The position numbers and the translations under genes were made by a program. A stretch of 64,000 nt of DNA from contig JBFLZW010000013.1 of NCBI GenBank assembly GCA_040755755.1, positions 91,448 to 155,447 of the forward strand. Reading direction: 5' to 3'. Positions 1 to 64,000 of this stretch are shown piece by piece (position 1 is the first letter of the stretch; every line of letters starts with the position of its first letter). Source of the stretch: a bacterium (lineage in GTDB: Bacteria > SZUA-182 > DTGQ01). The notes under the pieces were generated by a model that saw nothing but the letters and a program-made list of their open reading frames with translations, did no database searches and was not told the DNA's origin.

Positions 1-546
1 GCTGCCGGTATAGGCCACCTTGATGATATCGGCTCCCAGTTCGGCACCAATCCTGGCGGCGTGCTTAACCACGGCGGGATCGTATTCATTTTTGATCTTC
101 GGCCCCCGCGTATACATCATGGCTACCAGAGGCAATCCCCACTGCTGGGCCTTTTTGGCTGTATCTCCCAGGTCCTTGAGCATGGATTTTTCATCGTCCG
201 AGCCGATATTGACATGGATGGAGACCGCATCAGCCCCAGAACGGATAGCCTCCTCCACGGTACAGACTAAAACCTTGGCATTGGGATCCGGAGAAAGAAC
301 GGTGCTGGCTGAAAGATGGACAATCAACCCGACATCTTTTCCTCCCCCGCGGTGCCCGGCAGCCACCAGCCCTTTGTGGATAATAATGGCATTGGCGCCT
401 CCGGCAGCCACCGAATCTACAGCCTTTTTGGCGTCAATAAGACCGGGAATGGGACCCAGCGTGATCCCATGATCCATGGGCACAATGACCGTTCTTTTGG
501 AATTCCGATTCATGATTCTTTCTAAACGAATTTGTTTACCAACCAT
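1..546 (-). CDS. DhnA/LacD-type class I aldolase, probable 2-amino-3,7-dideoxy-D-threo-hept-6-ulosonate synthase (3' part off window)
   Basis: I translated the reverse strand: 182 codons from an ATG at 546-544, preceded by a GGGGG ribosome site 7 bases upstream, running off the left edge. Visible motifs are [15 protein letters not shown] near residue 22, IIHKGL, and [12 protein letters not shown] at the truncated end, whose lysine matches the Schiff-base lysine of class I DhnA-family aldolases. In this family the ADH synthases feed an alternative route to 3-dehydroquinate; others are fructose-bisphosphate or LsrF aldolases. The 'MDHG' start and glycine-rich HRGGGKDVG loop fit the ADH-synthase branch best, but the substrate is inferred. 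A second chorismate-pathway homologue lies at 11748-13079, not adjacent. ORFs on the plus strand here are antisense shadows. Confidence 0.75.
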
Positions 547-812
547 ACATTAACCCCCTTTTGAAAGTATTTGGCTGAAGTTATTCTATTGGAAAGAATA
601 TCCCTTGTCAATGGATATTCTCTTCTTGAGGAGCCAGAAGAGAGTGGTCAGTGACCACTAAAAAATCTCTCAGGCAGCATAAGGGAATTTACCTGAACAT
701 CGTCTGGTATGGTGATAAGAGAACTGATTATCTTCATGAAGGTAATTCAGAGTATTATTTTATATTCTATTATTATTAACTTTAACTTAATTCCTTTAGA
801 AAGCTTAAACAG
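547..812. other. Intergenic region, AT-rich
   Basis: No convincing gene. It should hold the promoter of the aldolase gene. It contains one copy of the TGGTCAGTGACCA palindrome (listed separately) and ends at a terminator hairpin. Confidence 0.5.
643..659. repeat. Palindrome AGTGGTCA-G-TGACCACT
   Basis: Perfect 8-bp arms around a single G. The same core recurs at 60932-60947, as a tandem array on the other strand at 15761-15791, and in degenerate form at 62211-62254. It is followed by an A-tract (ACTAAAAAATC) here, as in the 15.7 and 60.9 kb copies. Confidence 0.7.
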
Positions 813-843
813 AAAAACCCATTCTCTCAGGAATGGGTTTTTT
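813..843 (-). terminator. Rho-independent terminator of the receiver-domain gene
   Basis: A hairpin with arms AAACCCATTC and GAATGGGTTT, loop TCTCAG and flanking A/T tracts, 29 bases beyond the stop codon of the 872-1234 gene. Its symmetric tracts would also let it work on the plus strand. Confidence 0.75.
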
Positions 844-871
844 GTTTGATCCATGCCATCTGCCGGAGGCT

Positions 872-1234
872 TTATTTCAAAATCTTCGAGATGATACTTT
901 TCAATATCTTCGGGTTAATAGGCTTGGTGATATACTCGAAGGCACCTATCCTCATAGCCTTGAGATAGGAATCCACCTCGCCCAAAGCAGTCATAATGAT
1001 AATTTCGATTTTGGGATACTTGCCTTTAACGATTTGCAGCAATTCCAGACCGTCGATAATCGGCATTCTCATGTCAGTAATAATCAGGTGGGGCTCTTGT
1101 TGCTCGATCAAGGCCAGGGCCTCCTGTCCGTTGTCTGAAATCATCACATCATAGCCATCATCCAAGAGGATATCCTGCAACGTAATGCACATGTTTATGT
1201 TATCATCAACTACCAGTATCCGGTTCTTTTCCAT
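872..1234 (-). CDS. Single-domain response regulator (CheY-like receiver)
   Basis: A 120-residue stand-alone receiver domain with no output domain. The acidic pair is in ILVVDDN near residues 6-12, the phospho-acceptor Asp in LIITDMRMP near residue 54, the switch Thr in IIMTALGE and the conserved Lys in YITKPINP. Such proteins pass a phosphate to or from a partner histidine kinase, or act as a diffusible signal as CheY does. No kinase gene lies beside it, so the partner is elsewhere. It appears monocistronic and is followed by a terminator. Confidence 0.92.
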   Translation of the reverse strand: MEKNRILVVDDNINMCITLQDILLDDGYDVMISDNGQEALALIEQQEPHLIITDMRMPIIDGLELLQIVKGKYPKIEIIIMTALGEVDSYLKAMRIGAFEYITKPINPKILKSIISKILK

Positions 1235-1543
1235 CCTGTTCCACCTGCAAGTATCAATATTCTCTTATGCATACTGTGTGTTGAGCTCCTGGATAAAAAA
1301 GAGCTGCCCCGAGAATCAACTCATCAATAAATTCCTTACAGTTTCTCTTCGGAAATCTCACCATTGTTACTTGGGTGTAAAACCGTTCTCCCGAATATCT
1401 TATGGTCGAATCTCTTATGGAGGTATCAATTATCATGCTAAATTTTAATATTATCAACCTGAGTGAACCAAGTCAATAGACCGCCCTGCCGAATCCGAAT
1501 ATCAATCAAAAAAACATCCGATGGGCTAAAAACCAGGCTACCT
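1235..1543. other. Intergenic region
   Basis: About 310 bases between the receiver gene and the 3' end of the TIGR03960-like gene. I see no convincing gene. The phrase TCTTATGG occurs twice within 20 bases near 1400-1422. It should contain the receiver-gene promoter. Confidence 0.4.
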
Positions 1544-4228
1544 TCAACTGATGTCGATGAGATCCCAGAGCCGGTCAGAGAGAAAGGCGCAAAGACTTTC
1601 ACGGGTGATTTTCAGGGAGCCCCTTGGCGGATTGATCAATCCCTCGTAGAGAGACTCCAATACCAGAACAGGGTCTACATTCTCCTGTCCGGCGGAGAGA
1701 AACATCCGCAAGCTCTTTGGCTGTTCCTTGGGGGAATCTTTCCTGAAAGTAAGGTCAAAAATCAGCGGCCGGATATTGACCATTTTTTTTAAATCAGGAT
1801 CTTCGTCATTTTCGAGGTTCTTTCTGTTCTTTTGTACCCAGATTTCATCCCTGGCTAAAAACCGGGCGATGTGCTCCTGGTGATCGATACCCCCGTTGCC
1901 ATCCTTCCAGGTCCGATCAGGAACCTGGACCTGATAGATGGCCCGGTTGATCAGGGCGGAGAGGGAGCGGGCCTGCAATGGAATGCGCCGGGCGTGCAGC
2001 ATTCTTATTCCTTCGGGCAACTGCTCATTGATCCTAATCAGGAACTCTTCCGGCTCTACCGGCTTATGGAAAACAAAATCGGTGTATTCGCCCAGGCCCT
2101 CTACCCCTACCGGCAAGGGGAGACCAAAGGAAATCTGCGGATGGGGATGAAACCCCTGGCTGAAGGTTATCGGAAGATCAGCCCGCCGGATGGCACGAAA
2201 AAATACCCGCATCAGATCTAAATGCGACATGTAAACAGCCGGACCAGTCTTGATGAATTTCCCTCGAATCTGGCAGGCCTTTTTCCCGGTACTATCTTTT
2301 CCCGGTGACATCGGCTCCGGACTGCGGGAAAGTCCTTCCGGATTTTCCCGGCTGGCCAGGGCCGTGGGGAGCGCGGGTATGGCAATTCCCCGGCTCTGGC
2401 AGGCTCCGCATCCGTGGCAGTGGCTGGCCCGGCAGTCGGCAGTCAATTCTTCCCGAAGGGCTTTATCTGCCTCGTGTGCCAAAAAGCGTGAGGCTGCCTT
2501 TGAGCCCAGGTGCTCCCAGGGCAGAAGCTCTTTTTCCCCTATGGACCGCTGAGCGTAGAAGGCCATGTCGAGGTGATTTTCGGCAAAGGCCTGCTCCCAG
2601 AGGGAGAAATTGAACTGCTCGGTCCACTGGTCGAAGCGGGAGCCAAGCTCCCATGCCCGGACGAGGACCCGGCTCAGGCGACGATCTGCGCGGGAAAGCG
2701 CCGCCTCGAGGCAGCTTACCTGCGGGTCCCGGCACTTCACCTTGAAGTTTCGGCTGTTCAACTGCTGAGAGATGGTTTTCTCTTTCTCCCGCAAAAGCTC
2801 CATGGGCTCCTGCGGCATTCGCTGAAAGGGTGTATGGGGCTTGGGCACAAAGGGCGAGATCGTCAGATTGATATTGATCCGCCGCTCTTTATTCCATTTT
2901 CTCCCCAGTTTCAGTATCTCCCGGCAGGTAGTCACGATTCCGTCAATGTCTTCAGGCCGCTCGGTTGGAAGGCCGATCATGAAATAAAGCTTTAAGAGGT
3001 CCCAGCCCTGCTCAAAGATCAGGCGGGCAGTCGAGAAGATATCCTGGTCGGTGATCCCCTTATTGATAACGTCACGCAGCCTCTGGGTGCCGGCTTCGGG
3101 AGCAATGGTAAAGCCGGTCTTTCGGACCTCCTTGATCGAGGAAATCAGGGAAGGGCTGATCGTTCCCGGCCTCAGCGAGGGAAGCGAAAAAGCCACCATA
3201 TGGGCCTGGCAATCCGGGCGCAAAAGGCCCAGCAATGGTTCGAGAAGGCTGTAATCACTGGAGCTTAGGGACACCAGAGAAAGCTCTTCATACCCAGTCG
3301 AGCGGATGGATTCCCTGGCCAGGGCCAGCAGGTTTTCCGGTGAACGTTCGCGGACTGGACGGTAAATATATCCGGCCTGGCAAAAGCGGCACCCCCTGCT
3401 GCACCCTCTGGCAATTTCCAGGGCAAAACGGTCATGGACAGCCTCGATGAACGGGACCACCGGCCGTGCGGGATAAAAAACCCGGTCAAGATCAGAGACC
3501 ACTCTCTTTTCGATCCGCCGGACGGGTACCGGCCCGTGTTCCAGAGGCTGCTCACCCTGGTGAGAAATCCTCCGAATAGTGCCATCGGCATGATACTCTA
3601 CCCGGTAATGGGAGGGGACATATACCCCGGGGAGCCTGGCCATTCTGTCGAGCAGCATCGATCGCGGCCAGTCTTCCTCCCTGGCCTTGATGGAAAGGTC
3701 AGCGATCTCCAGGATCACCTCTTCACCATCCCCCAGGACGAACAGGTCGAAAAAGTCTGCCAGCGGCTCAGGGTTGAAAGCTCCCGGCCCGCCGCCGATA
3801 ATCAGGGGGAAGGATGTATCACGCTCCGAAGCGAGGAAGGGAATTCCAGCCAGGCTGAGCATGTTCAGGATATTGGTGTAGCAGAGTTCATACGGCAGGG
3901 TGAAACCGAGCGCATCGAACTGCCGCACGGGTTTTCCGGATTCCAGGGCATAGAGGCTGATGCCGTTGTCCCGCATTTTGTGCTCTGCATCGGGCCAGGG
4001 GTTGAATACCCGCTCGGCGAGCGTATCGGGCCGGTTATTCAGGATGCCGTACAGGATCTTGATAGCCAGGTTGGACATGCCGACTTCGTAGAGATCGGGA
4101 TAGGCCAGAGCCATGCGGAACCGGACCTGATTCCAGTCCTTGTGGATGGAGTTAACCTCGCTTCCCAGGTAACGGGCAGGCTTGGTAACCTGCAGCAGGA
4201 AGTTTGAAAAAGAGTTTATCCTATCCAT
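1544..4228 (-). CDS. Radical SAM protein fused to DUF2344 (TIGR03960/TIGR03936-type)
   Basis: 894 residues. The N-terminal part (about 1-230) is a B12-binding-like region with PDLYEVGMSNLAIKILYG; then a radical SAM core with the cluster motif ARGCSRGCRFCQAGYIYRP near residue 275; a short Cys-rich stretch (CHGCGACQ, near 620); and a C-terminal DUF2344 domain starting at RGKFIKTGPAVYMSHLDLMR near 655. This domain order is the long form found in many anaerobes, commonly linked to ribonuclease G and ribosomal protein L21 genes, suggesting an RNA or translation-related modification; the substrate is unknown. Here the partner upstream is instead another radical SAM gene, ending only 3 bases before this start, so the two are co-transcribed. 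Confidence 0.9.
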   Translation of the reverse strand: MDRINSFSNFLLQVTKPARYLGSEVNSIHKDWNQVRFRMALAYPDLYEVGMSNLAIKILYGILNNRPDTLAERVFNPWPDAEHKMRDNGISLYALESGKPVRQFDALGFTLPYELCYTNILNMLSLAGIPFLASERDTSFPLIIGGGPGAFNPEPLADFFDLFVLGDGEEVILEIADLSIKAREEDWPRSMLLDRMARLPGVYVPSHYRVEYHADGTIRRISHQGEQPLEHGPVPVRRIEKRVVSDLDRVFYPARPVVPFIEAVHDRFALEIARGCSRGCRFCQAGYIYRPVRERSPENLLALARESIRSTGYEELSLVSLSSSDYSLLEPLLGLLRPDCQAHMVAFSLPSLRPGTISPSLISSIKEVRKTGFTIAPEAGTQRLRDVINKGITDQDIFSTARLIFEQGWDLLKLYFMIGLPTERPEDIDGIVTTCREILKLGRKWNKERRININLTISPFVPKPHTPFQRMPQEPMELLREKEKTISQQLNSRNFKVKCRDPQVSCLEAALSRADRRLSRVLVRAWELGSRFDQWTEQFNFSLWEQAFAENHLDMAFYAQRSIGEKELLPWEHLGSKAASRFLAHEADKALREELTADCRASHCHGCGACQSRGIAIPALPTALASRENPEGLSRSPEPMSPGKDSTGKKACQIRGKFIKTGPAVYMSHLDLMRVFFRAIRRADLPITFSQGFHPHPQISFGLPLPVGVEGLGEYTDFVFHKPVEPEEFLIRINEQLPEGIRMLHARRIPLQARSLSALINRAIYQVQVPDRTWKDGNGGIDHQEHIARFLARDEIWVQKNRKNLENDEDPDLKKMVNIRPLIFDLTFRKDSPKEQPKSLRMFLSAGQENVDPVLVLESLYEGLINPPRGSLKITRESLCAFLSDRLWDLIDIS

Positions 4229-4231
4229 CGG

Positions 4232-5296
4232 CTATGACTTCTCTTTCCGGGGCTGATAGATGCACATCGGCTCCTCGGCCAGATAATCATCCGAGGCCTG
4301 ATAGGCACGCGCCCGGCAGCCACCGCATATCCAGCGGTACTCGCAGCGGCCGCACTTCCCGTGCAGCTTGTCGGGGTTTCTCAGGTCCAGAAAGAGGGGT
4401 GACTCGGCCCATATCCGGCTCAGGCGCTGATCGCGGATGTTTCCGGCCACGACAGGCAGATAGCCGCAGGGACAGACCTCTCCTTTATAGGAGACGAAGC
4501 AAAATCCCGTCCCTCCCAGACACCCCCGGCTGTAAGCGGAAAGCCCCCGCGCGGCATGAGATGCAGGCAGTTTGCCGGATAACTGATGGACAATCCGGTA
4601 ATAATGGGGAGCGCAGGTCGCTTTGACCTGAATGGGATACTGCTGCCCGAATTCATAAAACCAGCGCAGCACCTTTTCATATTCCACGGCTGAAATTTCA
4701 TCCCCCTCCAGGCTTTTCCCCCGGCCTGTCGGGACCAGAAGGAAGATATGCAGTGCCTGGGCCTTTAATTTTATCGCCAGATCCGCAATGGCCCCGATCT
4801 CTTCAAGGTTCCTCCGGGTAATGGTGGTGTTGATCTGGAAGGGAAGCTCTACCCTCCTCATCTCCTCGATCCCGTCCAGAGCCCCCCGATAGGCCCCCGG
4901 CAGCCCCCGGAAACTGTCGTGGCTCTCCTCGCTGGCCCCGTCAAGGCTGATACTGACCCTCTGGACGCCAATTTTTTTCAGCGTTCTGGCCCTGTCATGA
5001 TCGACCAGGGTCGCGTTTGTAGCCAGAACCACCCGTAAGCCCCGGTAGGATGCGTATTCAATGACCTCGAATGAATCCTCCCGGCTGAGCGGTTCCCCGC
5101 CGCTGAAGATTAAAATCGGCGGCTCTTTGAAGTCCGCCATGCTGTCGATAAAGGAGCGGCTTTCCGATAAACTCAATTCTTCCGACGAGACATCATGAGT
5201 GGCCGACCCCCGGCAGTGGAGGCAGTTGAGGTTGCATTTCCGGGTAAACTCCCAGGCAATAAGCCGAAGCGTACTGTCAATCTTTTGATTCAACAT
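4232..5296 (-). CDS. Radical SAM/SPASM protein, AhbC/AhbD/NirJ-like (heme-pathway type)
   Basis: 354 residues. The radical SAM cluster is CNLNCLHC near residues 21-28, with GGEP near 90. A C-terminal SPASM-type Cys array includes CPCGYLPVVAGNIR and HGKCGRCEYRWICGGCRARA, the signature seen in AhbC, AhbD and NirJ enzymes that remove or convert heme side chains in the siroheme-dependent route. No other heme-d1 or Ahb genes are in the window, so assignment to a particular step is inference. It is the first gene of a two-gene operon with the DUF2344 fusion. An alternative is a peptide-modifying SPASM enzyme, but no precursor peptide is visible next to it. Confidence 0.72.
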   Translation of the reverse strand: MLNQKIDSTLRLIAWEFTRKCNLNCLHCRGSATHDVSSEELSLSESRSFIDSMADFKEPPILIFSGGEPLSREDSFEVIEYASYRGLRVVLATNATLVDHDRARTLKKIGVQRVSISLDGASEESHDSFRGLPGAYRGALDGIEEMRRVELPFQINTTITRRNLEEIGAIADLAIKLKAQALHIFLLVPTGRGKSLEGDEISAVEYEKVLRWFYEFGQQYPIQVKATCAPHYYRIVHQLSGKLPASHAARGLSAYSRGCLGGTGFCFVSYKGEVCPCGYLPVVAGNIRDQRLSRIWAESPLFLDLRNPDKLHGKCGRCEYRWICGGCRARAYQASDDYLAEEPMCIYQPRKEKS

Positions 5297-5978
5297 ATGT
5301 ATTTCCCCGAATAAGGTGATGGTAATTTCCTGGCATTTCAGACGCTTTATAGTGAAATCTGAATCGCAGGAACTTATGATACCATTAAATTACCTTTCAG
5401 GCAACCCACTCCTGGTTTTCCTGCTCAGGCTTTTCAACTAACAACCTACAGCCTGAATGCCTCCAGTCTATCTACCTGCGTAGTTACCCCGACTTCTCCC
5501 TTTTCGACCGGAACGCAAACGTAAGGATGAGGGTACTTTTCCGTCTAAAGAGAGTAGCTATGACAGGCCTGATAAGGTCGCATTGGAAAAGATCGTGTTT
5601 GAGTCCAGTAGCTTTTACAGTACGTACATATTCTCTTCTATCTCTCAATATCTCCAAAGCCGTCTCCTGCAGGTAATGCTGCCAGTTTTCCCTCTAACCT
5701 TCTGTTTTCTCCCTGGCTGATACTCTCGACCGGACATTGAAAAGCCTTCGGGCTCTCACCCTCATAAAACCCGATCTTTTTGTTCTTTTCCATGCCAGAC
5801 TGGAAAAATCACGGGACAGGCATAGATGCCCTTATCGGACTGGTTTACGAAAGGGGGGTGTGTCAATGGTCATAACTTTTTGATTTCATTCAGGAGTTCT
5901 CCCTGCATGAATACCGTTTTCACCTCAAATCAGGCAGCAAAACATTAATCATCAAACTAAGGTTCAGGAGGCAAGCAC
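5297..5978. other. Long intergenic region between divergent genes
   Basis: 680 bases separating the minus-strand radical SAM operon from the plus-strand Gly/Tyr-rich gene, so both promoters should lie here. A hairpin with arms TCAGGCT and AGCCTGA sits near 5424-5457. A stretch near 5510-5590 contains ACGCAAAC and GTAGC, words found in c-di-GMP-I riboswitches, but the rest of that fold is not recognisable (see rejected items). No gene seen. Confidence 0.4.
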
Positions 5979-6905
5979 ATGAAACACATGAACGGCAGCA
6001 AGTACACTTCAGAAAGATTGACAAAAGTCCTTTCTCTATCCCTGTCTCTGGCAGCGGTGATTTTTTTCACCCGCACGCTCCCCGCCCTTGCGGGAGGCGG
6101 TGGCGGTGGAATGGGCGGTATGGGTGGCGGGATGGTCATGAGCAGTATGGGCTATGGCGGCTTTGGTGCCAATTATGGAGCCGGCTATGGTGTTCCCGTC
6201 GTGACGACCGGCTATAATCCCGCCGGTTATGCCATGAGCTATGGCTATGGGGCGGCAGGCATTGGCCCAGGATACGGATCTGGCTACACCATTCCCACAA
6301 CAACCTTTGTTCCCACCACCAACACGGCGGCTATGTTCAGCGGATTGGGTACGGGATTGGGAACATGGGGGGGCCAGTCTGGTACATCGGCAGTGCCTTC
6401 CTGGGGCCAGAACAATGTGTTCGGCAACGCCTATGGCACCACATTCAGCATGCCAGCCCTGACCCAGACAACGAGCGGCACGTACGGTATGAGTAATACC
6501 GGCATGAACAACTACGGCATGAGCGGAAGCGGCGACATATACCGCCAGGATCAGGGACACATGATGAGCGGGCATCATGCGATGAACTGGGGAATAAATC
6601 AGCCGGTGGTCACTACCCCTGACACCATTGTAACATCTCCCGCCGGGACAACCGTTATTACTACCTCTCAGCCAGTATCTTCCGGAGCTCCAGGAGGTAA
6701 CCCGATGCCCTACGCCAATGCCATCAATGATCTGGGAGTTGCAGGCTATATGACCGGATTAGGCACCGCAAACCCGACCTTTACCCCAAGGGCAAGCGCT
6801 GCTGCCTCCACTTCCTGGGGCTCTTCCTTCGGCGCTCCGGGAACGTTTCTTCCTTACGGCTCGGTAAACCAATACGGTTATACGTACGGTAGTCCGTGGT
6901 TGTGA
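5979..6905 (+). CDS. Secreted Gly/Tyr/Met-rich low-complexity protein
   Basis: 308 residues, with ribosome site CAGGAGG 9 bases before the ATG. An extended signal peptide (about 1-39) ends at TLPALAGG. It is followed by GGGGGMGGMGGGM, then Gly-Tyr patches such as YGYGAAGIGPGYGSGY, then Thr/Ser/Gly-rich sequence to a YGYTYGSPWL end. There is no recognised domain. Composition resembles structural or adhesive surface proteins (glycine loops, amyloid-like patches), but function is unknown. It is the first of five exported low-complexity proteins in the window (7073, 14649, 39461, 58466). A hairpin follows 77 bases after the stop, and the cohesin-like gene follows on the same strand. Confidence 0.75.
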   Translation: MKHMNGSKYTSERLTKVLSLSLSLAAVIFFTRTLPALAGGGGGGMGGMGGGMVMSSMGYGGFGANYGAGYGVPVVTTGYNPAGYAMSYGYGAAGIGPGYGSGYTIPTTTFVPTTNTAAMFSGLGTGLGTWGGQSGTSAVPSWGQNNVFGNAYGTTFSMPALTQTTSGTYGMSNTGMNNYGMSGSGDIYRQDQGHMMSGHHAMNWGINQPVVTTPDTIVTSPAGTTVITTSQPVSSGAPGGNPMPYANAINDLGVAGYMTGLGTANPTFTPRASAAASTSWGSSFGAPGTFLPYGSVNQYGYTYGSPWL

Positions 6906-6982
6906 TAATGGAAGGATTAAATTTTCAGCCTCCTTCCTGCTGATTTTATGAGCAGGGAGAAAGTGAGGAACCGTTTCTTATG

Positions 6983-7004
6983 TGGTGGGGCATGCGCCCC
7001 ACCA
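6983..7004 (+). terminator. GC-rich hairpin between the two Gly/Tyr-rich genes
   Basis: Arms TGGTGGGGC and GCCCCACCA around an ATGC loop. It is followed by TAAAATC rather than a clear T-run, so termination may be partial, or this may be a repeat hairpin: a similar GGTGGGGC/GCCCCACC hairpin lies inside the MITE at 10008-10298. Confidence 0.5.
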
Positions 7005-7072
7005 TAAAATCAGTAACAAATTAGTATCTTAATACTTTAATAGGCAAGTAGGTAAGACGAGGTTAATAAATT

Positions 7073-8176
7073 ATGAAAAACAAGCAAAGAACACGCCTTC
7101 TCCTCTCTATCGGCGGGCTGGTAAGTATGGCCCTGATTTTTATGGTTGTTACCACTTCTGCACTGGCTGCAAACGGTGGACTGATGATCAGCGAACAGAA
7201 TTGCCCCCTCACCGGAAATGAAATAACTTTTACGGTTTCCATCGTCAATGCCCCTCAGCCGGTAAACAGCATGGGCTTTAAGATCAGCTATGATGCAAGT
7301 GCCCTTGAATATGTGGGATATGCAAGAGGGACCCTGACGGCAGGATTTACTCTTTTAGAAGTCAGCAGACCCTCGAATGGCACGTTGCAGGTTGGCGGGT
7401 TGGATACCGCAACCGGCATAGCCCAGGGAGCCAGCGGGTCCGTCGTAGAATTGACTTTTAGAGTCCTCACCTGTAAAACCAGCCCCCTGCAACTCACCAA
7501 TCTCATCGACGATCTGGCAGGCTGGGCCACCGCCAATGGACAGCTTATTCCCCAATCCTCCTCGAATCCAGGAGGACAAAGCAGCACAGGCAGCACAGGC
7601 AGCACAGGCGGTTCTGGTTCCACCGTGCCATATGGATATGGTTATGGCACACCGATGCCTGGTACTGGCTATGGCTACGGCAGTCCTGTTTATGGCACAC
7701 CGACTGGCACTGGCTATGGGTATGGCACTCCTGTGTATGGCACACCGGCCAGTACCGGCTATGGCTACGGAGCCCCTGTATATGGCACACCGACTGGTTC
7801 CGGCTATGGCTACGGGGCTCAGGCTGGCTATAGTTTTGGCACTCCGGTCAGTTACGGATTCTCTTCTCCGGTAGGCTATGGGCTTACCTCATCTCCCTTT
7901 GGTGTTGGTTTCACTAACCCATTGAGTTCCGGTTTCTCAACTCCGTGGAGTTCGGGCTTTGCCTCTCCCTTTGGTTTTGGAGTGACTAATCCGATAGGTT
8001 TTGGTCTAACTTCAGGATACGGTTATACTTCTCCCATGAGCTATGGGATCCCCTCTTCCTTCAGCTATGGTTTTACTTCTCCCGTGACGGGCTCTTTCCC
8101 CTCGACGTTCGGTCTTAGCGGGTTCGGGGCCAGCGGATTCGGATCATATCCTTACCTGACTTCCTGGTCGTTCTAA
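7073..8176 (+). CDS. Secreted protein: cohesin-like domain plus GYG/YGTP tandem repeats
   Basis: 367 residues; ATG preceded by GACGAGG. A signal peptide of about 33 residues ends at TSALAAN. Residues about 36-160 look like a cohesin or cohesin-like Ig fold: ISEQNCPLTGNEITFTVSIV, then NSMGFKISYDASALEYVGYA, then VVELTFRVL, the pattern seen in cellulosome and cell-surface cohesins. A Ser/Gly/Thr linker leads into 15-residue repeats built on TGYGYG and PVYGTP (about 190-250), then FGF/TSP-rich sequence to residue 367. The stop codon TAA is formed by the first three bases of a MITE, so the original C-terminus may have been longer. No dockerin protein was recognised in the window. It may be a surface matrix or adhesive protein. 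Confidence 0.78.
   Translation: MKNKQRTRLLLSIGGLVSMALIFMVVTTSALAANGGLMISEQNCPLTGNEITFTVSIVNAPQPVNSMGFKISYDASALEYVGYARGTLTAGFTLLEVSRPSNGTLQVGGLDTATGIAQGASGSVVELTFRVLTCKTSPLQLTNLIDDLAGWATANGQLIPQSSSNPGGQSSTGSTGSTGGSGSTVPYGYGYGTPMPGTGYGYGSPVYGTPTGTGYGYGTPVYGTPASTGYGYGAPVYGTPTGSGYGYGAQAGYSFGTPVSYGFSSPVGYGLTSSPFGVGFTNPLSSGFSTPWSSGFASPFGFGVTNPIGFGLTSGYGYTSPMSYGIPSSFSYGFTSPVTGSFPSTFGLSGFGASGFGSYPYLTSWSF
7661..7820 (+). repeat. 45-bp coding tandem repeat
   Basis: About 3.5 units of 45 bp; equivalent positions fall at 7661, 7706, 7751 and 7796. Each unit encodes a 15-residue TGYGYG-PVYGTP module. The units are in frame, so copy-number change would alter protein length without a frameshift. Confidence 0.85.
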
Positions 8177-8311
8177 GTACACAGCGCGTTAAATCCGCGG
8201 CCAGTTAAAGCCGCCCCTTCACTCCCTCGCCCCCCTTTGGGGGGAGAGGGCTGGGGTGAGGGGGGCGTCGTTGAACCAAACCGGCCGCGTAATTCCCGTG
8301 CCGTGTACTTA
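8174..8311. mobile_element. Palindromic MITE-like element, family A copy 1
   Basis: 138 bp. The left end begins TAAGTACACAGCGCG; the right end, read on the other strand, begins TAAGTACACGGCACG. Both continue through a CCGCGGCCAGTT/ACGCGGCCGGTT block, giving about 33-bp imperfect terminal inverted repeats. The core is CCTCGCCCCCCTTTGGGGGG-type. Copy 2 is at 10008-10298. It has no coding capacity. It supplies the stop codon of the upstream cohesin-like gene and removes the start of the DUF3102 gene. Confidence 0.8.
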
Positions 8312-8744
8312 GGATACGCGGTCTTTCGTGCAGGCTAAGACGGCGGAAATACGCGTGCTGGTCAGGCAGACCGCGCAAGGGATTATCGAAATCGGGCAAA
8401 GACTGATTGAGGTGAAGGAAAGGTTGGGGCATGGGAATTTTATTCCGTGGCTAAAGAGTGAATTTAACTGGTCATTGCAAAGTGCAAAACGGTTTATGAA
8501 TGTTGCTGAAACCTTTGGTCAAAATCAACAAATTGTTGATTTTTATCCATCCGCTCTTTATGCACTTGCAGCACCTTCCATCCCAGACGAAGCCCGCGAG
8601 GAAGCGCTTACCCTTGCCGAATCGGGCCTGATGCTCGGTCGGGACAGGGGCGGGTTGCGGGAGCTGGTTGAGAGGGAGATTGTTGCTGTATCACTGGTGG
8701 AAAATTTTCCACAAGTGATTTTGATTTTCCAGGAGCAGTCCTAG
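8312..8744 (+). pseudogene. DUF3102-family gene with its 5' end cut off by the MITE
   Basis: The readable frame (GTG at 8328) gives 138 residues: TAEIRVLVRQTAQGIIEIG, then LIEVKERLGHGNFIPWLKSE, WSLQSAKRFMNVAE and YALAAPSIPDEAREEAL, which match the middle of DUF3102 proteins (DNA-associated, often on mobile or plasmid-like DNA, unknown role). Intact members normally carry some 20 more N-terminal residues. Here that part is replaced by the MITE end, and the tail after LAESG no longer resembles the family. No ribosome site is visible before the GTG. I infer a decaying remnant; a truncated but expressed protein cannot be excluded. Confidence 0.65.
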
Positions 8745-8997
8745 CATGCTCTTTCTGTCTTCTCTTCGCCCTCTCCGCTTCAATCCTCTTCAGTTGTTCG
8801 TATTCTCTGGCCTTTTGCTCTTCTTCTGGTGCTTTGGCAACGGAAGCTGCTCAATCCCGCGCGTGATCCTGCCTATTACTTCTTTGGCAAAAATTGGAGG
8901 GTGATTCGGGATGGTGAATTTTTTGCTTGACTGGTAAACGACTTTATGAGTAAAATAATAGAAAATTATAGAACACTATCGAACATGAGGTAATAAA

Positions 8998-9186
8998 ATG
9001 GATAATCAAGAAATTTTAACTATGAAGGAAGCGGCGGCGTATCTGAAAATAACAGAAAAGACTTTGCTTAAATTGGTCAAAGAAAACAAAGTTAGGGCCT
9101 TACGAGTAGGAAACGTATACCGATTTATCAAAAAAGAACTCACCGAAGATGTCAGGGAGAAAGAAGCAAAGGTGGCTACAAGATGA
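8998..9186 (+). CDS. Small helix-turn-helix protein, excisionase/MerR-like (HTH_17)
   Basis: 62 residues with ATGAGGT upstream. The sequence LTMKEAAAYLKITEKTLLKL, then KVRALRVGNVYRFIKKEL, is the classic excisionase-family (TIGR01764) fold in which an HTH is followed by a wing reading arginine and phenylalanine. Such proteins act as recombination directionality factors or as small DNA-binding regulators. No integrase is visible nearby. Its stop overlaps the start of the next gene by 4 bases (ATGA), so the two are translationally coupled. The pair sits between two MITE copies in a decayed island. Confidence 0.8.
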   Translation: MDNQEILTMKEAAAYLKITEKTLLKLVKENKVRALRVGNVYRFIKKELTEDVREKEAKVATR

Positions 9187-9485
9187 GCATCGAGGCAATA
9201 GAGCTCTTTGATATTTTCTCAGGAACCTTCGGCAAGGAAAAAGCTCAAGCAGCGGTACGGGATATTGAAACCCTGATATCCGAGCACAAGCGGGAGTTGG
9301 CGACGAAAGAGGATATCAAGGAAGTAAAAGGTGATATCCGAGAAACCGAGCTTAAACTGACCAAGGAGATTGAATCGGTCAGGCTGGAAGTGGAAAAAGC
9401 AAAATCAGGTATTGTCAAATGGTTTGCCGGTCTTTTGATTGCCTACACAGGGGTAATTATCACCATACTTACACTTCTTAAGTAG
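9183..9485 (+). CDS. Coiled-coil protein with one C-terminal membrane segment (DUF1640/CCDC90-like)
   Basis: 100 residues. After IELFDIFSGTFGKEKAQAAV comes a charged coiled coil (TKEDIKEVKGDIRETELKL, IESVRLEVEKAKS) and a C-terminal hydrophobic segment WFAGLLIAYTGVIITILTLL. This layout is typical of small DUF1640-type proteins frequently encoded near DNA-binding small proteins in Nitrospirota and Desulfobacterota. The role is unknown. It overlaps the HTH gene by 4 bases, which suggests a regulator/effector pair, but a toxin-antitoxin role is not shown. Confidence 0.7.
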   Translation: MSIEAIELFDIFSGTFGKEKAQAAVRDIETLISEHKRELATKEDIKEVKGDIRETELKLTKEIESVRLEVEKAKSGIVKWFAGLLIAYTGVIITILTLLK

Positions 9486-9835
9486 TCGGTCCCGGAAGGT
9501 GATAGCGACACCTTGCCGAGACCTGGCCGGTACATGGCTTATTGAGGCGCTACCATGCCGGTTAAGTCATTATCTCATCAAAAAAACATTCCATCTCCCC
9601 TTTTCCCTTGCTTCAATCACCTTACAAAATTGCCTTATCCATGCATTTCGAGCGATTTCTGAGGCGCTGGTGAAGTGTGGCGGGGTGATCGTGGATTCAT
9701 TCAAGGGCAGGAATCAGATTCGTACCCTATGAGGCTGACGGGATCTCGGCGGGGGATTTCGTACATTGCGGTCGGTCTTATGGTCGGTTCGTTTTCCTCT
9801 GGGAGGCCTCTGGTCGGTGCGGTTATTGTCTGGGG
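9486..9835. other. Intergenic region with hairpins, no gene seen
   Basis: An inverted repeat CCGGTACATGG / CCATGCCGG lies near 9529-9561, after an AAGGTG...CACCTT hairpin. A 77-codon plus-strand frame here has no ribosome site or recognisable content. Confidence 0.4.
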
Positions 9836-10007
9836 TTAAAAATGTACTCCGGACAAAAATCCATAATGGAGTCCTCCGGCTTCTACATCCTCCTCAAAAA
9901 TCGTTACTTCAGCCTTGGAATAGCGGATCTGTAATCCAAGATTAAAGATTTTGCTAATAGTCCAGTAAATTCCTCCTCCGATCCAGAAACCGAGAGCAGA
10001 ATCAGAC
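9836..10007 (-). pseudogene. 3' fragment of an outer-membrane beta-barrel gene, truncated by the MITE
   Basis: Read on the minus strand from the MITE edge, the frame encodes about 56 residues: GFWIGGGIYWTISKIFNLGL, then IRYSKAEVTIFEEDVEAGGL, ending SGVHF with the terminal Phe typical of BAM-targeted barrels. The alternating strand pattern and GGIYW...NLGL...YSKAEV signature match C-terminal strands of small hypothetical outer-membrane barrels. The N-terminal part is absent beyond 10008, where MITE sequence begins, so this is a gene remnant. Confidence 0.7.
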
Positions 10008-10298
10008 TTAGTACATAGCGCGGGAATTACGCGGCCGGTTAAATAATGGCCCCCCTCACCTGCCACACAGGGATCCCCTGTGGCGGAGGCTCTCTGCCAC
10101 TCCCTCTCCCCCCCCAAAGGGGGGTAAGGGAGTGGAGGAGGGCTATCCCTCAGAGAAAGGCAGCGAGCACCTGTATTCGATAGTCGCTAACGGAGAGCAC
10201 ATGGAGGGTGGGGCTGCTTTTTTGCCCCACCAAATACCGCACGCCATCTCTTTGTCGAGCCTAACTGGTCGCGGATTTTAATGCATGTTATGTACGCA
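10008..10298. mobile_element. Palindromic MITE-like element, family A copy 2
   Basis: About 291 bp. The left end TTAGTACATAGCGCGGGAAT continues ACGCGGCCGGTTAA. The right end, on the other strand, reads TGCGTACATAACATGCATTA and then AAATCCGCGACCAGTTAG, matching the left end of copy 1 (AAATCCGCGGCCAGTTAA). Internally it carries a C-rich block CTCCCCCCCCAAAGGGGGG and a GGTGGGGC/GCCCCACC hairpin. No ORF. It is about twice the length of copy 1, so the central part differs by insertion. Confidence 0.8.
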
Positions 10299-10881
10299 GA
10301 AAACAAAAAAACCGCCAGTATTGTAGACTCTGTTTACCTGCCCCTTCAGGCAGGAATCTTACCAGAAAGTTTCCTCCCTGATAAGATTTTCACAAAGCCT
10401 ATAACACTGACGGCCAATATCTTTCTTGCCCTATCTATCGGTAATGTGCCGCACGGAGAACTACTGGTATAATTTTTTCAGGCATCAATCAGAGATTTGA
10501 CCAGTCCGAAGCCCACGTTCAGCATGCATGGTATATTCTTTGCCCCTTTGTGCCTGAGTTGTTACGAAATAAAGAGAATTTACTTGCCAATAGGGGGCGA
10601 TTTTCGTAGAATCGTCAAGGGAATTCGCAATTATCAGCATACCCCGCAGATAGTCATTTTTCTTGCGGATGGCTCAATACATCCGCTTTTGAGAACAGCC
10701 GGGCTTAACTTAAGAGCGTTGTCCTTCAGGAGCGAGGAGAAAAAGAGGTTGCCCTGCGCTCAATGCCTGCCCTTGAATGTTAATGACATTGACCTCAGGG
10801 GGAGGGATTGAGTGGGTGCAACTCCCGCTGATTATTGGGAGTTCTCTGCGTTATGAAACCAGATTAAGCAAAAGGAGAACC
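10299..10881. other. Intergenic region upstream of pyrF
   Basis: 580 bases without a convincing gene. The phrase CCTTTGTGCCTGAG at 10540-10560 recurs at 13490-13505, marking another dispersed short repeat. The start of pyrF at 10882 is chosen over an in-frame upstream ATG at 10777 because AAAAGGAGAACC directly precedes it. Confidence 0.4.
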
Positions 10882-11625
10882 ATGGCATCGCAAATACCAG
10901 CAAATCCAAAACCGATTCCCCTCAACAAGCGTCTCATCTTTGCTCTGGATGTGGAATCTCCGCAGGAGGCACAGGAGTGGGTATCAAAATTGAAGGATCA
11001 GATTAAATTTTATAAAGTAGGATTGCAGCTCTTTCTGGCAGGATGGTTCAATATCGTTGACTGGATCGTGCAGCAGGATCTTGAAGTCATGGTGGATCTG
11101 AAATTTTTCGATGTTCCCCAGACCGTGGCTTCAGCTTTCAGGCAACTGAAAGGGCATGGTATTTCCTTTACTACGGTTCACGGTAACGATGCCATTTTAC
11201 GGGCTGCGGTCGAGGCCAGGCACGACATTGCTCCGGCCAGCCATGAGCTGAATATCCTGGCGGTCACGGTTCTGACCAGTCTGGATCAGGCAGACTTGCA
11301 GGATCTTGGCTTCAACTGCTCTGTCGAGGAGCTTGTCCTGAGCCGGGCCAGACGTGCTCTCGCCCTTGGATGTGACGGCGTGGTCTCATCCGGCCTGGAG
11401 GCCCCGCGGCTGAGGAGCGATCTTGGCCAAAATTTTCTGATTGTTGTGCCGGGTGTGAGGCCGGTCCAAAACCGGGTGGATGACCAGAAAAGAACTGTTG
11501 ACCTGACGGGGGCTTTTCTGGCCGGTGCAGATCATGTTGTCGTCGGAAGGCCTATTCGACAGGCGGACAATCCGGTGGCAGTGGTCGAAACAATGCAGGC
11601 CCAGATTGCGAAGGCTTTTGGATAA
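10882..11625 (+). CDS. pyrF: Orotidine 5'-phosphate decarboxylase
   Basis: 247 residues from the ATG with ribosome site AGGAGA. It performs the last step of UMP synthesis, decarboxylating orotidine monophosphate in the cytoplasm. Visible are IFALDVESPQEA (phosphate/Asp strand 1), FYKVGLQLF, the catalytic Lys/Asp motif VMVDLKFFDVPQTV near residues 72-85, TTVHGND, and the phosphate-binding VVPGVRP and VVGRPI loops near the end. The length is normal for the short bacterial type. It is followed 33 bases later by a 28-codon ORF and then the AroC-family gene on the same strand, possibly one transcript. Confidence 0.95.
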   Translation: MASQIPANPKPIPLNKRLIFALDVESPQEAQEWVSKLKDQIKFYKVGLQLFLAGWFNIVDWIVQQDLEVMVDLKFFDVPQTVASAFRQLKGHGISFTTVHGNDAILRAAVEARHDIAPASHELNILAVTVLTSLDQADLQDLGFNCSVEELVLSRARRALALGCDGVVSSGLEAPRLRSDLGQNFLIVVPGVRPVQNRVDDQKRTVDLTGAFLAGADHVVVGRPIRQADNPVAVVETMQAQIAKAFG

Positions 11626-11658
11626 ATCCTTCAATAGGAGGAAGTCGATCCGGGAACA

Positions 11659-11745
11659 ATGAAAAAGACCAGGGGGCAGTTAGAAGCAGAAGTTAGTGAA
11701 GCGATAGTTAAATTTGAGAAGGAATATAAAGAAGGGAGAAAATAA
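11659..11745 (+). CDS. 28-residue ORF resembling the N-terminus of DUF2294 proteins
   Basis: ATG to TAA, encoding MKKTRGQLEAEVSEAI and then VKFEKEYKEGRK. The first 23 residues match the opening helix of DUF2294 proteins (KTKGEIEAEISKA-type), which normally continue for about 90 more residues. It ends 2 bases before the ATG of the AroC-family gene, and its 3' end (GAAGGGAG) supplies that gene's ribosome site. AGGAGG lies 17 bases before its own ATG, rather far. It could be a truncated remnant or a small leader/coupling peptide. Confidence 0.5.
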   Translation: MKKTRGQLEAEVSEAIVKFEKEYKEGRK

Positions 11746-11747
11746 TT

Positions 11748-13079
11748 ATGCTTGGATGTCATTTAGGAAAATTCTTTCAGGTTACTATAGCTGGTGGCTC
11801 TTATCAGGAGGGCCTGGTTGCCGTAGTACAGGGGACGCCACCGGGTCTACTGCTCACCGAGAAAGAAATTTACGCTGACCTTTTGCTCAGGAAACCGGGC
11901 AGCGATGAGCTTGCCTCACCGCGAAAAGAGCCTGATCTTCCAGTCCTCTACACCGGACTCAATGCTGCAGATACGGTCGAAAACGCCGGTAATCGGAACC
12001 ATACGAACGGCACCCCCATAACTATCCTGATTCCCAATCTCGATCGACATTTTATTCATATCAAGCAATATCAGGATACCAACCGCACCCCAAGGCCGGG
12101 TCATGCCTCATATGCTTCGTTCATAAAATATGGACCTGATGATGACGCCATTGGTGCGGGCCTGTTCAGCGGTCGCTATACTGCACCTATTGTGGCCGCG
12201 GGTTCTATTGCCAAGAAGGTCCTGAGTAACTGCGGCATAGAGATATTTTCCTACATCAAAGAGCTGGCTGGTGTCCGCTGTAGCGAGGTCGAGTATACCC
12301 AGGCACTTAGCCGTAGCCGGGCATTCAAGAAAATGCGCCAGGATTTTGACCCCTTTTTTCAAGAGATTTATGTTAATAACCGGATAACGATGGAGATGCG
12401 CTTTCTTGAAAAGATGAGGATTATGGCTGAGATCGAGCGTGAAATCGATGATATCCGGGCCCGTGGTCCGGAATTTGTGCCGGACAAGGTCAAGGAGAAA
12501 TACGGGGTGCATCCCGTCATCAATTGCCCTGACCTTGAGGCAGCAGAGGAAATGCTGGAGGCATGCCAGCGGATAACGGAAACTGGTGATTCATCGGGTG
12601 GTATCATCGAGACAGTGGCTACGGGCGTGCCGATTGGCCTTGGAGAGCCTGTTTTTAACAAACTGGATGCAGAGCTTGGCAGAATGCTCGGCCTCGGTGC
12701 AGTCAAGGGTGTGGAGGTCGGGGCCGGGTTCATGGTCAAGGATATGACCGGCAGCCAGTGTAACGATGCCATGCAGGTGGAAAATGGTCAGGTTGCCTTT
12801 ATGACGAATAATGCCGGAGGTATTACCGGAGGGCTGGCTACCGGTCAGCCGATCGTGGTACGACTGGCGGTCAAACCTACGCCCACTATTGACAAGGCAC
12901 AGCAAACGATTGATAAGTATACGATGGAGAATCGTACCCTGGCCGCGATTACGCGGCGCGATCCTACGGTAGTCGGACGACTCTGGCCGGTAGCGGAAAG
13001 CTATACGGCGCTCGTGCTTCTTGACCTTTTAATCGCCCACTACGGCTATCAAACCCTGATAGCCAAAAACCGGACATGA
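11748..13079 (+). CDS. Divergent chorismate-synthase-family protein (AroC-like, with insertion)
   Basis: 443 residues against about 360-390 for AroC. Family motifs are clear: FFQVTIAGGS, the RPGHASYASFIKYG region (AroC RPGHADYTY), AAGSIAKKVL, GVPIGLGEPVFNKLDAELG, AVKGVEVGAGF and NNAGGITGGLATGQPIVVR. However, the near-invariant GESHG at the N-terminus is GGSYQEG, so the expected His is Tyr, and GGGRSSARET is GAGLFSGRYT. About 80 extra charged helical residues (near 185-265) sit before CPDLEAAEEMLEA. True AroC makes chorismate from EPSP using reduced FMN. The altered residues make an ordinary AroC role doubtful, and a paralogue acting on another substrate is possible. Confidence 0.75.
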   Translation: MLGCHLGKFFQVTIAGGSYQEGLVAVVQGTPPGLLLTEKEIYADLLLRKPGSDELASPRKEPDLPVLYTGLNAADTVENAGNRNHTNGTPITILIPNLDRHFIHIKQYQDTNRTPRPGHASYASFIKYGPDDDAIGAGLFSGRYTAPIVAAGSIAKKVLSNCGIEIFSYIKELAGVRCSEVEYTQALSRSRAFKKMRQDFDPFFQEIYVNNRITMEMRFLEKMRIMAEIEREIDDIRARGPEFVPDKVKEKYGVHPVINCPDLEAAEEMLEACQRITETGDSSGGIIETVATGVPIGLGEPVFNKLDAELGRMLGLGAVKGVEVGAGFMVKDMTGSQCNDAMQVENGQVAFMTNNAGGITGGLATGQPIVVRLAVKPTPTIDKAQQTIDKYTMENRTLAAITRRDPTVVGRLWPVAESYTALVLLDLLIAHYGYQTLIAKNRT

Positions 13080-13141
13080 AGTTAAGTATTGAAGACCAAT
13101 TTCAGTTAAGAGCGTTAAACGGCGATGGTTTTAACTAGAGT

Positions 13142-13247
13142 CGCTCATATTGGTAAGACAACACAGTAATATTTTTCCCCTCTCTAGGATTTTCACTTCG
13201 CTGAAGGCATCAGATCCAAACAGTGTGATGGCTACCATATATGAGCG
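13142..13247. mobile_element. Short palindromic element, family B copy 1
   Basis: About 106 bp. The left end CGCTCATATTGGTA and right end, read on the other strand, CGCTCATATATGGTA form the terminal inverted repeats. The sequence AAGACAACAC just inside the left end recurs at the same place in copy 2 (45626-45796). Non-coding. Confidence 0.65.
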
Positions 13248-14648
13248 TCCAATAGAGCGGGTTATTGTTAAAAAATGTCAAAGGGTGTAGGGCATTTGGA
13301 CGTACTGTGCCGAAAAGTGTTCACTGCTGTATGGCGGGAGGTTAATTAAAGGTTGTAACACGATATGCAAGGTGATGTTATATCTTTCCAGCCCTCAGGT
13401 TTCCATCATGTTTTGGCAACCTTTGAAGAGAAAAAACTTGAGGGCTGGGAAAACAACTACTCAGGCCCTTTGTGCCTTTGTCTCTCTGTGCCTTTGTGCC
13501 TGAGCAGTTATCCAAGAAGTACCTTTTCAGCCACTCCATATAAAGTATGAGTCCCCCCATAGCGGCTATGATCACCCAACAGCTTCAAAATTCCTGTTCA
13601 TCCAGGTATCTTCCTGATTACGGCATTGTCCGGTTCTCAAACTATCATTGTTTTTACGAGCTCGTATCACGAGCCGAATGTTCCAGTCAACTTCCCTGAA
13701 CTAAAAATCAGTCCCTGACACGCCCGGTCATGTCTTAAAATTCATGACAACTCTGAGACCTGCAGAGACAGGCATCGGCATCAGGCATAAAAGTTGCCTA
13801 TAAAGATAGTGATTCTGCTTTATCGATCAGGGTCCTTGCCCTTATGGAGAGAAGGACAAGAAGCCCCGGCAGAATGAGAGAGATTTGAGAGATGAGAGAG
13901 ATTAAAGTTAAATAGCCGCAGGCAGTCAATTTTAACCGGGAGGAAAAACGACAGTCGCTGTAGAGTTCAAAAAGCATCTATCAGAATATCTTGCAGGTTC
14001 CATCCGCGACAAGTGGTCATTCTCGTATCCAGGTGTGCTTCATGGTCTGTCTCAAGGCGCTTGAATTCCTATCCCACCCCAGCAATTAAATAGGATAACA
14101 GGCGCTTGAAAGGGCAGGATTGCCCCAGGGATTCATGAGCCCACGGATAGGTGGATCGATAAGCTCAGCATGAATGTAATTCGGCAGCTCCTCTTCCTGC
14201 TTTGCAATACTTCCTGAGATAAAGAGCACATCGAACTGCGTTGAGGATTGACCGCAGAGATCCCTAAAAGGTAGTACCAAATAACATATTTACTTTCAAG
14301 GGCTTAAGCTCTGCTGTAGCCCAGAGAATGAAAGAAGTGTGTCTTAAGGAGTTGAATTCTATAAACGGCTCTTTGATGGACAGGAATGCTTTCAGGATCT
14401 ATAAGTCTGGACATGAGGAATGTGGGGATGTTTATTGGGAAAGCGGCCTGTTCCAGTCTGAAGAGCAAAGGCTTCCAAAGAAAGGAGGTGAAATATTCAC
14501 CGGAAGAGAAAGACTGAAAAGCAGTGGAGAAGGTTATTGCTCAAGTTACGGTTATTGCTCGGGGTTATCGTTTTTTCATCATTATGATTAGCATCTGAAA
14601 CATCCATATTGAAAGTTTTATCGAAAGAGTACGGAGGAAGTTTTTACC
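13248..14648. other. 1.4-kb intergenic region with inverted repeats, no gene seen
   Basis: It holds an inverted repeat CCAGCCCTCA (13388-13397) and TGAGGGCTGG (13439-13448), a CTTTGTGCCT/CTCTGTGCCTTTGTGCCT array near 13470-13502, and a GAGAGAT run near 13870-13905. Two or three frames of 60-90 codons occur but have no ribosome site or family resemblance. The 3' part should hold the promoter of the 14649 gene. Confidence 0.45.
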
Positions 14649-15602
14649 ATGATTATCGCGAAGAGATTCACTTACGCCCTTTTGGTCAGTTTAGTTGCCT
14701 TGCTTCTCGCTTATTCACCTATCGCTCAGGCTCAAAACTGGATGGCCCTGCCCCCATACAACACCCTGTGGCCATTGTGGTCTCCTACCCTGTCTCCCGT
14801 TGATCCTGCTACCGGCCTGCCAACTCCGGTCGTATCCTCGCTGGCTCCGAGTACGGTTTTACCTGTACAGCCCGGCCTGACCTGGGACCCGTCCGCAGCT
14901 AATCCCTGGTTGCTGTACAATACTCCGCTTGGCATGGCGTATTATGATCCAGTCAATGGCGTAAATCTCTGGCCAGCACCCTATCTGCAAGATGCAGCCG
15001 GACTTCCTTTGCCCCTGACTTTACCTGCGGGTTATGAGCTTCTGCCCCCGACGGCTTCTTCCTGGCTCACCAGCACCACGCCATTGGCGAATGCAGCCAT
15101 TTTCGCTTACCTGATGACCGTCCCGTTCTTTGGAGCCGCTGTTGCGCCGGTTGCACCAGTAGTTGCTCCAACCTTTGCACCTACGTTTGCACCGACTTTT
15201 TCTCCACTTGCAACCACGATGATTATCGGACCGACCTTTACTCCGACCTTTGCCCCGACCTTTGTACCTCCGGTTACGCCAACAGCTACCCCAACAGTTG
15301 CCCCGACCTTTGCCCCGACTTTCACTCCGACAGTTTCTCCGCTCGCTACGACCATGATCATCGGCCCGACCTTTACTCCGACCTTTGCGCCTACTTTTAC
15401 CCCAACCGTTTCTCCGCTCGCAACAACAATGATCATCGGCCCAACCGCTACTCCGACCTTCGTGCCTACTGTCGCTCCAACCGTTTCTCCGCTCGCTACG
15501 ACCATGATTATCGGGCCAACCTTTGCTCCAGCTGTACCTGTACCACCTACGGTAGTCGGACCATTTGGAGTACCATTCCTTGCACCGAGTGCTATTATCT
15601 AA
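14649..15602 (+). CDS. Secreted Pro/Thr-rich repeat protein
   Basis: 317 residues with ACGGAGGAAG upstream. A signal peptide of about 28 residues ends at PIAQAQN. The first 150 residues are Pro/Trp/Leu-rich without recognised domain. From residue about 170 it becomes a tandem array of PTFAPTF words and a SPLATTMIIGPTFTPTFAPT unit of 25 residues (75 bp), four copies of SPLATTMIIG in all. Thr/Pro arrays of this sort are often O-glycosylated stalks or fibres. There is no sortase, autotransporter or type-specific export tail. It is followed by a strong terminator, so it is a single-gene transcript. Function unknown. Confidence 0.75.
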   Translation: MIIAKRFTYALLVSLVALLLAYSPIAQAQNWMALPPYNTLWPLWSPTLSPVDPATGLPTPVVSSLAPSTVLPVQPGLTWDPSAANPWLLYNTPLGMAYYDPVNGVNLWPAPYLQDAAGLPLPLTLPAGYELLPPTASSWLTSTTPLANAAIFAYLMTVPFFGAAVAPVAPVVAPTFAPTFAPTFSPLATTMIIGPTFTPTFAPTFVPPVTPTATPTVAPTFAPTFTPTVSPLATTMIIGPTFTPTFAPTFTPTVSPLATTMIIGPTATPTFVPTVAPTVSPLATTMIIGPTFAPAVPVPPTVVGPFGVPFLAPSAII

Positions 15603-15670
15603 AAATAGAGACTATCGATTCACCTTTAACCCTCATCACGTACCAGAGGGAAGCTTGCTAACCTGAAAAG

Positions 15671-15715
15671 CCCTGGGGGACAGACCGAATCCGGTCTGCC
15701 CCCCAGGGCATTTTT
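15671..15715 (+). terminator. Strong rho-independent terminator
   Basis: Arms CCCTGGGGGACAGACCG and CGGTCTGCCCCCCAGGG around AATC, followed by CATTTTTA, starting 68 bases after the stop codon of the Pro/Thr-repeat gene. Confidence 0.9.
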
Positions 15716-15760
15716 AATGGAAGTTATCAGTTGGAAGTTTTGAATTTTTCTGATTTTTTA

Positions 15761-15791
15761 CTGACCACTGACCACTGACCACTGACCACTA
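15761..15791. repeat. (CTGACCA)n tandem array
   Basis: Four head-to-tail units of CTGACCA. The array abuts the convergent hydrogenase-protease gene: the last ACTA of the array contains its stop codon (TAG on the minus strand). Related to the TGGTCAGTGACCA palindromes at 643 and 60932. Confidence 0.85.
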
Positions 15792-16247
15792 ACAGGACAT
15801 CTCCTGAACCACCTGCCGGATCACTTCATCCATTTTGCCTTTCAGACAGGAGGAAAGCTCATCACCGATATCCACCCGGTCCGGTTCTACCGCCACAATT
15901 TTAATTTCCGGGATGGGAAGGTTGAGCGTTTTGCCGAGATTGATCAAGTTGAGGATATCACCCTCATGAGTGCTTATTGGCTGGCAATTTCTTTGGGTTT
16001 GAAGCTGGTCCGGAGAAAACACCATCACCGTGCCAGGCTTTTGCCCCATGAAGGCGGAGTCGATAATTACAATTTTTTCTGTTTCATAATTAAAGTGCCT
16101 GAACAGCCGTAGACCATCGGTGGAAATATCCTCGGCCTCAAAGTCCTGGTCCAGTTCCCGCAGGCAGATCTGCTCGATTACTTTTGGTCCCACGCCGTCA
16201 TCCTGCATCAGATAGTTGCCGATACCGATAGCGATTTTTTTACCCAT
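15789..16247 (-). CDS. [NiFe] hydrogenase maturation protease (HycI/HyaD/FrxA-type)
   Basis: 152 residues. It cleaves the C-terminal tail of the large subunit after nickel insertion. The diagnostic IGIGNYLMQDDGVGPKV opens the protein; the nickel-sensing Asp is in IVIIDSAFMGQ near residue 62 and the His in STHEGD near 95. It is the last gene of the hydrogenase operon, separated from the large-subunit gene by 122 bases that contain a repeat hairpin. Its natural substrate is presumably the product of 16370-17689. Its stop codon lies inside a tandem repeat, so the C-terminus may be slightly altered, but the length is normal. Confidence 0.92.
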   Translation of the reverse strand: MGKKIAIGIGNYLMQDDGVGPKVIEQICLRELDQDFEAEDISTDGLRLFRHFNYETEKIVIIDSAFMGQKPGTVMVFSPDQLQTQRNCQPISTHEGDILNLINLGKTLNLPIPEIKIVAVEPDRVDIGDELSSCLKGKMDEVIRQVVQEMSC

Positions 16248-16300
16248 ATTTGTTTCTCCCTCTCTCTCCTCATGGCAGTGATGGTTGTTAAATCACCCCC

Positions 16301-16345
16301 CTCACACCCTGGCCCTCTCCCCCACGGGGGAGAGGGCAACGTGAG
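16301..16345. repeat. Repeat-type hairpin within the hydrogenase operon
   Basis: Outer arms CTCAC/GTGAG and inner arms CCCTCTCCCCC/GGGGGAGAGGG. The core is like the centre of MITE family A (CCCTCTCC...GGGGG). It separates the large-subunit gene from its protease gene and could reduce read-through. Confidence 0.7.
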
Positions 16346-16369
16346 GAGGATATGAATGATACACTCCAC

Positions 16370-17689
16370 CTACTTCACAAAGGTTACGTCCAGATAATGC
16401 GTTGAGCAGGAAATACAGGGGTCATAAGCCCGAACGAGCATCTCCAGGTGCAGTTCCATCTCCGGCTGGCTCTTATTGGCCCGCATCATCTCCGGCACCA
16501 GCTTGTCCATATCGCCCTGGATATTGGCATGGTTCTGGTTGGTCGGAATAATGCAGTTGGCCGAGGTGCACAGGCCTGCATCATCGTATTCATAGTCGTG
16601 GAAAAGAATACCCCTCGGTACATCCACAGCTCCCACTCCGCGGCCGGCTCTCGGCGTGATGACCGGTAACTCCTCATCCCGCATGCCGGCAGCCAGCAGG
16701 CTGTCAATAAGCTCCAGCCCGGTAAAGGCGGAATGGACAGCCTCGATGAACTGGGCTATAGTGTTCAGGTAGGGATTATAACAGGGGACGGAAAATCCCA
16801 GTTCCTGAGCCATTCTCTGAGCTTCCGGGTGCAATTGCTGAAAATTGAGATTGATCCTGGCCAGGGCCCCAACCATGTAGGAGTCCATGTGATGCCGGGT
16901 ATATTTAGCTGTGGACAGCGGGCTGACCCATTCGTTGGTTACCGAGCGGTAGTCCTCCACATCGATCAGGGTCTTTTGACCATCAGGCATAAGGCATCCA
17001 ATCTGTCCGTCGTACAGGCCATACTCTACCGTGTCCACCAGACCTACATACTCTGTTTTCCGCTCAAAATGCGGAACCTTATCGACCACTGCCTGAAGGG
17101 TCTTGACAGTCGCTTCCACGTCCGGAACGATATTCAAAATACTTTTTTTCAGCTCGATCAGCTCAGCCTCCGTGACCAGGGAAGAGAAGCCTCCGGGGAC
17201 AATCCTGACCGGATGCGTGGATCTGCCGCATATGATGCTTGACCAGCGGCTTCCCAATCCCTTCATGGCCAGGGCCCGTTTGACTACTTCCGGATGGGAT
17301 TCTGCCAGAGGCATGACCGAGGGAACCCCCAGAAGATCAGGAGCAACGAGAAAATAGACATGGAGAATGTGAGAATCGAAATTTTCACCATGCTTCAGGA
17401 GCCGCCGCAGTTTCTCGGTCTGCTCGGAGACAGTGATGCCGAGCGCCTTTTCCGTGGCTTTGATTGAAGCCAGTTGATGACCTACCGAGCAGATGCCGCA
17501 GATACGGGAAGTAATACGGGCGATCTCCGAAAAATGCCGTCCCCGGACCATGGATTCGAAGAATCTCGGAGCTTCGGGCACCTGCCATTCACACCGCTCA
17601 AGTTTGCCGTTGGTGGCATTGACGACGATGTTTCCATGGCCCTCGACCCGGGTGACATGCTGTAAATTGATATTGATTTTTTGTGCCAT
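16370..17689 (-). CDS. hydA: [NiFe] hydrogenase group 3b, large (alpha) subunit
   Basis: 439 residues carrying the Ni-Fe site. The N-terminal cysteine pair is in RICGICSVGHQLASIKA near residue 64 and the C-terminal pair in DPCISCSTHYLDVTFVK, whose last eight residues after His would be removed by the maturation protease. Length and the ...VRAYDPCISCSTH end fit soluble NAD(P)-linked sulfhydrogenase-type enzymes. The gene order beta-gamma-delta-alpha (20353 to 16370) is that of hydBGDA/hyhBGSL. The enzyme links H2 oxidation or evolution to NADP(H), and in some organisms reduces polysulfide. It starts 5 bases after the small-subunit stop codon. Confidence 0.95.
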   Translation of the reverse strand: MAQKININLQHVTRVEGHGNIVVNATNGKLERCEWQVPEAPRFFESMVRGRHFSEIARITSRICGICSVGHQLASIKATEKALGITVSEQTEKLRRLLKHGENFDSHILHVYFLVAPDLLGVPSVMPLAESHPEVVKRALAMKGLGSRWSSIICGRSTHPVRIVPGGFSSLVTEAELIELKKSILNIVPDVEATVKTLQAVVDKVPHFERKTEYVGLVDTVEYGLYDGQIGCLMPDGQKTLIDVEDYRSVTNEWVSPLSTAKYTRHHMDSYMVGALARINLNFQQLHPEAQRMAQELGFSVPCYNPYLNTIAQFIEAVHSAFTGLELIDSLLAAGMRDEELPVITPRAGRGVGAVDVPRGILFHDYEYDDAGLCTSANCIIPTNQNHANIQGDMDKLVPEMMRANKSQPEMELHLEMLVRAYDPCISCSTHYLDVTFVK

Positions 17690-17694
17690 AGAAG

Positions 17695-18441
17695 TTACTC
17701 CTCCACCAGATTCGCGGTAAACATCCGGGCTTTGGCCGCGGCGTAAGCGGGCTGCATTCCCGTCTTGATCAGCAGCTCTACCAGGGAATCCACATTCGGG
17801 TTATCCACAAAGCCCCGGCAGGCCTCGCAGGGGATGCCGTTGGTTGGACAGAGAGCACCACAGCCTGCCCTGGCCACCACGCCAAGACAGGTATCCTGAA
17901 GCTCGTAGCGGCAGATGTTTTCCTTCTTTTTACATTCCACGCAGACCGGATAGTTCGGAATAGTCGGTGCCTTGCCATGCAGCAGGTCCGAAACCAGCCG
18001 GACGAATTCCGCCCGGTCGACCGGACAGCCGGGAATCGCCAGATCCACCGGAATGGCCGCTGAAATAGGCAGGGCTTTCTGGGTTTCGAGGTGAGGCAGG
18101 GTCGCATCCGCACCGTACACCTCCACCTTGTATTTATAATCGGGCTTATGATTCTTCAGGGCATTGATTCCGCCCGTGGCCGCGCAGGAACCATAGGCAA
18201 CCACCAGATTGGCCCGCTGGCGGATCTTTTGCAGCCGGGCGCGGTCCTTTTCCCGGGAAAAGCTCCCCTCCACGAAGGCAATGTCCAAAGGTGCGGAGCA
18301 GGTTTCTTTCATGATCTCCCGAAACTCCACAACCTCCACCGCCTGAAGCAGCTTCAATAAATCCTGATCGAAATTGGCAATTTCCACCTGGCATCCTTCG
18401 CAACTGGTGAAGTCAAAAAAGGCGACCTTTGGTATACTCAT
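17695..18441 (-). CDS. hydD: [NiFe] hydrogenase group 3b, small (delta) subunit
   Basis: 248 residues, short like other group 3 small subunits and without a Tat signal, so cytoplasmic. The proximal cluster ligands are in FTSCEGCQVE near residue 13, GSCAATGG near 95 and IPGCPVDRAEF near 145. A further cysteine set, CVECKKKENIC and VVARAGCGALCPTNG followed by CEACRG, binds the medial and distal 4Fe-4S clusters. Its start codon lies 1 base after the end of the gamma-subunit gene. Confidence 0.95.
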   Translation of the reverse strand: MSIPKVAFFDFTSCEGCQVEIANFDQDLLKLLQAVEVVEFREIMKETCSAPLDIAFVEGSFSREKDRARLQKIRQRANLVVAYGSCAATGGINALKNHKPDYKYKVEVYGADATLPHLETQKALPISAAIPVDLAIPGCPVDRAEFVRLVSDLLHGKAPTIPNYPVCVECKKKENICRYELQDTCLGVVARAGCGALCPTNGIPCEACRGFVDNPNVDSLVELLIKTGMQPAYAAAKARMFTANLVEE

Positions 18442-19326
18442 TTAGAACGCCTCCTCCAGATTTTTAATCCTGGCATAGTTGAAAACCGGCCCATCGGTGC
18501 AGACATAGAGGCCATTGATCTGGCAATGACCACATTTTCCCACTCCGCATTTCATTCTCCGCTCCAGGTCAACATAGATATGAGAATCCGGAACAGCCAG
18601 TTTTTGCAGTTCCTTGATAACAAATTTGTACATGATCGGCGGACCGCAGATAATCACCCGGTAATCTTCGCTGATGCTGGTTTGAGCAAACAGGGTGGTG
18701 ATTACTCCTACATTCCCTTTCCAGTCAGGGCTCCCCTGATCCACGGTCTCATGATACTCGATCCACTCGCTCCCATCCCTCCATCGGGCCAGATCATCCA
18801 GGAAAAGCTGGTCCTTCGGGGAGCGGGCACCGAAAAACAGGACAAATCGGCCAAACTCTTCCCTCCGGTCCTCGATGTATTCAATCATGCTTCTGGTAGG
18901 GCATAAACCGATTCCTCCGGCGACTATCAGCACATTATGGCCTTTGAATTCCTCCACCGGAAAGCCTGTTCCCAGGGGGCCTCGAATGTACATGGTATCG
19001 CCCTCGTTCAGGTTCCACAGGGCAGTGGAAACGCGTCCGGCTTTTCGAATCACCAGGTCAAAATACCCTTCCCGGGTGGGGGAAGAGGCGATTCCCAGCG
19101 GAATTTCGCCGAAACCGAACAGGGATGCCTCGACAATCTGGCCAGGCTGGTGGGCTATCGAAGTGCCATCCGTAAAGGCGAGGCGAAACTGTTTCTCGGT
19201 TCTGGCCATTGGCTGAACCTGAAGTATTCTGGCCGGTTTTGGCAAAAATATATTTTCCCCTTCCCGAACAGCTTCTTCGGTAATTAATTTATCTTCCTTA
19301 TCATCAGTATAATAAGGGTGACTCAT
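18442..19326 (-). CDS. hydG: Group 3b hydrogenase gamma subunit (FAD/NAD(P)-binding diaphorase)
   Basis: 294 residues of the ferredoxin-NADP reductase/dihydroorotate-dehydrogenase-B electron-transfer type. The flavin-binding barrel includes YFDLVIRKAGRVSTALWNL near residue 95, followed by IRGPLGTGFPVE. The nucleotide site has VLIVAGGIGLCPTRSMIEYI, and a C-terminal 2Fe-2S motif has CGVGKCGHCQINGLYVCTDG. It passes electrons between NADP(H) and the iron-sulfur chain of the beta and delta subunits. It lies 1 base from each neighbour, so it is part of a tight operon. Confidence 0.94.
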   Translation of the reverse strand: MSHPYYTDDKEDKLITEEAVREGENIFLPKPARILQVQPMARTEKQFRLAFTDGTSIAHQPGQIVEASLFGFGEIPLGIASSPTREGYFDLVIRKAGRVSTALWNLNEGDTMYIRGPLGTGFPVEEFKGHNVLIVAGGIGLCPTRSMIEYIEDRREEFGRFVLFFGARSPKDQLFLDDLARWRDGSEWIEYHETVDQGSPDWKGNVGVITTLFAQTSISEDYRVIICGPPIMYKFVIKELQKLAVPDSHIYVDLERRMKCGVGKCGHCQINGLYVCTDGPVFNYARIKNLEEAF

Positions 19327-19327
19327 A

Positions 19328-20353
19328 CTATCCCTCCATAATTTTATTGAGGACAGGCACCGGGTTGGCCAGATCTGCCGGACAGGCTGCAGCGCAGCGG
19401 CCGCATCCTACACAGGCAGGTCCCCCTAATTTTGAATTCAGATAAACAGCCTTGCGCATGATCCGGTGACGGTACCGGGAAGAACGGTCCTCCCGGAAGT
19501 TTTCCGTACCACCCTGCACGGTAACTTTGGCAAAATCCTCGGTCAGACAGCCATCCCAGGTCCGAAACCGGGTTCCCGATACCTGATCGAGATTCCAGAC
19601 ATCCTGGACATCAAAACAGTAGCAGGTTGGACAAACCAGATTACAGGCTCCGCAGGAGAAACAGCGGCCAGCCATCTCTTCCCAAATCGGGTGGTGAAAG
19701 GAATGGTTTACCTTTTCGGCAACTTCTTCCGACAGGTGAAGCAGCTTCTGGGAACATCGATCGGTTTGCCCGTACAGGATTTCCTTATGCATTTCCACCT
19801 GTTGAGGCGCAGCCTGAGAAAATTTCCCCTGAGTAAGCAGAGCTTCCCCTTTTTCGGTGGCTACCTCAACCACAAACCCTTCTTCCCCGATATCGGTCAG
19901 GAACAGATCATACCCCGTGGTAACGATGCTGGCTCCTATGCTTTCGAAGAAGGCGGTTTTGAAGACCTGATGGACATTGATGCCTACAATGGTGGTTGAA
20001 TGACGGTTAGCCAGGTAATTCCAGTCCTTTTTCCCCTCGCTGAACAGATGGTCCAGCATGGAAATGGCCTTGATGTCATACGGATGCACACCGAAAAGGA
20101 TCCTTGGCCTCGGTTCTATACACCCCTGAAACCCTTCGGGAGAGAATTTGACCAGGTCCTGCTGAGGCTGAAAAAAATACTTCTTGGGAGGGAGGATGGT
20201 CGTATCAAAATCCAACCGCAATTCAGCAGGGCTCTCGATCTTGTCGAACACAAACCGATTCTTTTTGGCCTTTGGACCCACCACTTCCTGCGAGGCAATG
20301 AGATTCTGAACAAATGGCCCCAGTTCGTCTCTTTGTAGAAAAAGCAGTCGCAT
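19328..20353 (-). CDS. hydB: Group 3b hydrogenase beta subunit (4Fe-4S electron-transfer protein)
   Basis: 341 residues from the ATG at 20353, chosen because GAAGGGAGAAAGGGGAAT precedes it; an in-frame upstream start at 20410 lacks such a site. Two ferredoxin-type cluster motifs are visible: CFSCGACNLVCPTCYCFDV near residue 235 and CVGCGRCAAACPADLANPVP near 320. The HPYDIKAISMLDHLF segment near 125 is typical of HydB and related asrA-type subunits. First gene of the operon. Confidence 0.93.
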   Translation of the reverse strand: MRLLFLQRDELGPFVQNLIASQEVVGPKAKKNRFVFDKIESPAELRLDFDTTILPPKKYFFQPQQDLVKFSPEGFQGCIEPRPRILFGVHPYDIKAISMLDHLFSEGKKDWNYLANRHSTTIVGINVHQVFKTAFFESIGASIVTTGYDLFLTDIGEEGFVVEVATEKGEALLTQGKFSQAAPQQVEMHKEILYGQTDRCSQKLLHLSEEVAEKVNHSFHHPIWEEMAGRCFSCGACNLVCPTCYCFDVQDVWNLDQVSGTRFRTWDGCLTEDFAKVTVQGGTENFREDRSSRYRHRIMRKAVYLNSKLGGPACVGCGRCAAACPADLANPVPVLNKIMEG

Positions 20354-21124
20354 ATTCCCCTTTCTCCCTTCGGTGACCGGTGATAATGAATTTCGTTGCG
20401 GTACTTTCAATTCACCACCTATGGTTAATGATGTTTAAAGATGCTTCAAAGTTGTTCCCATCCATGCCCAGGAAACAACCTGGCTTGAAGAAAAAATGCC
20501 AAGATTGCCTGCTAACTACCTCTCCGCTGACTTCTATTTATCATATCGCGTTATATATACCGCGCTCCTCCCATCATCCTTTTTCTCATGAGCAGAAGGG
20601 ATGACGGGCTATCCAAAAAACCTGTGGTAATATTGGTATATACCAAAACCAAGGAGGAGTGGTTTATTCTCTCCAGATGAAGAGACGATCAGAAGTGGTC
20701 GATATAAAGCATAGGGGCAAATCAATTTTGCCCTGCTCAGGTAATTATCCTTCTCAATAATTTATGCCTTCCTAAAAATTTATGCCTTCCTAAAAAAAAT
20801 TTCCGAGAAACCATCGACCCTTACTCTTACACCACCTGGCAGGAATCATATATTTCTCGGAACACGCTTATAACTGTAAATCAAACTGTCCCTAATGTCA
20901 ACCTAAAATACGTAAAAAGTACATAGTATTAACTCTATATTTGCGTATTAAAGCGGATTATTTCGAGCAACCTTTAAGTTTTTTTACCTTGTGGAGAGTG
21001 AGTGAACAGCCCCGGCTGCATCGGCATTGCATCCGGAACCGTTCACTCCCTGCTCCTTATGCTCTCCTATTCCAGCAGATAGAATTGCATCCCTTACCCT
21101 CATATGGATACGGACTGTACCTCT
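20354..21124. other. Intergenic region between the surface-machine operon and the hydrogenase operon
   Basis: 770 bases, no gene seen. It should contain the end of the upstream 16-kb operon and the hydrogenase promoter. Visible features: a palindrome at 20633-20646; a tandem duplication of AATTTATGCCTTCCTAAA near 20758-20792; an inverted pair TTTCCGAGAAA/TTTCTCGGAA (20800-20865); and GAGTGAAC/GTTCACTC (21000-21048), a possible weak termination hairpin. Confidence 0.5.
20633..20646. promoter_or_regulatory. Perfect palindrome TTGGTATATACCAA, candidate operator
   Basis: A 14-bp perfect palindrome about 280 bases upstream of the first hydrogenase gene, followed by AACCAAGGAGG. It has the form of a dimeric repressor site. 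The regulator is unknown. Confidence 0.45.
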
Positions 21125-23524
21125 CTATGGGTACGACTGCCCTGGATGGTATTTCAGGGTTACCCGCAAATAACAGGGAGCGCCGGTATATCCCCAGTCG
21201 TCATCGGGATGAGCTGAGTTGACATAGTTAAAGTCACTGATGCTCAGGTAAAATTTACCTTTCCAGGCATCTCCAACCCAGAATTTTTGATTTGTCCCTT
21301 CTTTCGGTATCGTAACCTCGAAGGGGCTGACAGCAGTGTCAACATCTCCGGCACTGGCCATAAATCCGTCTGAATCCCGTGGGCGATCGACCAGTATCCT
21401 GTTCTGATTCCAGTCCCGGTAAAGTTTCCAGACGTATTCCACATCAGAACCCGGAGCACCGGTATGGAAATCGATGATGATGTCATAGTACCATTTGGTT
21501 GGAGCAGGCTGGTTCCCATCCTCCAGGGGGGTAAGGTCGATCTGGAACCAGTCCTGATCGCCCTGAAAATCGATATATCCCGCAATCCAGGGGAAAGAGA
21601 TGGTCGCCTGGTCATTGCTGCGCGCAATGGTGATTTTCTTCGAACTCATTTCCTCTGGATGATTTGGATCATTCAGCCGGTTGGGATCATGGAAATCGAG
21701 AATTCTGGTATTGACCCGGTAATCTTTTTTTATCAGAGAAGTATGTTCGAGCTTAATCGAAGCGGCGGATTCATCCGCAAGCTCCATGATTTCGGTATAA
21801 TAGACGACCGCATTCTGATCAATGGCAGGATCGGGCGGCAGAGCCTGCGGAATATCCCGGATATTGGCCTGAATCCGGTAGGGATTCAGCCCATCGCCAT
21901 TATCCCCCTGGTAATCACAGACCCTGAAGAAATAGGAGAGCGGGCTCAAGGTTTCCTGTGCCGGAACAAGAACACTCATCTTGAGCTCACCGGGACCAGG
22001 CTCACCATTATTATCAAAGGCCCTCCTGATCACCTCGTCACGCATAAGGCTGAGGGAGTAGTCCACCGGGGAAGCCTGGGAATTGGTGTCCAGGAATACC
22101 TCAAGCACCCTGGGGCTGCTGGTATCTGTTATCCCCATCCGATACCAGTCCTCGTCTCCCCGAAAGGCGATTTTAGCCGGAGTGAGGCTGTCCGAAACGA
22201 GAATATCGGCGGTATCGATGGTATTGTTTCCGATAGCGGTCTCACCGGTATCGGGATCGATAACCTTCACTGCATCTTCGGCAGGATCGCTCACGTCCAG
22301 GACCTCGATCAGGACGCGGTACGGGGCCGATCGGGTGATGATCTTTCCCTGGGCAGCCTGAACCACAAGGTAATGGTCCCCTGCTCCGGCCTTGATCTGG
22401 TTTTGACAGGTTGTCGATCCGCCGGTATAGCTATGGGAAAGCAGGGCTGCTCCGCCTGCATCCTCCAGGGAGAGCTGATAGGTGAAGCTCAGGCCCTGCC
22501 CCTGATCATCGAAGCTTATTGCCAGAACTTTGCAGCCCGAAGCAATGATATCGTCAAGGCAGATGAGGTACCAGTCCTGATCCCCCAGGTAATCGAGGGA
22601 GCCTTCTGCAGTGAAGGTGCGGGTTGCGGCATCATATTCCATGGAGGAGGCGCTCGCTCTCGCATCGTTGGTATCCTGCTCATCAGCCTCACAGGAGGCC
22701 ACGCAGATATCATAGGGTGAAGCCTGATCGAAGTCATCCCGTCCGTAATCTTCGATCAGCACATAATAATCTCCGGCAGCAAGATACGGGAGAAGATGGC
22801 AGCCATTCCCCTGTCCCTGAGCCGGCAGGGAGGAGAAGGATTCAGCCAGCACGCCCTGACTGTCGTAGAGCTCGAGTGCAAGCTGCACTTGTGTTCCGCC
22901 GGAGAAGGGGGTAAAGTCAACCAGGATGTCATAGACGCCGTCTGTTGGGGCTGTAAACCGGAAGCAGTCGATATCACCGATAGAGCTGATACTGTCACTC
23001 CGGCAGCTCTCCGGGTCATCGACAATGAGCACAAGGGCCTGGGCGAAATTTTCATTTCCTTCCGGACCCCTGGCAAAATCGAGGGTGAGGTAATAGGGAT
23101 TATTCGATGATTCATCATCCATGAGGTCCCGCACGGAAATATAAATATCCTGCGGGGCATGGATAGCGATATTCAGGGAAATCCGGGCTGGCAGATAACT
23201 GCCCTCGGGTGCATGGTCAGCCATGAGCCTCACTCTGCTGCCATCTGCATCCTGCCGGTAAACGGTTACCAGAAGCTCTTCATCGGAGCGATAGGTGTTG
23301 GATGCACAATTAACCTGGAGGATGCTGTTGGCTTCAACCGCCCGGAAGTGATACCAGTCAACCTCTCCGGGCTTCGAGATGGTCCCGGACACCTGCTGCC
23401 GCAAAGCCAGTTCCCGGACCGTGTTTTCCTGTTTCGCGGGAGACTTGCTGCCGCAGGAGCAGAGCCATACTGCCGCTATGGGGATGAAAAGGGATAAGGC
23501 CATTGTTCGATCGGTGCATTTCAT
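21125..23524 (-). CDS. Lipoprotein with about five PPC-like modules (end of surface-machine operon)
   Basis: 799 residues from the ATG at 23524; an in-frame start at 23557 overlaps the preceding gene. A lipoprotein signal ends at AVWLCSCGSK. Modules of about 120-150 residues each carry the pre-peptidase C-terminal (PPC) hallmark: GEVDWYHF, IGDIDCFRF, LGDQDWYLI, RGDEDWYRM and QGDQDWFQI, often followed by a SPYDI or NPYRI strand. PPC domains are beta-sandwiches common on secreted enzymes and surface proteins. No peptidase domain is present here. It lies 16 bases after the VWA gene. I infer an outer-membrane-anchored surface component of the machine or its adhesin complex. Confidence 0.78.
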   Translation of the reverse strand: MKCTDRTMALSLFIPIAAVWLCSCGSKSPAKQENTVRELALRQQVSGTISKPGEVDWYHFRAVEANSILQVNCASNTYRSDEELLVTVYRQDADGSRVRLMADHAPEGSYLPARISLNIAIHAPQDIYISVRDLMDDESSNNPYYLTLDFARGPEGNENFAQALVLIVDDPESCRSDSISSIGDIDCFRFTAPTDGVYDILVDFTPFSGGTQVQLALELYDSQGVLAESFSSLPAQGQGNGCHLLPYLAAGDYYVLIEDYGRDDFDQASPYDICVASCEADEQDTNDARASASSMEYDAATRTFTAEGSLDYLGDQDWYLICLDDIIASGCKVLAISFDDQGQGLSFTYQLSLEDAGGAALLSHSYTGGSTTCQNQIKAGAGDHYLVVQAAQGKIITRSAPYRVLIEVLDVSDPAEDAVKVIDPDTGETAIGNNTIDTADILVSDSLTPAKIAFRGDEDWYRMGITDTSSPRVLEVFLDTNSQASPVDYSLSLMRDEVIRRAFDNNGEPGPGELKMSVLVPAQETLSPLSYFFRVCDYQGDNGDGLNPYRIQANIRDIPQALPPDPAIDQNAVVYYTEIMELADESAASIKLEHTSLIKKDYRVNTRILDFHDPNRLNDPNHPEEMSSKKITIARSNDQATISFPWIAGYIDFQGDQDWFQIDLTPLEDGNQPAPTKWYYDIIIDFHTGAPGSDVEYVWKLYRDWNQNRILVDRPRDSDGFMASAGDVDTAVSPFEVTIPKEGTNQKFWVGDAWKGKFYLSISDFNYVNSAHPDDDWGYTGAPCYLRVTLKYHPGQSYP

Positions 23525-23540
23525 GATGAAGCCCCCCTTG

Positions 23541-25160
23541 TTACTGAAGCAGGACAAAATCCTGTGGGGTAAGGATAATATGTTTATTGGGTTCGTTGAT
23601 ATTTACGACCACCTCGGCCATCCGGAAGATCGGCGTGATGGATGGATTATCTTCCGGCACCTCGGCAATGTAGAAGCGGATAAGGTTATCTCCCGGACGC
23701 AAGGCAACGCCGTTCTCCGTGGTACACCCCAGGGTGTCCATGAGGTCGATATTCGAAATCGTGAAATGGTACTGCCGTACATAGGAGGGCAGGGATGATC
23801 CCTGCGACAGGGGCACTAACCCCTGGTCCCTGACATCGTACTGATAGCTGTATCGCTCCCGTATCCTGGGATCATTCGAGGTGACATTGGTATGCCGCTG
23901 GACCTCCTGGTAATCCGCTACGCCGTCAAAATCGCAATCAGCGGTGGATTGGTCTTCGAGAGGATTTGTGCCCATGGGAAATTCAAGGCCATCTGGGATG
24001 CCATCTGCATCCGAATCCGCAACATGCCGGTTGGTGCCCTTGACATATTCCTCGCAGTCCGTCAACCCATCGTTATCGGAATCCGGCCAGATGCCATCGG
24101 GCATCTGATCGCAGGGGCTGTCCGGCAGCCGGGGATTGAGCTCATGACCGGGGGAGCTTGATTTGACCTCGAAGAAATCGCTGAGCCCGTCGGCGTCAGT
24201 GTCCCGGCTGCCCGGATCGGTGCCGCGAGCCGCTTCCTCCTCATCGGTGAGGCCGTCGGCGTCGCTGTCGGCATACACCAGCTCTAGCCCCGGCCTGACA
24301 TTATAGTTGAAGGCAACCAGGTATTTGATCTTGTACTCGACCGTCAGGCGCATATCGACAATATTGATAAAATCGATAGCTTCAGCGTTTTCGAACAGAC
24401 GAAACTGCCCCTCCCCCCGGTCAGCCATCCCTTCCAGGGTCGTTTCCGCCATCTGCCGGGCCAGTTGTCCATCTGCCGTCGGCGGAAAATTGCCAAGCAG
24501 GAGAAAGGTATGGAAATTAAAGGACCCGACTCCCATCTGGGCAGCCATCTCGCGCATTTCATTGACCCGGTTCCAGATATCCGTATCGGACTGCCTGCCG
24601 CCCTGGACGTTGGACATGCCGTCACTCAGAAAGACGACAATGTACTTGGTGCGGATAAGGTTCTGTTCCTCCTGTGCCTTCACCCGGTTGATGTCCCGCT
24701 CGATATCGGCATATATGGCCTCCAGGGTTCCCAGATAATCGGTCATGGTATCGTTGGCCACCCGGTTCAGGACCCGGTTGATCTCGTCAGGATCTTTGGT
24801 AAACCCTCCCCGGCCATCGGTGGTCCTTGTCCGCTCGAAGACATCGTTATTCCAGAGCATGATCTCAAAGGAGGTGTTCTCGTTGCTGTTATAGGTATCG
24901 ACAAAGGTCCGCACCGCCTCGATCCGCAGAAAGTGCGGATCAGACCCCACCAGTTGGCCGTTGACCGTATCCCCCATGCTCAAGGAGCAGTCAATGGCAA
25001 ACAGGACCTTGACCGGAAAGCGGATCTCATCAGGGCTTTCGGTAACAAACATTCCCTCAAGCGTTACCTTGGGCAGGGACTGGATCCTCTCAAGATCAGG
25101 CCCGCCCCCGCACCCCAGGGCAACAGAAAGGATGAGGCAGACAAAGAGGGAAAATACCAT
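23541..25160 (-). CDS. VWA-domain lipoprotein with thrombospondin type-3 repeats, CglB-like adhesin candidate
   Basis: 539 residues from ATG 25160, which gives the signal MVFSLFVCLILSVALGCGGG with lipobox. The open frame extends to 25490, but that part is antisense-frame shadow and repeat DNA. Residues about 45-235 form a von Willebrand A domain with a MIDAS: VLFAIDCSLSMGD (DxSxS), the TMTDYLG threonine, and VVFLSDGMSN. Next come Ca-binding type-3 repeats (DSDADGLTDEEE, DTDADGLSDFFE, DSDNDGLTDCEE, DSDADGIPDGLE), then a beta-rich tail. Myxococcus CglB is an outer-membrane VWA lipoprotein that serves as the gliding adhesin. The same architecture beside an ExbB/ExbD/TPR operon suggests an equivalent role here, by inference. 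Confidence 0.82.
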   Translation of the reverse strand: MVFSLFVCLILSVALGCGGGPDLERIQSLPKVTLEGMFVTESPDEIRFPVKVLFAIDCSLSMGDTVNGQLVGSDPHFLRIEAVRTFVDTYNSNENTSFEIMLWNNDVFERTRTTDGRGGFTKDPDEINRVLNRVANDTMTDYLGTLEAIYADIERDINRVKAQEEQNLIRTKYIVVFLSDGMSNVQGGRQSDTDIWNRVNEMREMAAQMGVGSFNFHTFLLLGNFPPTADGQLARQMAETTLEGMADRGEGQFRLFENAEAIDFINIVDMRLTVEYKIKYLVAFNYNVRPGLELVYADSDADGLTDEEEAARGTDPGSRDTDADGLSDFFEVKSSSPGHELNPRLPDSPCDQMPDGIWPDSDNDGLTDCEEYVKGTNRHVADSDADGIPDGLEFPMGTNPLEDQSTADCDFDGVADYQEVQRHTNVTSNDPRIRERYSYQYDVRDQGLVPLSQGSSLPSYVRQYHFTISNIDLMDTLGCTTENGVALRPGDNLIRFYIAEVPEDNPSITPIFRMAEVVVNINEPNKHIILTPQDFVLLQ

Positions 25161-25263
25161 GCTTCCCGGTAACTCCTGAGTCCCCTCTGTGTCTCTGTGT
25201 CTCTGTGGTTTCCTTTCCCTGCGATCTTTGCTGATCCTTCCATCCGGTTGTTTGCCATTACCG

Positions 25264-26112
25264 TTACCGTACATCGCAGGCATCTCCTTTCCCATCCCGG
25301 TCCCTGTCCGTCTGGTCAGGATTGGCATGTCTGGGGCAGTTATCACAGGCATCGCCGATGCCGTCCTCATCAAAATCCGTGTTCTCGGAGGTACGGCAGT
25401 TGGGACAAAGATCTCTGTCGGGTCCATCACCCTCCAAAAAGCCGTCATTGTCCAGGTCCTCATCGCAGACATCGCCGGCCGTATCCCCAATCATGAAAAA
25501 ATCGCTGTTTTCCTGCTCCGGGTTATAGACCCTGCTGCAATTGTCAACCGTATCCGGAACCCCGTCATCGTCATCATCCTCATCGCAGATGTCCCCGCGC
25601 TCATCATGGTCATAATCCGCCTGGAGAGGATTACCAATAGCGGGGCAATTATCACTCTGGTTCACGATGCCGTCTCCATCGATATCTCCATCACAGGCAT
25701 CCCCAATCCCGTCCCCGTCGGTATCGAGCTGATCGTTATTGGCCATACCAGGGCAATTATCGCAGGCATCCCCGTGGTCGTCGCCATCGGCGTTCCGGCT
25801 CTGGTCGTTCGGGGTGTAGGGGCAATTGTCCCTGGTATCGACCACCCCGTCGGCATCGTAATCCTCCTGGAGCGAGAAAAGCGGGCCGAGGTCGTAATTG
25901 ACCACGATCGGGCCGCCGCCTCCCCCGCCTCCTCCGGCACCGCCGGATGGAGGTGCGCCGCACAGATCGTCGGGGCATTCGTCAAACCAGTCATTGGGAT
26001 TAAAATCCTGGGCCTGAACCGGAATACTCCTCCCGGCAGCCATGACAAGGGCAGTGAAGAGAACCACGAAGAGCATACGGGTGAATGGATGGGAAACAGG
26101 GTGCTTGTACAT
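25264..26112 (-). CDS. Secreted calcium-binding thrombospondin type-3 repeat protein
   Basis: 282 residues from ATG 26112 with GTGAGGTGAT upstream. The signal peptide ends at IPVQAQDF. A short N-terminal part with DECPDDLCGAPP and a run of eight glycines leads to an almost continuous array of type-3 repeats of the form DxDxDGxxDxxDNCP (for example DADGVVDTRDNCP, DTDGDGIGDACD, DIDGDGIVNQSDNCP). These bind Ca2+ and form stiff rods. The protein has no other domain, so it may be a Ca-dependent spacer or partner of the VWA lipoprotein. The 103-base gap to the VWA gene contains a CTCTGTGTCTCTGTG repeat. Confidence 0.8.
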   Translation of the reverse strand: MYKHPVSHPFTRMLFVVLFTALVMAAGRSIPVQAQDFNPNDWFDECPDDLCGAPPSGGAGGGGGGGGPIVVNYDLGPLFSLQEDYDADGVVDTRDNCPYTPNDQSRNADGDDHGDACDNCPGMANNDQLDTDGDGIGDACDGDIDGDGIVNQSDNCPAIGNPLQADYDHDERGDICDEDDDDDGVPDTVDNCSRVYNPEQENSDFFMIGDTAGDVCDEDLDNDGFLEGDGPDRDLCPNCRTSENTDFDEDGIGDACDNCPRHANPDQTDRDRDGKGDACDVR

Positions 26113-26122
26113 ACCTATCACC

Positions 26123-27517
26123 TCACACTTGCGCGGGATGGAAGAGATAAATCGTTCGTTCCGTCCCGGAGTAGGAACAAATGACGGGCCTGTTCCGCCC
26201 GTCAAACCATAAGCTGTTATAGAGGCCGATATCTCCGCTCGAGGCCACGGTCTCCCTCTTCCATGCGCCTTCCTGAAGTTGAGCGAACCTCAGGTTGTTC
26301 GCGGCATATCCGCTATGGCTTTTCAGCTCATAGTAGGCAATGGCGGCAGATCCTGCGGCATCGTAGGCCAGACTGCAATAATCCCCGCACCAGGAGGTAT
26401 CATCCACCATCTGAATCCGCCAGGATGAAGCCTCTTCTTCCGCATACCGCAGGCAATGATGGTCGGCCCTCCCGTCGCCATACTCCTCGACGTAATAGGC
26501 TACGCCCAGGAATCCTCCAGCATCACACCGGGCGCCGCTTATCGAGCCAACCACGCAGCCTTCCTCGATCCATTCCTTTTCCCATATCCCCTGCTGTCTG
26601 CGGGCCACCCGAAGGCCTCTGGTATTGCCGGGAAGCTCGGCATAGTAAAAAATGACCGGATTGTCCCCGCTATCCAGGGTAATTACACAATGGTAGCCCA
26701 CACTGTTTTGCACATTGCTGCCATCATCATAGTGATTCCCCTCGACCGTCTCCTCAAGAGCCGCTGCAGAAAGCGCCGAGCGGTCCTTTTTCACGTAGCA
26801 AAGATCGGGGTAGCGGTAATTCATGGCATCGCAGCCTTCATAAAAGAACTGATAGGCGAGGTGGATGGCCCCTTCCGAATCAACCGCCACCGAGACCTCG
26901 GTTCCCGCCAGCCCATCCTGGAACACGGGATTTCGCTCGACAATCCCGACAGCCCCGGTATATTCTCCCCATCCGCCCGCAGCCTTAAGGCTCAGCATGG
27001 CATCGGACTGCTGCTCCCTGCCGCATTCCCGGACCGTTCCTCCCCGGTAGGAGATCACCGGCAGGTTATCCTGGCCAAGGGCCAGGGAGAGGGCCGCACA
27101 GTTATCGATGCTCGTGACAGGTTCCGGTTCAGGGCTGGAGGAAAGGGTTCGGAGAGTGCCGGTCGGGTTGTCTAGGACCAGGTACTGAATCTGATAAGCG
27201 GCAGCGGTATTATCATCGTCCTGAAAATACGCAAGGTGCACGGTGCCTTGTGCATCCCTTGCCGCCTTGACCCGCGGACTGAGCATCCCTCCAGCCTCGA
27301 TCCGGGCGAGCGGGACATTTTCCCACCGGCTGGCCACGACATTCCGGGATTGGCTGCCGGTATTGTTACTGCCTCCCCCGCCTCCTCCACATCCGAGGAT
27401 ATTTGTATAGATAATCAGAAGGAGCGCTAACAGCGATATCACCAGTTCCAGGTACCCGCATCTCCTACCCCCGAAGGTAAGCATAGTAAGATTCCCGTGC
27501 CTGTGGATGGATTGCAT
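26123..27517 (-). CDS. Lipoprotein with propeller-like repeats (operon member)
   Basis: 464 residues from ATG 27517, chosen for GAGGAGACCAAAG just upstream; it overlaps the preceding TPR gene by 53 bases. A later ATG at 27484 also retains the signal. The signal ends at YTNILGC, a lipobox, then a Gly run. The body repeats strands such as VHLAYFQDDD, LPVISYRGG, IHLAYQFFYEG, PVIFYYAE, LGVAYYVEEYG and AAIAYYELKSHS about every 50-60 residues, the pattern of a BNR/sialidase-like beta-propeller. No catalytic motif recognised. Sits between the giant TPR gene and the type-3-repeat gene, so it is probably an outer-membrane surface component. Confidence 0.7.
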   Translation of the reverse strand: MQSIHRHGNLTMLTFGGRRCGYLELVISLLALLLIIYTNILGCGGGGGGSNNTGSQSRNVVASRWENVPLARIEAGGMLSPRVKAARDAQGTVHLAYFQDDDNTAAAYQIQYLVLDNPTGTLRTLSSSPEPEPVTSIDNCAALSLALGQDNLPVISYRGGTVRECGREQQSDAMLSLKAAGGWGEYTGAVGIVERNPVFQDGLAGTEVSVAVDSEGAIHLAYQFFYEGCDAMNYRYPDLCYVKKDRSALSAAALEETVEGNHYDDGSNVQNSVGYHCVITLDSGDNPVIFYYAELPGNTRGLRVARRQQGIWEKEWIEEGCVVGSISGARCDAGGFLGVAYYVEEYGDGRADHHCLRYAEEEASSWRIQMVDDTSWCGDYCSLAYDAAGSAAIAYYELKSHSGYAANNLRFAQLQEGAWKRETVASSGDIGLYNSLWFDGRNRPVICSYSGTERTIYLFHPAQV

Positions 27518-30500
27518 CTTTGGTCTCCTCAACCCTTGCCTGATTCGGAAGGGCCTGGTAAAGGTCTCTGGCCTTGTCGATATGGCCATAATACTGATAA
27601 AGTCCGGCAAGATTGACCCGTGCGCCGATATGGTGAGCATCGAGAGCCAGGGCTTTGGTAAAAGCATCTTTTGCCAGACTGTCCTCGCCAATGGCGAGAT
27701 AGGCTACACCAAGGGCATTGTATATCCTGGCCTGCACTGCCTTATCAAAAGCTTTAGCCTCGCCGAGGGCTTTTTGGGCTATGAGGATCGAGAGCCTGAC
27801 ATCTCCCTTTTCCCGGTAGGTCTCGGCAAGAGTCAAAAGAGCGGTGGGATCGCCCGGATCCTGCATCAGCTTTTGATGGATCCCCCGTAAGGTCTCATCC
27901 TTTGACCATTGGGAGGTTATTTCAACCAGGGGCCGTGCCTTTGAAAAACCGGCGTTCCTTGATTGCCGTCCTGCTGAATCGAGGAAGCAGGGTGCCAGCT
28001 TCGGATCGCACACTTCCCAGGAATGTGCTTTCTCGACACAGGCCCGGCGATATTCATCCGCCTTATTGCCATATCCTTGAGCCTTCTGGTTCAAAAGCTC
28101 GCGGTACTGCTCTTTCTCTTCAGGGGATAAATCAGGCAGGGGAGATTCCTGGAGAAAGCGTTCGAATTCCCGGTAGATCTCATACGAACGGTAGCAGGCG
28201 GAAAGAGCCCATTCAGGAGACTGATATTGGATGACGGCGGCGTAGCCCTTCTCCAGGTTCTCGAGGAGCTTTGCCTTGGCAGCCACCAGGCTGGTATCGA
28301 TACTCCCGGAGAGCTGAAGGCCCATATAGTCCTGAAAAGTCTTTTCAAGAAGGTTATATTCCATTGCGGCCATCCGGGTGCGCACATCCCTGTCCTTCCC
28401 GGCCAGATCGGGCTTGCAGGCTTTTCTGGCTTGTGCGGCCAGGGCACGTGCCGTATCGAATTCACCTGCCTGGGCATGGAGATCGGCCATGCGGGCATCG
28501 GCTTTCAGTTGCCCCAGGGGGGATGCCTGGTCCCGGCAGGTCTGGAGCACCTTCAGTGCCGCGTCTCCGCTCCCTTTTTTCTCCGCATTGTCGGCCATGG
28601 CCATGAAGATTTCCTCCCTGGCACCGGCGCTCTTTCCTCCCCGGTCGAGAACCATCTGATAGTCCTTATTGGCAAGATCGTATTGCCCAAGGCTCTCCCG
28701 GATCCGGGCTGCCTGATACAGGAAATCGGTGCTGCTGCTTTCTTTCGGAAGCCGCACGCTGAACTCTTCGAGATATTGAGCCAGGAGCCTGAACTGGCTG
28801 ATCCGCAGCGAGGAATCGATCAGAAGGCTTAAGGTGTCTTTAATTTTCGCTGACGAGGGATAGTGGACGATCAATTCAGAGCCTGCATTAAAGAGGGTCT
28901 CAAGATCTCCCTTCTCCTTGCTGGGAAGCAGCAGGGCATACAGGGCATATTCTCCCATCGAGGCACCTTTCTGCTGATCGGCTATCCGGGAAAGACCTCC
29001 CTTGCCCTTGTCCCAGTCATTGACCGCGGACACGGTGAGAGAATTGATGATCTTGGATTCCGCGGCCTGTACGATCCCGCTGACCTCGGTCTTCAATTCC
29101 TCATCCTGGATATTCCGATCTTTGAGCACCTTTTGGCCGTATTTGACCAGACCTGCATAATCCTCTTTCAGGTTATAGGCATCGAGAATAAGATGGACCG
29201 CAGCCCTGGCCTCTTCCCCCGTGGGGCAGCGATCGATAAACCGGGAAAATTCGGCAATGGCTTGGTCATATTTTCCCTGATCATAGGTGATCCAGGCCAC
29301 GTTAAAGAGCACATTCGAAACCCGGTGCGATCCGGGAAAATCACTGGCATAGACCTGGCCGCAGGCCGTGAGCCCTCCTCTGGCTGAGGCAATCTCATAA
29401 TAGGTGAGGCTGTCTTTCTGTTTCAGAGCGCGATAATACGAGAGCACCGCGCTGTAGAGGCCCTCTTCCCGCTGCCGGTTTTTTTGTGGTATAGCCAGGG
29501 CGCATTTTTCGTATTGCTTCCCGGCCTCAAGGTATCTTTGGGCTGAAAACAGCGCCTCGGCGTAATTCGCTTCCATCTCACGATACACAGGGCTTGTGTC
29601 AAAAAATTCAAGGTAAGCCTTGTACGAGTCCGCGGCCCGGATAAAATCCTCTTTCGATTTTTTCTCTCTGGCTTTCTGGTGGAGGTGAGTAATAATGTCT
29701 CTGGCATAAAGTTCGAAGTCAGCCAGATTTTTCTTTTTCTCTTCTTCAGAGATATGGACCGAGTATTTCTGTGCCTTGAGTGCCCCGACCATAATGGCCA
29801 CATCCTGATCCGCATCCTCGAAGCGCTCCAGGGACTGGACACATTCGAAGATTCTGCGGCTGTATTCCAGAAGCTTTTCGACATCATAGCGCAAGGTCGC
29901 CAGTTTGCGGTAAATGGCCGCGGCATGAGACCACTTGTTCTTGATCAGGTAGCGATAGGCCAGTTTTTCCAGAGCCAGAGTATAGACGGGCCGTGACCAG
30001 GCATATTTTTCAAAGTAGGCTATCGCATCCTGCGGGCTGCTCTCTTTGTAACACTCGCAATAGCAATAGGCCATATCGGTCAGGGCCTCGGTTCTCACAT
30101 CCACCCTTTTGTAGGTGTCGATATCCAGCTCGCTGGTATCGCTGAGGCTGGTGACCGACTCCTCGAAGAGCTTGATGGCCTTCTGGAAGTCCACCCTGTT
30201 GATGTAACACCAGCCCAGCTTATACCGGGCAAGAGCTGCGGCTGAGCTTTGAGGATAGGTTAACACCTCCTCGTAGTGCCTTTGGGCCATATCGAGGTCC
30301 GACAGGTTGAAAAAATGGTCCCCCAGCAGCAGATAGGCTTCCGCTGCATACGGGCTGTCCTTGTATTTGCTGATAATGGCCCGGTACTGGCCGACCATGT
30401 CCTCGATCTGACCAAGCTCCCGGTATTCATGAGCCAGAAAGAAATGCACCTTGTCAAGCTCCCCGAAATCGGGGAAGTTGTTGATGATGCGGTGATAGAT

Positions 30501-30911
30501 TTCGATAGCCTGATTCTTCAGGGTGTTCGATTCAAAATGCTCCAGCGATTTGACCGATGAGGAGCCTTTCGGGCTCTCAGCCTTGCGGAGAAAATAGATA
30601 ATGCGGGATTTTTCGATGTACAGCTCAGCCAGGCGAAGGTAGAGTTCGGGAAGATAGGGTTTGTTCCTCGACCGGTCAATCAGGACCCTGGTATTTTGTA
30701 TGGCCAGGTCACATTTCTTTTTATCTTCCCTGAGCTTGAGGATAAATTTCTTTTCTTCCCCGCAGGTGTCCTTTTTTTCGTAGGCGTAGCTCTCCGGCTT
30801 TTCAGCCTGGCCGCTGCCATAAGCCGGTGCAGCCAGAAAAACAAGCCCCAGGATACTAATAATAGCTTTGCAGGTGAGATGTTTTGTTGTCATTGGAAAA
30901 TATCCCATCAT
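27465..30911 (-). CDS. Giant periplasmic TPR protein (Glt-like scaffold)
   Basis: About 1148 residues. The start at 30911 makes an ATGA overlap with the upstream TPR gene; an alternative is 30893. A signal peptide ends at AAPAYGSGQ. The remainder is helical TPR repeats from end to end, e.g. YLRLAELYIEKSR, AEAYLLLGDHFFNLSDLDMA, ALARYKLGWCYINRVDFQKA, and near the C-terminus TALLTLAETYREKGDVRLSI and RVNLAGLYQYYGHIDKA. Large exported TPR proteins are the hallmark of Myxococcus Glt complexes (for example AgmK/GltI and GltE). I infer a periplasmic scaffold linking the inner-membrane motor to the outer membrane. Confidence 0.82.
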   Translation of the reverse strand: MMGYFPMTTKHLTCKAIISILGLVFLAAPAYGSGQAEKPESYAYEKKDTCGEEKKFILKLREDKKKCDLAIQNTRVLIDRSRNKPYLPELYLRLAELYIEKSRIIYFLRKAESPKGSSSVKSLEHFESNTLKNQAIEIYHRIINNFPDFGELDKVHFFLAHEYRELGQIEDMVGQYRAIISKYKDSPYAAEAYLLLGDHFFNLSDLDMAQRHYEEVLTYPQSSAAALARYKLGWCYINRVDFQKAIKLFEESVTSLSDTSELDIDTYKRVDVRTEALTDMAYCYCECYKESSPQDAIAYFEKYAWSRPVYTLALEKLAYRYLIKNKWSHAAAIYRKLATLRYDVEKLLEYSRRIFECVQSLERFEDADQDVAIMVGALKAQKYSVHISEEEKKKNLADFELYARDIITHLHQKAREKKSKEDFIRAADSYKAYLEFFDTSPVYREMEANYAEALFSAQRYLEAGKQYEKCALAIPQKNRQREEGLYSAVLSYYRALKQKDSLTYYEIASARGGLTACGQVYASDFPGSHRVSNVLFNVAWITYDQGKYDQAIAEFSRFIDRCPTGEEARAAVHLILDAYNLKEDYAGLVKYGQKVLKDRNIQDEELKTEVSGIVQAAESKIINSLTVSAVNDWDKGKGGLSRIADQQKGASMGEYALYALLLPSKEKGDLETLFNAGSELIVHYPSSAKIKDTLSLLIDSSLRISQFRLLAQYLEEFSVRLPKESSSTDFLYQAARIRESLGQYDLANKDYQMVLDRGGKSAGAREEIFMAMADNAEKKGSGDAALKVLQTCRDQASPLGQLKADARMADLHAQAGEFDTARALAAQARKACKPDLAGKDRDVRTRMAAMEYNLLEKTFQDYMGLQLSGSIDTSLVAAKAKLLENLEKGYAAVIQYQSPEWALSACYRSYEIYREFERFLQESPLPDLSPEEKEQYRELLNQKAQGYGNKADEYRRACVEKAHSWEVCDPKLAPCFLDSAGRQSRNAGFSKARPLVEITSQWSKDETLRGIHQKLMQDPGDPTALLTLAETYREKGDVRLSILIAQKALGEAKAFDKAVQARIYNALGVAYLAIGEDSLAKDAFTKALALDAHHIGARVNLAGLYQYYGHIDKARDLYQALPNQARVEETKDAIHPQARESYYAYLRG

Positions 30912-32422
30912 TTGAAGAAGATATCCCACTCTTCGAGGCAGTTGCATTTGTTGGGCAAAGTTACCGTGTAATCATCCAGCTCATCGTTCCAGAATTCTCC
31001 CTGGAAGGGATAGATGGCTATCCTTCCTGTTGGCTTTTGGGCCGAAGCAGCATCCTCCCGGTAGTGATACTGATATACCCGCTGGTACATATCGAGCCCG
31101 ATCTCATATTCCATGAGGTTGGCCTCTTCCTCGAACTTCAGGATTTCGTTGGCCATTTTCTCATACTCTTCCTTGATCTGGGTTCTCAATACTCTGGTCA
31201 TTTTCTCGATTTCAAGGGTATACAGCTTATCCAGGAACCCGCACAGAGGCTTATCGGGAAAGAGGGCGATCTTTTCCTTTTCCTGCTCCAGGAGCTTCAG
31301 GAATCTCCAGGTCTGGTTGATCTTTTTTTTGCTCAGAAGGAGCAGGAGCAATCCGGGGTCATCGGCTGCCTCTCCCCTGGCGTAAATCGTTTCCAGGGAA
31401 TGGCCGTAGTGAGCCTTAAATTCCCTGACTACAGCCAGGGCCTTCTGATAATGGCACACCTCTTTGTAGATGAGAGATTTCAGGATATAGTGTTCAGGGG
31501 TAAAATAATCCCGGAAGCCGGGGGCTTCAAAGGCATATAAAAGCCCCATTGCCTTTTCCGAATTTCCGAGGCGGTAGTGGTTCCAGGCCCGCTCGAAGAG
31601 CGTCTGGGCCTGTTCGAGAACCGGTTTCGGATTCTTCTGATAGATGCGCTCAGCCTCAGCATGCTCTCCCTTTTCATAGAGCAGGCGGGCCAGGGTGGTG
31701 GCCGCCTCGCTTTTCAGATCATCCGCCGTACCGGGAGATTCCAGAATATCCTGAGCTATGGCCATAGCCTCATCGATCTTATCCTGATAAATCCTCAGCA
31801 TGGCTTTTTGAAAAAGATAGCGGTAATAGTAATAGCTCTTTGGAGTAATCCGGTGAAAGTGATTATCCCCCCACTGGAAGAATCCACGCTCCCAGTCGAA
31901 CATCCCCTGATAATAATTGATAAAATCAGCCATCTCCTCTTCCAGCGCACCATATTCCTGATCACAGACAACCGTGTTGATAATAAGCTCGCGGTCAAAG
32001 GGGATGGTGCGGGTTATTTCCTCGAAGAGCTCAAGGCAGTAGGAAACGATCCTGGGATTCGGTTTTCTGACGATAAGATTCACCAGCTCATCGACTGCCG
32101 CATGGGACAGGCCGCACTTCTTCAGGCAGATGCCGAAGAAGAACTGCGCCCATTCATAGTCAACCACGTCCGGTGAGTTCATACTCAGGAAATGGAACAG
32201 CCGGGGAGCTGCAGCAGCATAATTCTTTTTCTCAAAAAGCGCATATCCCCGGGCAAAAGAATTTGGATCCTTCATTGGAATGGCGGCATCAGCATCCTGC
32301 TGGACAACAGGGGGCTTTTGATCCTTTTCACCTTCCCCAGGGTTCTCTGATGCCAAAGCCCTGCCGGAGGAGATTACCATGATCCACAACAATATCAGTG
32401 CATATCCGATTATACGCTTCAT
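30908..32422 (-). CDS. Secreted TPR protein (GltE/AglT-like)
   Basis: 504 residues with an N-terminal signal peptide (ISSGRALASEN) and helical repeats from residue about 50, e.g. ARGYALFEKKNYAAAAPRLF, LKSEAATTLARLLYEKGEHA and FERAWNHYRLGNSEKA. There is no lipobox. The C-terminal 60 residues (YQRVYQYHYRED onward) are not TPR. Start and stop overlap both neighbours by 4 bases (ATGA), indicating translational coupling. By position after a barrel gene and before a larger TPR gene it resembles the TPR pair in Glt-type clusters; equivalence to a particular Glt protein is not established. Confidence 0.8.
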   Translation of the reverse strand: MKRIIGYALILLWIMVISSGRALASENPGEGEKDQKPPVVQQDADAAIPMKDPNSFARGYALFEKKNYAAAAPRLFHFLSMNSPDVVDYEWAQFFFGICLKKCGLSHAAVDELVNLIVRKPNPRIVSYCLELFEEITRTIPFDRELIINTVVCDQEYGALEEEMADFINYYQGMFDWERGFFQWGDNHFHRITPKSYYYYRYLFQKAMLRIYQDKIDEAMAIAQDILESPGTADDLKSEAATTLARLLYEKGEHAEAERIYQKNPKPVLEQAQTLFERAWNHYRLGNSEKAMGLLYAFEAPGFRDYFTPEHYILKSLIYKEVCHYQKALAVVREFKAHYGHSLETIYARGEAADDPGLLLLLLSKKKINQTWRFLKLLEQEKEKIALFPDKPLCGFLDKLYTLEIEKMTRVLRTQIKEEYEKMANEILKFEEEANLMEYEIGLDMYQRVYQYHYREDAASAQKPTGRIAIYPFQGEFWNDELDDYTVTLPNKCNCLEEWDIFFK

Positions 32423-33129
32423 GGTTTTCCATCTTCCCGCAGATAGTTCTGTAAGACCTTGACGGTTTCGTCCCTCTCCGTTTTTCTCGGAGACAGGTTA
32501 AACCGGAATCCCAGGCCAAGACCAAAGCCAAGCCGGTTTTCCCTTTTATCTTCCCTGAAATTGACCAGATCACGGATTTCGAGATTCAGGCACAGGTGCT
32601 TGCGGATAAAGTATTTCATGCCGATTCCAAAGCTCACCGAAAGGACGTTTTCTATCACTGCCGCGGGCTTGTTTTCATAACTGACCATCCCTCCGCCGAG
32701 GAAAAGGTAGCCCTCGTGGTTCAGTATCCGGCGATTCCAGACCGCATCCTTCCCATAGAAGGGCTTCACCACCAGGTGGGTATGAACCATATACTTGGTT
32801 TCCCTGAATTCCGTGGGTGCAACCCCGAATTTCTTCTCAAGGTCTTTGCGCAGCTCCTTTTCCCGGTTGAGCATCAGGTATCCCCTGGCTACCTCCCAGC
32901 CCAGATGTTCATTGATGTGGTAGGTATAATGGAGCCCCAGAGGATAAAGATGATAGAAATCATCATCGGGAAAATAGCCACAGCTTGCGCCGATTTCATG
33001 GCAGTAGTGGAATACCCTGTTCTGAATGGCATACACCTGCTCCTTATCTGCCGGATCCTCTCCAAACCCCTCCCGTGGACCAGGGAAAAGCAGCAGCAGG
33101 AGGAATAATAAAACGATCCATCGTTTCAT
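32419..33129 (-). CDS. Outer-membrane beta-barrel protein (OMP_myx_plus/TIGR04565-like)
   Basis: 236 residues with AAGGAGATGAGTGC before the ATG and a signal peptide ending near EGFGED. The opening AIQNRVFHYCHEIGASCGYF followed by YPLGLHYTYHINEHLGWEVA matches the start of the Myxococcus-type outer-membrane barrel family found in gliding and related clusters. Later strands include GYLFLGGGMVSYENK, LSVSFGIGMKYFI and GFGLGLGFRFNL, ending in a periplasmic tail. Likely the outer-membrane pore or anchor of the complex. Confidence 0.78.
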   Translation of the reverse strand: MKRWIVLLFLLLLLFPGPREGFGEDPADKEQVYAIQNRVFHYCHEIGASCGYFPDDDFYHLYPLGLHYTYHINEHLGWEVARGYLMLNREKELRKDLEKKFGVAPTEFRETKYMVHTHLVVKPFYGKDAVWNRRILNHEGYLFLGGGMVSYENKPAAVIENVLSVSFGIGMKYFIRKHLCLNLEIRDLVNFREDKRENRLGFGLGLGFRFNLSPRKTERDETVKVLQNYLREDGKP

Positions 33130-33141
33130 GCACTCATCTCC

Positions 33142-35673
33142 TTAAAAACCTACGATATCGAAAATAAAGGGATAGGAAACAACCACTTCTGCACCCTGGG
33201 GTTGGGGAAACTGCCAGGATTTGATTTTCTCCTTCATACATTCATGGATCGAATCCGATTGAACGGAAGAAAAGCTGGTCCGGATCTCTCCCACTCTGCC
33301 GGAGAGCAGGATTTTCCATTCAAAGACAATCTTTCCCATAAGCGAGGGATTCGAGATCAGGGCGGTTTCGTAGCAATTGGTGATCTCGGCAAGGTGCTGG
33401 TCAATCACTTTCTTGACCGCCTCGCGGCTCATGCCTCCTCCCTGGACGCTCACCTTCTTGCTCAGCTCTGCCTTGACCATGGCCATGACCTGCTTCTGCC
33501 CGGTCTGGCCTGTCTCCAGAGCGCCGACCTGATCCGGCTCGTCCTGCCCTGCTGCCTCCGCATTCCCTGCCAGGCCGATTCCCCCGCCCTTGCCTCTTCC
33601 ATAGGCGGCCACACTCCCCTTTCCGGCAACACCGGCACTGCGTAAAACCTGGGCAGATCCCCGGGTAGTGACTACGCCGCCGGAAGGCACTTCGATCCCC
33701 GAAGTATCCAGCTTCCCGACGATGCCGCCAACCTTGAAATTCCCTTCACTGCTTGTGGGGGAAGAGACAATGTCGAGGTTCGTCACTGCGGCCAGCACCT
33801 GTTTGGCTCCTGACTGAGGTCCCGGATCAACTCCATCTTTGGTGCCGAGCACGCTGAGGAGCCCTGCCTGCTTGATGTTGCGGTTTACAATATTCCCCCC
33901 GGCTTTGCCGCTGCCTCCCCCCGCATCGGGTGACAGGCCATTGGCAGGCCCGGCCCCGGATGATTCCCTCTGAAGCGAGCTGACCACGTGAGGACGGCCA
34001 GTCCGGGAAGAAGGGTTTTTAGCAACGGAGCGGGTGGAGGCTTCTTTTGCCGTGCGCTTCACCTCAAGAGAAGCGGTTTTCTCCTGCGGCACCGGTTTTT
34101 GGGTTTCAAGCGGCTGGGTCTTTTTCGGCTGCCGGCTCTTTTGGGGTTCCGGTCTGGCTGCCTTTTGGGGAACGCTCGTATTGCTCATCTCGGTCAATTG
34201 CCGGGTATCCACCTGAGCAAAGCGCGGCTTTTCCGGAACGGGCGAGTGAGATTGCTCCGGCAGCGAAAATACCACTCCTCCCAAAATGAGTAAAAGTCCA
34301 TGAACGAGCAGGGATTGAAGGAGATTTTTCGGGAAGCGCCGCTCTTTGTCCCGATGAATCGCAACCTGCGGACTTTCTCCCGGTTCAGTGGCCCGGACGA
34401 TATATTCGTAGCAGCCGTCGCTGAGATAGAGGGTGCCCTGCAGGGGGAGCTTCGAGCGGTAGATCCGCTCCATGTGCGGATACGAGCAGAGGTTTTCAGG
34501 CCTGCACAGGCTGGTGAGCTCTTTGACAGTATCTTCATACATGAGCCTGCCCTGAAACTGATCGGTGAAGAAGAAGGAGAAGCTTTCGACATGCTTGTTT
34601 TCCGCATCTTCCGCCGGATTTTCAGCCAGACAAAACCGGTCAGACCCGGCATAATATCCGGGAAGGTCATACCTTTCACCCCGCGAGAGAAGACGCACAT
34701 CGATTACTTCATCCTGCCGAAGCTTGATAACTTCAAGGAGAAGCTCACCTCCCGCCCGATTGACCGATCCCTGCCCGGCCTCTGTCAGTATCTGCCGGAG
34801 AGAAAAGCCAGCTTCGCTGTCGTCACCGTCATCTTCGTCTTCGTCCTCATCCTCATCCTCATCCTTATCCTCATCAAAGCGATCATCTGCCAGGCTCGTA
34901 TCGGGAGCCAAAACCGGCGCGGAGATCGATGCAGGAAGGGGAGGCTCTGGCTGCTCAGGTACGCCCAGAGGATCGGGCTGTGTGCACAGCAGTTCGGCTG
35001 TTACGCTCAGCGCCTCGGCCACAGTGCTCAGGGGATCGGGCGGATCACTCGGCGACGGATCAGGCAGGGCAGGGGCTGATTGCCCGGCAGTCTCATGAGT
35101 AACTTCGGGGGCAGGTTGGGAGGCCGACCCTTCAACCCTCTCCTTAACCTTATCCCTGTCCTCACACTCCTCCTGGGGGAGGGTTTCAAGCGTGGCATTC
35201 AGAGATGAAATGGCTTCATATATCCCCGCTACCGCTATCTCTGCTGCCTCAAGGTCCTGGGACCTGCTGACAATACTCTTTACTTTTGCCTTGAGCGTAT
35301 ATGGCCCTATGGTCACAAAATCGAAGGGGCCGAGCATGCATATGGCTATTGGCTTGCCATTTACCCGGACTCCCCTGCCGGAGCTTTCATCCGAGACGAT
35401 AAGCTGGTCGCCCTTCACATGAACAATGGCGTGAATATCGGCGATCGATTGGTCATTGAGGACAAGGTCCGCATCGCTTCTGCGGCCTATGGCAACCTTG
35501 TCTTGCTGAAAGCAATCCCAGCCGAGATATTTTTCCTTGTGGAAAATAAAAAATTGAATAACCGCGCCATCCGCTGCGCCGGTCTCAGCCTCTCCCTTTT
35601 CCAAAACAGAGAGAGGGAGAGAAGGATTTTCAGGTACTGAAACAGCAGTCATGGTCTTCATGCCGAGCTTCAC
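33142..35673 (-). CDS. FHA domain - transmembrane - AgmX/TonB-like protein (GltG/GltJ-like coupler)
   Basis: 843 residues from a GTG that overlaps the previous stop by 4 bases (ATG alternatives 35661 and 35652). Residues about 38-135 form a forkhead-associated domain (VAIGRRSDADLVLNDQ, IHAIVHV, SSGRGVRVNG) that should bind phosphothreonine in the cytoplasm. A Pro-rich linker and an acidic DEDEDEDED run follow (near 270-285). A single membrane helix LLVHGLLLILGGVVFSL lies near 450-475. Next is a Pro/Lys/Gln-rich periplasmic linker and a C-terminal AgmX/PglI-type, TonB-related domain (VKKVIDQHLAEITNCYE to the end). It would transmit proton-channel work across the periplasm, as GltG/GltJ are thought to. 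Confidence 0.85.
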   Translation of the reverse strand: MKLGMKTMTAVSVPENPSLPLSVLEKGEAETGAADGAVIQFFIFHKEKYLGWDCFQQDKVAIGRRSDADLVLNDQSIADIHAIVHVKGDQLIVSDESSGRGVRVNGKPIAICMLGPFDFVTIGPYTLKAKVKSIVSRSQDLEAAEIAVAGIYEAISSLNATLETLPQEECEDRDKVKERVEGSASQPAPEVTHETAGQSAPALPDPSPSDPPDPLSTVAEALSVTAELLCTQPDPLGVPEQPEPPLPASISAPVLAPDTSLADDRFDEDKDEDEDEDEDEDDGDDSEAGFSLRQILTEAGQGSVNRAGGELLLEVIKLRQDEVIDVRLLSRGERYDLPGYYAGSDRFCLAENPAEDAENKHVESFSFFFTDQFQGRLMYEDTVKELTSLCRPENLCSYPHMERIYRSKLPLQGTLYLSDGCYEYIVRATEPGESPQVAIHRDKERRFPKNLLQSLLVHGLLLILGGVVFSLPEQSHSPVPEKPRFAQVDTRQLTEMSNTSVPQKAARPEPQKSRQPKKTQPLETQKPVPQEKTASLEVKRTAKEASTRSVAKNPSSRTGRPHVVSSLQRESSGAGPANGLSPDAGGGSGKAGGNIVNRNIKQAGLLSVLGTKDGVDPGPQSGAKQVLAAVTNLDIVSSPTSSEGNFKVGGIVGKLDTSGIEVPSGGVVTTRGSAQVLRSAGVAGKGSVAAYGRGKGGGIGLAGNAEAAGQDEPDQVGALETGQTGQKQVMAMVKAELSKKVSVQGGGMSREAVKKVIDQHLAEITNCYETALISNPSLMGKIVFEWKILLSGRVGEIRTSFSSVQSDSIHECMKEKIKSWQFPQPQGAEVVVSYPFIFDIVGF

Positions 35674-36023
35674 CCACTCTTTTTAGTCATGTCACGGTCC
35701 TGGAGAGGAAAATCTTCCAGTATTTCCTTCCGGAACTCCTTTCGGACCGAGAGCATGCTCTTGATTTCATTCTTCTTGCGCTGCAACAGATACACCGCCC
35801 CGGATTTTATGGATTGTCCAAGAATGTAGGAATTTCCAAAGTCGATCCGGCTGAGCAGCTTTTTTTCACCCTCCTGGGGCTGAGCCTGGGGCTGGCTGCT
35901 GCCCTGGGCCAGGGCACTCCCTGGAGTGAACCTGAAAGCGGGGGACAGGAAGCTCGCCGGCGGCATCTGGAGAATATACCAGAGGATGAGCACACCGATG
36001 AAATATTTCAGAGAGTTACTCAC
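35670..36023 (-). CDS. Small single-pass exported protein, conserved with the motor genes
   Basis: 117 residues from GTG 36023 with TAGGAGATCTTCACC upstream. One N-terminal hydrophobic segment (YFIGVLILWYILQM), a Gln/Pro linker, then a compact C-terminal stretch RIDFGNSYILGQSIKSGAVY and LLQRKKNEIKSMLSVRKEFR. I recognise no domain. The second half looks like a conserved docking segment, and similar small proteins occupy this position in TolQ/TolR-containing clusters of deltaproteobacteria, from memory. It may correspond to GltF, unproven. Confidence 0.68.
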   Translation of the reverse strand: MSNSLKYFIGVLILWYILQMPPASFLSPAFRFTPGSALAQGSSQPQAQPQEGEKKLLSRIDFGNSYILGQSIKSGAVYLLQRKKNEIKSMLSVRKEFRKEILEDFPLQDRDMTKKSG

Positions 36024-36035
36024 GGTGAAGATCTC

Positions 36036-36524
36036 CTATTTATTCAGAACGGCAAACTGAAAATTCGGGTATCCAGCCACAGCCGCTGTCTTGATCACCT
36101 GATTTATGGTCTTGAAGGGAACCCGCTTGTCACAGAGAAAGATGATATGCTCAGGGGCTTCTGTATCCGGCTTCGATTTATCCAGGATTTCCCGGTGTGA
36201 GGTGAGCTGACGATAAAGGCCCGACTCTTTCAGCTTTTCCGGATCAAGCCCGATAATTTCACCATTCCGGAGCGTGGCAACGATTTTATCTTCGAGCCGC
36301 AGGTTTGACTGTGAGAGAACCAGTTTGATGTTATCCTGGTAATCGCCCTGGGCTGCTGACTCCGGCAGTCTGAGATCTTTCTCAAGCTGAATGACTTGCG
36401 GCTTATTCGAGTAAGAGCTGAGCAGAAAGATGAGAATGATGGTAAACATATCCATCATCGAGGTTATCTGTAATTTCGGGATCCCGGAATCCCGATTCTG
36501 TCTTCTTCGTTTACCAAGGGCCAT
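36036..36524 (-). CDS. ExbD/TolR-family protein 2 (AglS/AglQ-like)
   Basis: 162 residues with GGAGGGAG before the ATG. A short cytoplasmic N-terminus leads to the membrane helix LQITSMMDMFTIILIFLLSS, where the Asp in SMMDMFTII is the proton-carrying residue of ExbD/TolR/MotB-like stators. A periplasmic domain follows, ending in the TolR-like IKTAAVAGYPNFQFAVLNK. It is the second of two ExbD genes following one ExbB gene, the arrangement of Myxococcus aglRQS. Confidence 0.88.
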   Translation of the reverse strand: MALGKRRRQNRDSGIPKLQITSMMDMFTIILIFLLSSYSNKPQVIQLEKDLRLPESAAQGDYQDNIKLVLSQSNLRLEDKIVATLRNGEIIGLDPEKLKESGLYRQLTSHREILDKSKPDTEAPEHIIFLCDKRVPFKTINQVIKTAAVAGYPNFQFAVLNK

Positions 36525-36544
36525 TGACCATCTCCCTCCTTATC

Positions 36545-37057
36545 CTAGCTTACTTTTCCTGAGAGCACTACCCGGGGAAAGAGGGCCTTATCCTCACAAA
36601 AGCGGGCTGCATCCATAGCCTGGATGATCGTATCGTACAGAATGCTTTCCTCCGGGATTATTATGAGCGTATCACTCGACGGGTAACTTCCCTTGAGCTT
36701 TTGCAGGTGCGTAACTACCTGATTCAGTGGATACGTGCTCCTTTGCCCTTTCGCCAGGTGAGCGTCCCACCTGCTTAACTCTTCACTGCCGAGTGAATCG
36801 GAGATAGCCGAAAGGTGTATCTCATCTCCTTTGATCTCCATGACGGCCGTTACCCTGATCGCTTTTTCCAGTTCCTGGCGGCTGGCTTTGCCGGTCTCAG
36901 CAAGAACAGGCACCGAAGTGTCTATGGCTTTCAACTGATAGAAGGCCGCGGACAGGAGGAGGAAAGGAACGAGCACCAGGAAGGTATTCATGATAGGAAC
37001 GAGGTCGATTTCCACCTCTTCTACAGTCTCTGATCTCTGCTTTCCCAATCCAGACAT
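36545..37057 (-). CDS. ExbD/TolR-family protein 1 (AglQ/AglS-like)
   Basis: 170 residues from ATG 37057, chosen for GAGGAGCACGCC upstream; an in-frame ATG at 37093 is weaker. The membrane helix is VEIDLVPIMNTFLVLVPFLLL. The usual membrane-facing Asp is in EIDLVPIMN, and the position after PIM is Asn rather than the Asp found in the second copy (SMMDMF), so the two paralogues differ at the probable proton site. The periplasmic domain ends with LIIIPEESILYDTIIQAMDA. The two ExbD proteins would form a heterodimeric stator with the ExbB product. Confidence 0.86.
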   Translation of the reverse strand: MSGLGKQRSETVEEVEIDLVPIMNTFLVLVPFLLLSAAFYQLKAIDTSVPVLAETGKASRQELEKAIRVTAVMEIKGDEIHLSAISDSLGSEELSRWDAHLAKGQRSTYPLNQVVTHLQKLKGSYPSSDTLIIIPEESILYDTIIQAMDAARFCEDKALFPRVVLSGKVS

Positions 37058-37144
37058 GGCGTGCTCCTCTGAATTCAGGTGGTGATCAGTCACCGTGACG
37101 ATATCGATCCATGTGGATGATCGATATCAGTCCGGTTCATGGGT

Positions 37145-37792
37145 TCAGTTACAACTCGTGGATACAGCTTCCTTGTCCTTCTTGAGGGAACACAGGACAT
37201 TAAAGAGACGGTAGGCTTTTTCCTCAAATTGATCGACGAGGTAGTTTCCCCGGTTATTGAGGATGTAATAGGCTATGAGACAGGGTATGGCCACAATCAG
37301 ACCAAAAGCGGTGGTCAGCATGGCAATGGAAATACCGTTGGCTAATATCTCCTGTTTCATGGCTGCACTGGCGGTGCTGACACCCTGAAAGGCTATGATG
37401 AGACCCTGGATAGTTCCAAGAAGTCCAAGGAGCGTCGAGATATTGGCAAACAGGGCCAGATAGTTAATTCTTGTTTTAATACGGGGGATCTCCCGCATGA
37501 TATTCTCTTCCAAAGCCCGCTCGATCTCTTTATCCTTTTTATCCGATTTCAGAAGACCGGCCTTTAATATCCGGCCAAGAGGATGCTTTTCAATCCGGCT
37601 ACACTCCTCGATCGCACCGTGGTAATTCATCTTTTCGAGCAGGAAAATTATTTTCTGGAGGACGCTGTCGTGGTTTAATTTCAATTGGATGAACAGAAAA
37701 CTGGCGCGTTCGCAAAAGAGGGCCAAAGCCAGGACCGATACTGCGAGGATGAAATACATAAACATGCCGCCTTTTTGTAACAAATCAAACAT
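37145..37792 (-). CDS. MotA/TolQ/ExbB-family proton channel (AglR-like)
   Basis: 215 residues with CAGGGGAGGATAAAT before the ATG. Three membrane segments: FMYFILAVSVLALALFCERA near the start, ARINYLALFANISTLLGLLGTIQGLI-type helix near 130-155, and ISIAMLTTAFGLIVAIPCLIAYY near 175-195. The GLLGTIQGLI and LTTAFGLIVAIP motifs are those of TolQ/ExbB/MotA. With the two ExbD proteins it forms the inner-membrane, proton-motive-force-driven motor. It is the first clearly recognised gene of the operon. Confidence 0.92.
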   Translation of the reverse strand: MFDLLQKGGMFMYFILAVSVLALALFCERASFLFIQLKLNHDSVLQKIIFLLEKMNYHGAIEECSRIEKHPLGRILKAGLLKSDKKDKEIERALEENIMREIPRIKTRINYLALFANISTLLGLLGTIQGLIIAFQGVSTASAAMKQEILANGISIAMLTTAFGLIVAIPCLIAYYILNNRGNYLVDQFEEKAYRLFNVLCSLKKDKEAVSTSCN

Positions 37793-37816
37793 ATTTATCC
37801 TCCCCTGATGGTTTAT

Positions 37817-38086
37817 TTACCCTAAAGCCATGATCCTTACTGTGGTCTTGGTGGTCACGGGAGTCCCGGTTTTCATGGTAATCAGGAACTCCCCGGAAAA
37901 GGAAAACTTCTTCCAGGTTATTACAATGGGCATATTTTGTACCAGCAGAATTTCCGGAAGGGCAATCGCCGGGCCGATGCCTGCGCCGGGGCTCATTGCA
38001 AGCCGGGTTGTGAGGAGACTGGAAGAGATGATCAGGCAGGGAAGAATGGGAGTTTGGTTCTTTTCATCGAGGCCGGCTTTCAACAT
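37817..38086 (-). CDS. Hypothetical small ORF upstream of the ExbB gene
   Basis: 89 codons ending 24 bases before the ExbB start, in the same orientation. The sequence has beta-rich stretches (LPEILLVQNMPIVITWKKF, FSGEFLITMKTGTPVTTKTT) and no signal peptide. Upstream in the same frame, after a stop codon, lies MGAPITKLQSQLQG, so a longer gene may have been broken by a nonsense change near 38103. I recognise no family, and it may not be a gene. Confidence 0.3.
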   Translation of the reverse strand: MLKAGLDEKNQTPILPCLIISSSLLTTRLAMSPGAGIGPAIALPEILLVQNMPIVITWKKFSFSGEFLITMKTGTPVTTKTTVRIMALG

Positions 38087-38233
38087 TGTCAGTGGGCAGG
38101 ACTATCCCTGTAATTGGGATTGCAATTTTGTAATGGGGGCACCCATTTTTACTGTTTCCTTATCCCTTTGCTCTTCCCATTGGAGAGTCTCTCGGTACGG
38201 ACACACCGGCAATAAGAAGAGTAATCGCCCACT

Positions 38234-38781
38234 TTGGCAAAACGCTTGATATCTCCCATCTCGGTCATAATTGTCAAAGGGCCGCCAGAATATGCCTGGA
38301 GCAGTTACCGGGCAACAGCAGGCTTGAGTGAAAAGCCGCCTTTTTTAACCGTGGATTGGATATTGTCCCGATTTGCCGCAAACCGGCACCAGGCACAGCA
38401 GCTTTACCGGCAGTTTGTCCCTGAAGGAATTGCAGCACCTGCCCCCCTGGAAGTCAGAGGAGAGCTTTAAGGCACGGTCTATTCTTGGAGATCAAGACTT
38501 TATCGAGAAGATCGAGCCAGCTCTGAAAGACAAGTCCGCCTTGGAGGAAATCCCCATTCGGGAACGGCTTGCTTTCAGACCGTCCCTGGAGCAGTTGTTG
38601 AGTGAAGCGAAACACCAGGACATCTCAGAAAGGCACTCTAAGGTTAAGGCCAGAGGTGAAAGGGACAAGGCTATCCTGAGCGTCCATGTGCACTACGGCT
38701 ATACTCTATCCGAGATTGGTGCTTATCTTGGCCTCACTACACCCCTATAAGTAAGATTATAAAACAAATCAAACAAGTATA
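38234..38781 (+). pseudogene. REP-associated tyrosine transposase (RAYT), C-terminal part, two frameshifts
   Basis: Frame 1 gives PPEYAWSSYRATAGLSEKPP and FLTVDWILSRFAANR...YRQFVPEGI, the C-terminal half of IS200-like RAYT proteins. Near 38445-38460 the homology moves to another frame: PWKSEESFKARSILGDQDF, then EEIPIRERLAFRPSLEQLL and HVHYGYTLSEIGAYLGL. Near 38735 it moves again to HYTPISKIIKQIKQV and a stop at 38779-38781. The N-terminal catalytic half (HUH motif and Tyr) is missing. RAYTs are thought to mobilise REP/palindromic repeats, so this dead copy may be related to the palindromes in the window. Confidence 0.8.
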
Positions 38782-39071
38782 ACCAGGTGTCATGGGTGAT
38801 AAATATCATTATAAACTGATAATTCAAGACCTGACCCCAGACACGGATGTGAAAACTTTTTCACAAACATCAACTCCTTCAAAAGGATAACCTTAAGACC
38901 CTATTTTCTGCATGATATGAAAGATTTTGCAAATCAAGGGCTCCCTCAAAGAACGTTGCCAGAACATAGAAACAGAGTCCTCCTCTCCTGTGATTGTCGA
39001 AATCTCTTGACTATTCAAATAGATATCAATATACCGAAACGGAATACTCTTTTACACTAAAATTTTCACTA

Positions 39072-39087
39072 TGGCACAGGTATTGCT
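39072..39087 (+). promoter_or_regulatory. Sigma-54-type (-24/-12) promoter
   Basis: TGGCAC-AGGTA-TTGCT matches the RpoN consensus TGGCAC-N5-TTGC exactly in the key bases and spacing. Transcription from about 39099 would give a 360-base leader before the 39461 gene. An enhancer-binding regulator would be needed; none is in the window. Confidence 0.65.
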
Positions 39088-39337
39088 AAAGATTCCCTAT
39101 GAGTTACTATTTTTATGGTAATTTGGCTCCATCATATTCACCCGGTTTCAAGGAGGCAGGTAATCCTTTAAGACAAAAATTCTCTTCTTCATCCTAAGTC
39201 CATAACTATATGGTTTCTCGCGAGAACATCTGAAAAACCCCTCGAATTGGACCCAGTCTGACCTGCTGATCTGCTAATGAAAGAGACTTAAACCAAGGAA
39301 GGCCATATATTCTCAAGGCCATATACTCCAGGGAGGT

Positions 39338-39399
39338 GATAGCCGGAAAAACATTATGTTTTGCTATCCGGGGCCAAAGAGCCGGATTGTATGCCCCGG
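39338..39399 (+). ncRNA. Structured 5' leader element, unclassified
   Basis: Two consecutive stems: GATAGC...GCTATC enclosing AAAACA/TGTTTT, then CCGGGGC...GCCCCGG around an 18-base loop. AAAGAGCCG occurs in the second loop and again just downstream, before a GTTTTTCTC tract. The arrangement suggests a cis-acting RNA (riboswitch-like, attenuator or ribosome-sequestering), but it matches no riboswitch class I know. Confidence 0.4.
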
Positions 39400-39460
39400 T
39401 AAAGAGCCGTTTTTCTCAAAAGTCAGGGTTAAAATGTTTAGCAATGAGGAGGTATAAGAG

Positions 39461-39955
39461 ATGAAAAGATGGTTTTTGAAAGTCGGCCTGATCTTTACCA
39501 TGATGATCGCATTAAGCTTTATGACGGCAAATAGAAGTGAGGCTTATTACGGCTACTACGGCGGCCTGTACGGCGGACTCTATGGCGGCTACTACGGCGG
39601 CCTGTATGGCCTGTATGGACTGTATGGCCTCTATGGAATGTACGGCCTGTACGGCGGTCTCTATGGCCTGTACGGCGGCCTTTATGGACTGTATGGCGGT
39701 CTCTATGGACTGTATGGCGGTCTCTACGGCAGTGCCTACAGTCCTTTCGGTCTCCAGAACATGTATTTTCCTGTCGAGACAGGTACCGGCCTGACCTATC
39801 AGATTCCGTTCCTGCAGATAGCTCCACTGCTGGGAATTGCCGGTATGTACAATGCCCTCTTCCCCTCTCTGTTCAATCCGCAAAGCCTGAGTGTGCCCTC
39901 AACGCCAACCGTTGCACCAACGGCAAGTGTGGCGGCCACACCCATTGTAACCTGA
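39461..39955 (+). CDS. Secreted GLYG-repeat protein
   Basis: 164 residues with AATGAGGAGGTATAAGAG upstream. A signal peptide of about 28 residues ends at NRSEAYYG. Residues 28-95 are almost only Gly, Leu and Tyr in GLYGLYGG and GGYYGGLYG units. The rest (SAYSPFGLQNMYFPV, then hydrophobic, then a Pro/Thr/Val/Ala tail PTVAPTASVAATPIVT) resembles the tail of the 14649 protein. The Gly-Leu-Tyr array suggests a self-assembling or adhesive fibre. It is a single-gene transcript between a sigma-54-type promoter and a strong terminator. Confidence 0.78.
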   Translation: MKRWFLKVGLIFTMMIALSFMTANRSEAYYGYYGGLYGGLYGGYYGGLYGLYGLYGLYGMYGLYGGLYGLYGGLYGLYGGLYGLYGGLYGSAYSPFGLQNMYFPVETGTGLTYQIPFLQIAPLLGIAGMYNALFPSLFNPQSLSVPSTPTVAPTASVAATPIVT

Positions 39956-39983
39956 TTATCGTCGTGCTGGCATTTTTCATGGT

Positions 39984-40021
39984 CAAAAAAACCCACAACA
40001 AAATTTGTTGTGGGTTTTTTG
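39984..40021 (+). terminator. Rho-independent terminator
   Basis: Arms AAAAAACCCACAAC and GTTGTGGGTTTTTT with a short AAAATTT centre, 29 bases after the GLYG-protein stop codon. Confidence 0.92.
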
Positions 40022-40124
40022 TTCTCCGGCCTGCAAAAAGCCGTTAAAGGATAGAGAAATTGGATAAAAAATTCGCATGGACCCTCTTCTTCATGTGCGA
40101 GCAGGGAAAGCAATGGAGAACCTC

Positions 40125-41117
40125 ATGAGAAAACGTCACCTTACCAAACCGGCCACCTGCACTCTCTGCGGCTCTGTCGAGGCTAGAACAATCGCCCGCG
40201 GTGATTCTTTCGGCTGCCCGGCATCTGATCTGGTCAGATGTCCGCACTGCAATCTCTGGTGGATCGATCCCCTGCCCCCCCCTGCCCGGATACTGGATTT
40301 TTACCCTCCGCAGTATTATGGAATACAGAATGAGAAGTTCCACGAATACCTGGAAATTCTTGTCCAGCTCTTTTGCCGCCTGCGGATGGGAAAGGCCGCA
40401 CGCCTCAACCCTGCCGGGAAAAGAGCTCTGGACATCGGCTGCGGACGGGGGCAATCGTTGAAAATTCTTCAGCAGTATGGGTACGAGTGCTACGGTACCG
40501 AGCTGTCTCCCTTTTCGGCCCGCGCAGCCGCCTCTTTGCCCGGAGTTCACATTTTCACTCACGGGCTCCTGGATTGCCATTTTCCTGATCGGTTCTTCGA
40601 TCTTGTTCTGGTGTGGCATGTCCTGGAGCATCTGCCCAACCCGCGGGAAGTTCTCGGCGAGATATTCCGGATTCTCGCTCCCGGCGGGATACTGCTCCTG
40701 TGCGTGCCGAATATCGAAAGCCTGCAGGCCAGGCTGTCCGGCAGCAACTGGTTCCATCTGGACCTGCCCCGGCATCTCTATCAGTATAACCCTTCTGCCC
40801 TGAACGCTCTTCTCACCTCCAGCGGTTTTCATATCGTCCGGTGCCACACATTTTCCCTGGAGCAGGGGCCTTTCGGGCTGCTTCAAAGTATCCTTAATGT
40901 CATCGGGTTTCCCAGAGACAGTTTTTACCGGATGGTTCACCGAACCTTGCCGGACAATCATATCTCATTTTTCTCCCGGCTGGTCCAGATGGAAATTTCC
41001 CTTCTCTCCATGCCCCTGCTGATCTGGCTGTGCGGCCTCTTTTCTTTCCTCGGCCAGGGGGGAGTCATTGACGTACAGGCCCAAAAACCCTCTACCCGGA
41101 GAGAGACAGTCATATGA
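40125..41117 (+). CDS. Class I SAM-dependent methyltransferase with N-terminal zinc ribbon
   Basis: 330 residues from ATG 40125 (GGAG 6 bases upstream); in-frame ATGs at 40077 and 40113 are possible. An N-terminal Cys quartet (CTLCGS and CPHCNLWW) is followed by the SAM-binding motif ALDIGCGRGQSLKIL near residue 105, the acidic loop YGTELSPFS, and LVLVWHVLEHLPNP with the Methyltransf_23-type HVLEHL signature. The C-terminus is hydrophobic (LLSMPLLIWLCGLFSFLG). Such proteins typically methylate sugars or lipid-linked glycans. It overlaps the TMTC-like gene by 4 bases. Confidence 0.85.
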   Translation: MRKRHLTKPATCTLCGSVEARTIARGDSFGCPASDLVRCPHCNLWWIDPLPPPARILDFYPPQYYGIQNEKFHEYLEILVQLFCRLRMGKAARLNPAGKRALDIGCGRGQSLKILQQYGYECYGTELSPFSARAAASLPGVHIFTHGLLDCHFPDRFFDLVLVWHVLEHLPNPREVLGEIFRILAPGGILLLCVPNIESLQARLSGSNWFHLDLPRHLYQYNPSALNALLTSSGFHIVRCHTFSLEQGPFGLLQSILNVIGFPRDSFYRMVHRTLPDNHISFFSRLVQMEISLLSMPLLIWLCGLFSFLGQGGVIDVQAQKPSTRRETVI

Positions 41118-43117
41118 AACCATTCTCCTCACCATCAGCATGTATCTCCTGGAGACAGCTCCGGCTGGCCATCCTGCTTCCGGTAATCCTGGGGGGCTTG
41201 TGCTTTGCCAATTCTCTCAATAACTCTCTGCTCAACTGGGACGATCAGGTGTATATTTCGGAGAATCCTTATATCCGCACTCTTTCCGTATCCACCATCG
41301 AGGCACTCTTCAGCCGCCCTTATTTCAAAAACTACGCTCCCATCCATGTTCTTTCCTATCAGGTGGACTATCACCTCTTTGGTTTTCATCCGCACGGCTA
41401 CCGGCTGATCAATATCCTGCTTCATATTCTCAACAGCGTCCTGATCTTCTTTCTGATCCTGGAATGCTACCCGGAAAGTTTTCCTGCAGCCCTTGCTGCA
41501 GCAGCCATTTTCGCGGTGCATACCATCCATGTGGAGTCCGTGGTCTGGCTCTCGCAGCGCAAAGATGTTCTGTCCGCCTTTTTCTTCCTCCTCAGCCTGC
41601 ATGGATATATCCGGTTCCGGAAAAAAGCTGGCTGGCCCTGGTACGGCCTTTCTCTGGGGCTCTTTTCCCTGGCACTTCTCACCAAACCGATAGCTGTCAC
41701 ACTTCCCCTGGTTCTGGTGCTGTATGAGCTGTGCTTTCAGGAAGGGGAGCCCGCCGGGCGATGGCGAAATGTCATCCCCTTTTTCCTCCTGGCCGGGCTT
41801 GCAGCCGCAGCCACCTGTTGGGCGCAATATGTCGATTCCGGGATCAAGCAGTATGTGGGACACAGCCCCCTCAGTTCCCTTCTCCTGACCGGGAAAATCC
41901 TGATTCTCTATCTGGGCAAGCTGCTCCTTCCCGTTGGCTTATCCAACCGCTATGTGTTCCTGATCGAAAGGCCGTCCGACCTTCTCACTCCTTCCCTTAT
42001 TTTTTCCTGGGCGCTTGTCCTGCTCCTTCTGGCAGGGCTGATCCGGCTGTGGAGATACAAGAGGGAACTGGCCTTTCCCGGCTGCTGGTTTCTGATTACC
42101 CTCCTGCCAATGGCAAACCTTATCCCCACCAGTACCCAGATGGCTGACCGGTACCTGTACCTGCCCTCCCTGGGCTATTGCCTGGCTGCAGGTCTTCTGA
42201 TTCAGTCCCTCGGCCAACGGGTATCGCAAGGAGAGGGAGGGAAATTCCTCCGATGGATTCAAATTCTTGTGGCCGGAGGGGTGGTCATGGTCTACGGCTC
42301 ACTGACTCTGGCCAGAAACCGGGTCTGGCGCGACGACCAGACCCTGTGGGAAGATGCCCTGGCGCAAAACCCCGACAACTACCACGCAGCCGCCGGTCTG
42401 GCCAACGCCCTTCTGGTCAGGGCGCAAAAAGAGCGATATCCTGTCCTCAAGAAGCAGTACCTGGACCAGGCGCTGCGGCTCTTGCAGCAGGCCCTTGCCA
42501 TCAAACCTGATTTTGCCCTGGCTCACCTGGGGATGGGCAATGTCCTGATCGAGGGAGGGAAAATCAGGGAAGCCATCCCCTTCTTCCGGGAAGCCCGCAG
42601 GCGGAACGACGAGCGAAGATACGCTTCCCGGATCGAGTATAACCTGGCGGTTGCCTATCTGAAATCCGGTCAGCGCAAAGCCGCAGAAAAAACCTTTGCC
42701 TCGGTCATCAGGCAGGATCCGGACTTTGCTTTGGCCTACCTCTCCCTCGGCACCCTGTATTTCGATACCGGCACCCGGCAAGGGTACCGGAAGGCGGAAG
42801 AGTGCTACCTCCGGGCAGCCAAGGCCGATCCCGATAATCCGCGAGCCTTCTTTTACCTGGGGATAGCCAGGGAGCGGCTGGGAGACATCTCTTCTGCCAT
42901 CGAAAGTTATCAGCAGTCACTCCGGCTGGCAACAGCAGATGAATTATCGCTCCTCAATCCGGCGGATATCCACCTGAACCTTGCCGGCCTCTACTATCGT
43001 CAGCAGGACTATCAGCAGGCAGTGGAGCACTACCGGCAGGTCCTGGCACTTGATCCCGATAACAGCCAGGCACAGGCCGTGCGATCCATACTGCTTTCTC
43101 TCGGTCTCTCGGAGTGA
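41114..43117 (+). CDS. TMTC-like membrane protein: GT-C fold plus TPR repeats
   Basis: 667 residues. The N-terminal 400 residues form about ten membrane segments with the GT-C-type WDDQVYISEN motif near residue 45 (acidic residues after the first helix), SYQVDYHLFGFHPHGYRLIN, and HTIHVESVVWLSQRKDVLS, which are diagnostic of TMTC/DUF1736 proteins. The C-terminal 230 residues are TPRs (ALAHLGMGNVLIEGGKIREA, AFFYLGIARERLGDISSA). Eukaryotic TMTCs are O-mannosyltransferases; bacterial ones are believed to glycosylate exported proteins. Coupled to the methyltransferase, it may decorate the Thr/Ser-rich exported proteins nearby, which is inference. Confidence 0.85.
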   Translation: MKPFSSPSACISWRQLRLAILLPVILGGLCFANSLNNSLLNWDDQVYISENPYIRTLSVSTIEALFSRPYFKNYAPIHVLSYQVDYHLFGFHPHGYRLINILLHILNSVLIFFLILECYPESFPAALAAAAIFAVHTIHVESVVWLSQRKDVLSAFFFLLSLHGYIRFRKKAGWPWYGLSLGLFSLALLTKPIAVTLPLVLVLYELCFQEGEPAGRWRNVIPFFLLAGLAAAATCWAQYVDSGIKQYVGHSPLSSLLLTGKILILYLGKLLLPVGLSNRYVFLIERPSDLLTPSLIFSWALVLLLLAGLIRLWRYKRELAFPGCWFLITLLPMANLIPTSTQMADRYLYLPSLGYCLAAGLLIQSLGQRVSQGEGGKFLRWIQILVAGGVVMVYGSLTLARNRVWRDDQTLWEDALAQNPDNYHAAAGLANALLVRAQKERYPVLKKQYLDQALRLLQQALAIKPDFALAHLGMGNVLIEGGKIREAIPFFREARRRNDERRYASRIEYNLAVAYLKSGQRKAAEKTFASVIRQDPDFALAYLSLGTLYFDTGTRQGYRKAEECYLRAAKADPDNPRAFFYLGIARERLGDISSAIESYQQSLRLATADELSLLNPADIHLNLAGLYYRQQDYQQAVEHYRQVLALDPDNSQAQAVRSILLSLGLSE

Positions 43118-43153
43118 ATTGACGGTAAACCGGCAGGTGCTCTCCATCCGGCA

Positions 43154-44056
43154 TTATCGGCCCCTTTCATCCGGCAGGAGTAAAGGGACGCTGTGCGGGA
43201 TCAGGGTGCAGGTAAATGGGGTATAGCCGAAAAAGTCACCGTCCAGCTCGACGGGAATCGGGCTGGCGGCCTGGATGACCTCGATCTTTTTTCCTCGGTA
43301 ATAGGCTGCATCCGAAAAGATCGAAGGCCGGTGCAGGACAGCTCCCAGCAGGTAGCGAAAGTAATCCCGCCTGGTGCCTCCGGGAAAAGTGCAGATATCG
43401 AGCAGGCCGTCATCAGGCATGGCCTGGTGGGTGATGGAAAAAAACCCTCCGTAGTTTCGGACATTGCCTATGACCGCCGTGGTAACCGGAGCGGTGATCA
43501 CCCGATCATCGATCATAAGAGTAAAGGGAGAGTAGTGATAATGCTTCAGAGCATTCCACAAAGGGGCAAGGTAGGAAGAAACATGAATCGATCCGGTCCG
43601 TATCTGCCGCATAATCCGGGTAACCTCTGCATCCAGGCCGAGGCTGGCTACCATCAGGAACCGGCGGTTTGGCTGCTGGCAGATCTGCCCGCTATCGAGC
43701 AGCCGGGTTTTCCCCGACCGGATCAGGGAAAGAAAACCGGCTGGCTTTCGGGGCAGGTGAAATTCTCTGGCCAGAACATTGGCCGTGCCCATGGGAAAGA
43801 CAGCCAGAGGGATTTCCCGGCCCGCCAGACCATTTATGACCTCATTGATCGTCCCGTCCCCGCCTACCACGATGAGAGGAATTTGAGCCTTCCGTGCTTC
43901 CTGCTCCGCATCCTGAGAATGCCGGGTGATATAGACTTCCACCTCTATCCCCTGCTGGCGGAGAAGTCTGGCCAGGCTTGCGCCTTTTTCAAGCCCTCGG
44001 CCTGCACCGGAAATGGGATTCATGATAATCTTGAATTGCCGGAATGGCTCTGACAT
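43154..44056 (-). CDS. Diacylglycerol/lipid kinase family protein (YegS/DgkB/BmrU-like)
   Basis: 300 residues from ATG 44056; an upstream in-frame ATG at 44116 adds 20 residues without similarity. The N-terminal kinase domain has IIMNPISGAGRG, the nucleotide loop VVGGDGTINEVINGL near residue 65 and PMGTANVLAREF. A C-terminal beta domain carries DDGLLDICTF and VELDGDFFGYTP. Members phosphorylate diacylglycerol, sphingoid or related lipids at the membrane. It is monocistronic and convergent with the TMTC gene. Confidence 0.9.
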   Translation of the reverse strand: MSEPFRQFKIIMNPISGAGRGLEKGASLARLLRQQGIEVEVYITRHSQDAEQEARKAQIPLIVVGGDGTINEVINGLAGREIPLAVFPMGTANVLAREFHLPRKPAGFLSLIRSGKTRLLDSGQICQQPNRRFLMVASLGLDAEVTRIMRQIRTGSIHVSSYLAPLWNALKHYHYSPFTLMIDDRVITAPVTTAVIGNVRNYGGFFSITHQAMPDDGLLDICTFPGGTRRDYFRYLLGAVLHRPSIFSDAAYYRGKKIEVIQAASPIPVELDGDFFGYTPFTCTLIPHSVPLLLPDERGR

Positions 44057-44212
44057 AGTGAAGAAACGTATCAGCTTTGAGAAAAAAATGCAACTCTTTG
44101 TGCCCGCTTCCGGCATTATACCACGGAAGAAGTAAGAATGCAGAAATCAAAAACCAAAGCGCCTGCTTTTTCCCCCTGCTTTTCCGCCTCCGGTTCCTGA
44201 CTCTCTCCGAAT

Positions 44213-44246
44213 CCTGACTTCTGACTTCTGACTTCTGACTCCTGAT
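44213..44246. repeat. (CTGACTT)n tandem array next to a gene end
   Basis: Four units CTGACTT/CTGACTC, ending where the 44247 gene's stop codon begins. A shorter AGTCAGGAGTCAGGAGT occurs at 52497-52513. Confidence 0.8.
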
Positions 44247-44780
44247 TTAATGACAATACCTTTTCCAGGATGAGCCACATATATCCAATGAGCATTCTTC
44301 ACATTCACCCTGACTTTTTCGCTGCTGAATCATCTGCTGCATCGTATTAAACAGGTATTGAAGCACGGGATATTGGATGTGCATCTCGCCTGGATTCCCC
44401 AGGTTTAAGGTAATAGACTGGATCATGGGATGGATTCCCCTTTCGGCGCGAAGCTCAGGGGACAAGAAGGCCAGGATGGGATGGAAATCTCTGGTGAGGG
44501 CCTCCAGAGCTTCTTTCCACCCGATGTTTCGCTCGTTACACAGGCAGCTCAGGTAGGATGGAGTGGTGGCAATCAGTGTGCAATCAGCTAAACGGCTTCC
44601 GGCAATCATTTGCTCTTTCACTGATTTTTGTTCCTCTTCCTCTTCCATCTGGACCGGTCTGAGGGTTTCGAAACCAAAATCCCGGGCAATTTTCTCGATA
44701 AGCTGAATGAACGGTTCATCCTCCGAGCATAGGCTCCAACTGATAAAAGCTCTGGGCTCCGTAGAGAGTGGTGGCTTCAT
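44247..44780 (-). CDS. Small TIR-like/nucleotide-processing domain protein, tentative
   Basis: 177 residues, no signal peptide. The opening RAFISWSLCSEDEPFIQLIE, then the strand-helix LADCTLIATTPSYLSCLCNE and the segment NERNIGWKEALEAL followed by ILAFLSPE resemble a TIR or SEFIR-type flavodoxin fold: first strand FISWS with following acidic residues, and a Glu in the C-N-E helix where TIR NADases keep their catalytic Glu. The C-terminus is Cys-rich (CEECSLDIC). No partner effector gene lies beside it. It could instead be a DUF4062- or deoxyribosyltransferase-like protein. Confidence 0.45.
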   Translation of the reverse strand: MKPPLSTEPRAFISWSLCSEDEPFIQLIEKIARDFGFETLRPVQMEEEEEQKSVKEQMIAGSRLADCTLIATTPSYLSCLCNERNIGWKEALEALTRDFHPILAFLSPELRAERGIHPMIQSITLNLGNPGEMHIQYPVLQYLFNTMQQMIQQRKSQGECEECSLDICGSSWKRYCH

Positions 44781-44905
44781 ATTCTATCCCCTTCCGCAAA
44801 TTTTAGCCCTGGTTAGTTTGCTGGTTTTCCCGGCTTTCTTATTCTATCGGCAAACTTTTGCTTCCGCCCACTCCTGATTGAAACAATTTTATGCTTCCAG
44901 CCTTC

Positions 44906-45487
44906 TTACTGAACCCTGACCACTTCTTTTTTCATGATCATGGCCAATTCCTTGATCAGGGAGAGGGCTTCCTCCGAAGTCTGACCTGCGCAGGCAACCT
45001 CGATGACGGGTGTTCGATAAGCCGGATTAAAAAAATGCACTCCAACTACCCGCTCCGGATAGGAAGTCTTTGAAGCTATTTCATCAATGTCATGAGTTGC
45101 AGTAGTGGCAGCCAGGACGGTAGAAGGTGTACACAAATGACTTAAGACGTTAAAGAGCTTTTTCTTGATGCTTAAGCTCTCGACAACCGCCTCGATGACC
45201 AGGTCTGATTCGGCGATGAGACTCAGTTCGCTCGTAATATAGATATTGCAGTTGATCCGCTCCTTCTCCTCCTGACCAAGTGGAGGGGCCTGAAAATCCT
45301 GCTGCAAAGTGGCCTCGATTTTCCGCTGGATCTTTCGCTCTTCCTGCCGGGTCCATAAAATAACCGGCAAATCAGCCTGGGCCAGGGCAATGGCTATTCC
45401 CCGCCCCATCATTCCGCCCCCCAGCACGGCCAACTGATTTATGCTGGAAGTACCTCCTTCTCCCCTGTGCTTATGGTGAAAAATCAT
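44906..45487 (-). pseudogene. 3-hydroxyacyl-CoA dehydrogenase, NAD-binding domain only
   Basis: 193 residues with the Rossmann motif LAVLGGGMMGRGIAIALAQA near residue 20, SDLVIEAVVESLSIKK, ATTATHDIDEIA and VVGVHFFNPAYRTPVIEVA, all typical of the HAD/FadB NAD domain. The protein stops at MKKEVVRVQ, where intact enzymes continue KDSPGFVVNR into the dimerising C-terminal domain; the following 120 bases in all frames do not show it. Catalytic Ser/His positions partly remain. I infer a truncated gene, possibly a remnant, though stand-alone NAD-domain proteins exist. Confidence 0.65.
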
Positions 45488-45625
45488 ACGGACATTTAAA
45501 CTCCTTCCTCCCCCGGTCTCAAACCTCTGTGAACCTTCAATCCGGTATACCGGCCTTTTTGTTAGGTCGGCCGTCTCGGAAAATAATCCTTAAAAGAGAT
45601 CATTACCAATTTGTTAAAACAGAAT

Positions 45626-45796
45626 CGCTCTTATGGGAAAGACAACACGTCAAAGTTGTATTTCTCCCGCAGAGACGCTGAGACGCAGAGGATATCATTT
45701 TCGGTCATTCTCTGCGCCTCTGCGTCTCTGCGGGAGATCATTCTTCTATCCTTAAAATACGTGCCATCGGATGTGCACCATGTATCCCATATGAGC
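45626..45796. mobile_element. Short palindromic element, family B copy 2, with nested palindrome
   Basis: The left end is CGCTCTTATGGGAAAGACAACAC; the right end, read on the other strand, is GCTCATATGGGATACAT. Copy 1 is at 13142-13247. Inside (45663-45737) is a large palindrome whose arms are TCTCCCGCAGAGACG and CGTCTCTGCGGGAGA; half of it recurs at 63941-63968. Confidence 0.65.
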
Positions 45797-45861
45797 AAAC
45801 AGAATTCCTCACTCCTCATAAACGGTTAAGCGGGAGAGTGAGTACAGGCTGTCGGGAGGCC

Positions 45862-45887
45862 GCGGCGGGATTGATCAATCCCGCCGC
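45862..45887. terminator. GC-rich hairpin after the propeller/PKD gene
   Basis: The perfect palindrome GCGGCGGGATTGATCAATCC...CGCCGC lies 20 bases beyond the stop of the 45907-49182 gene. No T-run follows, so it may be a processing or repeat hairpin. Confidence 0.5.
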
Positions 45888-45906
45888 TCCGAAGAGGGGA
45901 AGGGAT

Positions 45907-48900
45907 CTACTGAATCTGCTTTGCCACCTTGGTTTCTCCATTCACTACTGCAATAATATACTTTCCGGACAGGGATGTCCGGGACACATGAGAAAACGGA
46001 ACCGATTTACTCATGCCAGCACTTAAGCCTCTTTTGATGGAAGTCTTGCCAAGAAGTGTCCCCAGATCCGTTCCATTCTCGGAAAGGTAAAAGGCTATAT
46101 CAAAACTGCCGATGTTTTTGTCCTCAGTATTGCTTACCCTGAGCACTCCGTACAACAGCCATCTTTTGATAAGACGAGAATGAGAAAGGTTTACCCAGGT
46201 TCCTGTAAGAGAAAACACGGTGATGCAGCCAGCTTTGGTTTTAATGGCCTTCCCTCCAGGGCCACTTGCGGTAAGAGTGATTGTATAGGTTCCCGGCGAG
46301 GTATAGGTGTAGATCGAGGTCATTTCGGCTGTGGTGTCTGTGGTACTCGTCTGATTAAATGTCGTTCCGTCGCCATAATCCCAGAGCAGGCTCTCTACCG
46401 GTCCTCCCGTATTCAGGGCTTTCACGGTAACTGCAAGCGGTACGGCTCCACTTGCCGGTGTTACAGAAAAATCTATCACCGGCGGCCCATACACCGTGAT
46501 GCAGGAAGGTCTGGTTTTGGTACTCTTCCCGCCGGGGCCTGTTGCCGTAAGGCTCACGGTGTAGGTCCCATCTGAGGTATAAGTGTGGCTGGGATTCATC
46601 TGGCTGCTGCTTGCTCCATCGCCAAAGTTCCACAGCCAGCTATTCACCGGCCCTCCGCTGTTCGTGGCGCTGAAGGTCACGGCAAGTGGGGATGCTCCGC
46701 TTGCAGGTGAAGCGGTAAATTCAACCACCGGCGGCCCATACACCGTGATGCAGGAAGGTCTGGTTTTGGTATTGCTTCCTCCCGGCCCTGTTGCCGTAAG
46801 GCTCACGGTATAGGTCCCCGCTGCGGTGTAGGTATGGCTGGGATTCATCTGGCTGCTGCTTGCTCCATCGCCAAAGTTCCACAGCCAGCTACTTACTGAC
46901 CCTCCACTGTTCGTGGTGTTGAAGACTACGCTCAGTGGCGCTGCTCCGCTCGCCGGTGAAGCGGTAAATTCAACCACCGGAAGAGAAGCGGAAACAGAAC
47001 CAAAGGCATAGAGCTTGCCGTCATCGCTCCCGACATAGACTGTGCCATCCACTCCTATAGCGGGGGAGGATTCAATCCGGCCTCCTGTCTGGTAACTCCA
47101 CTTCAGGCTGCCATTGGGATTCAGAGCATAGACTTTGTTGTCATAACTTCCAACATAGACCGTTCCATCCGCACCCAAAGCGGGGGAGGAGTGGACACAC
47201 CCGCCTGTCCGGTAACTCCACTTCAGACTGCCATTGGGATGCAGGGCATAGACCTTGTTGTCATAACTTCCAACGTAAATCGTGCCATCCGCTCCTATGG
47301 CCGGTGAGGAATTGATTCCGCCACCGGTCAGGTAACTCCACTTCAGGCTGCCATTGGAGCTCAGGGCATAGAGCCTGCCATCCCAGCTTCCCACATAAAT
47401 GGTGCCATCATCCCCGACAGCCGGGGAGGAACCGACATAGTTACCGGCCTGGTAGCTCCACTTCAGGCTGCCATTGGGATCGAGGGCATAGACCTTGCCG
47501 TTATTACTTCCGACATACAGAGTGCCGTCATTTCCTAATGCCGGTGAGGAGTAAATATAATCCCCTGTTTGGCAGCTCCATTTCAGACTGCCATTGGGAT
47601 CGAGGGCATAGACTTTGTCCTGCTCACTTGCAACGTAGACCGTGCCGTCATCCCCTAATGCTGGTGAGGAAAATATACTGTCTCCGGTTCGATAGCTCCA
47701 CTTCAGGCTGCCATCGGGATCAAGGGCATAGATCCTGTCATATCTTATGCTTCCGATATAGATTGTGCCATCTGCTCCGATAGCCGGTGTGGAAGAGGTA
47801 TACCCGGCTGGATAACTCCACTTCAGGCTGCCATTGGGATCGAGGGCATAGACCTTATCCTGCTCGCTTCCAACATAGATCGTTCCCTTGGTATCTATGG
47901 CTGGTGAACCAACCTGAGCACCGATCTGGTAGCTCCACTTGAGGGAATTGGTTTGCGCCCCAAGGTAAGGGCTGCGGCCGGTGTGCCTGGCATCGTGCCC
48001 CCGGCATGGCCAGGCACTTTTGGCCAGACTTTCACTTGCCCTGACACCAAAGGCATACAGTTTGCCATCGCCGCTTCCGATATAGACCGTGCCATCATCT
48101 CCTATGGCCGGTGAGGAATAGACCCTGCCTCCCGTTTGATAGCTCCATTTCAGGCTGCCGTTGGGGTTAAGGGCATAAATAATGGCATCGCCACATCCGA
48201 AATAGACTGTACCGTCCGCGCCTATGGCTGGCAGGTCGAAGACCCCGCCCCCGGTCTGGTAACTCCATTTCAGGTTGCCCGCCGGGGTAAAGGCATAGAT
48301 ATTCGTGTCCCCGCTCCCGACATAGATTGTGCCATCCGATCCTATGGCCGGTGAGGAGGAGATATACCCTCCGGTCTGGTGGCTCCATTTCAGGGTGCCA
48401 TTGGGATTCAGGGCGTAGAGCCTGCCATCATTGCTTCCGATATAGATCGAGCCGTCAGCACCTATGGCCGGTGAGGAGAATATCCCGTCCCCGGTCTGGT
48501 AGCTCCATTTCAGGGTGCCATTCGGATTCAGCGCATAGAGCCTGCCGTCGTTACCTCCGATATAGATCGAGCCATCAACTCCTATGGCCGGTGCGTCCCA
48601 GATATTGTTCCCGTTTTGATAACTCCATTTCAGGCTGCCGTTGGGATCGAAGGCGTAAACCCGGTAATCGTCACTTCCGATATAAACCGTGCCATCCGCT
48701 CCTATCGCCGGTGAAGAATGAATAGCGCTCCCCGTTCCATATTTCCACCTCAAACTGCCATTCGGATCAAGGGCATAGACCCCGCCATCGTAACTTCCGA
48801 AATAGACCCTGCCATCCGATCCTATGGCCGGGGAGGAGTAAATCTTTCCTCCGGTTTTATAGCTCCACTTCAGGCTGCCGTCGGACCTGAGAGCATACAG

Positions 48901-49182
48901 CTTTTCATCGTTACTTCCGACGTAGACCGTACCGTCAGCGCCTATGGCCGGTGAGGAGGAAACCCCGCTCCCGGTCTGGTAGCTCCAGAGCAAAGAATTG
49001 GTTTGCGCTCCAGAATACGGGCTTTGGCCGGTGCGCCTTCCCTCATGCCCCAGACACGGCCAGGCACTGCCAGCCAGCCCCGCTGCTGATGCAGGGCCGG
49101 GCGCTGCTGCCAGCACAAAGATAAAGATACACGATGCTGCCGCACAAGCCGCGAAAAACCACCTGATCTTATGATCTTCCAT
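45907..49182 (-). CDS. Secreted protein: two eight-blade PQQ-like propellers plus three PKD domains
   Basis: 1091 residues with a signal peptide of about 33 residues (AAPGPASAAGL). Residues about 35-370 and 375-700 each begin with a SAWPCLGHEGRRTGQSPY-type segment and contain eight PQQ-like repeats of 40 residues (LKWSYQTG, SSPAIGADGTVYVGS, KVYALDPNGS), 16 in all. Three PKD domains follow (SWLWNFGDGASSSQMNPSHT, twice near-identical, and SLLWDYGDGTTFNQTS) and a C-terminal beta domain of about 100 residues. No redox cofactor residues are evident. It is a surface protein of the adhesion type, monocistronic, with near-identical repeats that suggest recent duplication. Confidence 0.9.
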   Translation of the reverse strand: MEDHKIRWFFAACAAASCIFIFVLAAAPGPASAAGLAGSAWPCLGHEGRRTGQSPYSGAQTNSLLWSYQTGSGVSSSPAIGADGTVYVGSNDEKLYALRSDGSLKWSYKTGGKIYSSPAIGSDGRVYFGSYDGGVYALDPNGSLRWKYGTGSAIHSSPAIGADGTVYIGSDDYRVYAFDPNGSLKWSYQNGNNIWDAPAIGVDGSIYIGGNDGRLYALNPNGTLKWSYQTGDGIFSSPAIGADGSIYIGSNDGRLYALNPNGTLKWSHQTGGYISSSPAIGSDGTIYVGSGDTNIYAFTPAGNLKWSYQTGGGVFDLPAIGADGTVYFGCGDAIIYALNPNGSLKWSYQTGGRVYSSPAIGDDGTVYIGSGDGKLYAFGVRASESLAKSAWPCRGHDARHTGRSPYLGAQTNSLKWSYQIGAQVGSPAIDTKGTIYVGSEQDKVYALDPNGSLKWSYPAGYTSSTPAIGADGTIYIGSIRYDRIYALDPDGSLKWSYRTGDSIFSSPALGDDGTVYVASEQDKVYALDPNGSLKWSCQTGDYIYSSPALGNDGTLYVGSNNGKVYALDPNGSLKWSYQAGNYVGSSPAVGDDGTIYVGSWDGRLYALSSNGSLKWSYLTGGGINSSPAIGADGTIYVGSYDNKVYALHPNGSLKWSYRTGGCVHSSPALGADGTVYVGSYDNKVYALNPNGSLKWSYQTGGRIESSPAIGVDGTVYVGSDDGKLYAFGSVSASLPVVEFTASPASGAAPLSVVFNTTNSGGSVSSWLWNFGDGASSSQMNPSHTYTAAGTYTVSLTATGPGGSNTKTRPSCITVYGPPVVEFTASPASGASPLAVTFSATNSGGPVNSWLWNFGDGASSSQMNPSHTYTSDGTYTVSLTATGPGGKSTKTRPSCITVYGPPVIDFSVTPASGAVPLAVTVKALNTGGPVESLLWDYGDGTTFNQTSTTDTTAEMTSIYTYTSPGTYTITLTASGPGGKAIKTKAGCITVFSLTGTWVNLSHSRLIKRWLLYGVLRVSNTEDKNIGSFDIAFYLSENGTDLGTLLGKTSIKRGLSAGMSKSVPFSHVSRTSLSGKYIIAVVNGETKVAKQIQ

Positions 49183-49613
49183 ACGTTATCCCCTCCTGTT
49201 ATGTTCCCTGACCTTATAACCTTATGGCATCCTGCTTCTGCTCATCCTGATCATGTTGCTCATCCTGGTTTTTCTCATCGACACTGCTGTCTCAGAGAGT
49301 TTTTCTCAGCTTTTCTCACCTCACTGCTCACGAGGAGGCCCAGGCAGTCACCTTATCGTAATGGGATTTCAAATAGGAACCGCTAAATCCAAATGAAGCA
49401 TTTATCGTATTCAGTTCGATTTCCTGTATTATTTCGGATATTTTTACTGAATCATCTATAGGAAAGCCCCTTGCCGGATACTTATGGTTGCCTATAGCGG
49501 TTCTCAACCGGCTATACTACAAAGACAAAGGTAAAGGTAGTAAAGGTAAAGGACACCATCGGGTATTAATCCTGACTGGAGTACATTGCACGTTTAATGG
49601 GTGACCCTGAATT
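49183..49613. other. Intergenic region
   Basis: 430 bases upstream of the propeller/PKD gene; no gene seen. An inverted repeat TATAGCGGTT / AACCGGCTATA lies near 49493-49516 and AAGGTAAAGGTAGTAAAGGT near 49527-49550. Confidence 0.4.
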
Positions 49614-51542
49614 TCAAAAGATACTGACCTGCTGCAAATCCGTACAGACAGGGCAACCAGGCAGGTTTTGCAGGAATATCCGGCCATAGGGCTTGGTGAG
49701 CAGGCGGCGGTCGAGGATGCACAGAAGCCCCCGGTCCTCGCGGCTGCGGATCAGGCGGCCTACGCCCTGGCGCAGGGTGATAATGGCCTGCGGGATCTGG
49801 TAGGTCAAAAAAGGATTGCCTCCGCTCTCCCGCAGGAAATCGATCCTGGCCTCCGTAAGGGGCTCGGTCGGAACGGCGAAGGGGAGGCGGTCGATAACCA
49901 CGCAGCTCAGGGCATCTCCCTGGACATCCACCCCTTCCCAGAAAGAGCTGGTGGCAAAGAGAACCGAGTGAACATCTTTTTTGAATTCTTCGAGGAGAGC
50001 GGTCTTGGGGCGCTCTCCCTGGCGGAGCATCTGATAAGGAAGTTTGTCCTGGAGCAGCCGGTAGATCTGATCGAGGTTTTTATAGCTGGTAAAGAGAATA
50101 AAGGCCCGGCCACGGGACACGGTAATGATTCGCTCGATTTCCTCTGCGGCCCGGTGAATGAATTCGGCCTGCTGGGGGTCGGGGAGGTGGGTTGGAACGT
50201 AAATCAGGGCCTGCCTGGTATAATCGAAGTGCGACTTGAGCACCAGCTCGGTTGCGGATTCAAGCCCCAGGCGGGATTTGAGGTAGTCGAACTTTCCATC
50301 CACCGACAGGGTGGCAGAAGTTAAGACCAGCCGCCGCATCTTGCTGAACAGGAGCCGTTTCAGGTCAGCGGACACATCGATCGGCGAGGCGTGCAGATAC
50401 ACTGCCCTGGTGCGGCTTTCGACCCAGTAGACATATTCCGGATCAGCCATGTCCATGATAAAGCGCAGGTTACCCTGAATCTCGCGGCTTCGGCGCTCGC
50501 AGGCATGAAGGGGCTCGGATTTGGCCTTCAACCCCACCAGTTGGCTGGTGAAAAGCTCAAGGGTATCGGCCAGGGCCCGGTATCGTTCTCCGAGAAAATC
50601 AGTGATCAGGTGGGATTTCAGCCGTTTTTTTTCCAGCCCGGCCGGAAAATTGATAAAAAAAGCCCCGGATCGCTGGCCGAGAAGGTTCAGGGTATCATTG
50701 GTGGCCGGATCGGTGATTTTCGCCTCTTCCATCTCCCGCCGGGTGTCCTGGATCAGCTCCTGAATCTGGTAATTGCTGACCGAGAGGCCGAAATACTCAG
50801 TGGCGATATCCTCCATCTGATGGGCTTCATCGAAGATGACCGCCTGGTAGCGGGGAAGCACTTCACCATGGATGCTCCCTTTGAGCAGGAGATCGGAGAA
50901 GAAAAGGTGGTGGTTGACAATGACAAGGTCCGCTTCACTTGCCTCCTTCCTCAGCCGGTTCATGAAGCATTCCCGGTGAAAAGGACACTTTTGCCCCAGG
51001 CAAAAATCCCTTTTGGAGTTGACTTCTTCCCACAGGGGCTCGTTATCGGCAAGAAAGTCCAATTCTGCCCGGTCCCCGAACCTGGTTTTCGAGATCCAGG
51101 ACTGGATCCCCTTGAAAATGTCCAGATCGCGCCTGCCGTTCAGCCGGGGATGCCTCGAAAATTCCTTCCACCGCCTCTGGCACAGATAATTCCCCCTGCC
51201 CTTCAGGTTGCAGACCAGGAACTTTTTGGGAATCAGTCTGGACAGAAGTGGAATATCCTTGAAATAGATCTGTTCCTGGAGGTTCTTGGTGCCGGTTGAA
51301 ATAACAACCTTCTGCCCGCTGCCGATCGCCGGGATCAGGTAGGCCAGGGTTTTCCCCGTCCCGGTCCCCGCCTCGACCAGAAGAGGCATGTCATCCACAA
51401 GGGATGCAGCTACGGCCTTACTCATCCTGATTTGGTCGGGCCGGTGTTCATAGCGGCTGAACATCCCGGCCAGCTTGCCCTGCCGGTCAAGAATGGACTC
51501 GATCAGGCATTCCAGTTCCTGAAGGGTCTGGAGAGTCTTCAT
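49614..51542 (-). CDS. DinG/YoaA-like 5'-3' DNA helicase (XPD family)
   Basis: 642 residues. Walker A is LVEAGTGTGKTLAYLIPAIG near residue 58, and Walker B/DEAH is AVIFDEAHQMEDIA near 235. Four cysteines between (YLCQRRW near 115 and FCLGQKCPFHRECFMNR near 185) form the XPD-type 4Fe-4S site. Later motifs are LVLTSATLSVDGKF, FILFTSYKN and ITLRQGVGRLIRSREDRG. It resolves unusual DNA structures and takes part in repair. The gene starts within the last 4 bases of ppsR (ATGA overlap), forming a two-gene operon. Confidence 0.92.
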   Translation of the reverse strand: MKTLQTLQELECLIESILDRQGKLAGMFSRYEHRPDQIRMSKAVAASLVDDMPLLVEAGTGTGKTLAYLIPAIGSGQKVVISTGTKNLQEQIYFKDIPLLSRLIPKKFLVCNLKGRGNYLCQRRWKEFSRHPRLNGRRDLDIFKGIQSWISKTRFGDRAELDFLADNEPLWEEVNSKRDFCLGQKCPFHRECFMNRLRKEASEADLVIVNHHLFFSDLLLKGSIHGEVLPRYQAVIFDEAHQMEDIATEYFGLSVSNYQIQELIQDTRREMEEAKITDPATNDTLNLLGQRSGAFFINFPAGLEKKRLKSHLITDFLGERYRALADTLELFTSQLVGLKAKSEPLHACERRSREIQGNLRFIMDMADPEYVYWVESRTRAVYLHASPIDVSADLKRLLFSKMRRLVLTSATLSVDGKFDYLKSRLGLESATELVLKSHFDYTRQALIYVPTHLPDPQQAEFIHRAAEEIERIITVSRGRAFILFTSYKNLDQIYRLLQDKLPYQMLRQGERPKTALLEEFKKDVHSVLFATSSFWEGVDVQGDALSCVVIDRLPFAVPTEPLTEARIDFLRESGGNPFLTYQIPQAIITLRQGVGRLIRSREDRGLLCILDRRLLTKPYGRIFLQNLPGCPVCTDLQQVSIF

Positions 51543-52381
51543 GACTTTGTCCCTTCAGGCTTCTGGCTCTCCATCTTGCGTTGAGCCAGGCTGATGATGA
51601 CTTCCTGAGCAATTTCTTCTATGGATTTTCCCGTGACATCGATCACCGGCCAGGCAGGCGCAGTGTGGTAGAGAGATTCCGCATACGAGACCTCTTTCTG
51701 AACGGCATTGATATCGGAATAGCTGTTTTTGACAGGCAGATTGAATTTCTCCATCCGGCTCTTCCGGATCCTGGCGAGCTGCTCGGCTTCGATGGTCAGT
51801 CCGACGATCTTCCTCTGGTCGATGCGGCTTAAAATGTCGAACGGCTGTATGCCCGGAATAATCGGCACATTGGCCACTTTCCATCCGCGGGAGGCAAGAT
51901 AGACACTTAAAGGGGTCTTGGAGGTCCGGGATATCCCTACAATGACAATATCAGCCTGATCCAGCGACGAAACGTTCTTTCCATCATCGTGATCCACGGT
52001 AAAATTCATGGCCTCGATCCGGGGATCAACTTCAGAGGGAGAAAACTTGAATGTGCCCGGCACTCCCCTGGGAGTAACCTTGAACAGTTCCTCCAGCCTC
52101 AGAAGCAGAGGGCCGAGAAGGTCGATGGCCGGAACATTGGCTGCCCTGGCTTCCTGAATAATCGCTTCCCGCAGCCTGGGAGAAACCAGGGTAAAGACAA
52201 TGATGCCCTGCTCCTCTTGGGCCTGCCAGACTACCTGGCTGATATCCGCGCTTCCCTTCATCTGCGGCTTTACCTGGATTTCCACTCCCACATCAGGGAA
52301 CTGGGCCAGAACCGCCTGGACCACTGTCCTGGCTGTTGCGGCTGTACCATCTGAAACCGCAAAAATAATAAAGTTTTTCAC
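51539..52381 (-). CDS. ppsR: PEP synthase / pyruvate-phosphate dikinase regulatory protein (DUF299)
   Basis: 280 residues from the GTG at 52381 (GGAGGAAAGCCTATT upstream); a GTG/ATG frame extends 54 bases further without support. Opening FIIFAVSDGTAATARTVVQA, P-loop IVGISRTSKTPLSVYLA near residue 150, and GLTIEAEQLARIRKSRM are the family signature. These bifunctional enzymes phosphorylate with ADP, and dephosphorylate, a Thr of PEP synthase or pyruvate phosphate dikinase. The target gene is not in the window. Divergent from ilvE. Confidence 0.92.
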   Translation of the reverse strand: MKNFIIFAVSDGTAATARTVVQAVLAQFPDVGVEIQVKPQMKGSADISQVVWQAQEEQGIIVFTLVSPRLREAIIQEARAANVPAIDLLGPLLLRLEELFKVTPRGVPGTFKFSPSEVDPRIEAMNFTVDHDDGKNVSSLDQADIVIVGISRTSKTPLSVYLASRGWKVANVPIIPGIQPFDILSRIDQRKIVGLTIEAEQLARIRKSRMEKFNLPVKNSYSDINAVQKEVSYAESLYHTAPAWPVIDVTGKSIEEIAQEVIISLAQRKMESQKPEGTKS

Positions 52382-52454
52382 AATAGGCTTTCCTCCCTGC
52401 CCTCTATTATCTCCCACCCGGTCAGGAAAGGTCAAGGAGAAGGGTATAAAAAAA

Positions 52455-52483
52455 TTGACAATACCTGATTTACCATTTAAGAT
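52455..52483 (+). promoter_or_regulatory. Sigma-70-type promoter for ilvE
   Basis: TTGACA, a 17-base spacer, then TAAGAT (four of six bases of the -10 consensus), 65 bases before the ilvE start codon. It lies in the 166-base gap that separates ppsR and ilvE, which are divergent. Confidence 0.6.
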
Positions 52484-52547
52484 AAAATATCGAAAAGTCA
52501 GGAGTCAGGAGTATTGGTATCTCAATAATCACGGAGGACCCTTGTGC

Positions 52548-53468
52548 ATGGAGCATAAAGACAAAAAGATCTGGATGGATGGAAGCCTTGTCGACTATGA
52601 GTTGGCTACGGTCCATGTATTGACTCATTCCCTGCATTATGGATTAGGAGTTTTTGAAGGTATCCGGTGTTACAAAACCAGTCAGGGCACCTCGGTTTTC
52701 CGGCTGGAGGAGCATCTTGATCGGTTTTTGAATTCTGCCGCTATCGTCCAGTTGACTTCCCCCTTTTCCAAGGAAGCCTTGCGGGAGGCCATAAAAGAGA
52801 CGATCAGGGTGAACCGACTGGAGGCAGGCTATATCCGTCCGATCCTGTTTATCGGAGATGGAGCCATGGGGCTCTATGCCAAGGGGAACCCGGTGCGGGT
52901 GGCGATCGCTGTCTGGCCCTGGGGAAGCTATCTGGGAGAGGAGGGTCTGGAAAAGGGAGTCCGGATCAGGATTTCTTCCTATATCAGGCAGTCTGCCGGC
53001 ATCAGCCTGCATCTTGCCAAACTGACCGGTAATTACATCATTTCCCAACTTGCCAAGCGGGAAGCGATCCAGGATGGCTATGACGAAGCCCTGCTCCTGG
53101 ATCAGGAAGGCTTCGTTGCCGAAGGTCCGGGGGAAAATATCTTCATGGTCAGGGATGGAGTGGTGTATACTCCGCCGGTAGACAATATTCTGGAAGGTAT
53201 TACCCGCGATTCGGTCATGAAGATTGCCGCCAGGGAGAATATCCCGGTTGTAGTCAAGAGGTTTACCCGTGACGAGCTTTATATCGCCGATGAGGCATTT
53301 TTCTGTGGGACCGCTGCCGAGGTTACTCCAATCCGGGAGGTGGATGGCCGCACCATCGGATCCGGAAGGCGGGGAGAAATAACCCGCAAATTGCAGCAAA
53401 CCTATTTCGATGTCGTTCATGGACGCAATCCGGACTTTTTCTACTGGCTCACCTATGTCGGAGAGTGA
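52548..53468 (+). CDS. ilvE: Branched-chain amino-acid aminotransferase (class IV PLP)
   Basis: 306 residues from ATG 52548 (ACGGAGG 11 bases upstream); the open frame reaches back to 52200 antisense to ppsR. Motifs include IWMDGSLVDYELATVHVLTH, YGLGVFEGIRCY, the PLP-Lys region HLAKLTGNYIISQLAKREA near residue 155, GFVAEGPGENIFMVRDG near 190 and the phosphate loop ILEGITRDSVMKIA. Length is typical. Converts Val, Ile and Leu with their keto acids. First of a run of four plus-strand genes. Confidence 0.95.
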   Translation: MEHKDKKIWMDGSLVDYELATVHVLTHSLHYGLGVFEGIRCYKTSQGTSVFRLEEHLDRFLNSAAIVQLTSPFSKEALREAIKETIRVNRLEAGYIRPILFIGDGAMGLYAKGNPVRVAIAVWPWGSYLGEEGLEKGVRIRISSYIRQSAGISLHLAKLTGNYIISQLAKREAIQDGYDEALLLDQEGFVAEGPGENIFMVRDGVVYTPPVDNILEGITRDSVMKIAARENIPVVVKRFTRDELYIADEAFFCGTAAEVTPIREVDGRTIGSGRRGEITRKLQQTYFDVVHGRNPDFFYWLTYVGE

Positions 53469-53515
53469 CCGGTTCACGGCCATAAAGGCAGGAGGCGAAG
53501 GAGTATGGTAAGACT

Positions 53516-54511
53516 TTGAAAAAGAAATTTCTCCTCGGTTTGCTCATCAGTGCGTTCTGTTTATTCCTGGTATTCCGGAATATTGATTTCATTGCCCTTC
53601 GCAAGTCTCTGGCTGAAGTTCAATACGGGTATCTTCTGGCGGCGCTTTTTTTTGTTTTCCTGTTCACCCTTTTTCGGGCCGTGCGCTGGAAGTATCTGCT
53701 CGATCCGGTGAAAAAAATCGGGACAGCGGATTTATTTGAAGTCACAACTATCGGCTATCTGGCCAACAATGTCCTGCCAGCCAGGATCGGGGAAGTGGTC
53801 AGGGCCCTTGTGCTGAGCAAAACCGAAGGGATCAGTGGAGCTTCATCCCTGGCAACTATCGTTACCGAGCGCTTTTTCGATATTCTCACCCTGCTCTTCA
53901 TCCTGGCCTTCGGCTCCCGGCATCTGCCCCTGCCGCAGGCCAAAGGTTATGTAATTTCCCTGGCTGCCGGATCATTCGGCATTCTCGTTGCCTTTGCGCT
54001 CCTGATGCGGCATCGGCAGGAATGGCTTTTCAAGATGATTCGCAGGCTTATCGAGCCGGTCTCCCGGAAAATGGCTGACCGGGTGCAGCAGTCGATTCAT
54101 GGCTTCGGGCAGGGCCTGCAGGTATTGCACTGCCGCGGGCATCTGATAGCGGTCTTTCTGCTGTCGGCCTTTGTCGGCCTGTCAATGGGGGGAATCTACT
54201 ACTTTGCAGCCCTGGCCTTTGGCATTCCCCTGACCTTCTCCAAGCTGCTCCTTCTCATCTCCATGATTTTTCTTGGGATCAGCATCCCCTCTTCGCCGGG
54301 ATTTATCGGCACCTTTCACTACTTCTGCATCAAGGGGCTCCTGCTCGGGGGGGTGAAAGATAAACATCTGGCTTTAAGTTATGCCATTGTCATCCACTTG
54401 ATTCAATACATCCCCGAATCTCTGGCCGGGCTGTTTTTTCTGTGGAAGAAAGGCCTTTCACTCGGGGAAATCAATACGGCCGAGGTGCCGATCGAGGTGG
54501 TGCAGGAATGA
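53516..54511 (+). CDS. Lysylphosphatidylglycerol-synthase-TM-region/flippase-like membrane protein (UPF0104)
   Basis: 331 residues from a TTG start (MKKKFLLGLLISAFCLFL), with about eight membrane segments. The conserved core RAVRWKYLLDP near residue 57, GYLANNVLPARIGEVVRALV near 80 and TERFFDILTLLFILAF near 120 define the UPF0104/AglD/MprF-TM family, whose members move or synthesise lipid-linked compounds. The exact substrate is unknown. It begins 47 bases after ilvE and overlaps pcrA by 4 bases. Confidence 0.9.
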   Translation: MKKKFLLGLLISAFCLFLVFRNIDFIALRKSLAEVQYGYLLAALFFVFLFTLFRAVRWKYLLDPVKKIGTADLFEVTTIGYLANNVLPARIGEVVRALVLSKTEGISGASSLATIVTERFFDILTLLFILAFGSRHLPLPQAKGYVISLAAGSFGILVAFALLMRHRQEWLFKMIRRLIEPVSRKMADRVQQSIHGFGQGLQVLHCRGHLIAVFLLSAFVGLSMGGIYYFAALAFGIPLTFSKLLLLISMIFLGISIPSSPGFIGTFHYFCIKGLLLGGVKDKHLALSYAIVIHLIQYIPESLAGLFFLWKKGLSLGEINTAEVPIEVVQE

Positions 54512-56763
54512 ATTCTCCTCTTGACAGTCTTAACCCTGTTCAACGCGAAGCGGTGCAGCATACCGAAGGACCGCTGTTGATCCTGGCCGGAGCAGGCTCC
54601 GGAAAGACCCGGACCATTACCTACCGGATATGGTACCTTATCACCCAGAAGAATGTTTCCCCCTGGAATATTCTGGCGGTCACCTTTACCAACAAGGCAG
54701 CCGAAGAAATGAAAAACCGGGTGAAAGCCCTGCTGTCTCATTCCGACGGGCTGAAGGTATGGATCAGCACTTTCCATTCTGCCTGTGTCCGGATATTGCG
54801 CCAGCATATATCCCGGCTGGGCATGAGCAGCGATTTTGCCATCCTGGATGCTCAGGATCAGATGAAGACCATCAAAAGATGCATTGCCGATGTGGATGAC
54901 CATCCCCAGTCCATGCAATCGTATGCGGTTCTGGCTGAAATCCGGCGTGCGAAAAATGACCTTGTCTCTGCCCGCGAGTATGCCGATTCAGCCGGAGGAG
55001 ACTTTTTTAAATCCCGCGTTGCCCGCATCTTCCGGGCTTACGAAAAACGGTTGAACGAGGACCATGCCCTCGATTTCGACGACCTGCTGCTGCTTACCGA
55101 CAGACTCTTCAGGGAATGCCCCGATGTCCTGGCCTCGTATCAGAACCGGTGCCACTATATCATGGTGGACGAATACCAGGATACCAACCATGCTCAAAGC
55201 AGGATTATTTACCGCCTGGCCCAGCAGCACCGGAACATCTGCGTTGTCGGAGATGACGATCAGTCCATTTACCGCTGGAGAGGTGCGGACATTCGTAACA
55301 TCCTCGGTTTTGAAAAGGTGTTTCCGGAAACCAGAACCATCCGGCTGGAGCAGAATTACCGCTCCACCAGAACCATTCTGCGGGCGGCCAACCAGGTGAT
55401 TGCTCATAACAGTCTGCGGAAAATCAAGGAGCTGTGGACAGACAACGAGGAGGGGGATAAAATCTGCCTCTATCAGGCCCCGGACGAGTATGCGGAAGCC
55501 CGCTACATCAGTCAGCAGATCCAGGCGCTTCGGCGTTCGGATTTTTCCGACTGCCGTTCCTTTGCCGTTCTCTACCGCACCAATGCCCAGTCGCGGACAA
55601 TCGAAGAAGCCCTGCGCAACGATGGGCTCCCCTATCAGATCGTCGGCGGACTCAAATTCTACGAGCGAAAGGAAATCAAAGACCTGATCGCCTATCTGAA
55701 GGTGATTGCAAACCCCGATAGCCGGACAAACATTTTACGGATCATCAATGTGCCGCCCCGCAAAATCGGCCAGACCAGCCTGGCCAAAATCGAAGCCCTG
55801 GCCGATGAAAACCGCCTTCCCTTCTCTCAGGCGCTTTTCGCCATCCTGGAAACTCAGGAATTAAACACCACCCAGAAGCAGAACCTGATGAGGTTTCTCC
55901 AATCCCTGAAAAACTGGAGAGATGTCCGCACAAGCCACACCATCTCGCAGCTCCTGGATCTTGTCCTGAAAGAGACCGACTACCTTGCCTATCTGGAGGA
56001 GGAAAAGACGGATCAGGCCGAGTCGCGGGTGGAAAACGTAAAAGAGCTGCTCTCCGGAATGAAGCATTTCGAGCAGCAAAATCCGGACAGCAGCCTGGAG
56101 GACTTCCTCGACCATGTGAGCCTTTTATCCGATATCGATGAATACCACGAAGGATCAGGCGCTATAACCCTGATGACCGTGCACAGTGCCAAAGGGCTGG
56201 AGTTTCCCGTGGTCTTCATGATCGGCATGGAAGAGGGACTGTTCCCCATATCCCGCAGCACCTTCAAGCAGGAGGAACTTGAGGAGGAGCGCAGGCTCTG
56301 CTATGTGGGTATGACCAGGGCAGGAAAGAAACTCTTTTTGACCCGTGCCGAACAGCGAATGGTCTATGGCAATACTCAGCGCTCGGAGGCATCCCGGTTT
56401 ATCGCGGAAATTCCGCCGGAATTCCTTGACCTGAGTGGGGGCCATGCGGCATACCGGTCTTCTTCCTCCGGAAATGCAGGATATCGAAGCATTCCTTCTA
56501 CCCGGAAGGAACCCTCAATGACTCCTCAGCCGGAGAAGCTCCAAAAGCAATTTGCCACTTCCAAAACCCGGCCGGATTATCTCCAGAACCCGGTTGAAAG
56601 TAACGGAAATTTGCAGCCCGGTGACCGGGTTTACCATGAACAATGGGGTGAGGGGGTAATCTTCAACTGTGAAGGAGAGGGAGAGAACACCAAAGTCTCC
56701 GTGAATTTTGGCGGATTGAGAAAAAAGCTCCTGGTCAAATATGCCAGGCTGAGGAAAATATAA
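54508..56763 (+). CDS. pcrA: UvrD/PcrA-type 3'-5' DNA helicase
   Basis: 751 residues from the ATG at 54508, overlapping the preceding stop by 4 bases; an in-frame start at 54442 would lie inside that gene. Helicase motifs: Q-motif LNPVQREAV, Walker A LILAGAGSGKTRTITYRI, Ia VTFTNKAAEEMKNRV, II YIMVDEYQDTNHAQS, III VGDDDQSIYRWRGADI, IV LEQNYRSTRTILRAAN, V TLMTVHSAKGLEFPVVF and VI YVGMTRAGKKL. The C-terminus has the PcrA-type Tudor-like fold (LQPGDRVYHEQWGEGVI). Works in repair and removal of blocked complexes. Confidence 0.96.
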   Translation: MNSPLDSLNPVQREAVQHTEGPLLILAGAGSGKTRTITYRIWYLITQKNVSPWNILAVTFTNKAAEEMKNRVKALLSHSDGLKVWISTFHSACVRILRQHISRLGMSSDFAILDAQDQMKTIKRCIADVDDHPQSMQSYAVLAEIRRAKNDLVSAREYADSAGGDFFKSRVARIFRAYEKRLNEDHALDFDDLLLLTDRLFRECPDVLASYQNRCHYIMVDEYQDTNHAQSRIIYRLAQQHRNICVVGDDDQSIYRWRGADIRNILGFEKVFPETRTIRLEQNYRSTRTILRAANQVIAHNSLRKIKELWTDNEEGDKICLYQAPDEYAEARYISQQIQALRRSDFSDCRSFAVLYRTNAQSRTIEEALRNDGLPYQIVGGLKFYERKEIKDLIAYLKVIANPDSRTNILRIINVPPRKIGQTSLAKIEALADENRLPFSQALFAILETQELNTTQKQNLMRFLQSLKNWRDVRTSHTISQLLDLVLKETDYLAYLEEEKTDQAESRVENVKELLSGMKHFEQQNPDSSLEDFLDHVSLLSDIDEYHEGSGAITLMTVHSAKGLEFPVVFMIGMEEGLFPISRSTFKQEELEEERRLCYVGMTRAGKKLFLTRAEQRMVYGNTQRSEASRFIAEIPPEFLDLSGGHAAYRSSSSGNAGYRSIPSTRKEPSMTPQPEKLQKQFATSKTRPDYLQNPVESNGNLQPGDRVYHEQWGEGVIFNCEGEGENTKVSVNFGGLRKKLLVKYARLRKI

Positions 56764-56825
56764 GAGAGGCACTAGAAAAAACGAGCATTGTTTAAATTGT
56801 ATTTTTCTAAGGAGACACGGTTACA

Positions 56826-57113
56826 ATGAAGATTAGCGTACAGGAAGTAGAGTATGTAGCTAAATTGGCCAGGTTAAAGCTCTCCAACCAGGAAAAGGCT
56901 TTATTTACCCAGCAACTGGACAGTATCTTGCTCTATATGGATAAGCTGAACGAATTGGATACCGGAGACGTTCCGCCAACCTCTCATGTCCTGCCGCTGC
57001 ACAACGTCATGAGAGAGGATGAAGTGCAGCCTTCCTCTGCTCCGGAAGATATCCTGGCCAATGCCCCGGAAAGGGAAGATACCTTTTTTGCCGTGCCCAG
57101 GGTGATTGAATAA
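56826..57113 (+). CDS. gatC: Aspartyl/glutamyl-tRNA(Asn/Gln) amidotransferase subunit C
   Basis: 95 residues with AAGGAGACACGGTTACA upstream. The GatC pattern is clear: VEYVAKLARLKLSNQEKALF, LDSILLYMDKLNELDTGDVP, and the Pro-rich tail with LPLHNVMREDEVQPS and ANAPEREDTFFAVPRVIE. It stabilises the GatAB transamidase. gatA and gatB do not follow (the next gene is on the opposite strand), so subunit C is encoded apart from its partners. Confidence 0.94.
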   Translation: MKISVQEVEYVAKLARLKLSNQEKALFTQQLDSILLYMDKLNELDTGDVPPTSHVLPLHNVMREDEVQPSSAPEDILANAPEREDTFFAVPRVIE

Positions 57114-57150
57114 TCTGCTCTGCCGAGCGGTATTCCTCTTTCCTGTGGTT

Positions 57151-58050
57151 CTATGGTTTAGGGATCCTGATGGTAAGGTAAATATCTCCGGCTTCTCCCC
57201 GCGCGTTTACTTTACCTTTTCCCTTAAGGCGCAGTTTAGTTCCATCCCGAATACCGGCAGGAATAGTGACCACTAACCTTTCCGTAGAGTTACCCTTATT
57301 AAATACCAGGTCTTTTCGGGTTCCCTGTTCGCTCTCCTGCCGGGTAATACTCAGCTCATACACCAGATCACGCTCAGCCTGCTGGATGGTCCTGGAGTTT
57401 TGCTTTGGCCTGTTCAGGAGCATCCCTTTGAGTTTCTGCCCCCAATGGTGCACAGTGCCCTTTAATCCAGCCGAAACCGGAGAGAGCTTGGGTGGGATAT
57501 CTTCCCTCTCTTCCTTCGAGAGGCCGAAAAGATCGGCAAAACTGCCGCTGAGGCTGACCCTGCTTTTCCCTGATTCCCTGGGAAAACCAGGGCCGGGAAA
57601 ACCGGCGACCCAGCCGGTGACGAAAATCTGAGCGTATCCGGAGAAAACTCTTTGAAAGAATTTTTCATTAAAGGTGTAGCCGCTCGGTGAAAATTCCCTG
57701 TTCAGCTCCTGAAAAATGGAACTGTAAAGAGGGTTGGTGAACAGGTCACGAAAAATATCTTCCGGTGAGTATCGAAAATTCTGGCTGCGGTATCCAGCCT
57801 GGCTGTCATATCCGGCTCTGCTGCCGCTCTCCTGCTCAACGCACCGGAACCGGTCATACTCTCTTCGCTTGGTTTCATCGATCAGCACTCCGTAAGCAGC
57901 CGTGATTTCCTTAAATTTTTCGGCTGCATCGGGTGCAGTATTGCGGTCAGGGTGATACTTCAGCGCCAGTTGCCGGTATGCTTTCTTGATCTCTTCAGCC
58001 GAAGCGTCAGAACTGACCCCAAGGATTTGATAATAATCTTGATTTTTCAT
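57151..58050 (-). CDS. J-domain co-chaperone (DnaJ/CbpA-like, no zinc domain)
   Basis: 299 residues. The J-domain (about 4-68) is intact, including [20 protein letters not shown] with the HPD motif that stimulates Hsp70. A middle region ([14 protein letters not shown]...) is low-complexity and lacks the Cys zinc fingers and long G/F region of DnaJ. The C-terminus ([20 protein letters not shown] to the end) is the second half of a DnaJ C-terminal substrate domain. It lies convergent with gatC and is single. Confidence 0.88.
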
Positions 58051-58115
58051 GATAAATCCGTTCCCGTAGCTCCAAATACCATATGCTTCAACTAATTATG
58101 AAGCTTATTCGGCAG

Positions 58116-58337
58116 TTAGTCAACCCTACCCTTATCCCTGCAGATGTTCCTCATTTCCCTGTGATCATAGCCCTGACAGAATTCGATTGAACCAGCAAGT
58201 TCAGTAAGATCTTTCCGCCTTTTCAATCTAATATATTCTCGCAGCGCTTCATGGATCAAATCCTTTTTCGTCCTGGCCTTGCTGACAGAAAAGGCTTCCT
58301 GCAATAAACTGTCGCTCATGTCTCTGGTTGTTCTCAT
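58116..58337 (-). CDS. VapB-like antitoxin (orphan)
   Basis: 73 residues: MRTTRDMSDSLLQEAFSV, then ARTKKDLIHEALREYIRLKR, a short ribbon-helix-helix DNA-binding domain of the VapB/DUF2191 type (usual form MRTTLNIDDELL...TKTELV.EAL). Such proteins bind their own promoter and neutralise a PIN-domain toxin. No VapC gene follows: the next 65 bases reach the DnaJ gene. A perfect 23-bp operator-like palindrome lies 31 bases upstream of the start. Confidence 0.78.
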   Translation of the reverse strand: MRTTRDMSDSLLQEAFSVSKARTKKDLIHEALREYIRLKRRKDLTELAGSIEFCQGYDHREMRNICRDKGRVD

Positions 58338-58367
58338 TCCATTCTCTCGGCTTGGTATTTAATTCTA

Positions 58368-58390
58368 TTATACACATTGTATGTGTATAA
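58368..58390 (-). promoter_or_regulatory. Perfect 10-bp inverted repeat, candidate VapB autoregulatory operator
   Basis: TTATACACAT-TGT-ATGTGTATAA, overlapping the expected promoter region of the antitoxin gene (start 58337). It contains TATAAT-like words on the minus strand, so a bound dimer would block transcription. Confidence 0.7.
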
Positions 58391-58465
58391 TCAAGATAAA
58401 GACCAGTAATTCTCATTATATTGATGAGGAGAAGGACCAGGTACAGGGAGAAAGCCCCCCAGGAC

Positions 58466-59338
58466 TTACCAGATTGGCCCAAAGGGGAGAAGAAAAGGAT
58501 ACAGGTTTGGTTGAGTCGGTAAAGGATAAGGGCTGAGAGCAGGAGGAGCATATCCATGTGGGCCATACCCATAATATCCGAGAGGAGCTAAAGGCAAGGC
58601 TAGTTCTGGCCATAGCGGAGGCATTGAAGATGGATACAGGGCTGACAGCCCAAACGATAGCCCGCCCGTTGCCCTCCAGGGACAGGCATTAACTGGAATG
58701 ATTGGCTGCAGGGCCGGGGCTGACATCGAAGATGGCGAAGGTGGCGCAGAAAATGGAGCAAAGACGCCATTTTGTGCAGGGCCAGGATACTGAGAAGGAA
58801 GAAAGAGCGGGGAGGGAGCAAAACCAAAGCCTGGCAACGAGGAGGAAGATGGCGGTGTAAAAGATGGACCGGCAATCGGGGCGGATGCAATCCACTGCCC
58901 TTCCAGCGCAGTCCCTTCCCGGTAATGTGCCTGCCGGGAGGTGCTGCTTTTGATTGCAACCGATGTATTGAGCGGCGGATAGGCGAAGGAAGCCATCGGT
59001 ATTTGGGGGGCTGATGCTGCCAGATCAGGCAGCCAGGCATTTTCATAGCCGAAAGCCTCGATCGAAGCAGGACTAAAAGTTGCAGAGGGATAAGCTGAAT
59101 GCACCCCGAAGAAGGGACTAAAGGGGGCAAATGCTGACATCACCGCTCCTGAAGCCTGACGAACAGCTTCATCCTCTACATCAGGCAGGGCACTGCTGAG
59201 CGGTTGCGTCTGCGGGACCGGGCCGAAGCTGATATGACTTGGCCTGCTTGGCCTTGGGATATCCACTGTTTGAGCGGATGTCAGACAAGAATGGATAATA
59301 AGAAGCAAAAATATAAAAAAAGAGACCTTCTTTAACAA
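58466..59338 (-). CDS. Secreted Pro/Ser-rich low-complexity protein
   Basis: 290 residues with a signal peptide of about 22 residues (FLLLIIHSCLTSAQT). The rest is rich in Pro, Ser, Ala and Phe (FAPFSPFFGVHSAYP, PSPLFLPSQYPGP) and ends in YYGYGPHGYAPPALSPYP, a Gly/Tyr/Pro tail like those of the other four low-complexity exported proteins. The early Cys in IIHSCLTS could be a lipobox-like site, but the context is weak. No domain recognised. It is the only one of the five on the minus strand. Confidence 0.62.
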   Translation of the reverse strand: MLKKVSFFIFLLLIIHSCLTSAQTVDIPRPSRPSHISFGPVPQTQPLSSALPDVEDEAVRQASGAVMSAFAPFSPFFGVHSAYPSATFSPASIEAFGYENAWLPDLAASAPQIPMASFAYPPLNTSVAIKSSTSRQAHYREGTALEGQWIASAPIAGPSFTPPSSSSLPGFGFAPSPLFLPSQYPGPAQNGVFAPFSAPPSPSSMSAPALQPIIPVNACPWRATGGLSFGLSALYPSSMPPLWPELALPLAPLGYYGYGPHGYAPPALSPYPLPTQPNLYPFLLPFGPIW

Positions 59339-59763
59339 ACCTGCTCAGACCTTCAATCTCTGGGGAAAAAATTGTTGAATAAGCTGATGCTGGATATCAG
59401 TAGGTTAACGCTGGATATTTACTATATTGATGGTATATATTAACATGGCTGGAATATCGAAGTCAAATAAAAATCAAAGACGCGATCTATTCGGCGTGTA
59501 CAAGATTCTATCGGCTAATACATTGAAATATTGTAGATTATCCCATAAAAAGTCTACGCATGCAGTAAACTCACGCTCATAATTGTATATGGTCCCTCAA
59601 GCATCCTCCACAAATTGAATTCCCTTGATAAAAAACTGAGCATTATATTTTCTTATTTACCGATGTATATATGTTCATTGTATGGCTGTTTTGTTTACTT
59701 TTTAGTAAAACTTTGAATACAGGGTTTAATAATACCCACGAGCTCTCGGTAAAGATTAACATA
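59339..59763. other. AT-rich intergenic region between divergent genes
   Basis: Upstream of both the low-complexity gene and the WecA-like gene. It is clearly more AT-rich than the surroundings. The WecA-like open frame extends back to 59671, but the family similarity begins at 59764. No gene seen. Confidence 0.4.
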
Positions 59764-60909
59764 ATGATTTATTTACTTTTATTAATCCTATCTTTCTTGT
59801 TATCAATCATTGTTACCCCGATAGTCAGAAATATAGTCCAAAAAAACGGTATCTTAGATATTCCAAATGCACGTAAAGTGCATAAAATTCCCATACCTTT
59901 GCTGGGAGGAATGGCCATATTCTGCTCTTTCTGGATGTGCCTTGCCCTGGCCCTGTTCATTCCAATAATCCGTCAGTCATTCGGAGCGCACCTGCGAAGC
60001 TGGCCAGGTCTGATTCTGGGATCTCTGGTCATTATCGGGATTGGCGCCTACGACGATTGCAGGCATATCCAGCCTGGACCGAAAATTCTCTTCCAGGGGC
60101 TGGCCGGCAGTATAATTATCGCCAGTGGATTTCAAATCCGGCTGGTGAGTAATCCCTTTGGCGAAGGTGCCTTGAGCCTTGGGTGGCTCTCCCTCCCCTT
60201 GACCTTTTTCTGGATCGTGGGCATTACCAATGCCCTGAATATGATTGACGGTCTGGATGGATTAGCCGCCGGAGTAACAGCCATTGCCGGATTGACCATT
60301 TTTGCCATCGCCCATACTAACCGGAATTTCATGGCAGCTTTTCTGTCGCTGATTCTGGTGGGCAATGTTCTTGGATTTCTGGTTTATAACTTTAATCCAG
60401 CCTCCATCTTTCTCGGAGATTCAGGCAGCCTTTTCCTCGGATTCTGGCTGTCCTTTCTCTCTATCCAGGGTGCGCAGGCCAGAGCATATCCAGTCCTGCC
60501 CATAGCTGTGCCGCTCATGGTTCTGGGATTTCCCATCATGGACATGCTGTGGGCAGTGCTTCGCCGTCTCTTCCAGCCAGGCACGGATACCACCAGGTTA
60601 AGAGATAAAATCCTTTCCATATTCAAGGCAGATCAGGGCCATATTCATCACCGGCTTTTAAGCCGGGGTTTTTCTCATCGGCTGGCTGTCCTGCTGCTGT
60701 ACTGTCTGTGCCTCATCTTTGCCGGATGTGCCCTCTGCATTGCGCTTATGCCCTGGATCAACCAGAGAATCGTTGCTTTGTTCCTTCTGGCCTCATGTTT
60801 GTCGGTTAAAAACATGACTGACCTGAAAACCGCGGGTTCGCCGGAAAAGGCTCCCCTGCCGCTCGCGCAGGAGTCCGGTTCAATTACCATCGGGGAGAGG
60901 AAACGATAA
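59764..60909 (+). CDS. WecA/TagO-type undecaprenyl-phosphate sugar-1-phosphate transferase
   Basis: 381 residues from ATG 59764 (in-frame alternative 59671). About ten membrane helices. Family motifs: VRNIVQKNGILDIPNARKVH, then PIPLLGGMAIF; GIGAYDDCRHIQPGPK with the catalytic Asp pair near residue 95; NALNMIDGLDGLAAGVTAIA; and FLGDSGSLFLGFWLS. The loop ADQGHIHHRLLSRG near 290 carries the His-rich motif of WecA/TagO enzymes. It starts lipid-linked polysaccharide synthesis by attaching HexNAc-1-phosphate to undecaprenyl phosphate. Heads a cluster with two glycosyltransferases. Confidence 0.92.
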   Translation: MIYLLLLILSFLLSIIVTPIVRNIVQKNGILDIPNARKVHKIPIPLLGGMAIFCSFWMCLALALFIPIIRQSFGAHLRSWPGLILGSLVIIGIGAYDDCRHIQPGPKILFQGLAGSIIIASGFQIRLVSNPFGEGALSLGWLSLPLTFFWIVGITNALNMIDGLDGLAAGVTAIAGLTIFAIAHTNRNFMAAFLSLILVGNVLGFLVYNFNPASIFLGDSGSLFLGFWLSFLSIQGAQARAYPVLPIAVPLMVLGFPIMDMLWAVLRRLFQPGTDTTRLRDKILSIFKADQGHIHHRLLSRGFSHRLAVLLLYCLCLIFAGCALCIALMPWINQRIVALFLLASCLSVKNMTDLKTAGSPEKAPLPLAQESGSITIGERKR

Positions 60910-60931
60910 CAGGATTTGAGGGAAAAAAGTG

Positions 60932-60947
60932 AGTGGTCAGTGACCAG
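60932..60947. repeat. TGGTCAGTGACCA palindrome copy
   Basis: AGTGGTCA-G-TGACCAG in the gap between the WecA-like gene and the next glycosyltransferase, followed by an A-tract and CTGATAACTTC, words also present, inverted, beside the 15.76-kb array. Confidence 0.75.
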
Positions 60948-60988
60948 AAAAAAACTGAAAAACTGATAACTTCTTTACTGGACGGAAT

Positions 60989-62197
60989 ATGGGGAAATTA
61001 CTGATAATCAATCAATTTTTTTATCCTGATCTTGCTGCAACCTCGCAGTTGATGACCGACCTTGTCGGAGAACTGCGGTCACGGAAAATGCCGGTGGATG
61101 TGGTAACGGGAAACCGCGGCTACACCAATCCAGGAGCCCGCTACCCGGAAGAGGAAAATTATTGTGGAGCGCACATACACCGGTGCTGGTCAACAGGTTT
61201 CAACCGCGGTGGTAAATCAAGCAGGCTGTGCAATTACCTGAGCTTCTATCCCGGCGCTCTCGCCCGCTGTCTTCAGGTTACCAAGCCGAAGGTGGTGATG
61301 ACCATGTCCACGCCGCCCCTGATCGCTCTCTTAGGGCTGACGGTCGCCCGAATCAAAGGTGCCCGGTTTATCTACTGGATTCAGGATCTGTATCCTGAGG
61401 TGGCCATTCATCTGGGATATTTGAAGCCGGAAGGAAAAATGAGCCGCCTGCTGCAAAAGCTGTCCACCTGGATTTTGCAGCAGGCCGATCAGATCGTGGT
61501 AGTCAGTGAGGGCATGAATAACCATCTGATGCACGCCGGTATCTCTTCATCCAAGGTCAGAATAATTTTCAACTGGTCAGACGATGACCGAATACATCCA
61601 TTGCCAAAAACCGAGAATCCCTTTATAGTCCAGCAGGGTCTGTCGGGGAAATTTGTCGTGGCTTACTCCGGAAATATGGGGCTGGCCCATGATTTCACAA
61701 CTATTCTGGCTGCCATGAAAGCCCTGAGCCGCCATCAGGACCGGCTGGCTTTCCTGATGATCGGCGACGGAGCCAGGAAAAAGCCTGTCCAGCACTTTGT
61801 CCAGGACCACGGACTTGGCAATGTCCGGTTTCTTCCCTATCAGCCTCAGGAAAAACTGGCTGAAGTACTCGGTGCTGCGGACCTTCATCTTGTGTCTCTG
61901 AATCCCCGGCTCGAAGGGCTGGTCTTTCCCAGTAAAATTTATGGTGTGCTGGCCGCGGGCAGGCCTCTTCTGTTCATCGGAGATCCCCGGGGTGAGGCGG
62001 CCAGACTGGTGCGGGAGGGAAAGTGCGGCCAGAGCGTGGCTGCGGGAGATACTGACGGTCTGGTGGCCATTATTGAAAGCTACCTTCAGCACCCGGAAAT
62101 CGCCCCGCGCGAGGGGCTGTGCGGCCGGCAGTATCTGGAGCAGCGGTTTTCCCGGCGTCAGTCCCTGGAACAGTTCGGACGGCTGCTCGAATGCTGA
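60989..62197 (+). CDS. Glycosyltransferase family 4 (GT-B, WbuB-like)
   Basis: 402 residues. The N-terminal acceptor domain opens LLIINQFFYPDLAATSQLMT, with a family-typical IYWIQDLYPEVAIHLGYL near residue 125. The nucleotide-sugar domain includes VVAYSGNMGLAHDFTTIL near 225, FLMIGDGARKK and LEGLVFPSKIYGVLAAGRPL with the EGLVFPSK motif of WbuB/colanic-acid-type enzymes. It transfers a sugar, probably to the lipid-linked precursor started by the upstream WecA-like protein. It lies in an export-polysaccharide block. Confidence 0.9.
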   Translation: MGKLLIINQFFYPDLAATSQLMTDLVGELRSRKMPVDVVTGNRGYTNPGARYPEEENYCGAHIHRCWSTGFNRGGKSSRLCNYLSFYPGALARCLQVTKPKVVMTMSTPPLIALLGLTVARIKGARFIYWIQDLYPEVAIHLGYLKPEGKMSRLLQKLSTWILQQADQIVVVSEGMNNHLMHAGISSSKVRIIFNWSDDDRIHPLPKTENPFIVQQGLSGKFVVAYSGNMGLAHDFTTILAAMKALSRHQDRLAFLMIGDGARKKPVQHFVQDHGLGNVRFLPYQPQEKLAEVLGAADLHLVSLNPRLEGLVFPSKIYGVLAAGRPLLFIGDPRGEAARLVREGKCGQSVAAGDTDGLVAIIESYLQHPEIAPREGLCGRQYLEQRFSRRQSLEQFGRLLEC

Positions 62198-62210
62198 AGG
62201 GGGAGGAGGC

Positions 62211-62254
62211 AGTGGTCAGTGGTCGGTGGCCGGTTATCCAGTGGTTAGTGATCC
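62211..62254. repeat. Degenerate GTGGTCAGTGGTC repeat
   Basis: CAGTGGTCAGTGGTCGGTGG followed by CCGGTTATCCAGTGGTTAGTG, related to the arrays at 15761 and 643. A C-rich CCCCTTGAGGGGGGAGG segment follows at 62299-62316, similar to the core of MITE family A. Confidence 0.65.
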
Positions 62255-62407
62255 GGACAGATAGTCCCCATCTTATAGGAGAGGAACCACAATTCTCCTC
62301 CCCTTGAGGGGGGAGGCTGGGTGGGGGTGATGGTTATTTTCATCTTTCCTCATCGAGAGAAGGAACAGGGAACATGGGGAAGCATCTGTGATCAGGGAGA
62401 AGAAAGG

Positions 62408-63574
62408 ATGCGCATTGCAATTAACGCCATTAACCTGACTTCGGCAGGCACTCTGGTCACCTGCAAAGAATTCCTTGCTGCCTTATCCAGCCTCAAGACC
62501 AGTCATCACTATCTGGTCACGGCTCCCCGGGGATTTGGCTATGAGCAGTTGAGGCTTGGGGGGAGGTGGGAGGTAAGATTTTTTCCCGGATGGAAAAAGG
62601 CAAATCCCCTGTGGCGGATATGGTTTGACTTTTTTCTGTTCCCCTCGATGGTTCAAAATTTTCAGGCTGATGCGGTCATGGCCCTGGGTAACCATGCCCC
62701 GGCCAGATTGCCGGTGCCGGTCCTGGTGCTGCTGCGAAACTCTTTCTACGTCGATACTGACCGCTATTCACTTCCTTCCCTCGGTGCAAAAGTGAGGAAG
62801 TATCTGGAAACCAGGGTCTTCAGCCGGACTGCCCGGCATGCCGATATTTTTGTGGTTCAGTCAAATTATATGAAAGCGCGACTGGCTTCCGTCTGGAAGG
62901 TAGAGGAAAAGCGCATTTGCGTGATTCCCAATGCAGTGGCAGGAGAGCTTCTGGCGGGCGAGGAGACTCCGGCAAGGGAATTGCGGCAGGGAAGGGAGGA
63001 AAAACCATCCAGGCCATCCGTATTTGACCATAAGATGATCTGGTTGTATGTGAGCCGCTATTACCCGCATAAAAATCATCAGTTCATTCTCTCTCTGGCC
63101 GAATATCTTAAAAACCTGGGGATTGACGACCTGCTCTTTATCGTAACCCTGGACCAGAAGCTGCCCGGCGTTCAGGCGCTGCTTGAAAAGATCGACCGGC
63201 AGGGATTATCAGAAGCAGTGGTCAATGCAGGGGAGTTGTCTGCGGATCAACTGAGAAAATGGTACCAGTGGGCGGACGGCCTTTTCTTTCCCTCCTATCA
63301 GGAAAGCTTTGGTAATCCCCTGCTGGAGGCGATGCGATTCGGACTGCCTGTCTGTGCCGTGGACCTGCCCTATAGCCGGGCATTATGCGATGACAGTGCC
63401 ATCTATTACCAGGTGGATTCGGTAGCGGATGCTGCGCAAAAGATTCTCTCCCTCAGAGAGAATCCCTCTTTCCGGGCTGAACTGGCCCGAAAGGGAAGAG
63501 AAAAATTTTCGACCTTCCCTCAGTGGAATGAAGTGGCCCGAAGCTATTTATCCGTGCTTGAAGCAAGGATGTAA
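62408..63574 (+). CDS. Glycosyltransferase family 1/4 (GT-B)
   Basis: 388 residues from ATG 62408 (GGGAGAAGAAAGG upstream); the open frame reaches 62321. The N-terminus is RIAINAINLTSAGTLVTCKE; the C-terminal domain contains YVSRYYPHKNHQFILSLAEY near residue 215, GELSADQLRKWYQWADGLFF and SYQESFGNPLLEAMRFGLPV near 300, the E(x7)E-type pair of family 4 enzymes. Acceptor and sugar unknown. It belongs to the same polysaccharide block as its two upstream neighbours. Confidence 0.88.
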   Translation: MRIAINAINLTSAGTLVTCKEFLAALSSLKTSHHYLVTAPRGFGYEQLRLGGRWEVRFFPGWKKANPLWRIWFDFFLFPSMVQNFQADAVMALGNHAPARLPVPVLVLLRNSFYVDTDRYSLPSLGAKVRKYLETRVFSRTARHADIFVVQSNYMKARLASVWKVEEKRICVIPNAVAGELLAGEETPARELRQGREEKPSRPSVFDHKMIWLYVSRYYPHKNHQFILSLAEYLKNLGIDDLLFIVTLDQKLPGVQALLEKIDRQGLSEAVVNAGELSADQLRKWYQWADGLFFPSYQESFGNPLLEAMRFGLPVCAVDLPYSRALCDDSAIYYQVDSVADAAQKILSLRENPSFRAELARKGREKFSTFPQWNEVARSYLSVLEARM

Positions 63575-63616
63575 CTATCTGCGATTTACCGAGATAATAG
63601 GGACTGCGAGGATTGA

Positions 63617-63792
63617 GAAAAGCGGAAGATTTATCAAGTCTTGCCTGACGATGAGGCTGCAAGGGAAGGATACTTGAGAGTCATTGACGAGTCAGGTGAA
63701 GATTACCTCTATCCGAAGTCTTGTTTCATTCCTGTTCAATTATCTCGCAATTATCTCGCGAAGCGGAAGAGGCCCTGCAAGTAACGAAATAG
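63617..63792 (+). pseudogene. Small conserved-protein gene broken by an 11-bp tandem duplication
   Basis: No start codon remains. The frame reads RKIYQVLPDDEAAREGYLRV and then IDESGEDYLYPKSCFIPVQLS, matching a small (about 55-60 residue) hypothetical protein common in cyanobacteria and Chloroflexota and often associated with mobile loci. At 63740-63760 CAATTATCTCG is present twice in tandem, shifting the frame into a stop. Removing one copy restores VQLSREAEEALQVTK and a TAG stop at 63790-63792. Confidence 0.65.
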
Positions 63793-64000
63793 TCGGTTTA
63801 CTCTGTCCGCCCGGCACTGACTCCGGGTCACCTTCTCTCTTTCCCAATGAGTATAGAGTAACTAGGCCTAAATCGAATGGCACTTACATAAGCCAAGCTT
63901 ATAATATAGAGAGGACACAAAGCACACAGGGAAAAAAGATCTCCCGCAGAGACGCAGAGACGCAGAGAACAACCAATCCGGCAAGGTCCTGATGAAAGTC
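63793..64000. other. Non-coding end of window with CTCCCGCAGAGACGC repeat
   Basis: CTCCCGCAGAGACGCAGAGA and CGCAGAGAA at 63941-63970 match the palindrome arm nested in the family-B element at 45663-45737. No gene is seen in the last 200 bases. Confidence 0.55.

Follow-up and report, generated by a model that had tools for sequence, protein, structure and literature searches.

Luciano et al. did not settle the role of the Glt-type core complex in nongliding bacteria (PMC3169522). Twelve genes in the 64,000-nucleotide window (the whole stretch of DNA analyzed here) link that core, gene by gene, to adhesins related to the Myxococcus cohesion proteins. A preliminary description had read these genes as a proton-driven machine of the Agl/Glt type that spans the envelope and shares an operon with a VWA surface lipoprotein, and had proposed surface transport or gliding, with CglB, the gliding adhesin of Myxococcus, as a known parallel. 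The first part of that reading is supported; gliding with a CglB-type adhesin is not.

Organization of the twelve-gene locus

All twelve open reading frames (ORFs) are present on the minus strand, running from position 37792 to position 21125, and the ORFs together with family matches confirm the operon and its proposed components. The operon proteins match the MotA_ExbB, ExbD, FHA, AgmX/PglI, OMP_myx_plus, TPR, TSP_3, and TSP3_bac families and, weakly, PPC. Coordinates given below use refined starts for the ExbD1 (37057; the ORF itself opens at 37093), propeller (27484), thrombospondin type-3 repeat (TSP3; 26112), VWA (25160), and PPC (23524) genes. The GltF- and GltG-like genes overlap, as do the barrel and GltC-like genes and the GltC- and GltD-like genes, and the GltD-like gene overlaps the propeller gene by about 20 bases; no other intergenic gap exceeds about 100 bases. 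From this spacing alone, we infer that the twelve genes are probably cotranscribed. At 53% GC, the operon shows no useful difference from its flanks (51 to 52%), and promoter and terminator scans of the operon were near shuffled expectation and uninformative. Contamination of the contig was considered and rejected, as a neighboring gene has counterparts of 77% identity within the genus and 64% within the family.

A motor with an unequal pair of TolR-like subunits

The operon opens with an AglR/ExbB/TolQ-type subunit of 215 amino acids (37145 to 37792; MotA_ExbB, 103 bits), followed by two TolR-like subunits, ExbD1 (36545 to 37057; ExbD, 44 bits) and ExbD2 (36036 to 36524; ExbD, 43 bits). One TolQ-like and two TolR-like subunits is the composition of AglRQS, in which both TolR-like subunits carry the proton-binding Asp. 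Here, that Asp is kept in ExbD2 (TSMMDMFTI) and replaced by Asn in ExbD1 (VPIMN). Every aligned ExbD1 of the cassette type has the Asn and every aligned ExbD2 has the Asp. We found such a D/N pair at 28 distinct loci and a D/D pair at 18, the latter including AglRQS and a second Myxococcus motor; the f39 genome G059, with a D/D motor nearby, is an exception. In a tree of AglR sequences, which was built on 212 columns and has many weak nodes, the AglRQS clade has support of 0.99 and the window motor falls outside it, in a separate cassette clade. Both the position of the motor in the tree and its D/N pair speak against an AglRQS-type gliding motor.

We regard the D/N TolR pair of this motor as new. 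The literature describes the dimerization of AglQ and AglS, each with itself or with the other, as unsettled (PMC9389320), and the aglQ D28N mutant is inactive in Myxococcus (PMC3858216). A pair with one partner invariably devoid of the proton Asp favors heterodimerization and would be a natural counterpart to that inactive mutant. The Asn of ExbD1 may also be a neutral trait of the lineage.

Coupler, barrel, and periplasmic proteins

The motor genes are followed by a small exported protein (35670 to 36023) that we call GltF-like by its kept position and the conserved motif RIDFxNxxIxGQxxKSGAVYLxxRK; its match to the NCBIfam CglF model (22 bits) is far under the cutoff of 90. Next is a coupler (33142 to 35673) with the domain architecture of GltG in AglRQS-Glt: a cytoplasmic FHA domain (E value, 9e-9), one transmembrane helix with a Ser-x3-His motif, a Pro-rich linker, and an AgmX/PglI C-terminal domain (myxo_SS_tail, 103 bits, above the cutoff). 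Its score against the full GltG model is 116 of 650 bits, under the equivalog cutoff. The transmembrane His is present in GltG at 21 of 22 motor-linked loci versus 2 of 30 motorless loci, one of these two being an artifact; it is missing from the f39 GltG at locus L168. As read from these alignments, the His is TonB/TolA-like and almost confined to motor-linked loci.

An outer-membrane beta-barrel of the OMP_myx_plus family (32419 to 33129; TIGR04565, 86 bits with a cutoff of 60) precedes two exported TPR proteins. The first (30908 to 32422) is GltC-like, with 110 of 450 bits against the NCBIfam GltC model and, in an alignment of 19 orthologues, the C-terminal signature FxGE[FY]WNDEL. The second, of 1160 amino acids (27465 to 30947), matches TPR families and is assigned as GltD-like by its size and its match to a protein of GltD size in a myxobacterial Glt/Nfs-type cluster. 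The operon contains no match to GltE, no third TPR gene, and no GltI or GltJ.

These proteins bear on the possibility of an ordinary energy system of the TonB/ExbBD or Tol-Pal type that happens to adjoin unrelated surface genes. The ExbB/ExbD homology and the TonB-like topology of the coupler would fit such a system, but the motor scores under both relevant NCBIfam cutoffs (TolQ, 78 bits with a cutoff of 221; ExbB, 47 bits with a cutoff of 206) and no operon protein matches TonB, TolA, TolB, or Pal at family cutoffs. The search suggested earlier for separating Glt-type from iron uptake systems instead returned Glt-family matches in the coupler, the GltC-like protein, and the barrel. As the twelve-gene order is also conserved together with the adhesins, we consider an ordinary energy system highly improbable.

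Surface proteins related to MtsC and MtsD

The last four genes encode predicted exported, surface-type proteins, including putative calcium-binding adhesins resembling MtsC and MtsD. The first is a lipoprotein with an LGC lipobox (26123 to 27484) that has no match in Pfam; an AlphaFold model (pLDDT 82) confirms a beta-propeller fold, whose nearest PDB folds are the Photorhabdus PLL/PHL lectins and sialidases (TM score of about 0.5). It is followed by an exported TSP3 protein (25264 to 26112; TSP_3, 131 bits), homologous to MtsC over residues 19 to 281 and scoring 219 bits against the MtsC model, which does not reach the equivalog cutoff of 350. The third is a VWA and TSP3 surface lipoprotein (23541 to 25160), homologous to MtsD, with the same layout and 136 bits against the MtsD model, again short of the equivalog cutoff (800). 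Pfam gave no VWA match in this protein, and the assignment was confirmed through relatives and the predicted fold of residues 46 to 273, which resembles VWF A1 and integrin I domains (Z score of about 17); the MIDAS motif (DCSLS) is intact. The last gene (21125 to 23524) encodes a large lipoprotein with PPC-like domains, scoring under the cutoff (PPC E value, 7e-4).

The propeller also bears on a possible machine for surface polymer or envelope assembly, in which the propeller and PPC proteins would bind glycan and the VWA proteins would be structural. A precedent is the Nfs complex of Myxococcus, likewise a paralogous Glt-type trans-envelope assembly with a TolQR-like motor, differing in that it borrows the unlinked AglRQS motor and transports a glycan, the polysaccharide of the spore coat (PMC3858216). 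The lectin- and sialidase-like fold is in keeping with such a function; however, the operon contains no polysaccharide export or synthesis genes and the MtsC/MtsD relation points to cohesion, so we judge polymer assembly unlikely.

Distribution and gene neighborhoods

A contig search with the GltC alignment identified 13 further loci that carry all twelve genes in this order, with GltC protein identity of roughly 35 to 55%, an outcome that excludes chance and bears out the gene-order comparison proposed earlier. The GltD-like protein, used in the same way, recovered none of them, its TPR sequence being a poor source of search patterns. The 13 loci are mostly in Desulfobacterota metagenome-assembled genomes, with one labeled Nitrospirae and one in the cultured Reinekea marinisedimentorum. 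The calcium-binding and PPC components, which had also been thought new, are thus not unique to the window, and the occurrence of the same order in unrelated bacteria makes the cassette look like a mobile set of parts for motor-driven cell adhesion and not a one-off.

The AglR-type gene is the first cassette gene in 13 of 13 complete relatives, and the PPC gene is the last in complete relatives. Upstream genes are unrelated among loci except in one closely related pair, and the genes after PPC are unrelated in the three relatives that were read further. These neighborhoods suggest a self-contained, horizontally spread cassette. Synteny with two relatives stops near position 39.46 kb of the window; the contigs are short, and an empty insertion site is not demonstrable. 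No match indicating plasmid carriage of the cassette was found.

In a myxobacterium assigned to Citreicoccus inhibens, true MtsC (606 bits; cutoff, 350) and MtsD (1,328 bits; cutoff, 800) are encoded next to the GltF-GltG-GltC-GltD orthologues, and the same TSP3/VWA linkage occurs in several named Myxococcus, Pyxidicoccus, and Corallococcus records. MtsC and MtsD (NCBIfam NF047638 and NF047639) thus adjoin an orthologous GltF-GltG-barrel-GltC-GltD set in myxobacteria. The window proteins differ from them in scoring under the equivalog cutoffs, in lacking the MYXO-CTERM tail, and in being co-oriented with their own motor, whereas the Myxococcaceae clusters have no adjoining motor and divergent adhesins. 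A MYXO-CTERM protein, spelled MstC and cited to a 2007 locus paper, is reported to act in cell-cell cohesion (PMC11980579). Cohesion by MtsC/MtsD in Myxococcus would not in itself implicate the adjoining Glt-like genes as their partners there.

Probable cohesion rather than gliding

In a true gliding machine, directional transport of the adhesins along the envelope would drive the cell forward, as with AglRQS-Glt-CglB in Myxococcus. The window has a motor, a Glt-type coupler, TPR proteins, and a barrel, and its VWA lipoprotein could in principle be CglB-like. All members of the VWA family also match the CglD model, albeit weakly; the window protein matches the MtsD and CglD models only, among models that may not include one for CglB. 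Nevertheless, the best adhesin matches are to MtsC and MtsD, which are cohesion proteins; the motor groups apart from the AglRQS clade; and GltE, GltI, and GltJ are missing from the operon. MglA and the MglB (Roadblock) family, both found in a Myxococcus control, are absent from the host genome (97.6% complete), and MglA is absent from Reinekea. The absence of MglA rules out MglA-controlled gliding only. Luciano et al. also found that the core genes do not suffice for motility (PMC3169522). Altogether, gliding seems an unlikely output for this locus.

We therefore favor the view that the twelve genes probably encode an adhesion machine that is powered by protons and spans the envelope, likely serving cohesion rather than gliding. 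Proton flow would turn an AglR5:ExbD1-ExbD2 heterodimer, with ExbD2 as the sole proton carrier. The GltG-like coupler would dock on the motor through its Ser/His helix and act through its C-terminal domain on the GltC/GltD/barrel assembly, which could then expose, pull, or reposition the VWA/TSP3 lipoproteins on the cell exterior. The most likely output would be calcium-dependent cell-cell or cell-surface cohesion. More tentatively, the cassette could represent an undescribed, horizontally spread class of adhesion machines, in which an obligate ExbD1-Asn/ExbD2-Asp heterodimer axle with a single proton site forms an asymmetric relative of 5:2 motors that docks on a TonB-like GltG helix to drive Mts-type adhesins; the Myxococcaceae would have kept the adhesins and Glt-like parts and lost the linked motor along with the docking His.

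Comparison with described complexes

The single-operon packaging had been called new. This is only partly so: a motor and Glt core in one operon was already described by Luciano et al. in 2011, and the adhesin half does not figure in the text consulted (PMC3169522). Their Agl/Glt core complex, Group B (aglRQS and gltC, D, E, and G), likewise clusters one TolQ-like and two TolR-like genes with GltG-, GltC-, and GltD-like genes and is patchy and horizontally spread, without an assigned function in most carriers. The window cluster contains counterparts of aglR, Q, and S and of gltC, D, and G. It differs from the core complex in lacking gltE from the operon, in having a GltF-like gene and a D/N TolR pair, and in including the propeller, TSP3, VWA, and PPC genes as part of the unit. 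As Reinekea marinisedimentorum DSM 15388 is a cultured carrier, the role of the core complex is directly testable. A further likeness is to the VWA-type TonB/TolA-like force transducers, which share an SHLS-type docking motif and carry the VWA domain on the inner-membrane transducer itself (PMC12204202); in the window system, the transducer is GltG-like and the VWA domain is on a separate, predicted surface lipoprotein.

Gene content of the cassette

Twelve ORFs form an uninterrupted run on the minus strand of the window, from position 37792 to 21125. With ORF starts refined from signal sequences and lipoboxes, the run opens with AglR/ExbB (MotA_ExbB, 103 bits) and two ExbD proteins (44 and 43 bits), followed by a small, exported GltF-like protein, an FHA-TM-Pro-rich-AgmX/PglI protein (GltG, 116 bits; myxo_SS_tail, 103 bits, above the cut-off), an OMP_myx_plus barrel (86 bits, above the cut-off), a GltC-like TPR protein (110 bits), and a 1160-aa TPR protein of GltD size. 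The last four genes encode a propeller lipoprotein, a TSP3 protein, a VWA+TSP3 lipoprotein, and a PPC-like lipoprotein, the three lipoproteins carrying the corresponding signals. The preliminary description had listed these twelve genes, and the ORFs, families, and conserved order in other loci confirm and strengthen that observation.

Its VWA call is likewise upheld. A Pfam search of the window protein gave no VWA match; the assignment is confirmed by VWA_2 matches in 6 of 13 relatives, by a MIDAS motif (DCSLS) kept in nearly all aligned cassette relatives, and by a model in which residues 46-273 match VWF A1 and integrin I domains (Z about 17). The gene-9 lipoprotein is without a Pfam match, and judging from its model (pLDDT 82) the propeller is real, with a TM of about 0.5 to its nearest folds, which are those of Photorhabdus PLL/PHL lectins and bacterial sialidases.

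Distribution and probable horizontal transfer

A scan of 84,980 genomes, using an alignment of GltC orthologues (A1), returned 80 loci. All twelve genes occur in exactly the same order in 11 loci by automatic annotation, and in 13 once masked ORFs were checked by tblastn (L153 and L228). Carriers are Desulfobacterota and related MAGs (loci L150, L152, L153, L155, L157, L160, L162, L164, L165, L191, and L228), a MAG labelled Nitrospirae (L154), and the gammaproteobacterium Reinekea marinisedimentorum DSM 15388 (L171). Loci of other close relatives end at contig ends, and nothing in them contradicts the order. Genes upstream of AglR are unrelated among loci, one close pair excepted, as are genes downstream of PPC in loci where that flank was read; the twelve genes are thus the unit.

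The cassette is rare. At this similarity it occurs in 5 of the 395 genomes sampled from the phylum of the Desulfobacterota carrier (3 more have a more distant form), in 1 of 369 sampled gammaproteobacteria (Reinekea itself), and as a strong match in 3 of 386 genomes sampled domain-wide, host included. No GltC-like protein was found in the other eight genomes of the host phylum searched. In a GltC+GltD tree, the window and the Nitrospirae-labelled MAG group together with support 0.88, amid Desulfobacterota loci. Patchy occurrence combined with fixed gene order points to horizontal transfer.

An asymmetric motor and its putative docking helix

The proton-carrying Asp position is Asn (VP[IV]MN) in every alignable ExbD1 of the cassette type, and Asp is kept ([TS]MMDMFTI) in every ExbD2. 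Among the AglR-linked ExbD pairs examined, D/N was seen at 28 distinct loci and D/D at 18, counts of related sequences rather than of independent events; in Myxococcus genomes, both the AglRQS-type and the second-motor pairs belong to the D/D group. One genome (G059) is an exception, its nearby motor being D/D. In Myxococcus, the engineered D28N substitution inactivates aglQ (PMC3858216). According to PMC9389320, it is not known if AglQ and AglS assemble as homo- or heterodimers. The AglRQS clade (support 0.99) does not include cassette AglR. Three further Myxococcota loci (L140, G097 C29; L143, G083 C21; L127, G062 C8) have D/N pairs away from Mts-type clusters, so the asymmetry is wider than the cassette. 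A 2.5-Mb non-myxobacterial genome (G022 C120, L040) has a D/N motor, a short GltG-like protein, and a GltD-sized TPR protein, then other genes; the 20 kb examined there yielded no Mts adhesins.

Of 22 loci in which GltG is linked to a motor, 21 have His in its single TM helix, usually as Ser-x3-His; of 30 loci lacking a motor, 2 were scored as having it, and one of these has the His outside the helix. These sequences too are related, and the counts are not independent. TonB and TolA rely on a Ser/His helix of this kind to dock onto their motors (PMC12204202).

We infer a machine in which AglR5 and an ExbD1-ExbD2 heterodimer would be turned by protons passing through ExbD2. The Ser/His helix of GltG would dock on this motor, its FHA domain may sense or recruit, and its C-terminal domain would pass force to GltC/GltD and the barrel. 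These in turn may expose or move the VWA/TSP3 lipoproteins, which could bind neighbours or substrate with calcium.

Myxobacterial counterparts and probable powered adhesion

Most Myxococcota have one orthologue of cassette GltC (E 1e-45 to 1e-96), as well as a weaker Glt/Nfs-type GltC (about 1e-20), and the orthologue's neighbourhood varies. One family (f39) has the order TSP3-AglR-ExbD-ExbD-GltF-GltG-barrel(s)-GltC-GltD; another (f60, G097) has motor and core with divergent VWA, PPC, and propeller genes; in Myxococcaceae, a motor-less GltF-GltG-barrel-GltC-GltD set adjoins divergent VWA, TSP3, and VWA genes. In a Desulfobacterota genome (L273), TSP3-VWA-PPC precede the motor. A contig titled 'Comamonas sp. 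KCTC 72670' (L196, BNCN01000002.1) is identical to G111 C2, which falls in the Myxococcus-type genus and has the Myxococcaceae-type cluster; its organism label is probably wrong.

In Citreicoccus inhibens M34 (G036), NCBIfam models identify the TSP3 protein as MtsC (606 bits; cut-off, 350) and one of the VWA proteins as MtsD (1328 bits; cut-off, 800), the model names reading 'cell-cell cohesion'. Scored with these models, the TSP3 and VWA proteins of the window reach 219 and 136 bits, respectively. A 2025 paper, citing a 2007 locus study, ties a MYXO-CTERM protein that it spells MstC to cell-cell cohesion, social motility, and development (PMC11980579).

The preliminary description read the locus as a gliding or surface-transport machine, and the cassette would indeed work like an Agl/Glt machine. 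We nevertheless prefer cohesion, or powered adhesion, over Myxococcus-type gliding because the adhesins are Mts-like, MglA and MglB were not found in the host genome nor MglA in Reinekea, and core genes were insufficient for motility according to Luciano et al. 2011 (PMC3169522). We do not class the cassette as an AglRQS gliding machine: two motor features that define that machine were looked for and not found, and neither was MglA/MglB control.

The single-operon packaging, initially taken as new, is so only in part. In Gammaproteobacteria, Geobacter, and Fibrobacter, Luciano et al. had reported motor and Glt core genes of unknown function lying together in one cluster; in the main text consulted, a single additional gene is named, and this adhesin module is not. 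The features that seem new are the fixed 12-gene cassette, the link between it and the Mts cohesion family, and a D/N motor paired with a matching docking motif.

Host genome and neighbouring genes

Contamination was ruled out for this contig because its radical-SAM gene (window 1544-4228) has copies 77% identical in the host's genus and 64% in its family. Directly downstream of the cassette, four genes (16370-20410) make up a group 3-like NiFe hydrogenase operon encoding large, small, FAD/NAD, and FeS subunits. The window also encodes a protein with a cohesin domain (7073-8176; E 1e-9) and one with beta-propeller and PKD repeats (45907-49182).

A second Glt-core-like cluster in the host genome (G000 C78, L041:5557-17505) encodes a 1765-aa TPR protein, AglR, ExbD (Asn), ExbD (Asp), and a TonB-family GltG-like protein with Ser-x3-His in its TM; no Mts-type adhesins were found nearby. 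A lone AglR-GltG pair without ExbD genes (G000 C41, about 26173-29142, L287) is close to AglR and GltG of the window (E 3e-73 and 6e-37, respectively) and appears to be a partial cassette duplicate.
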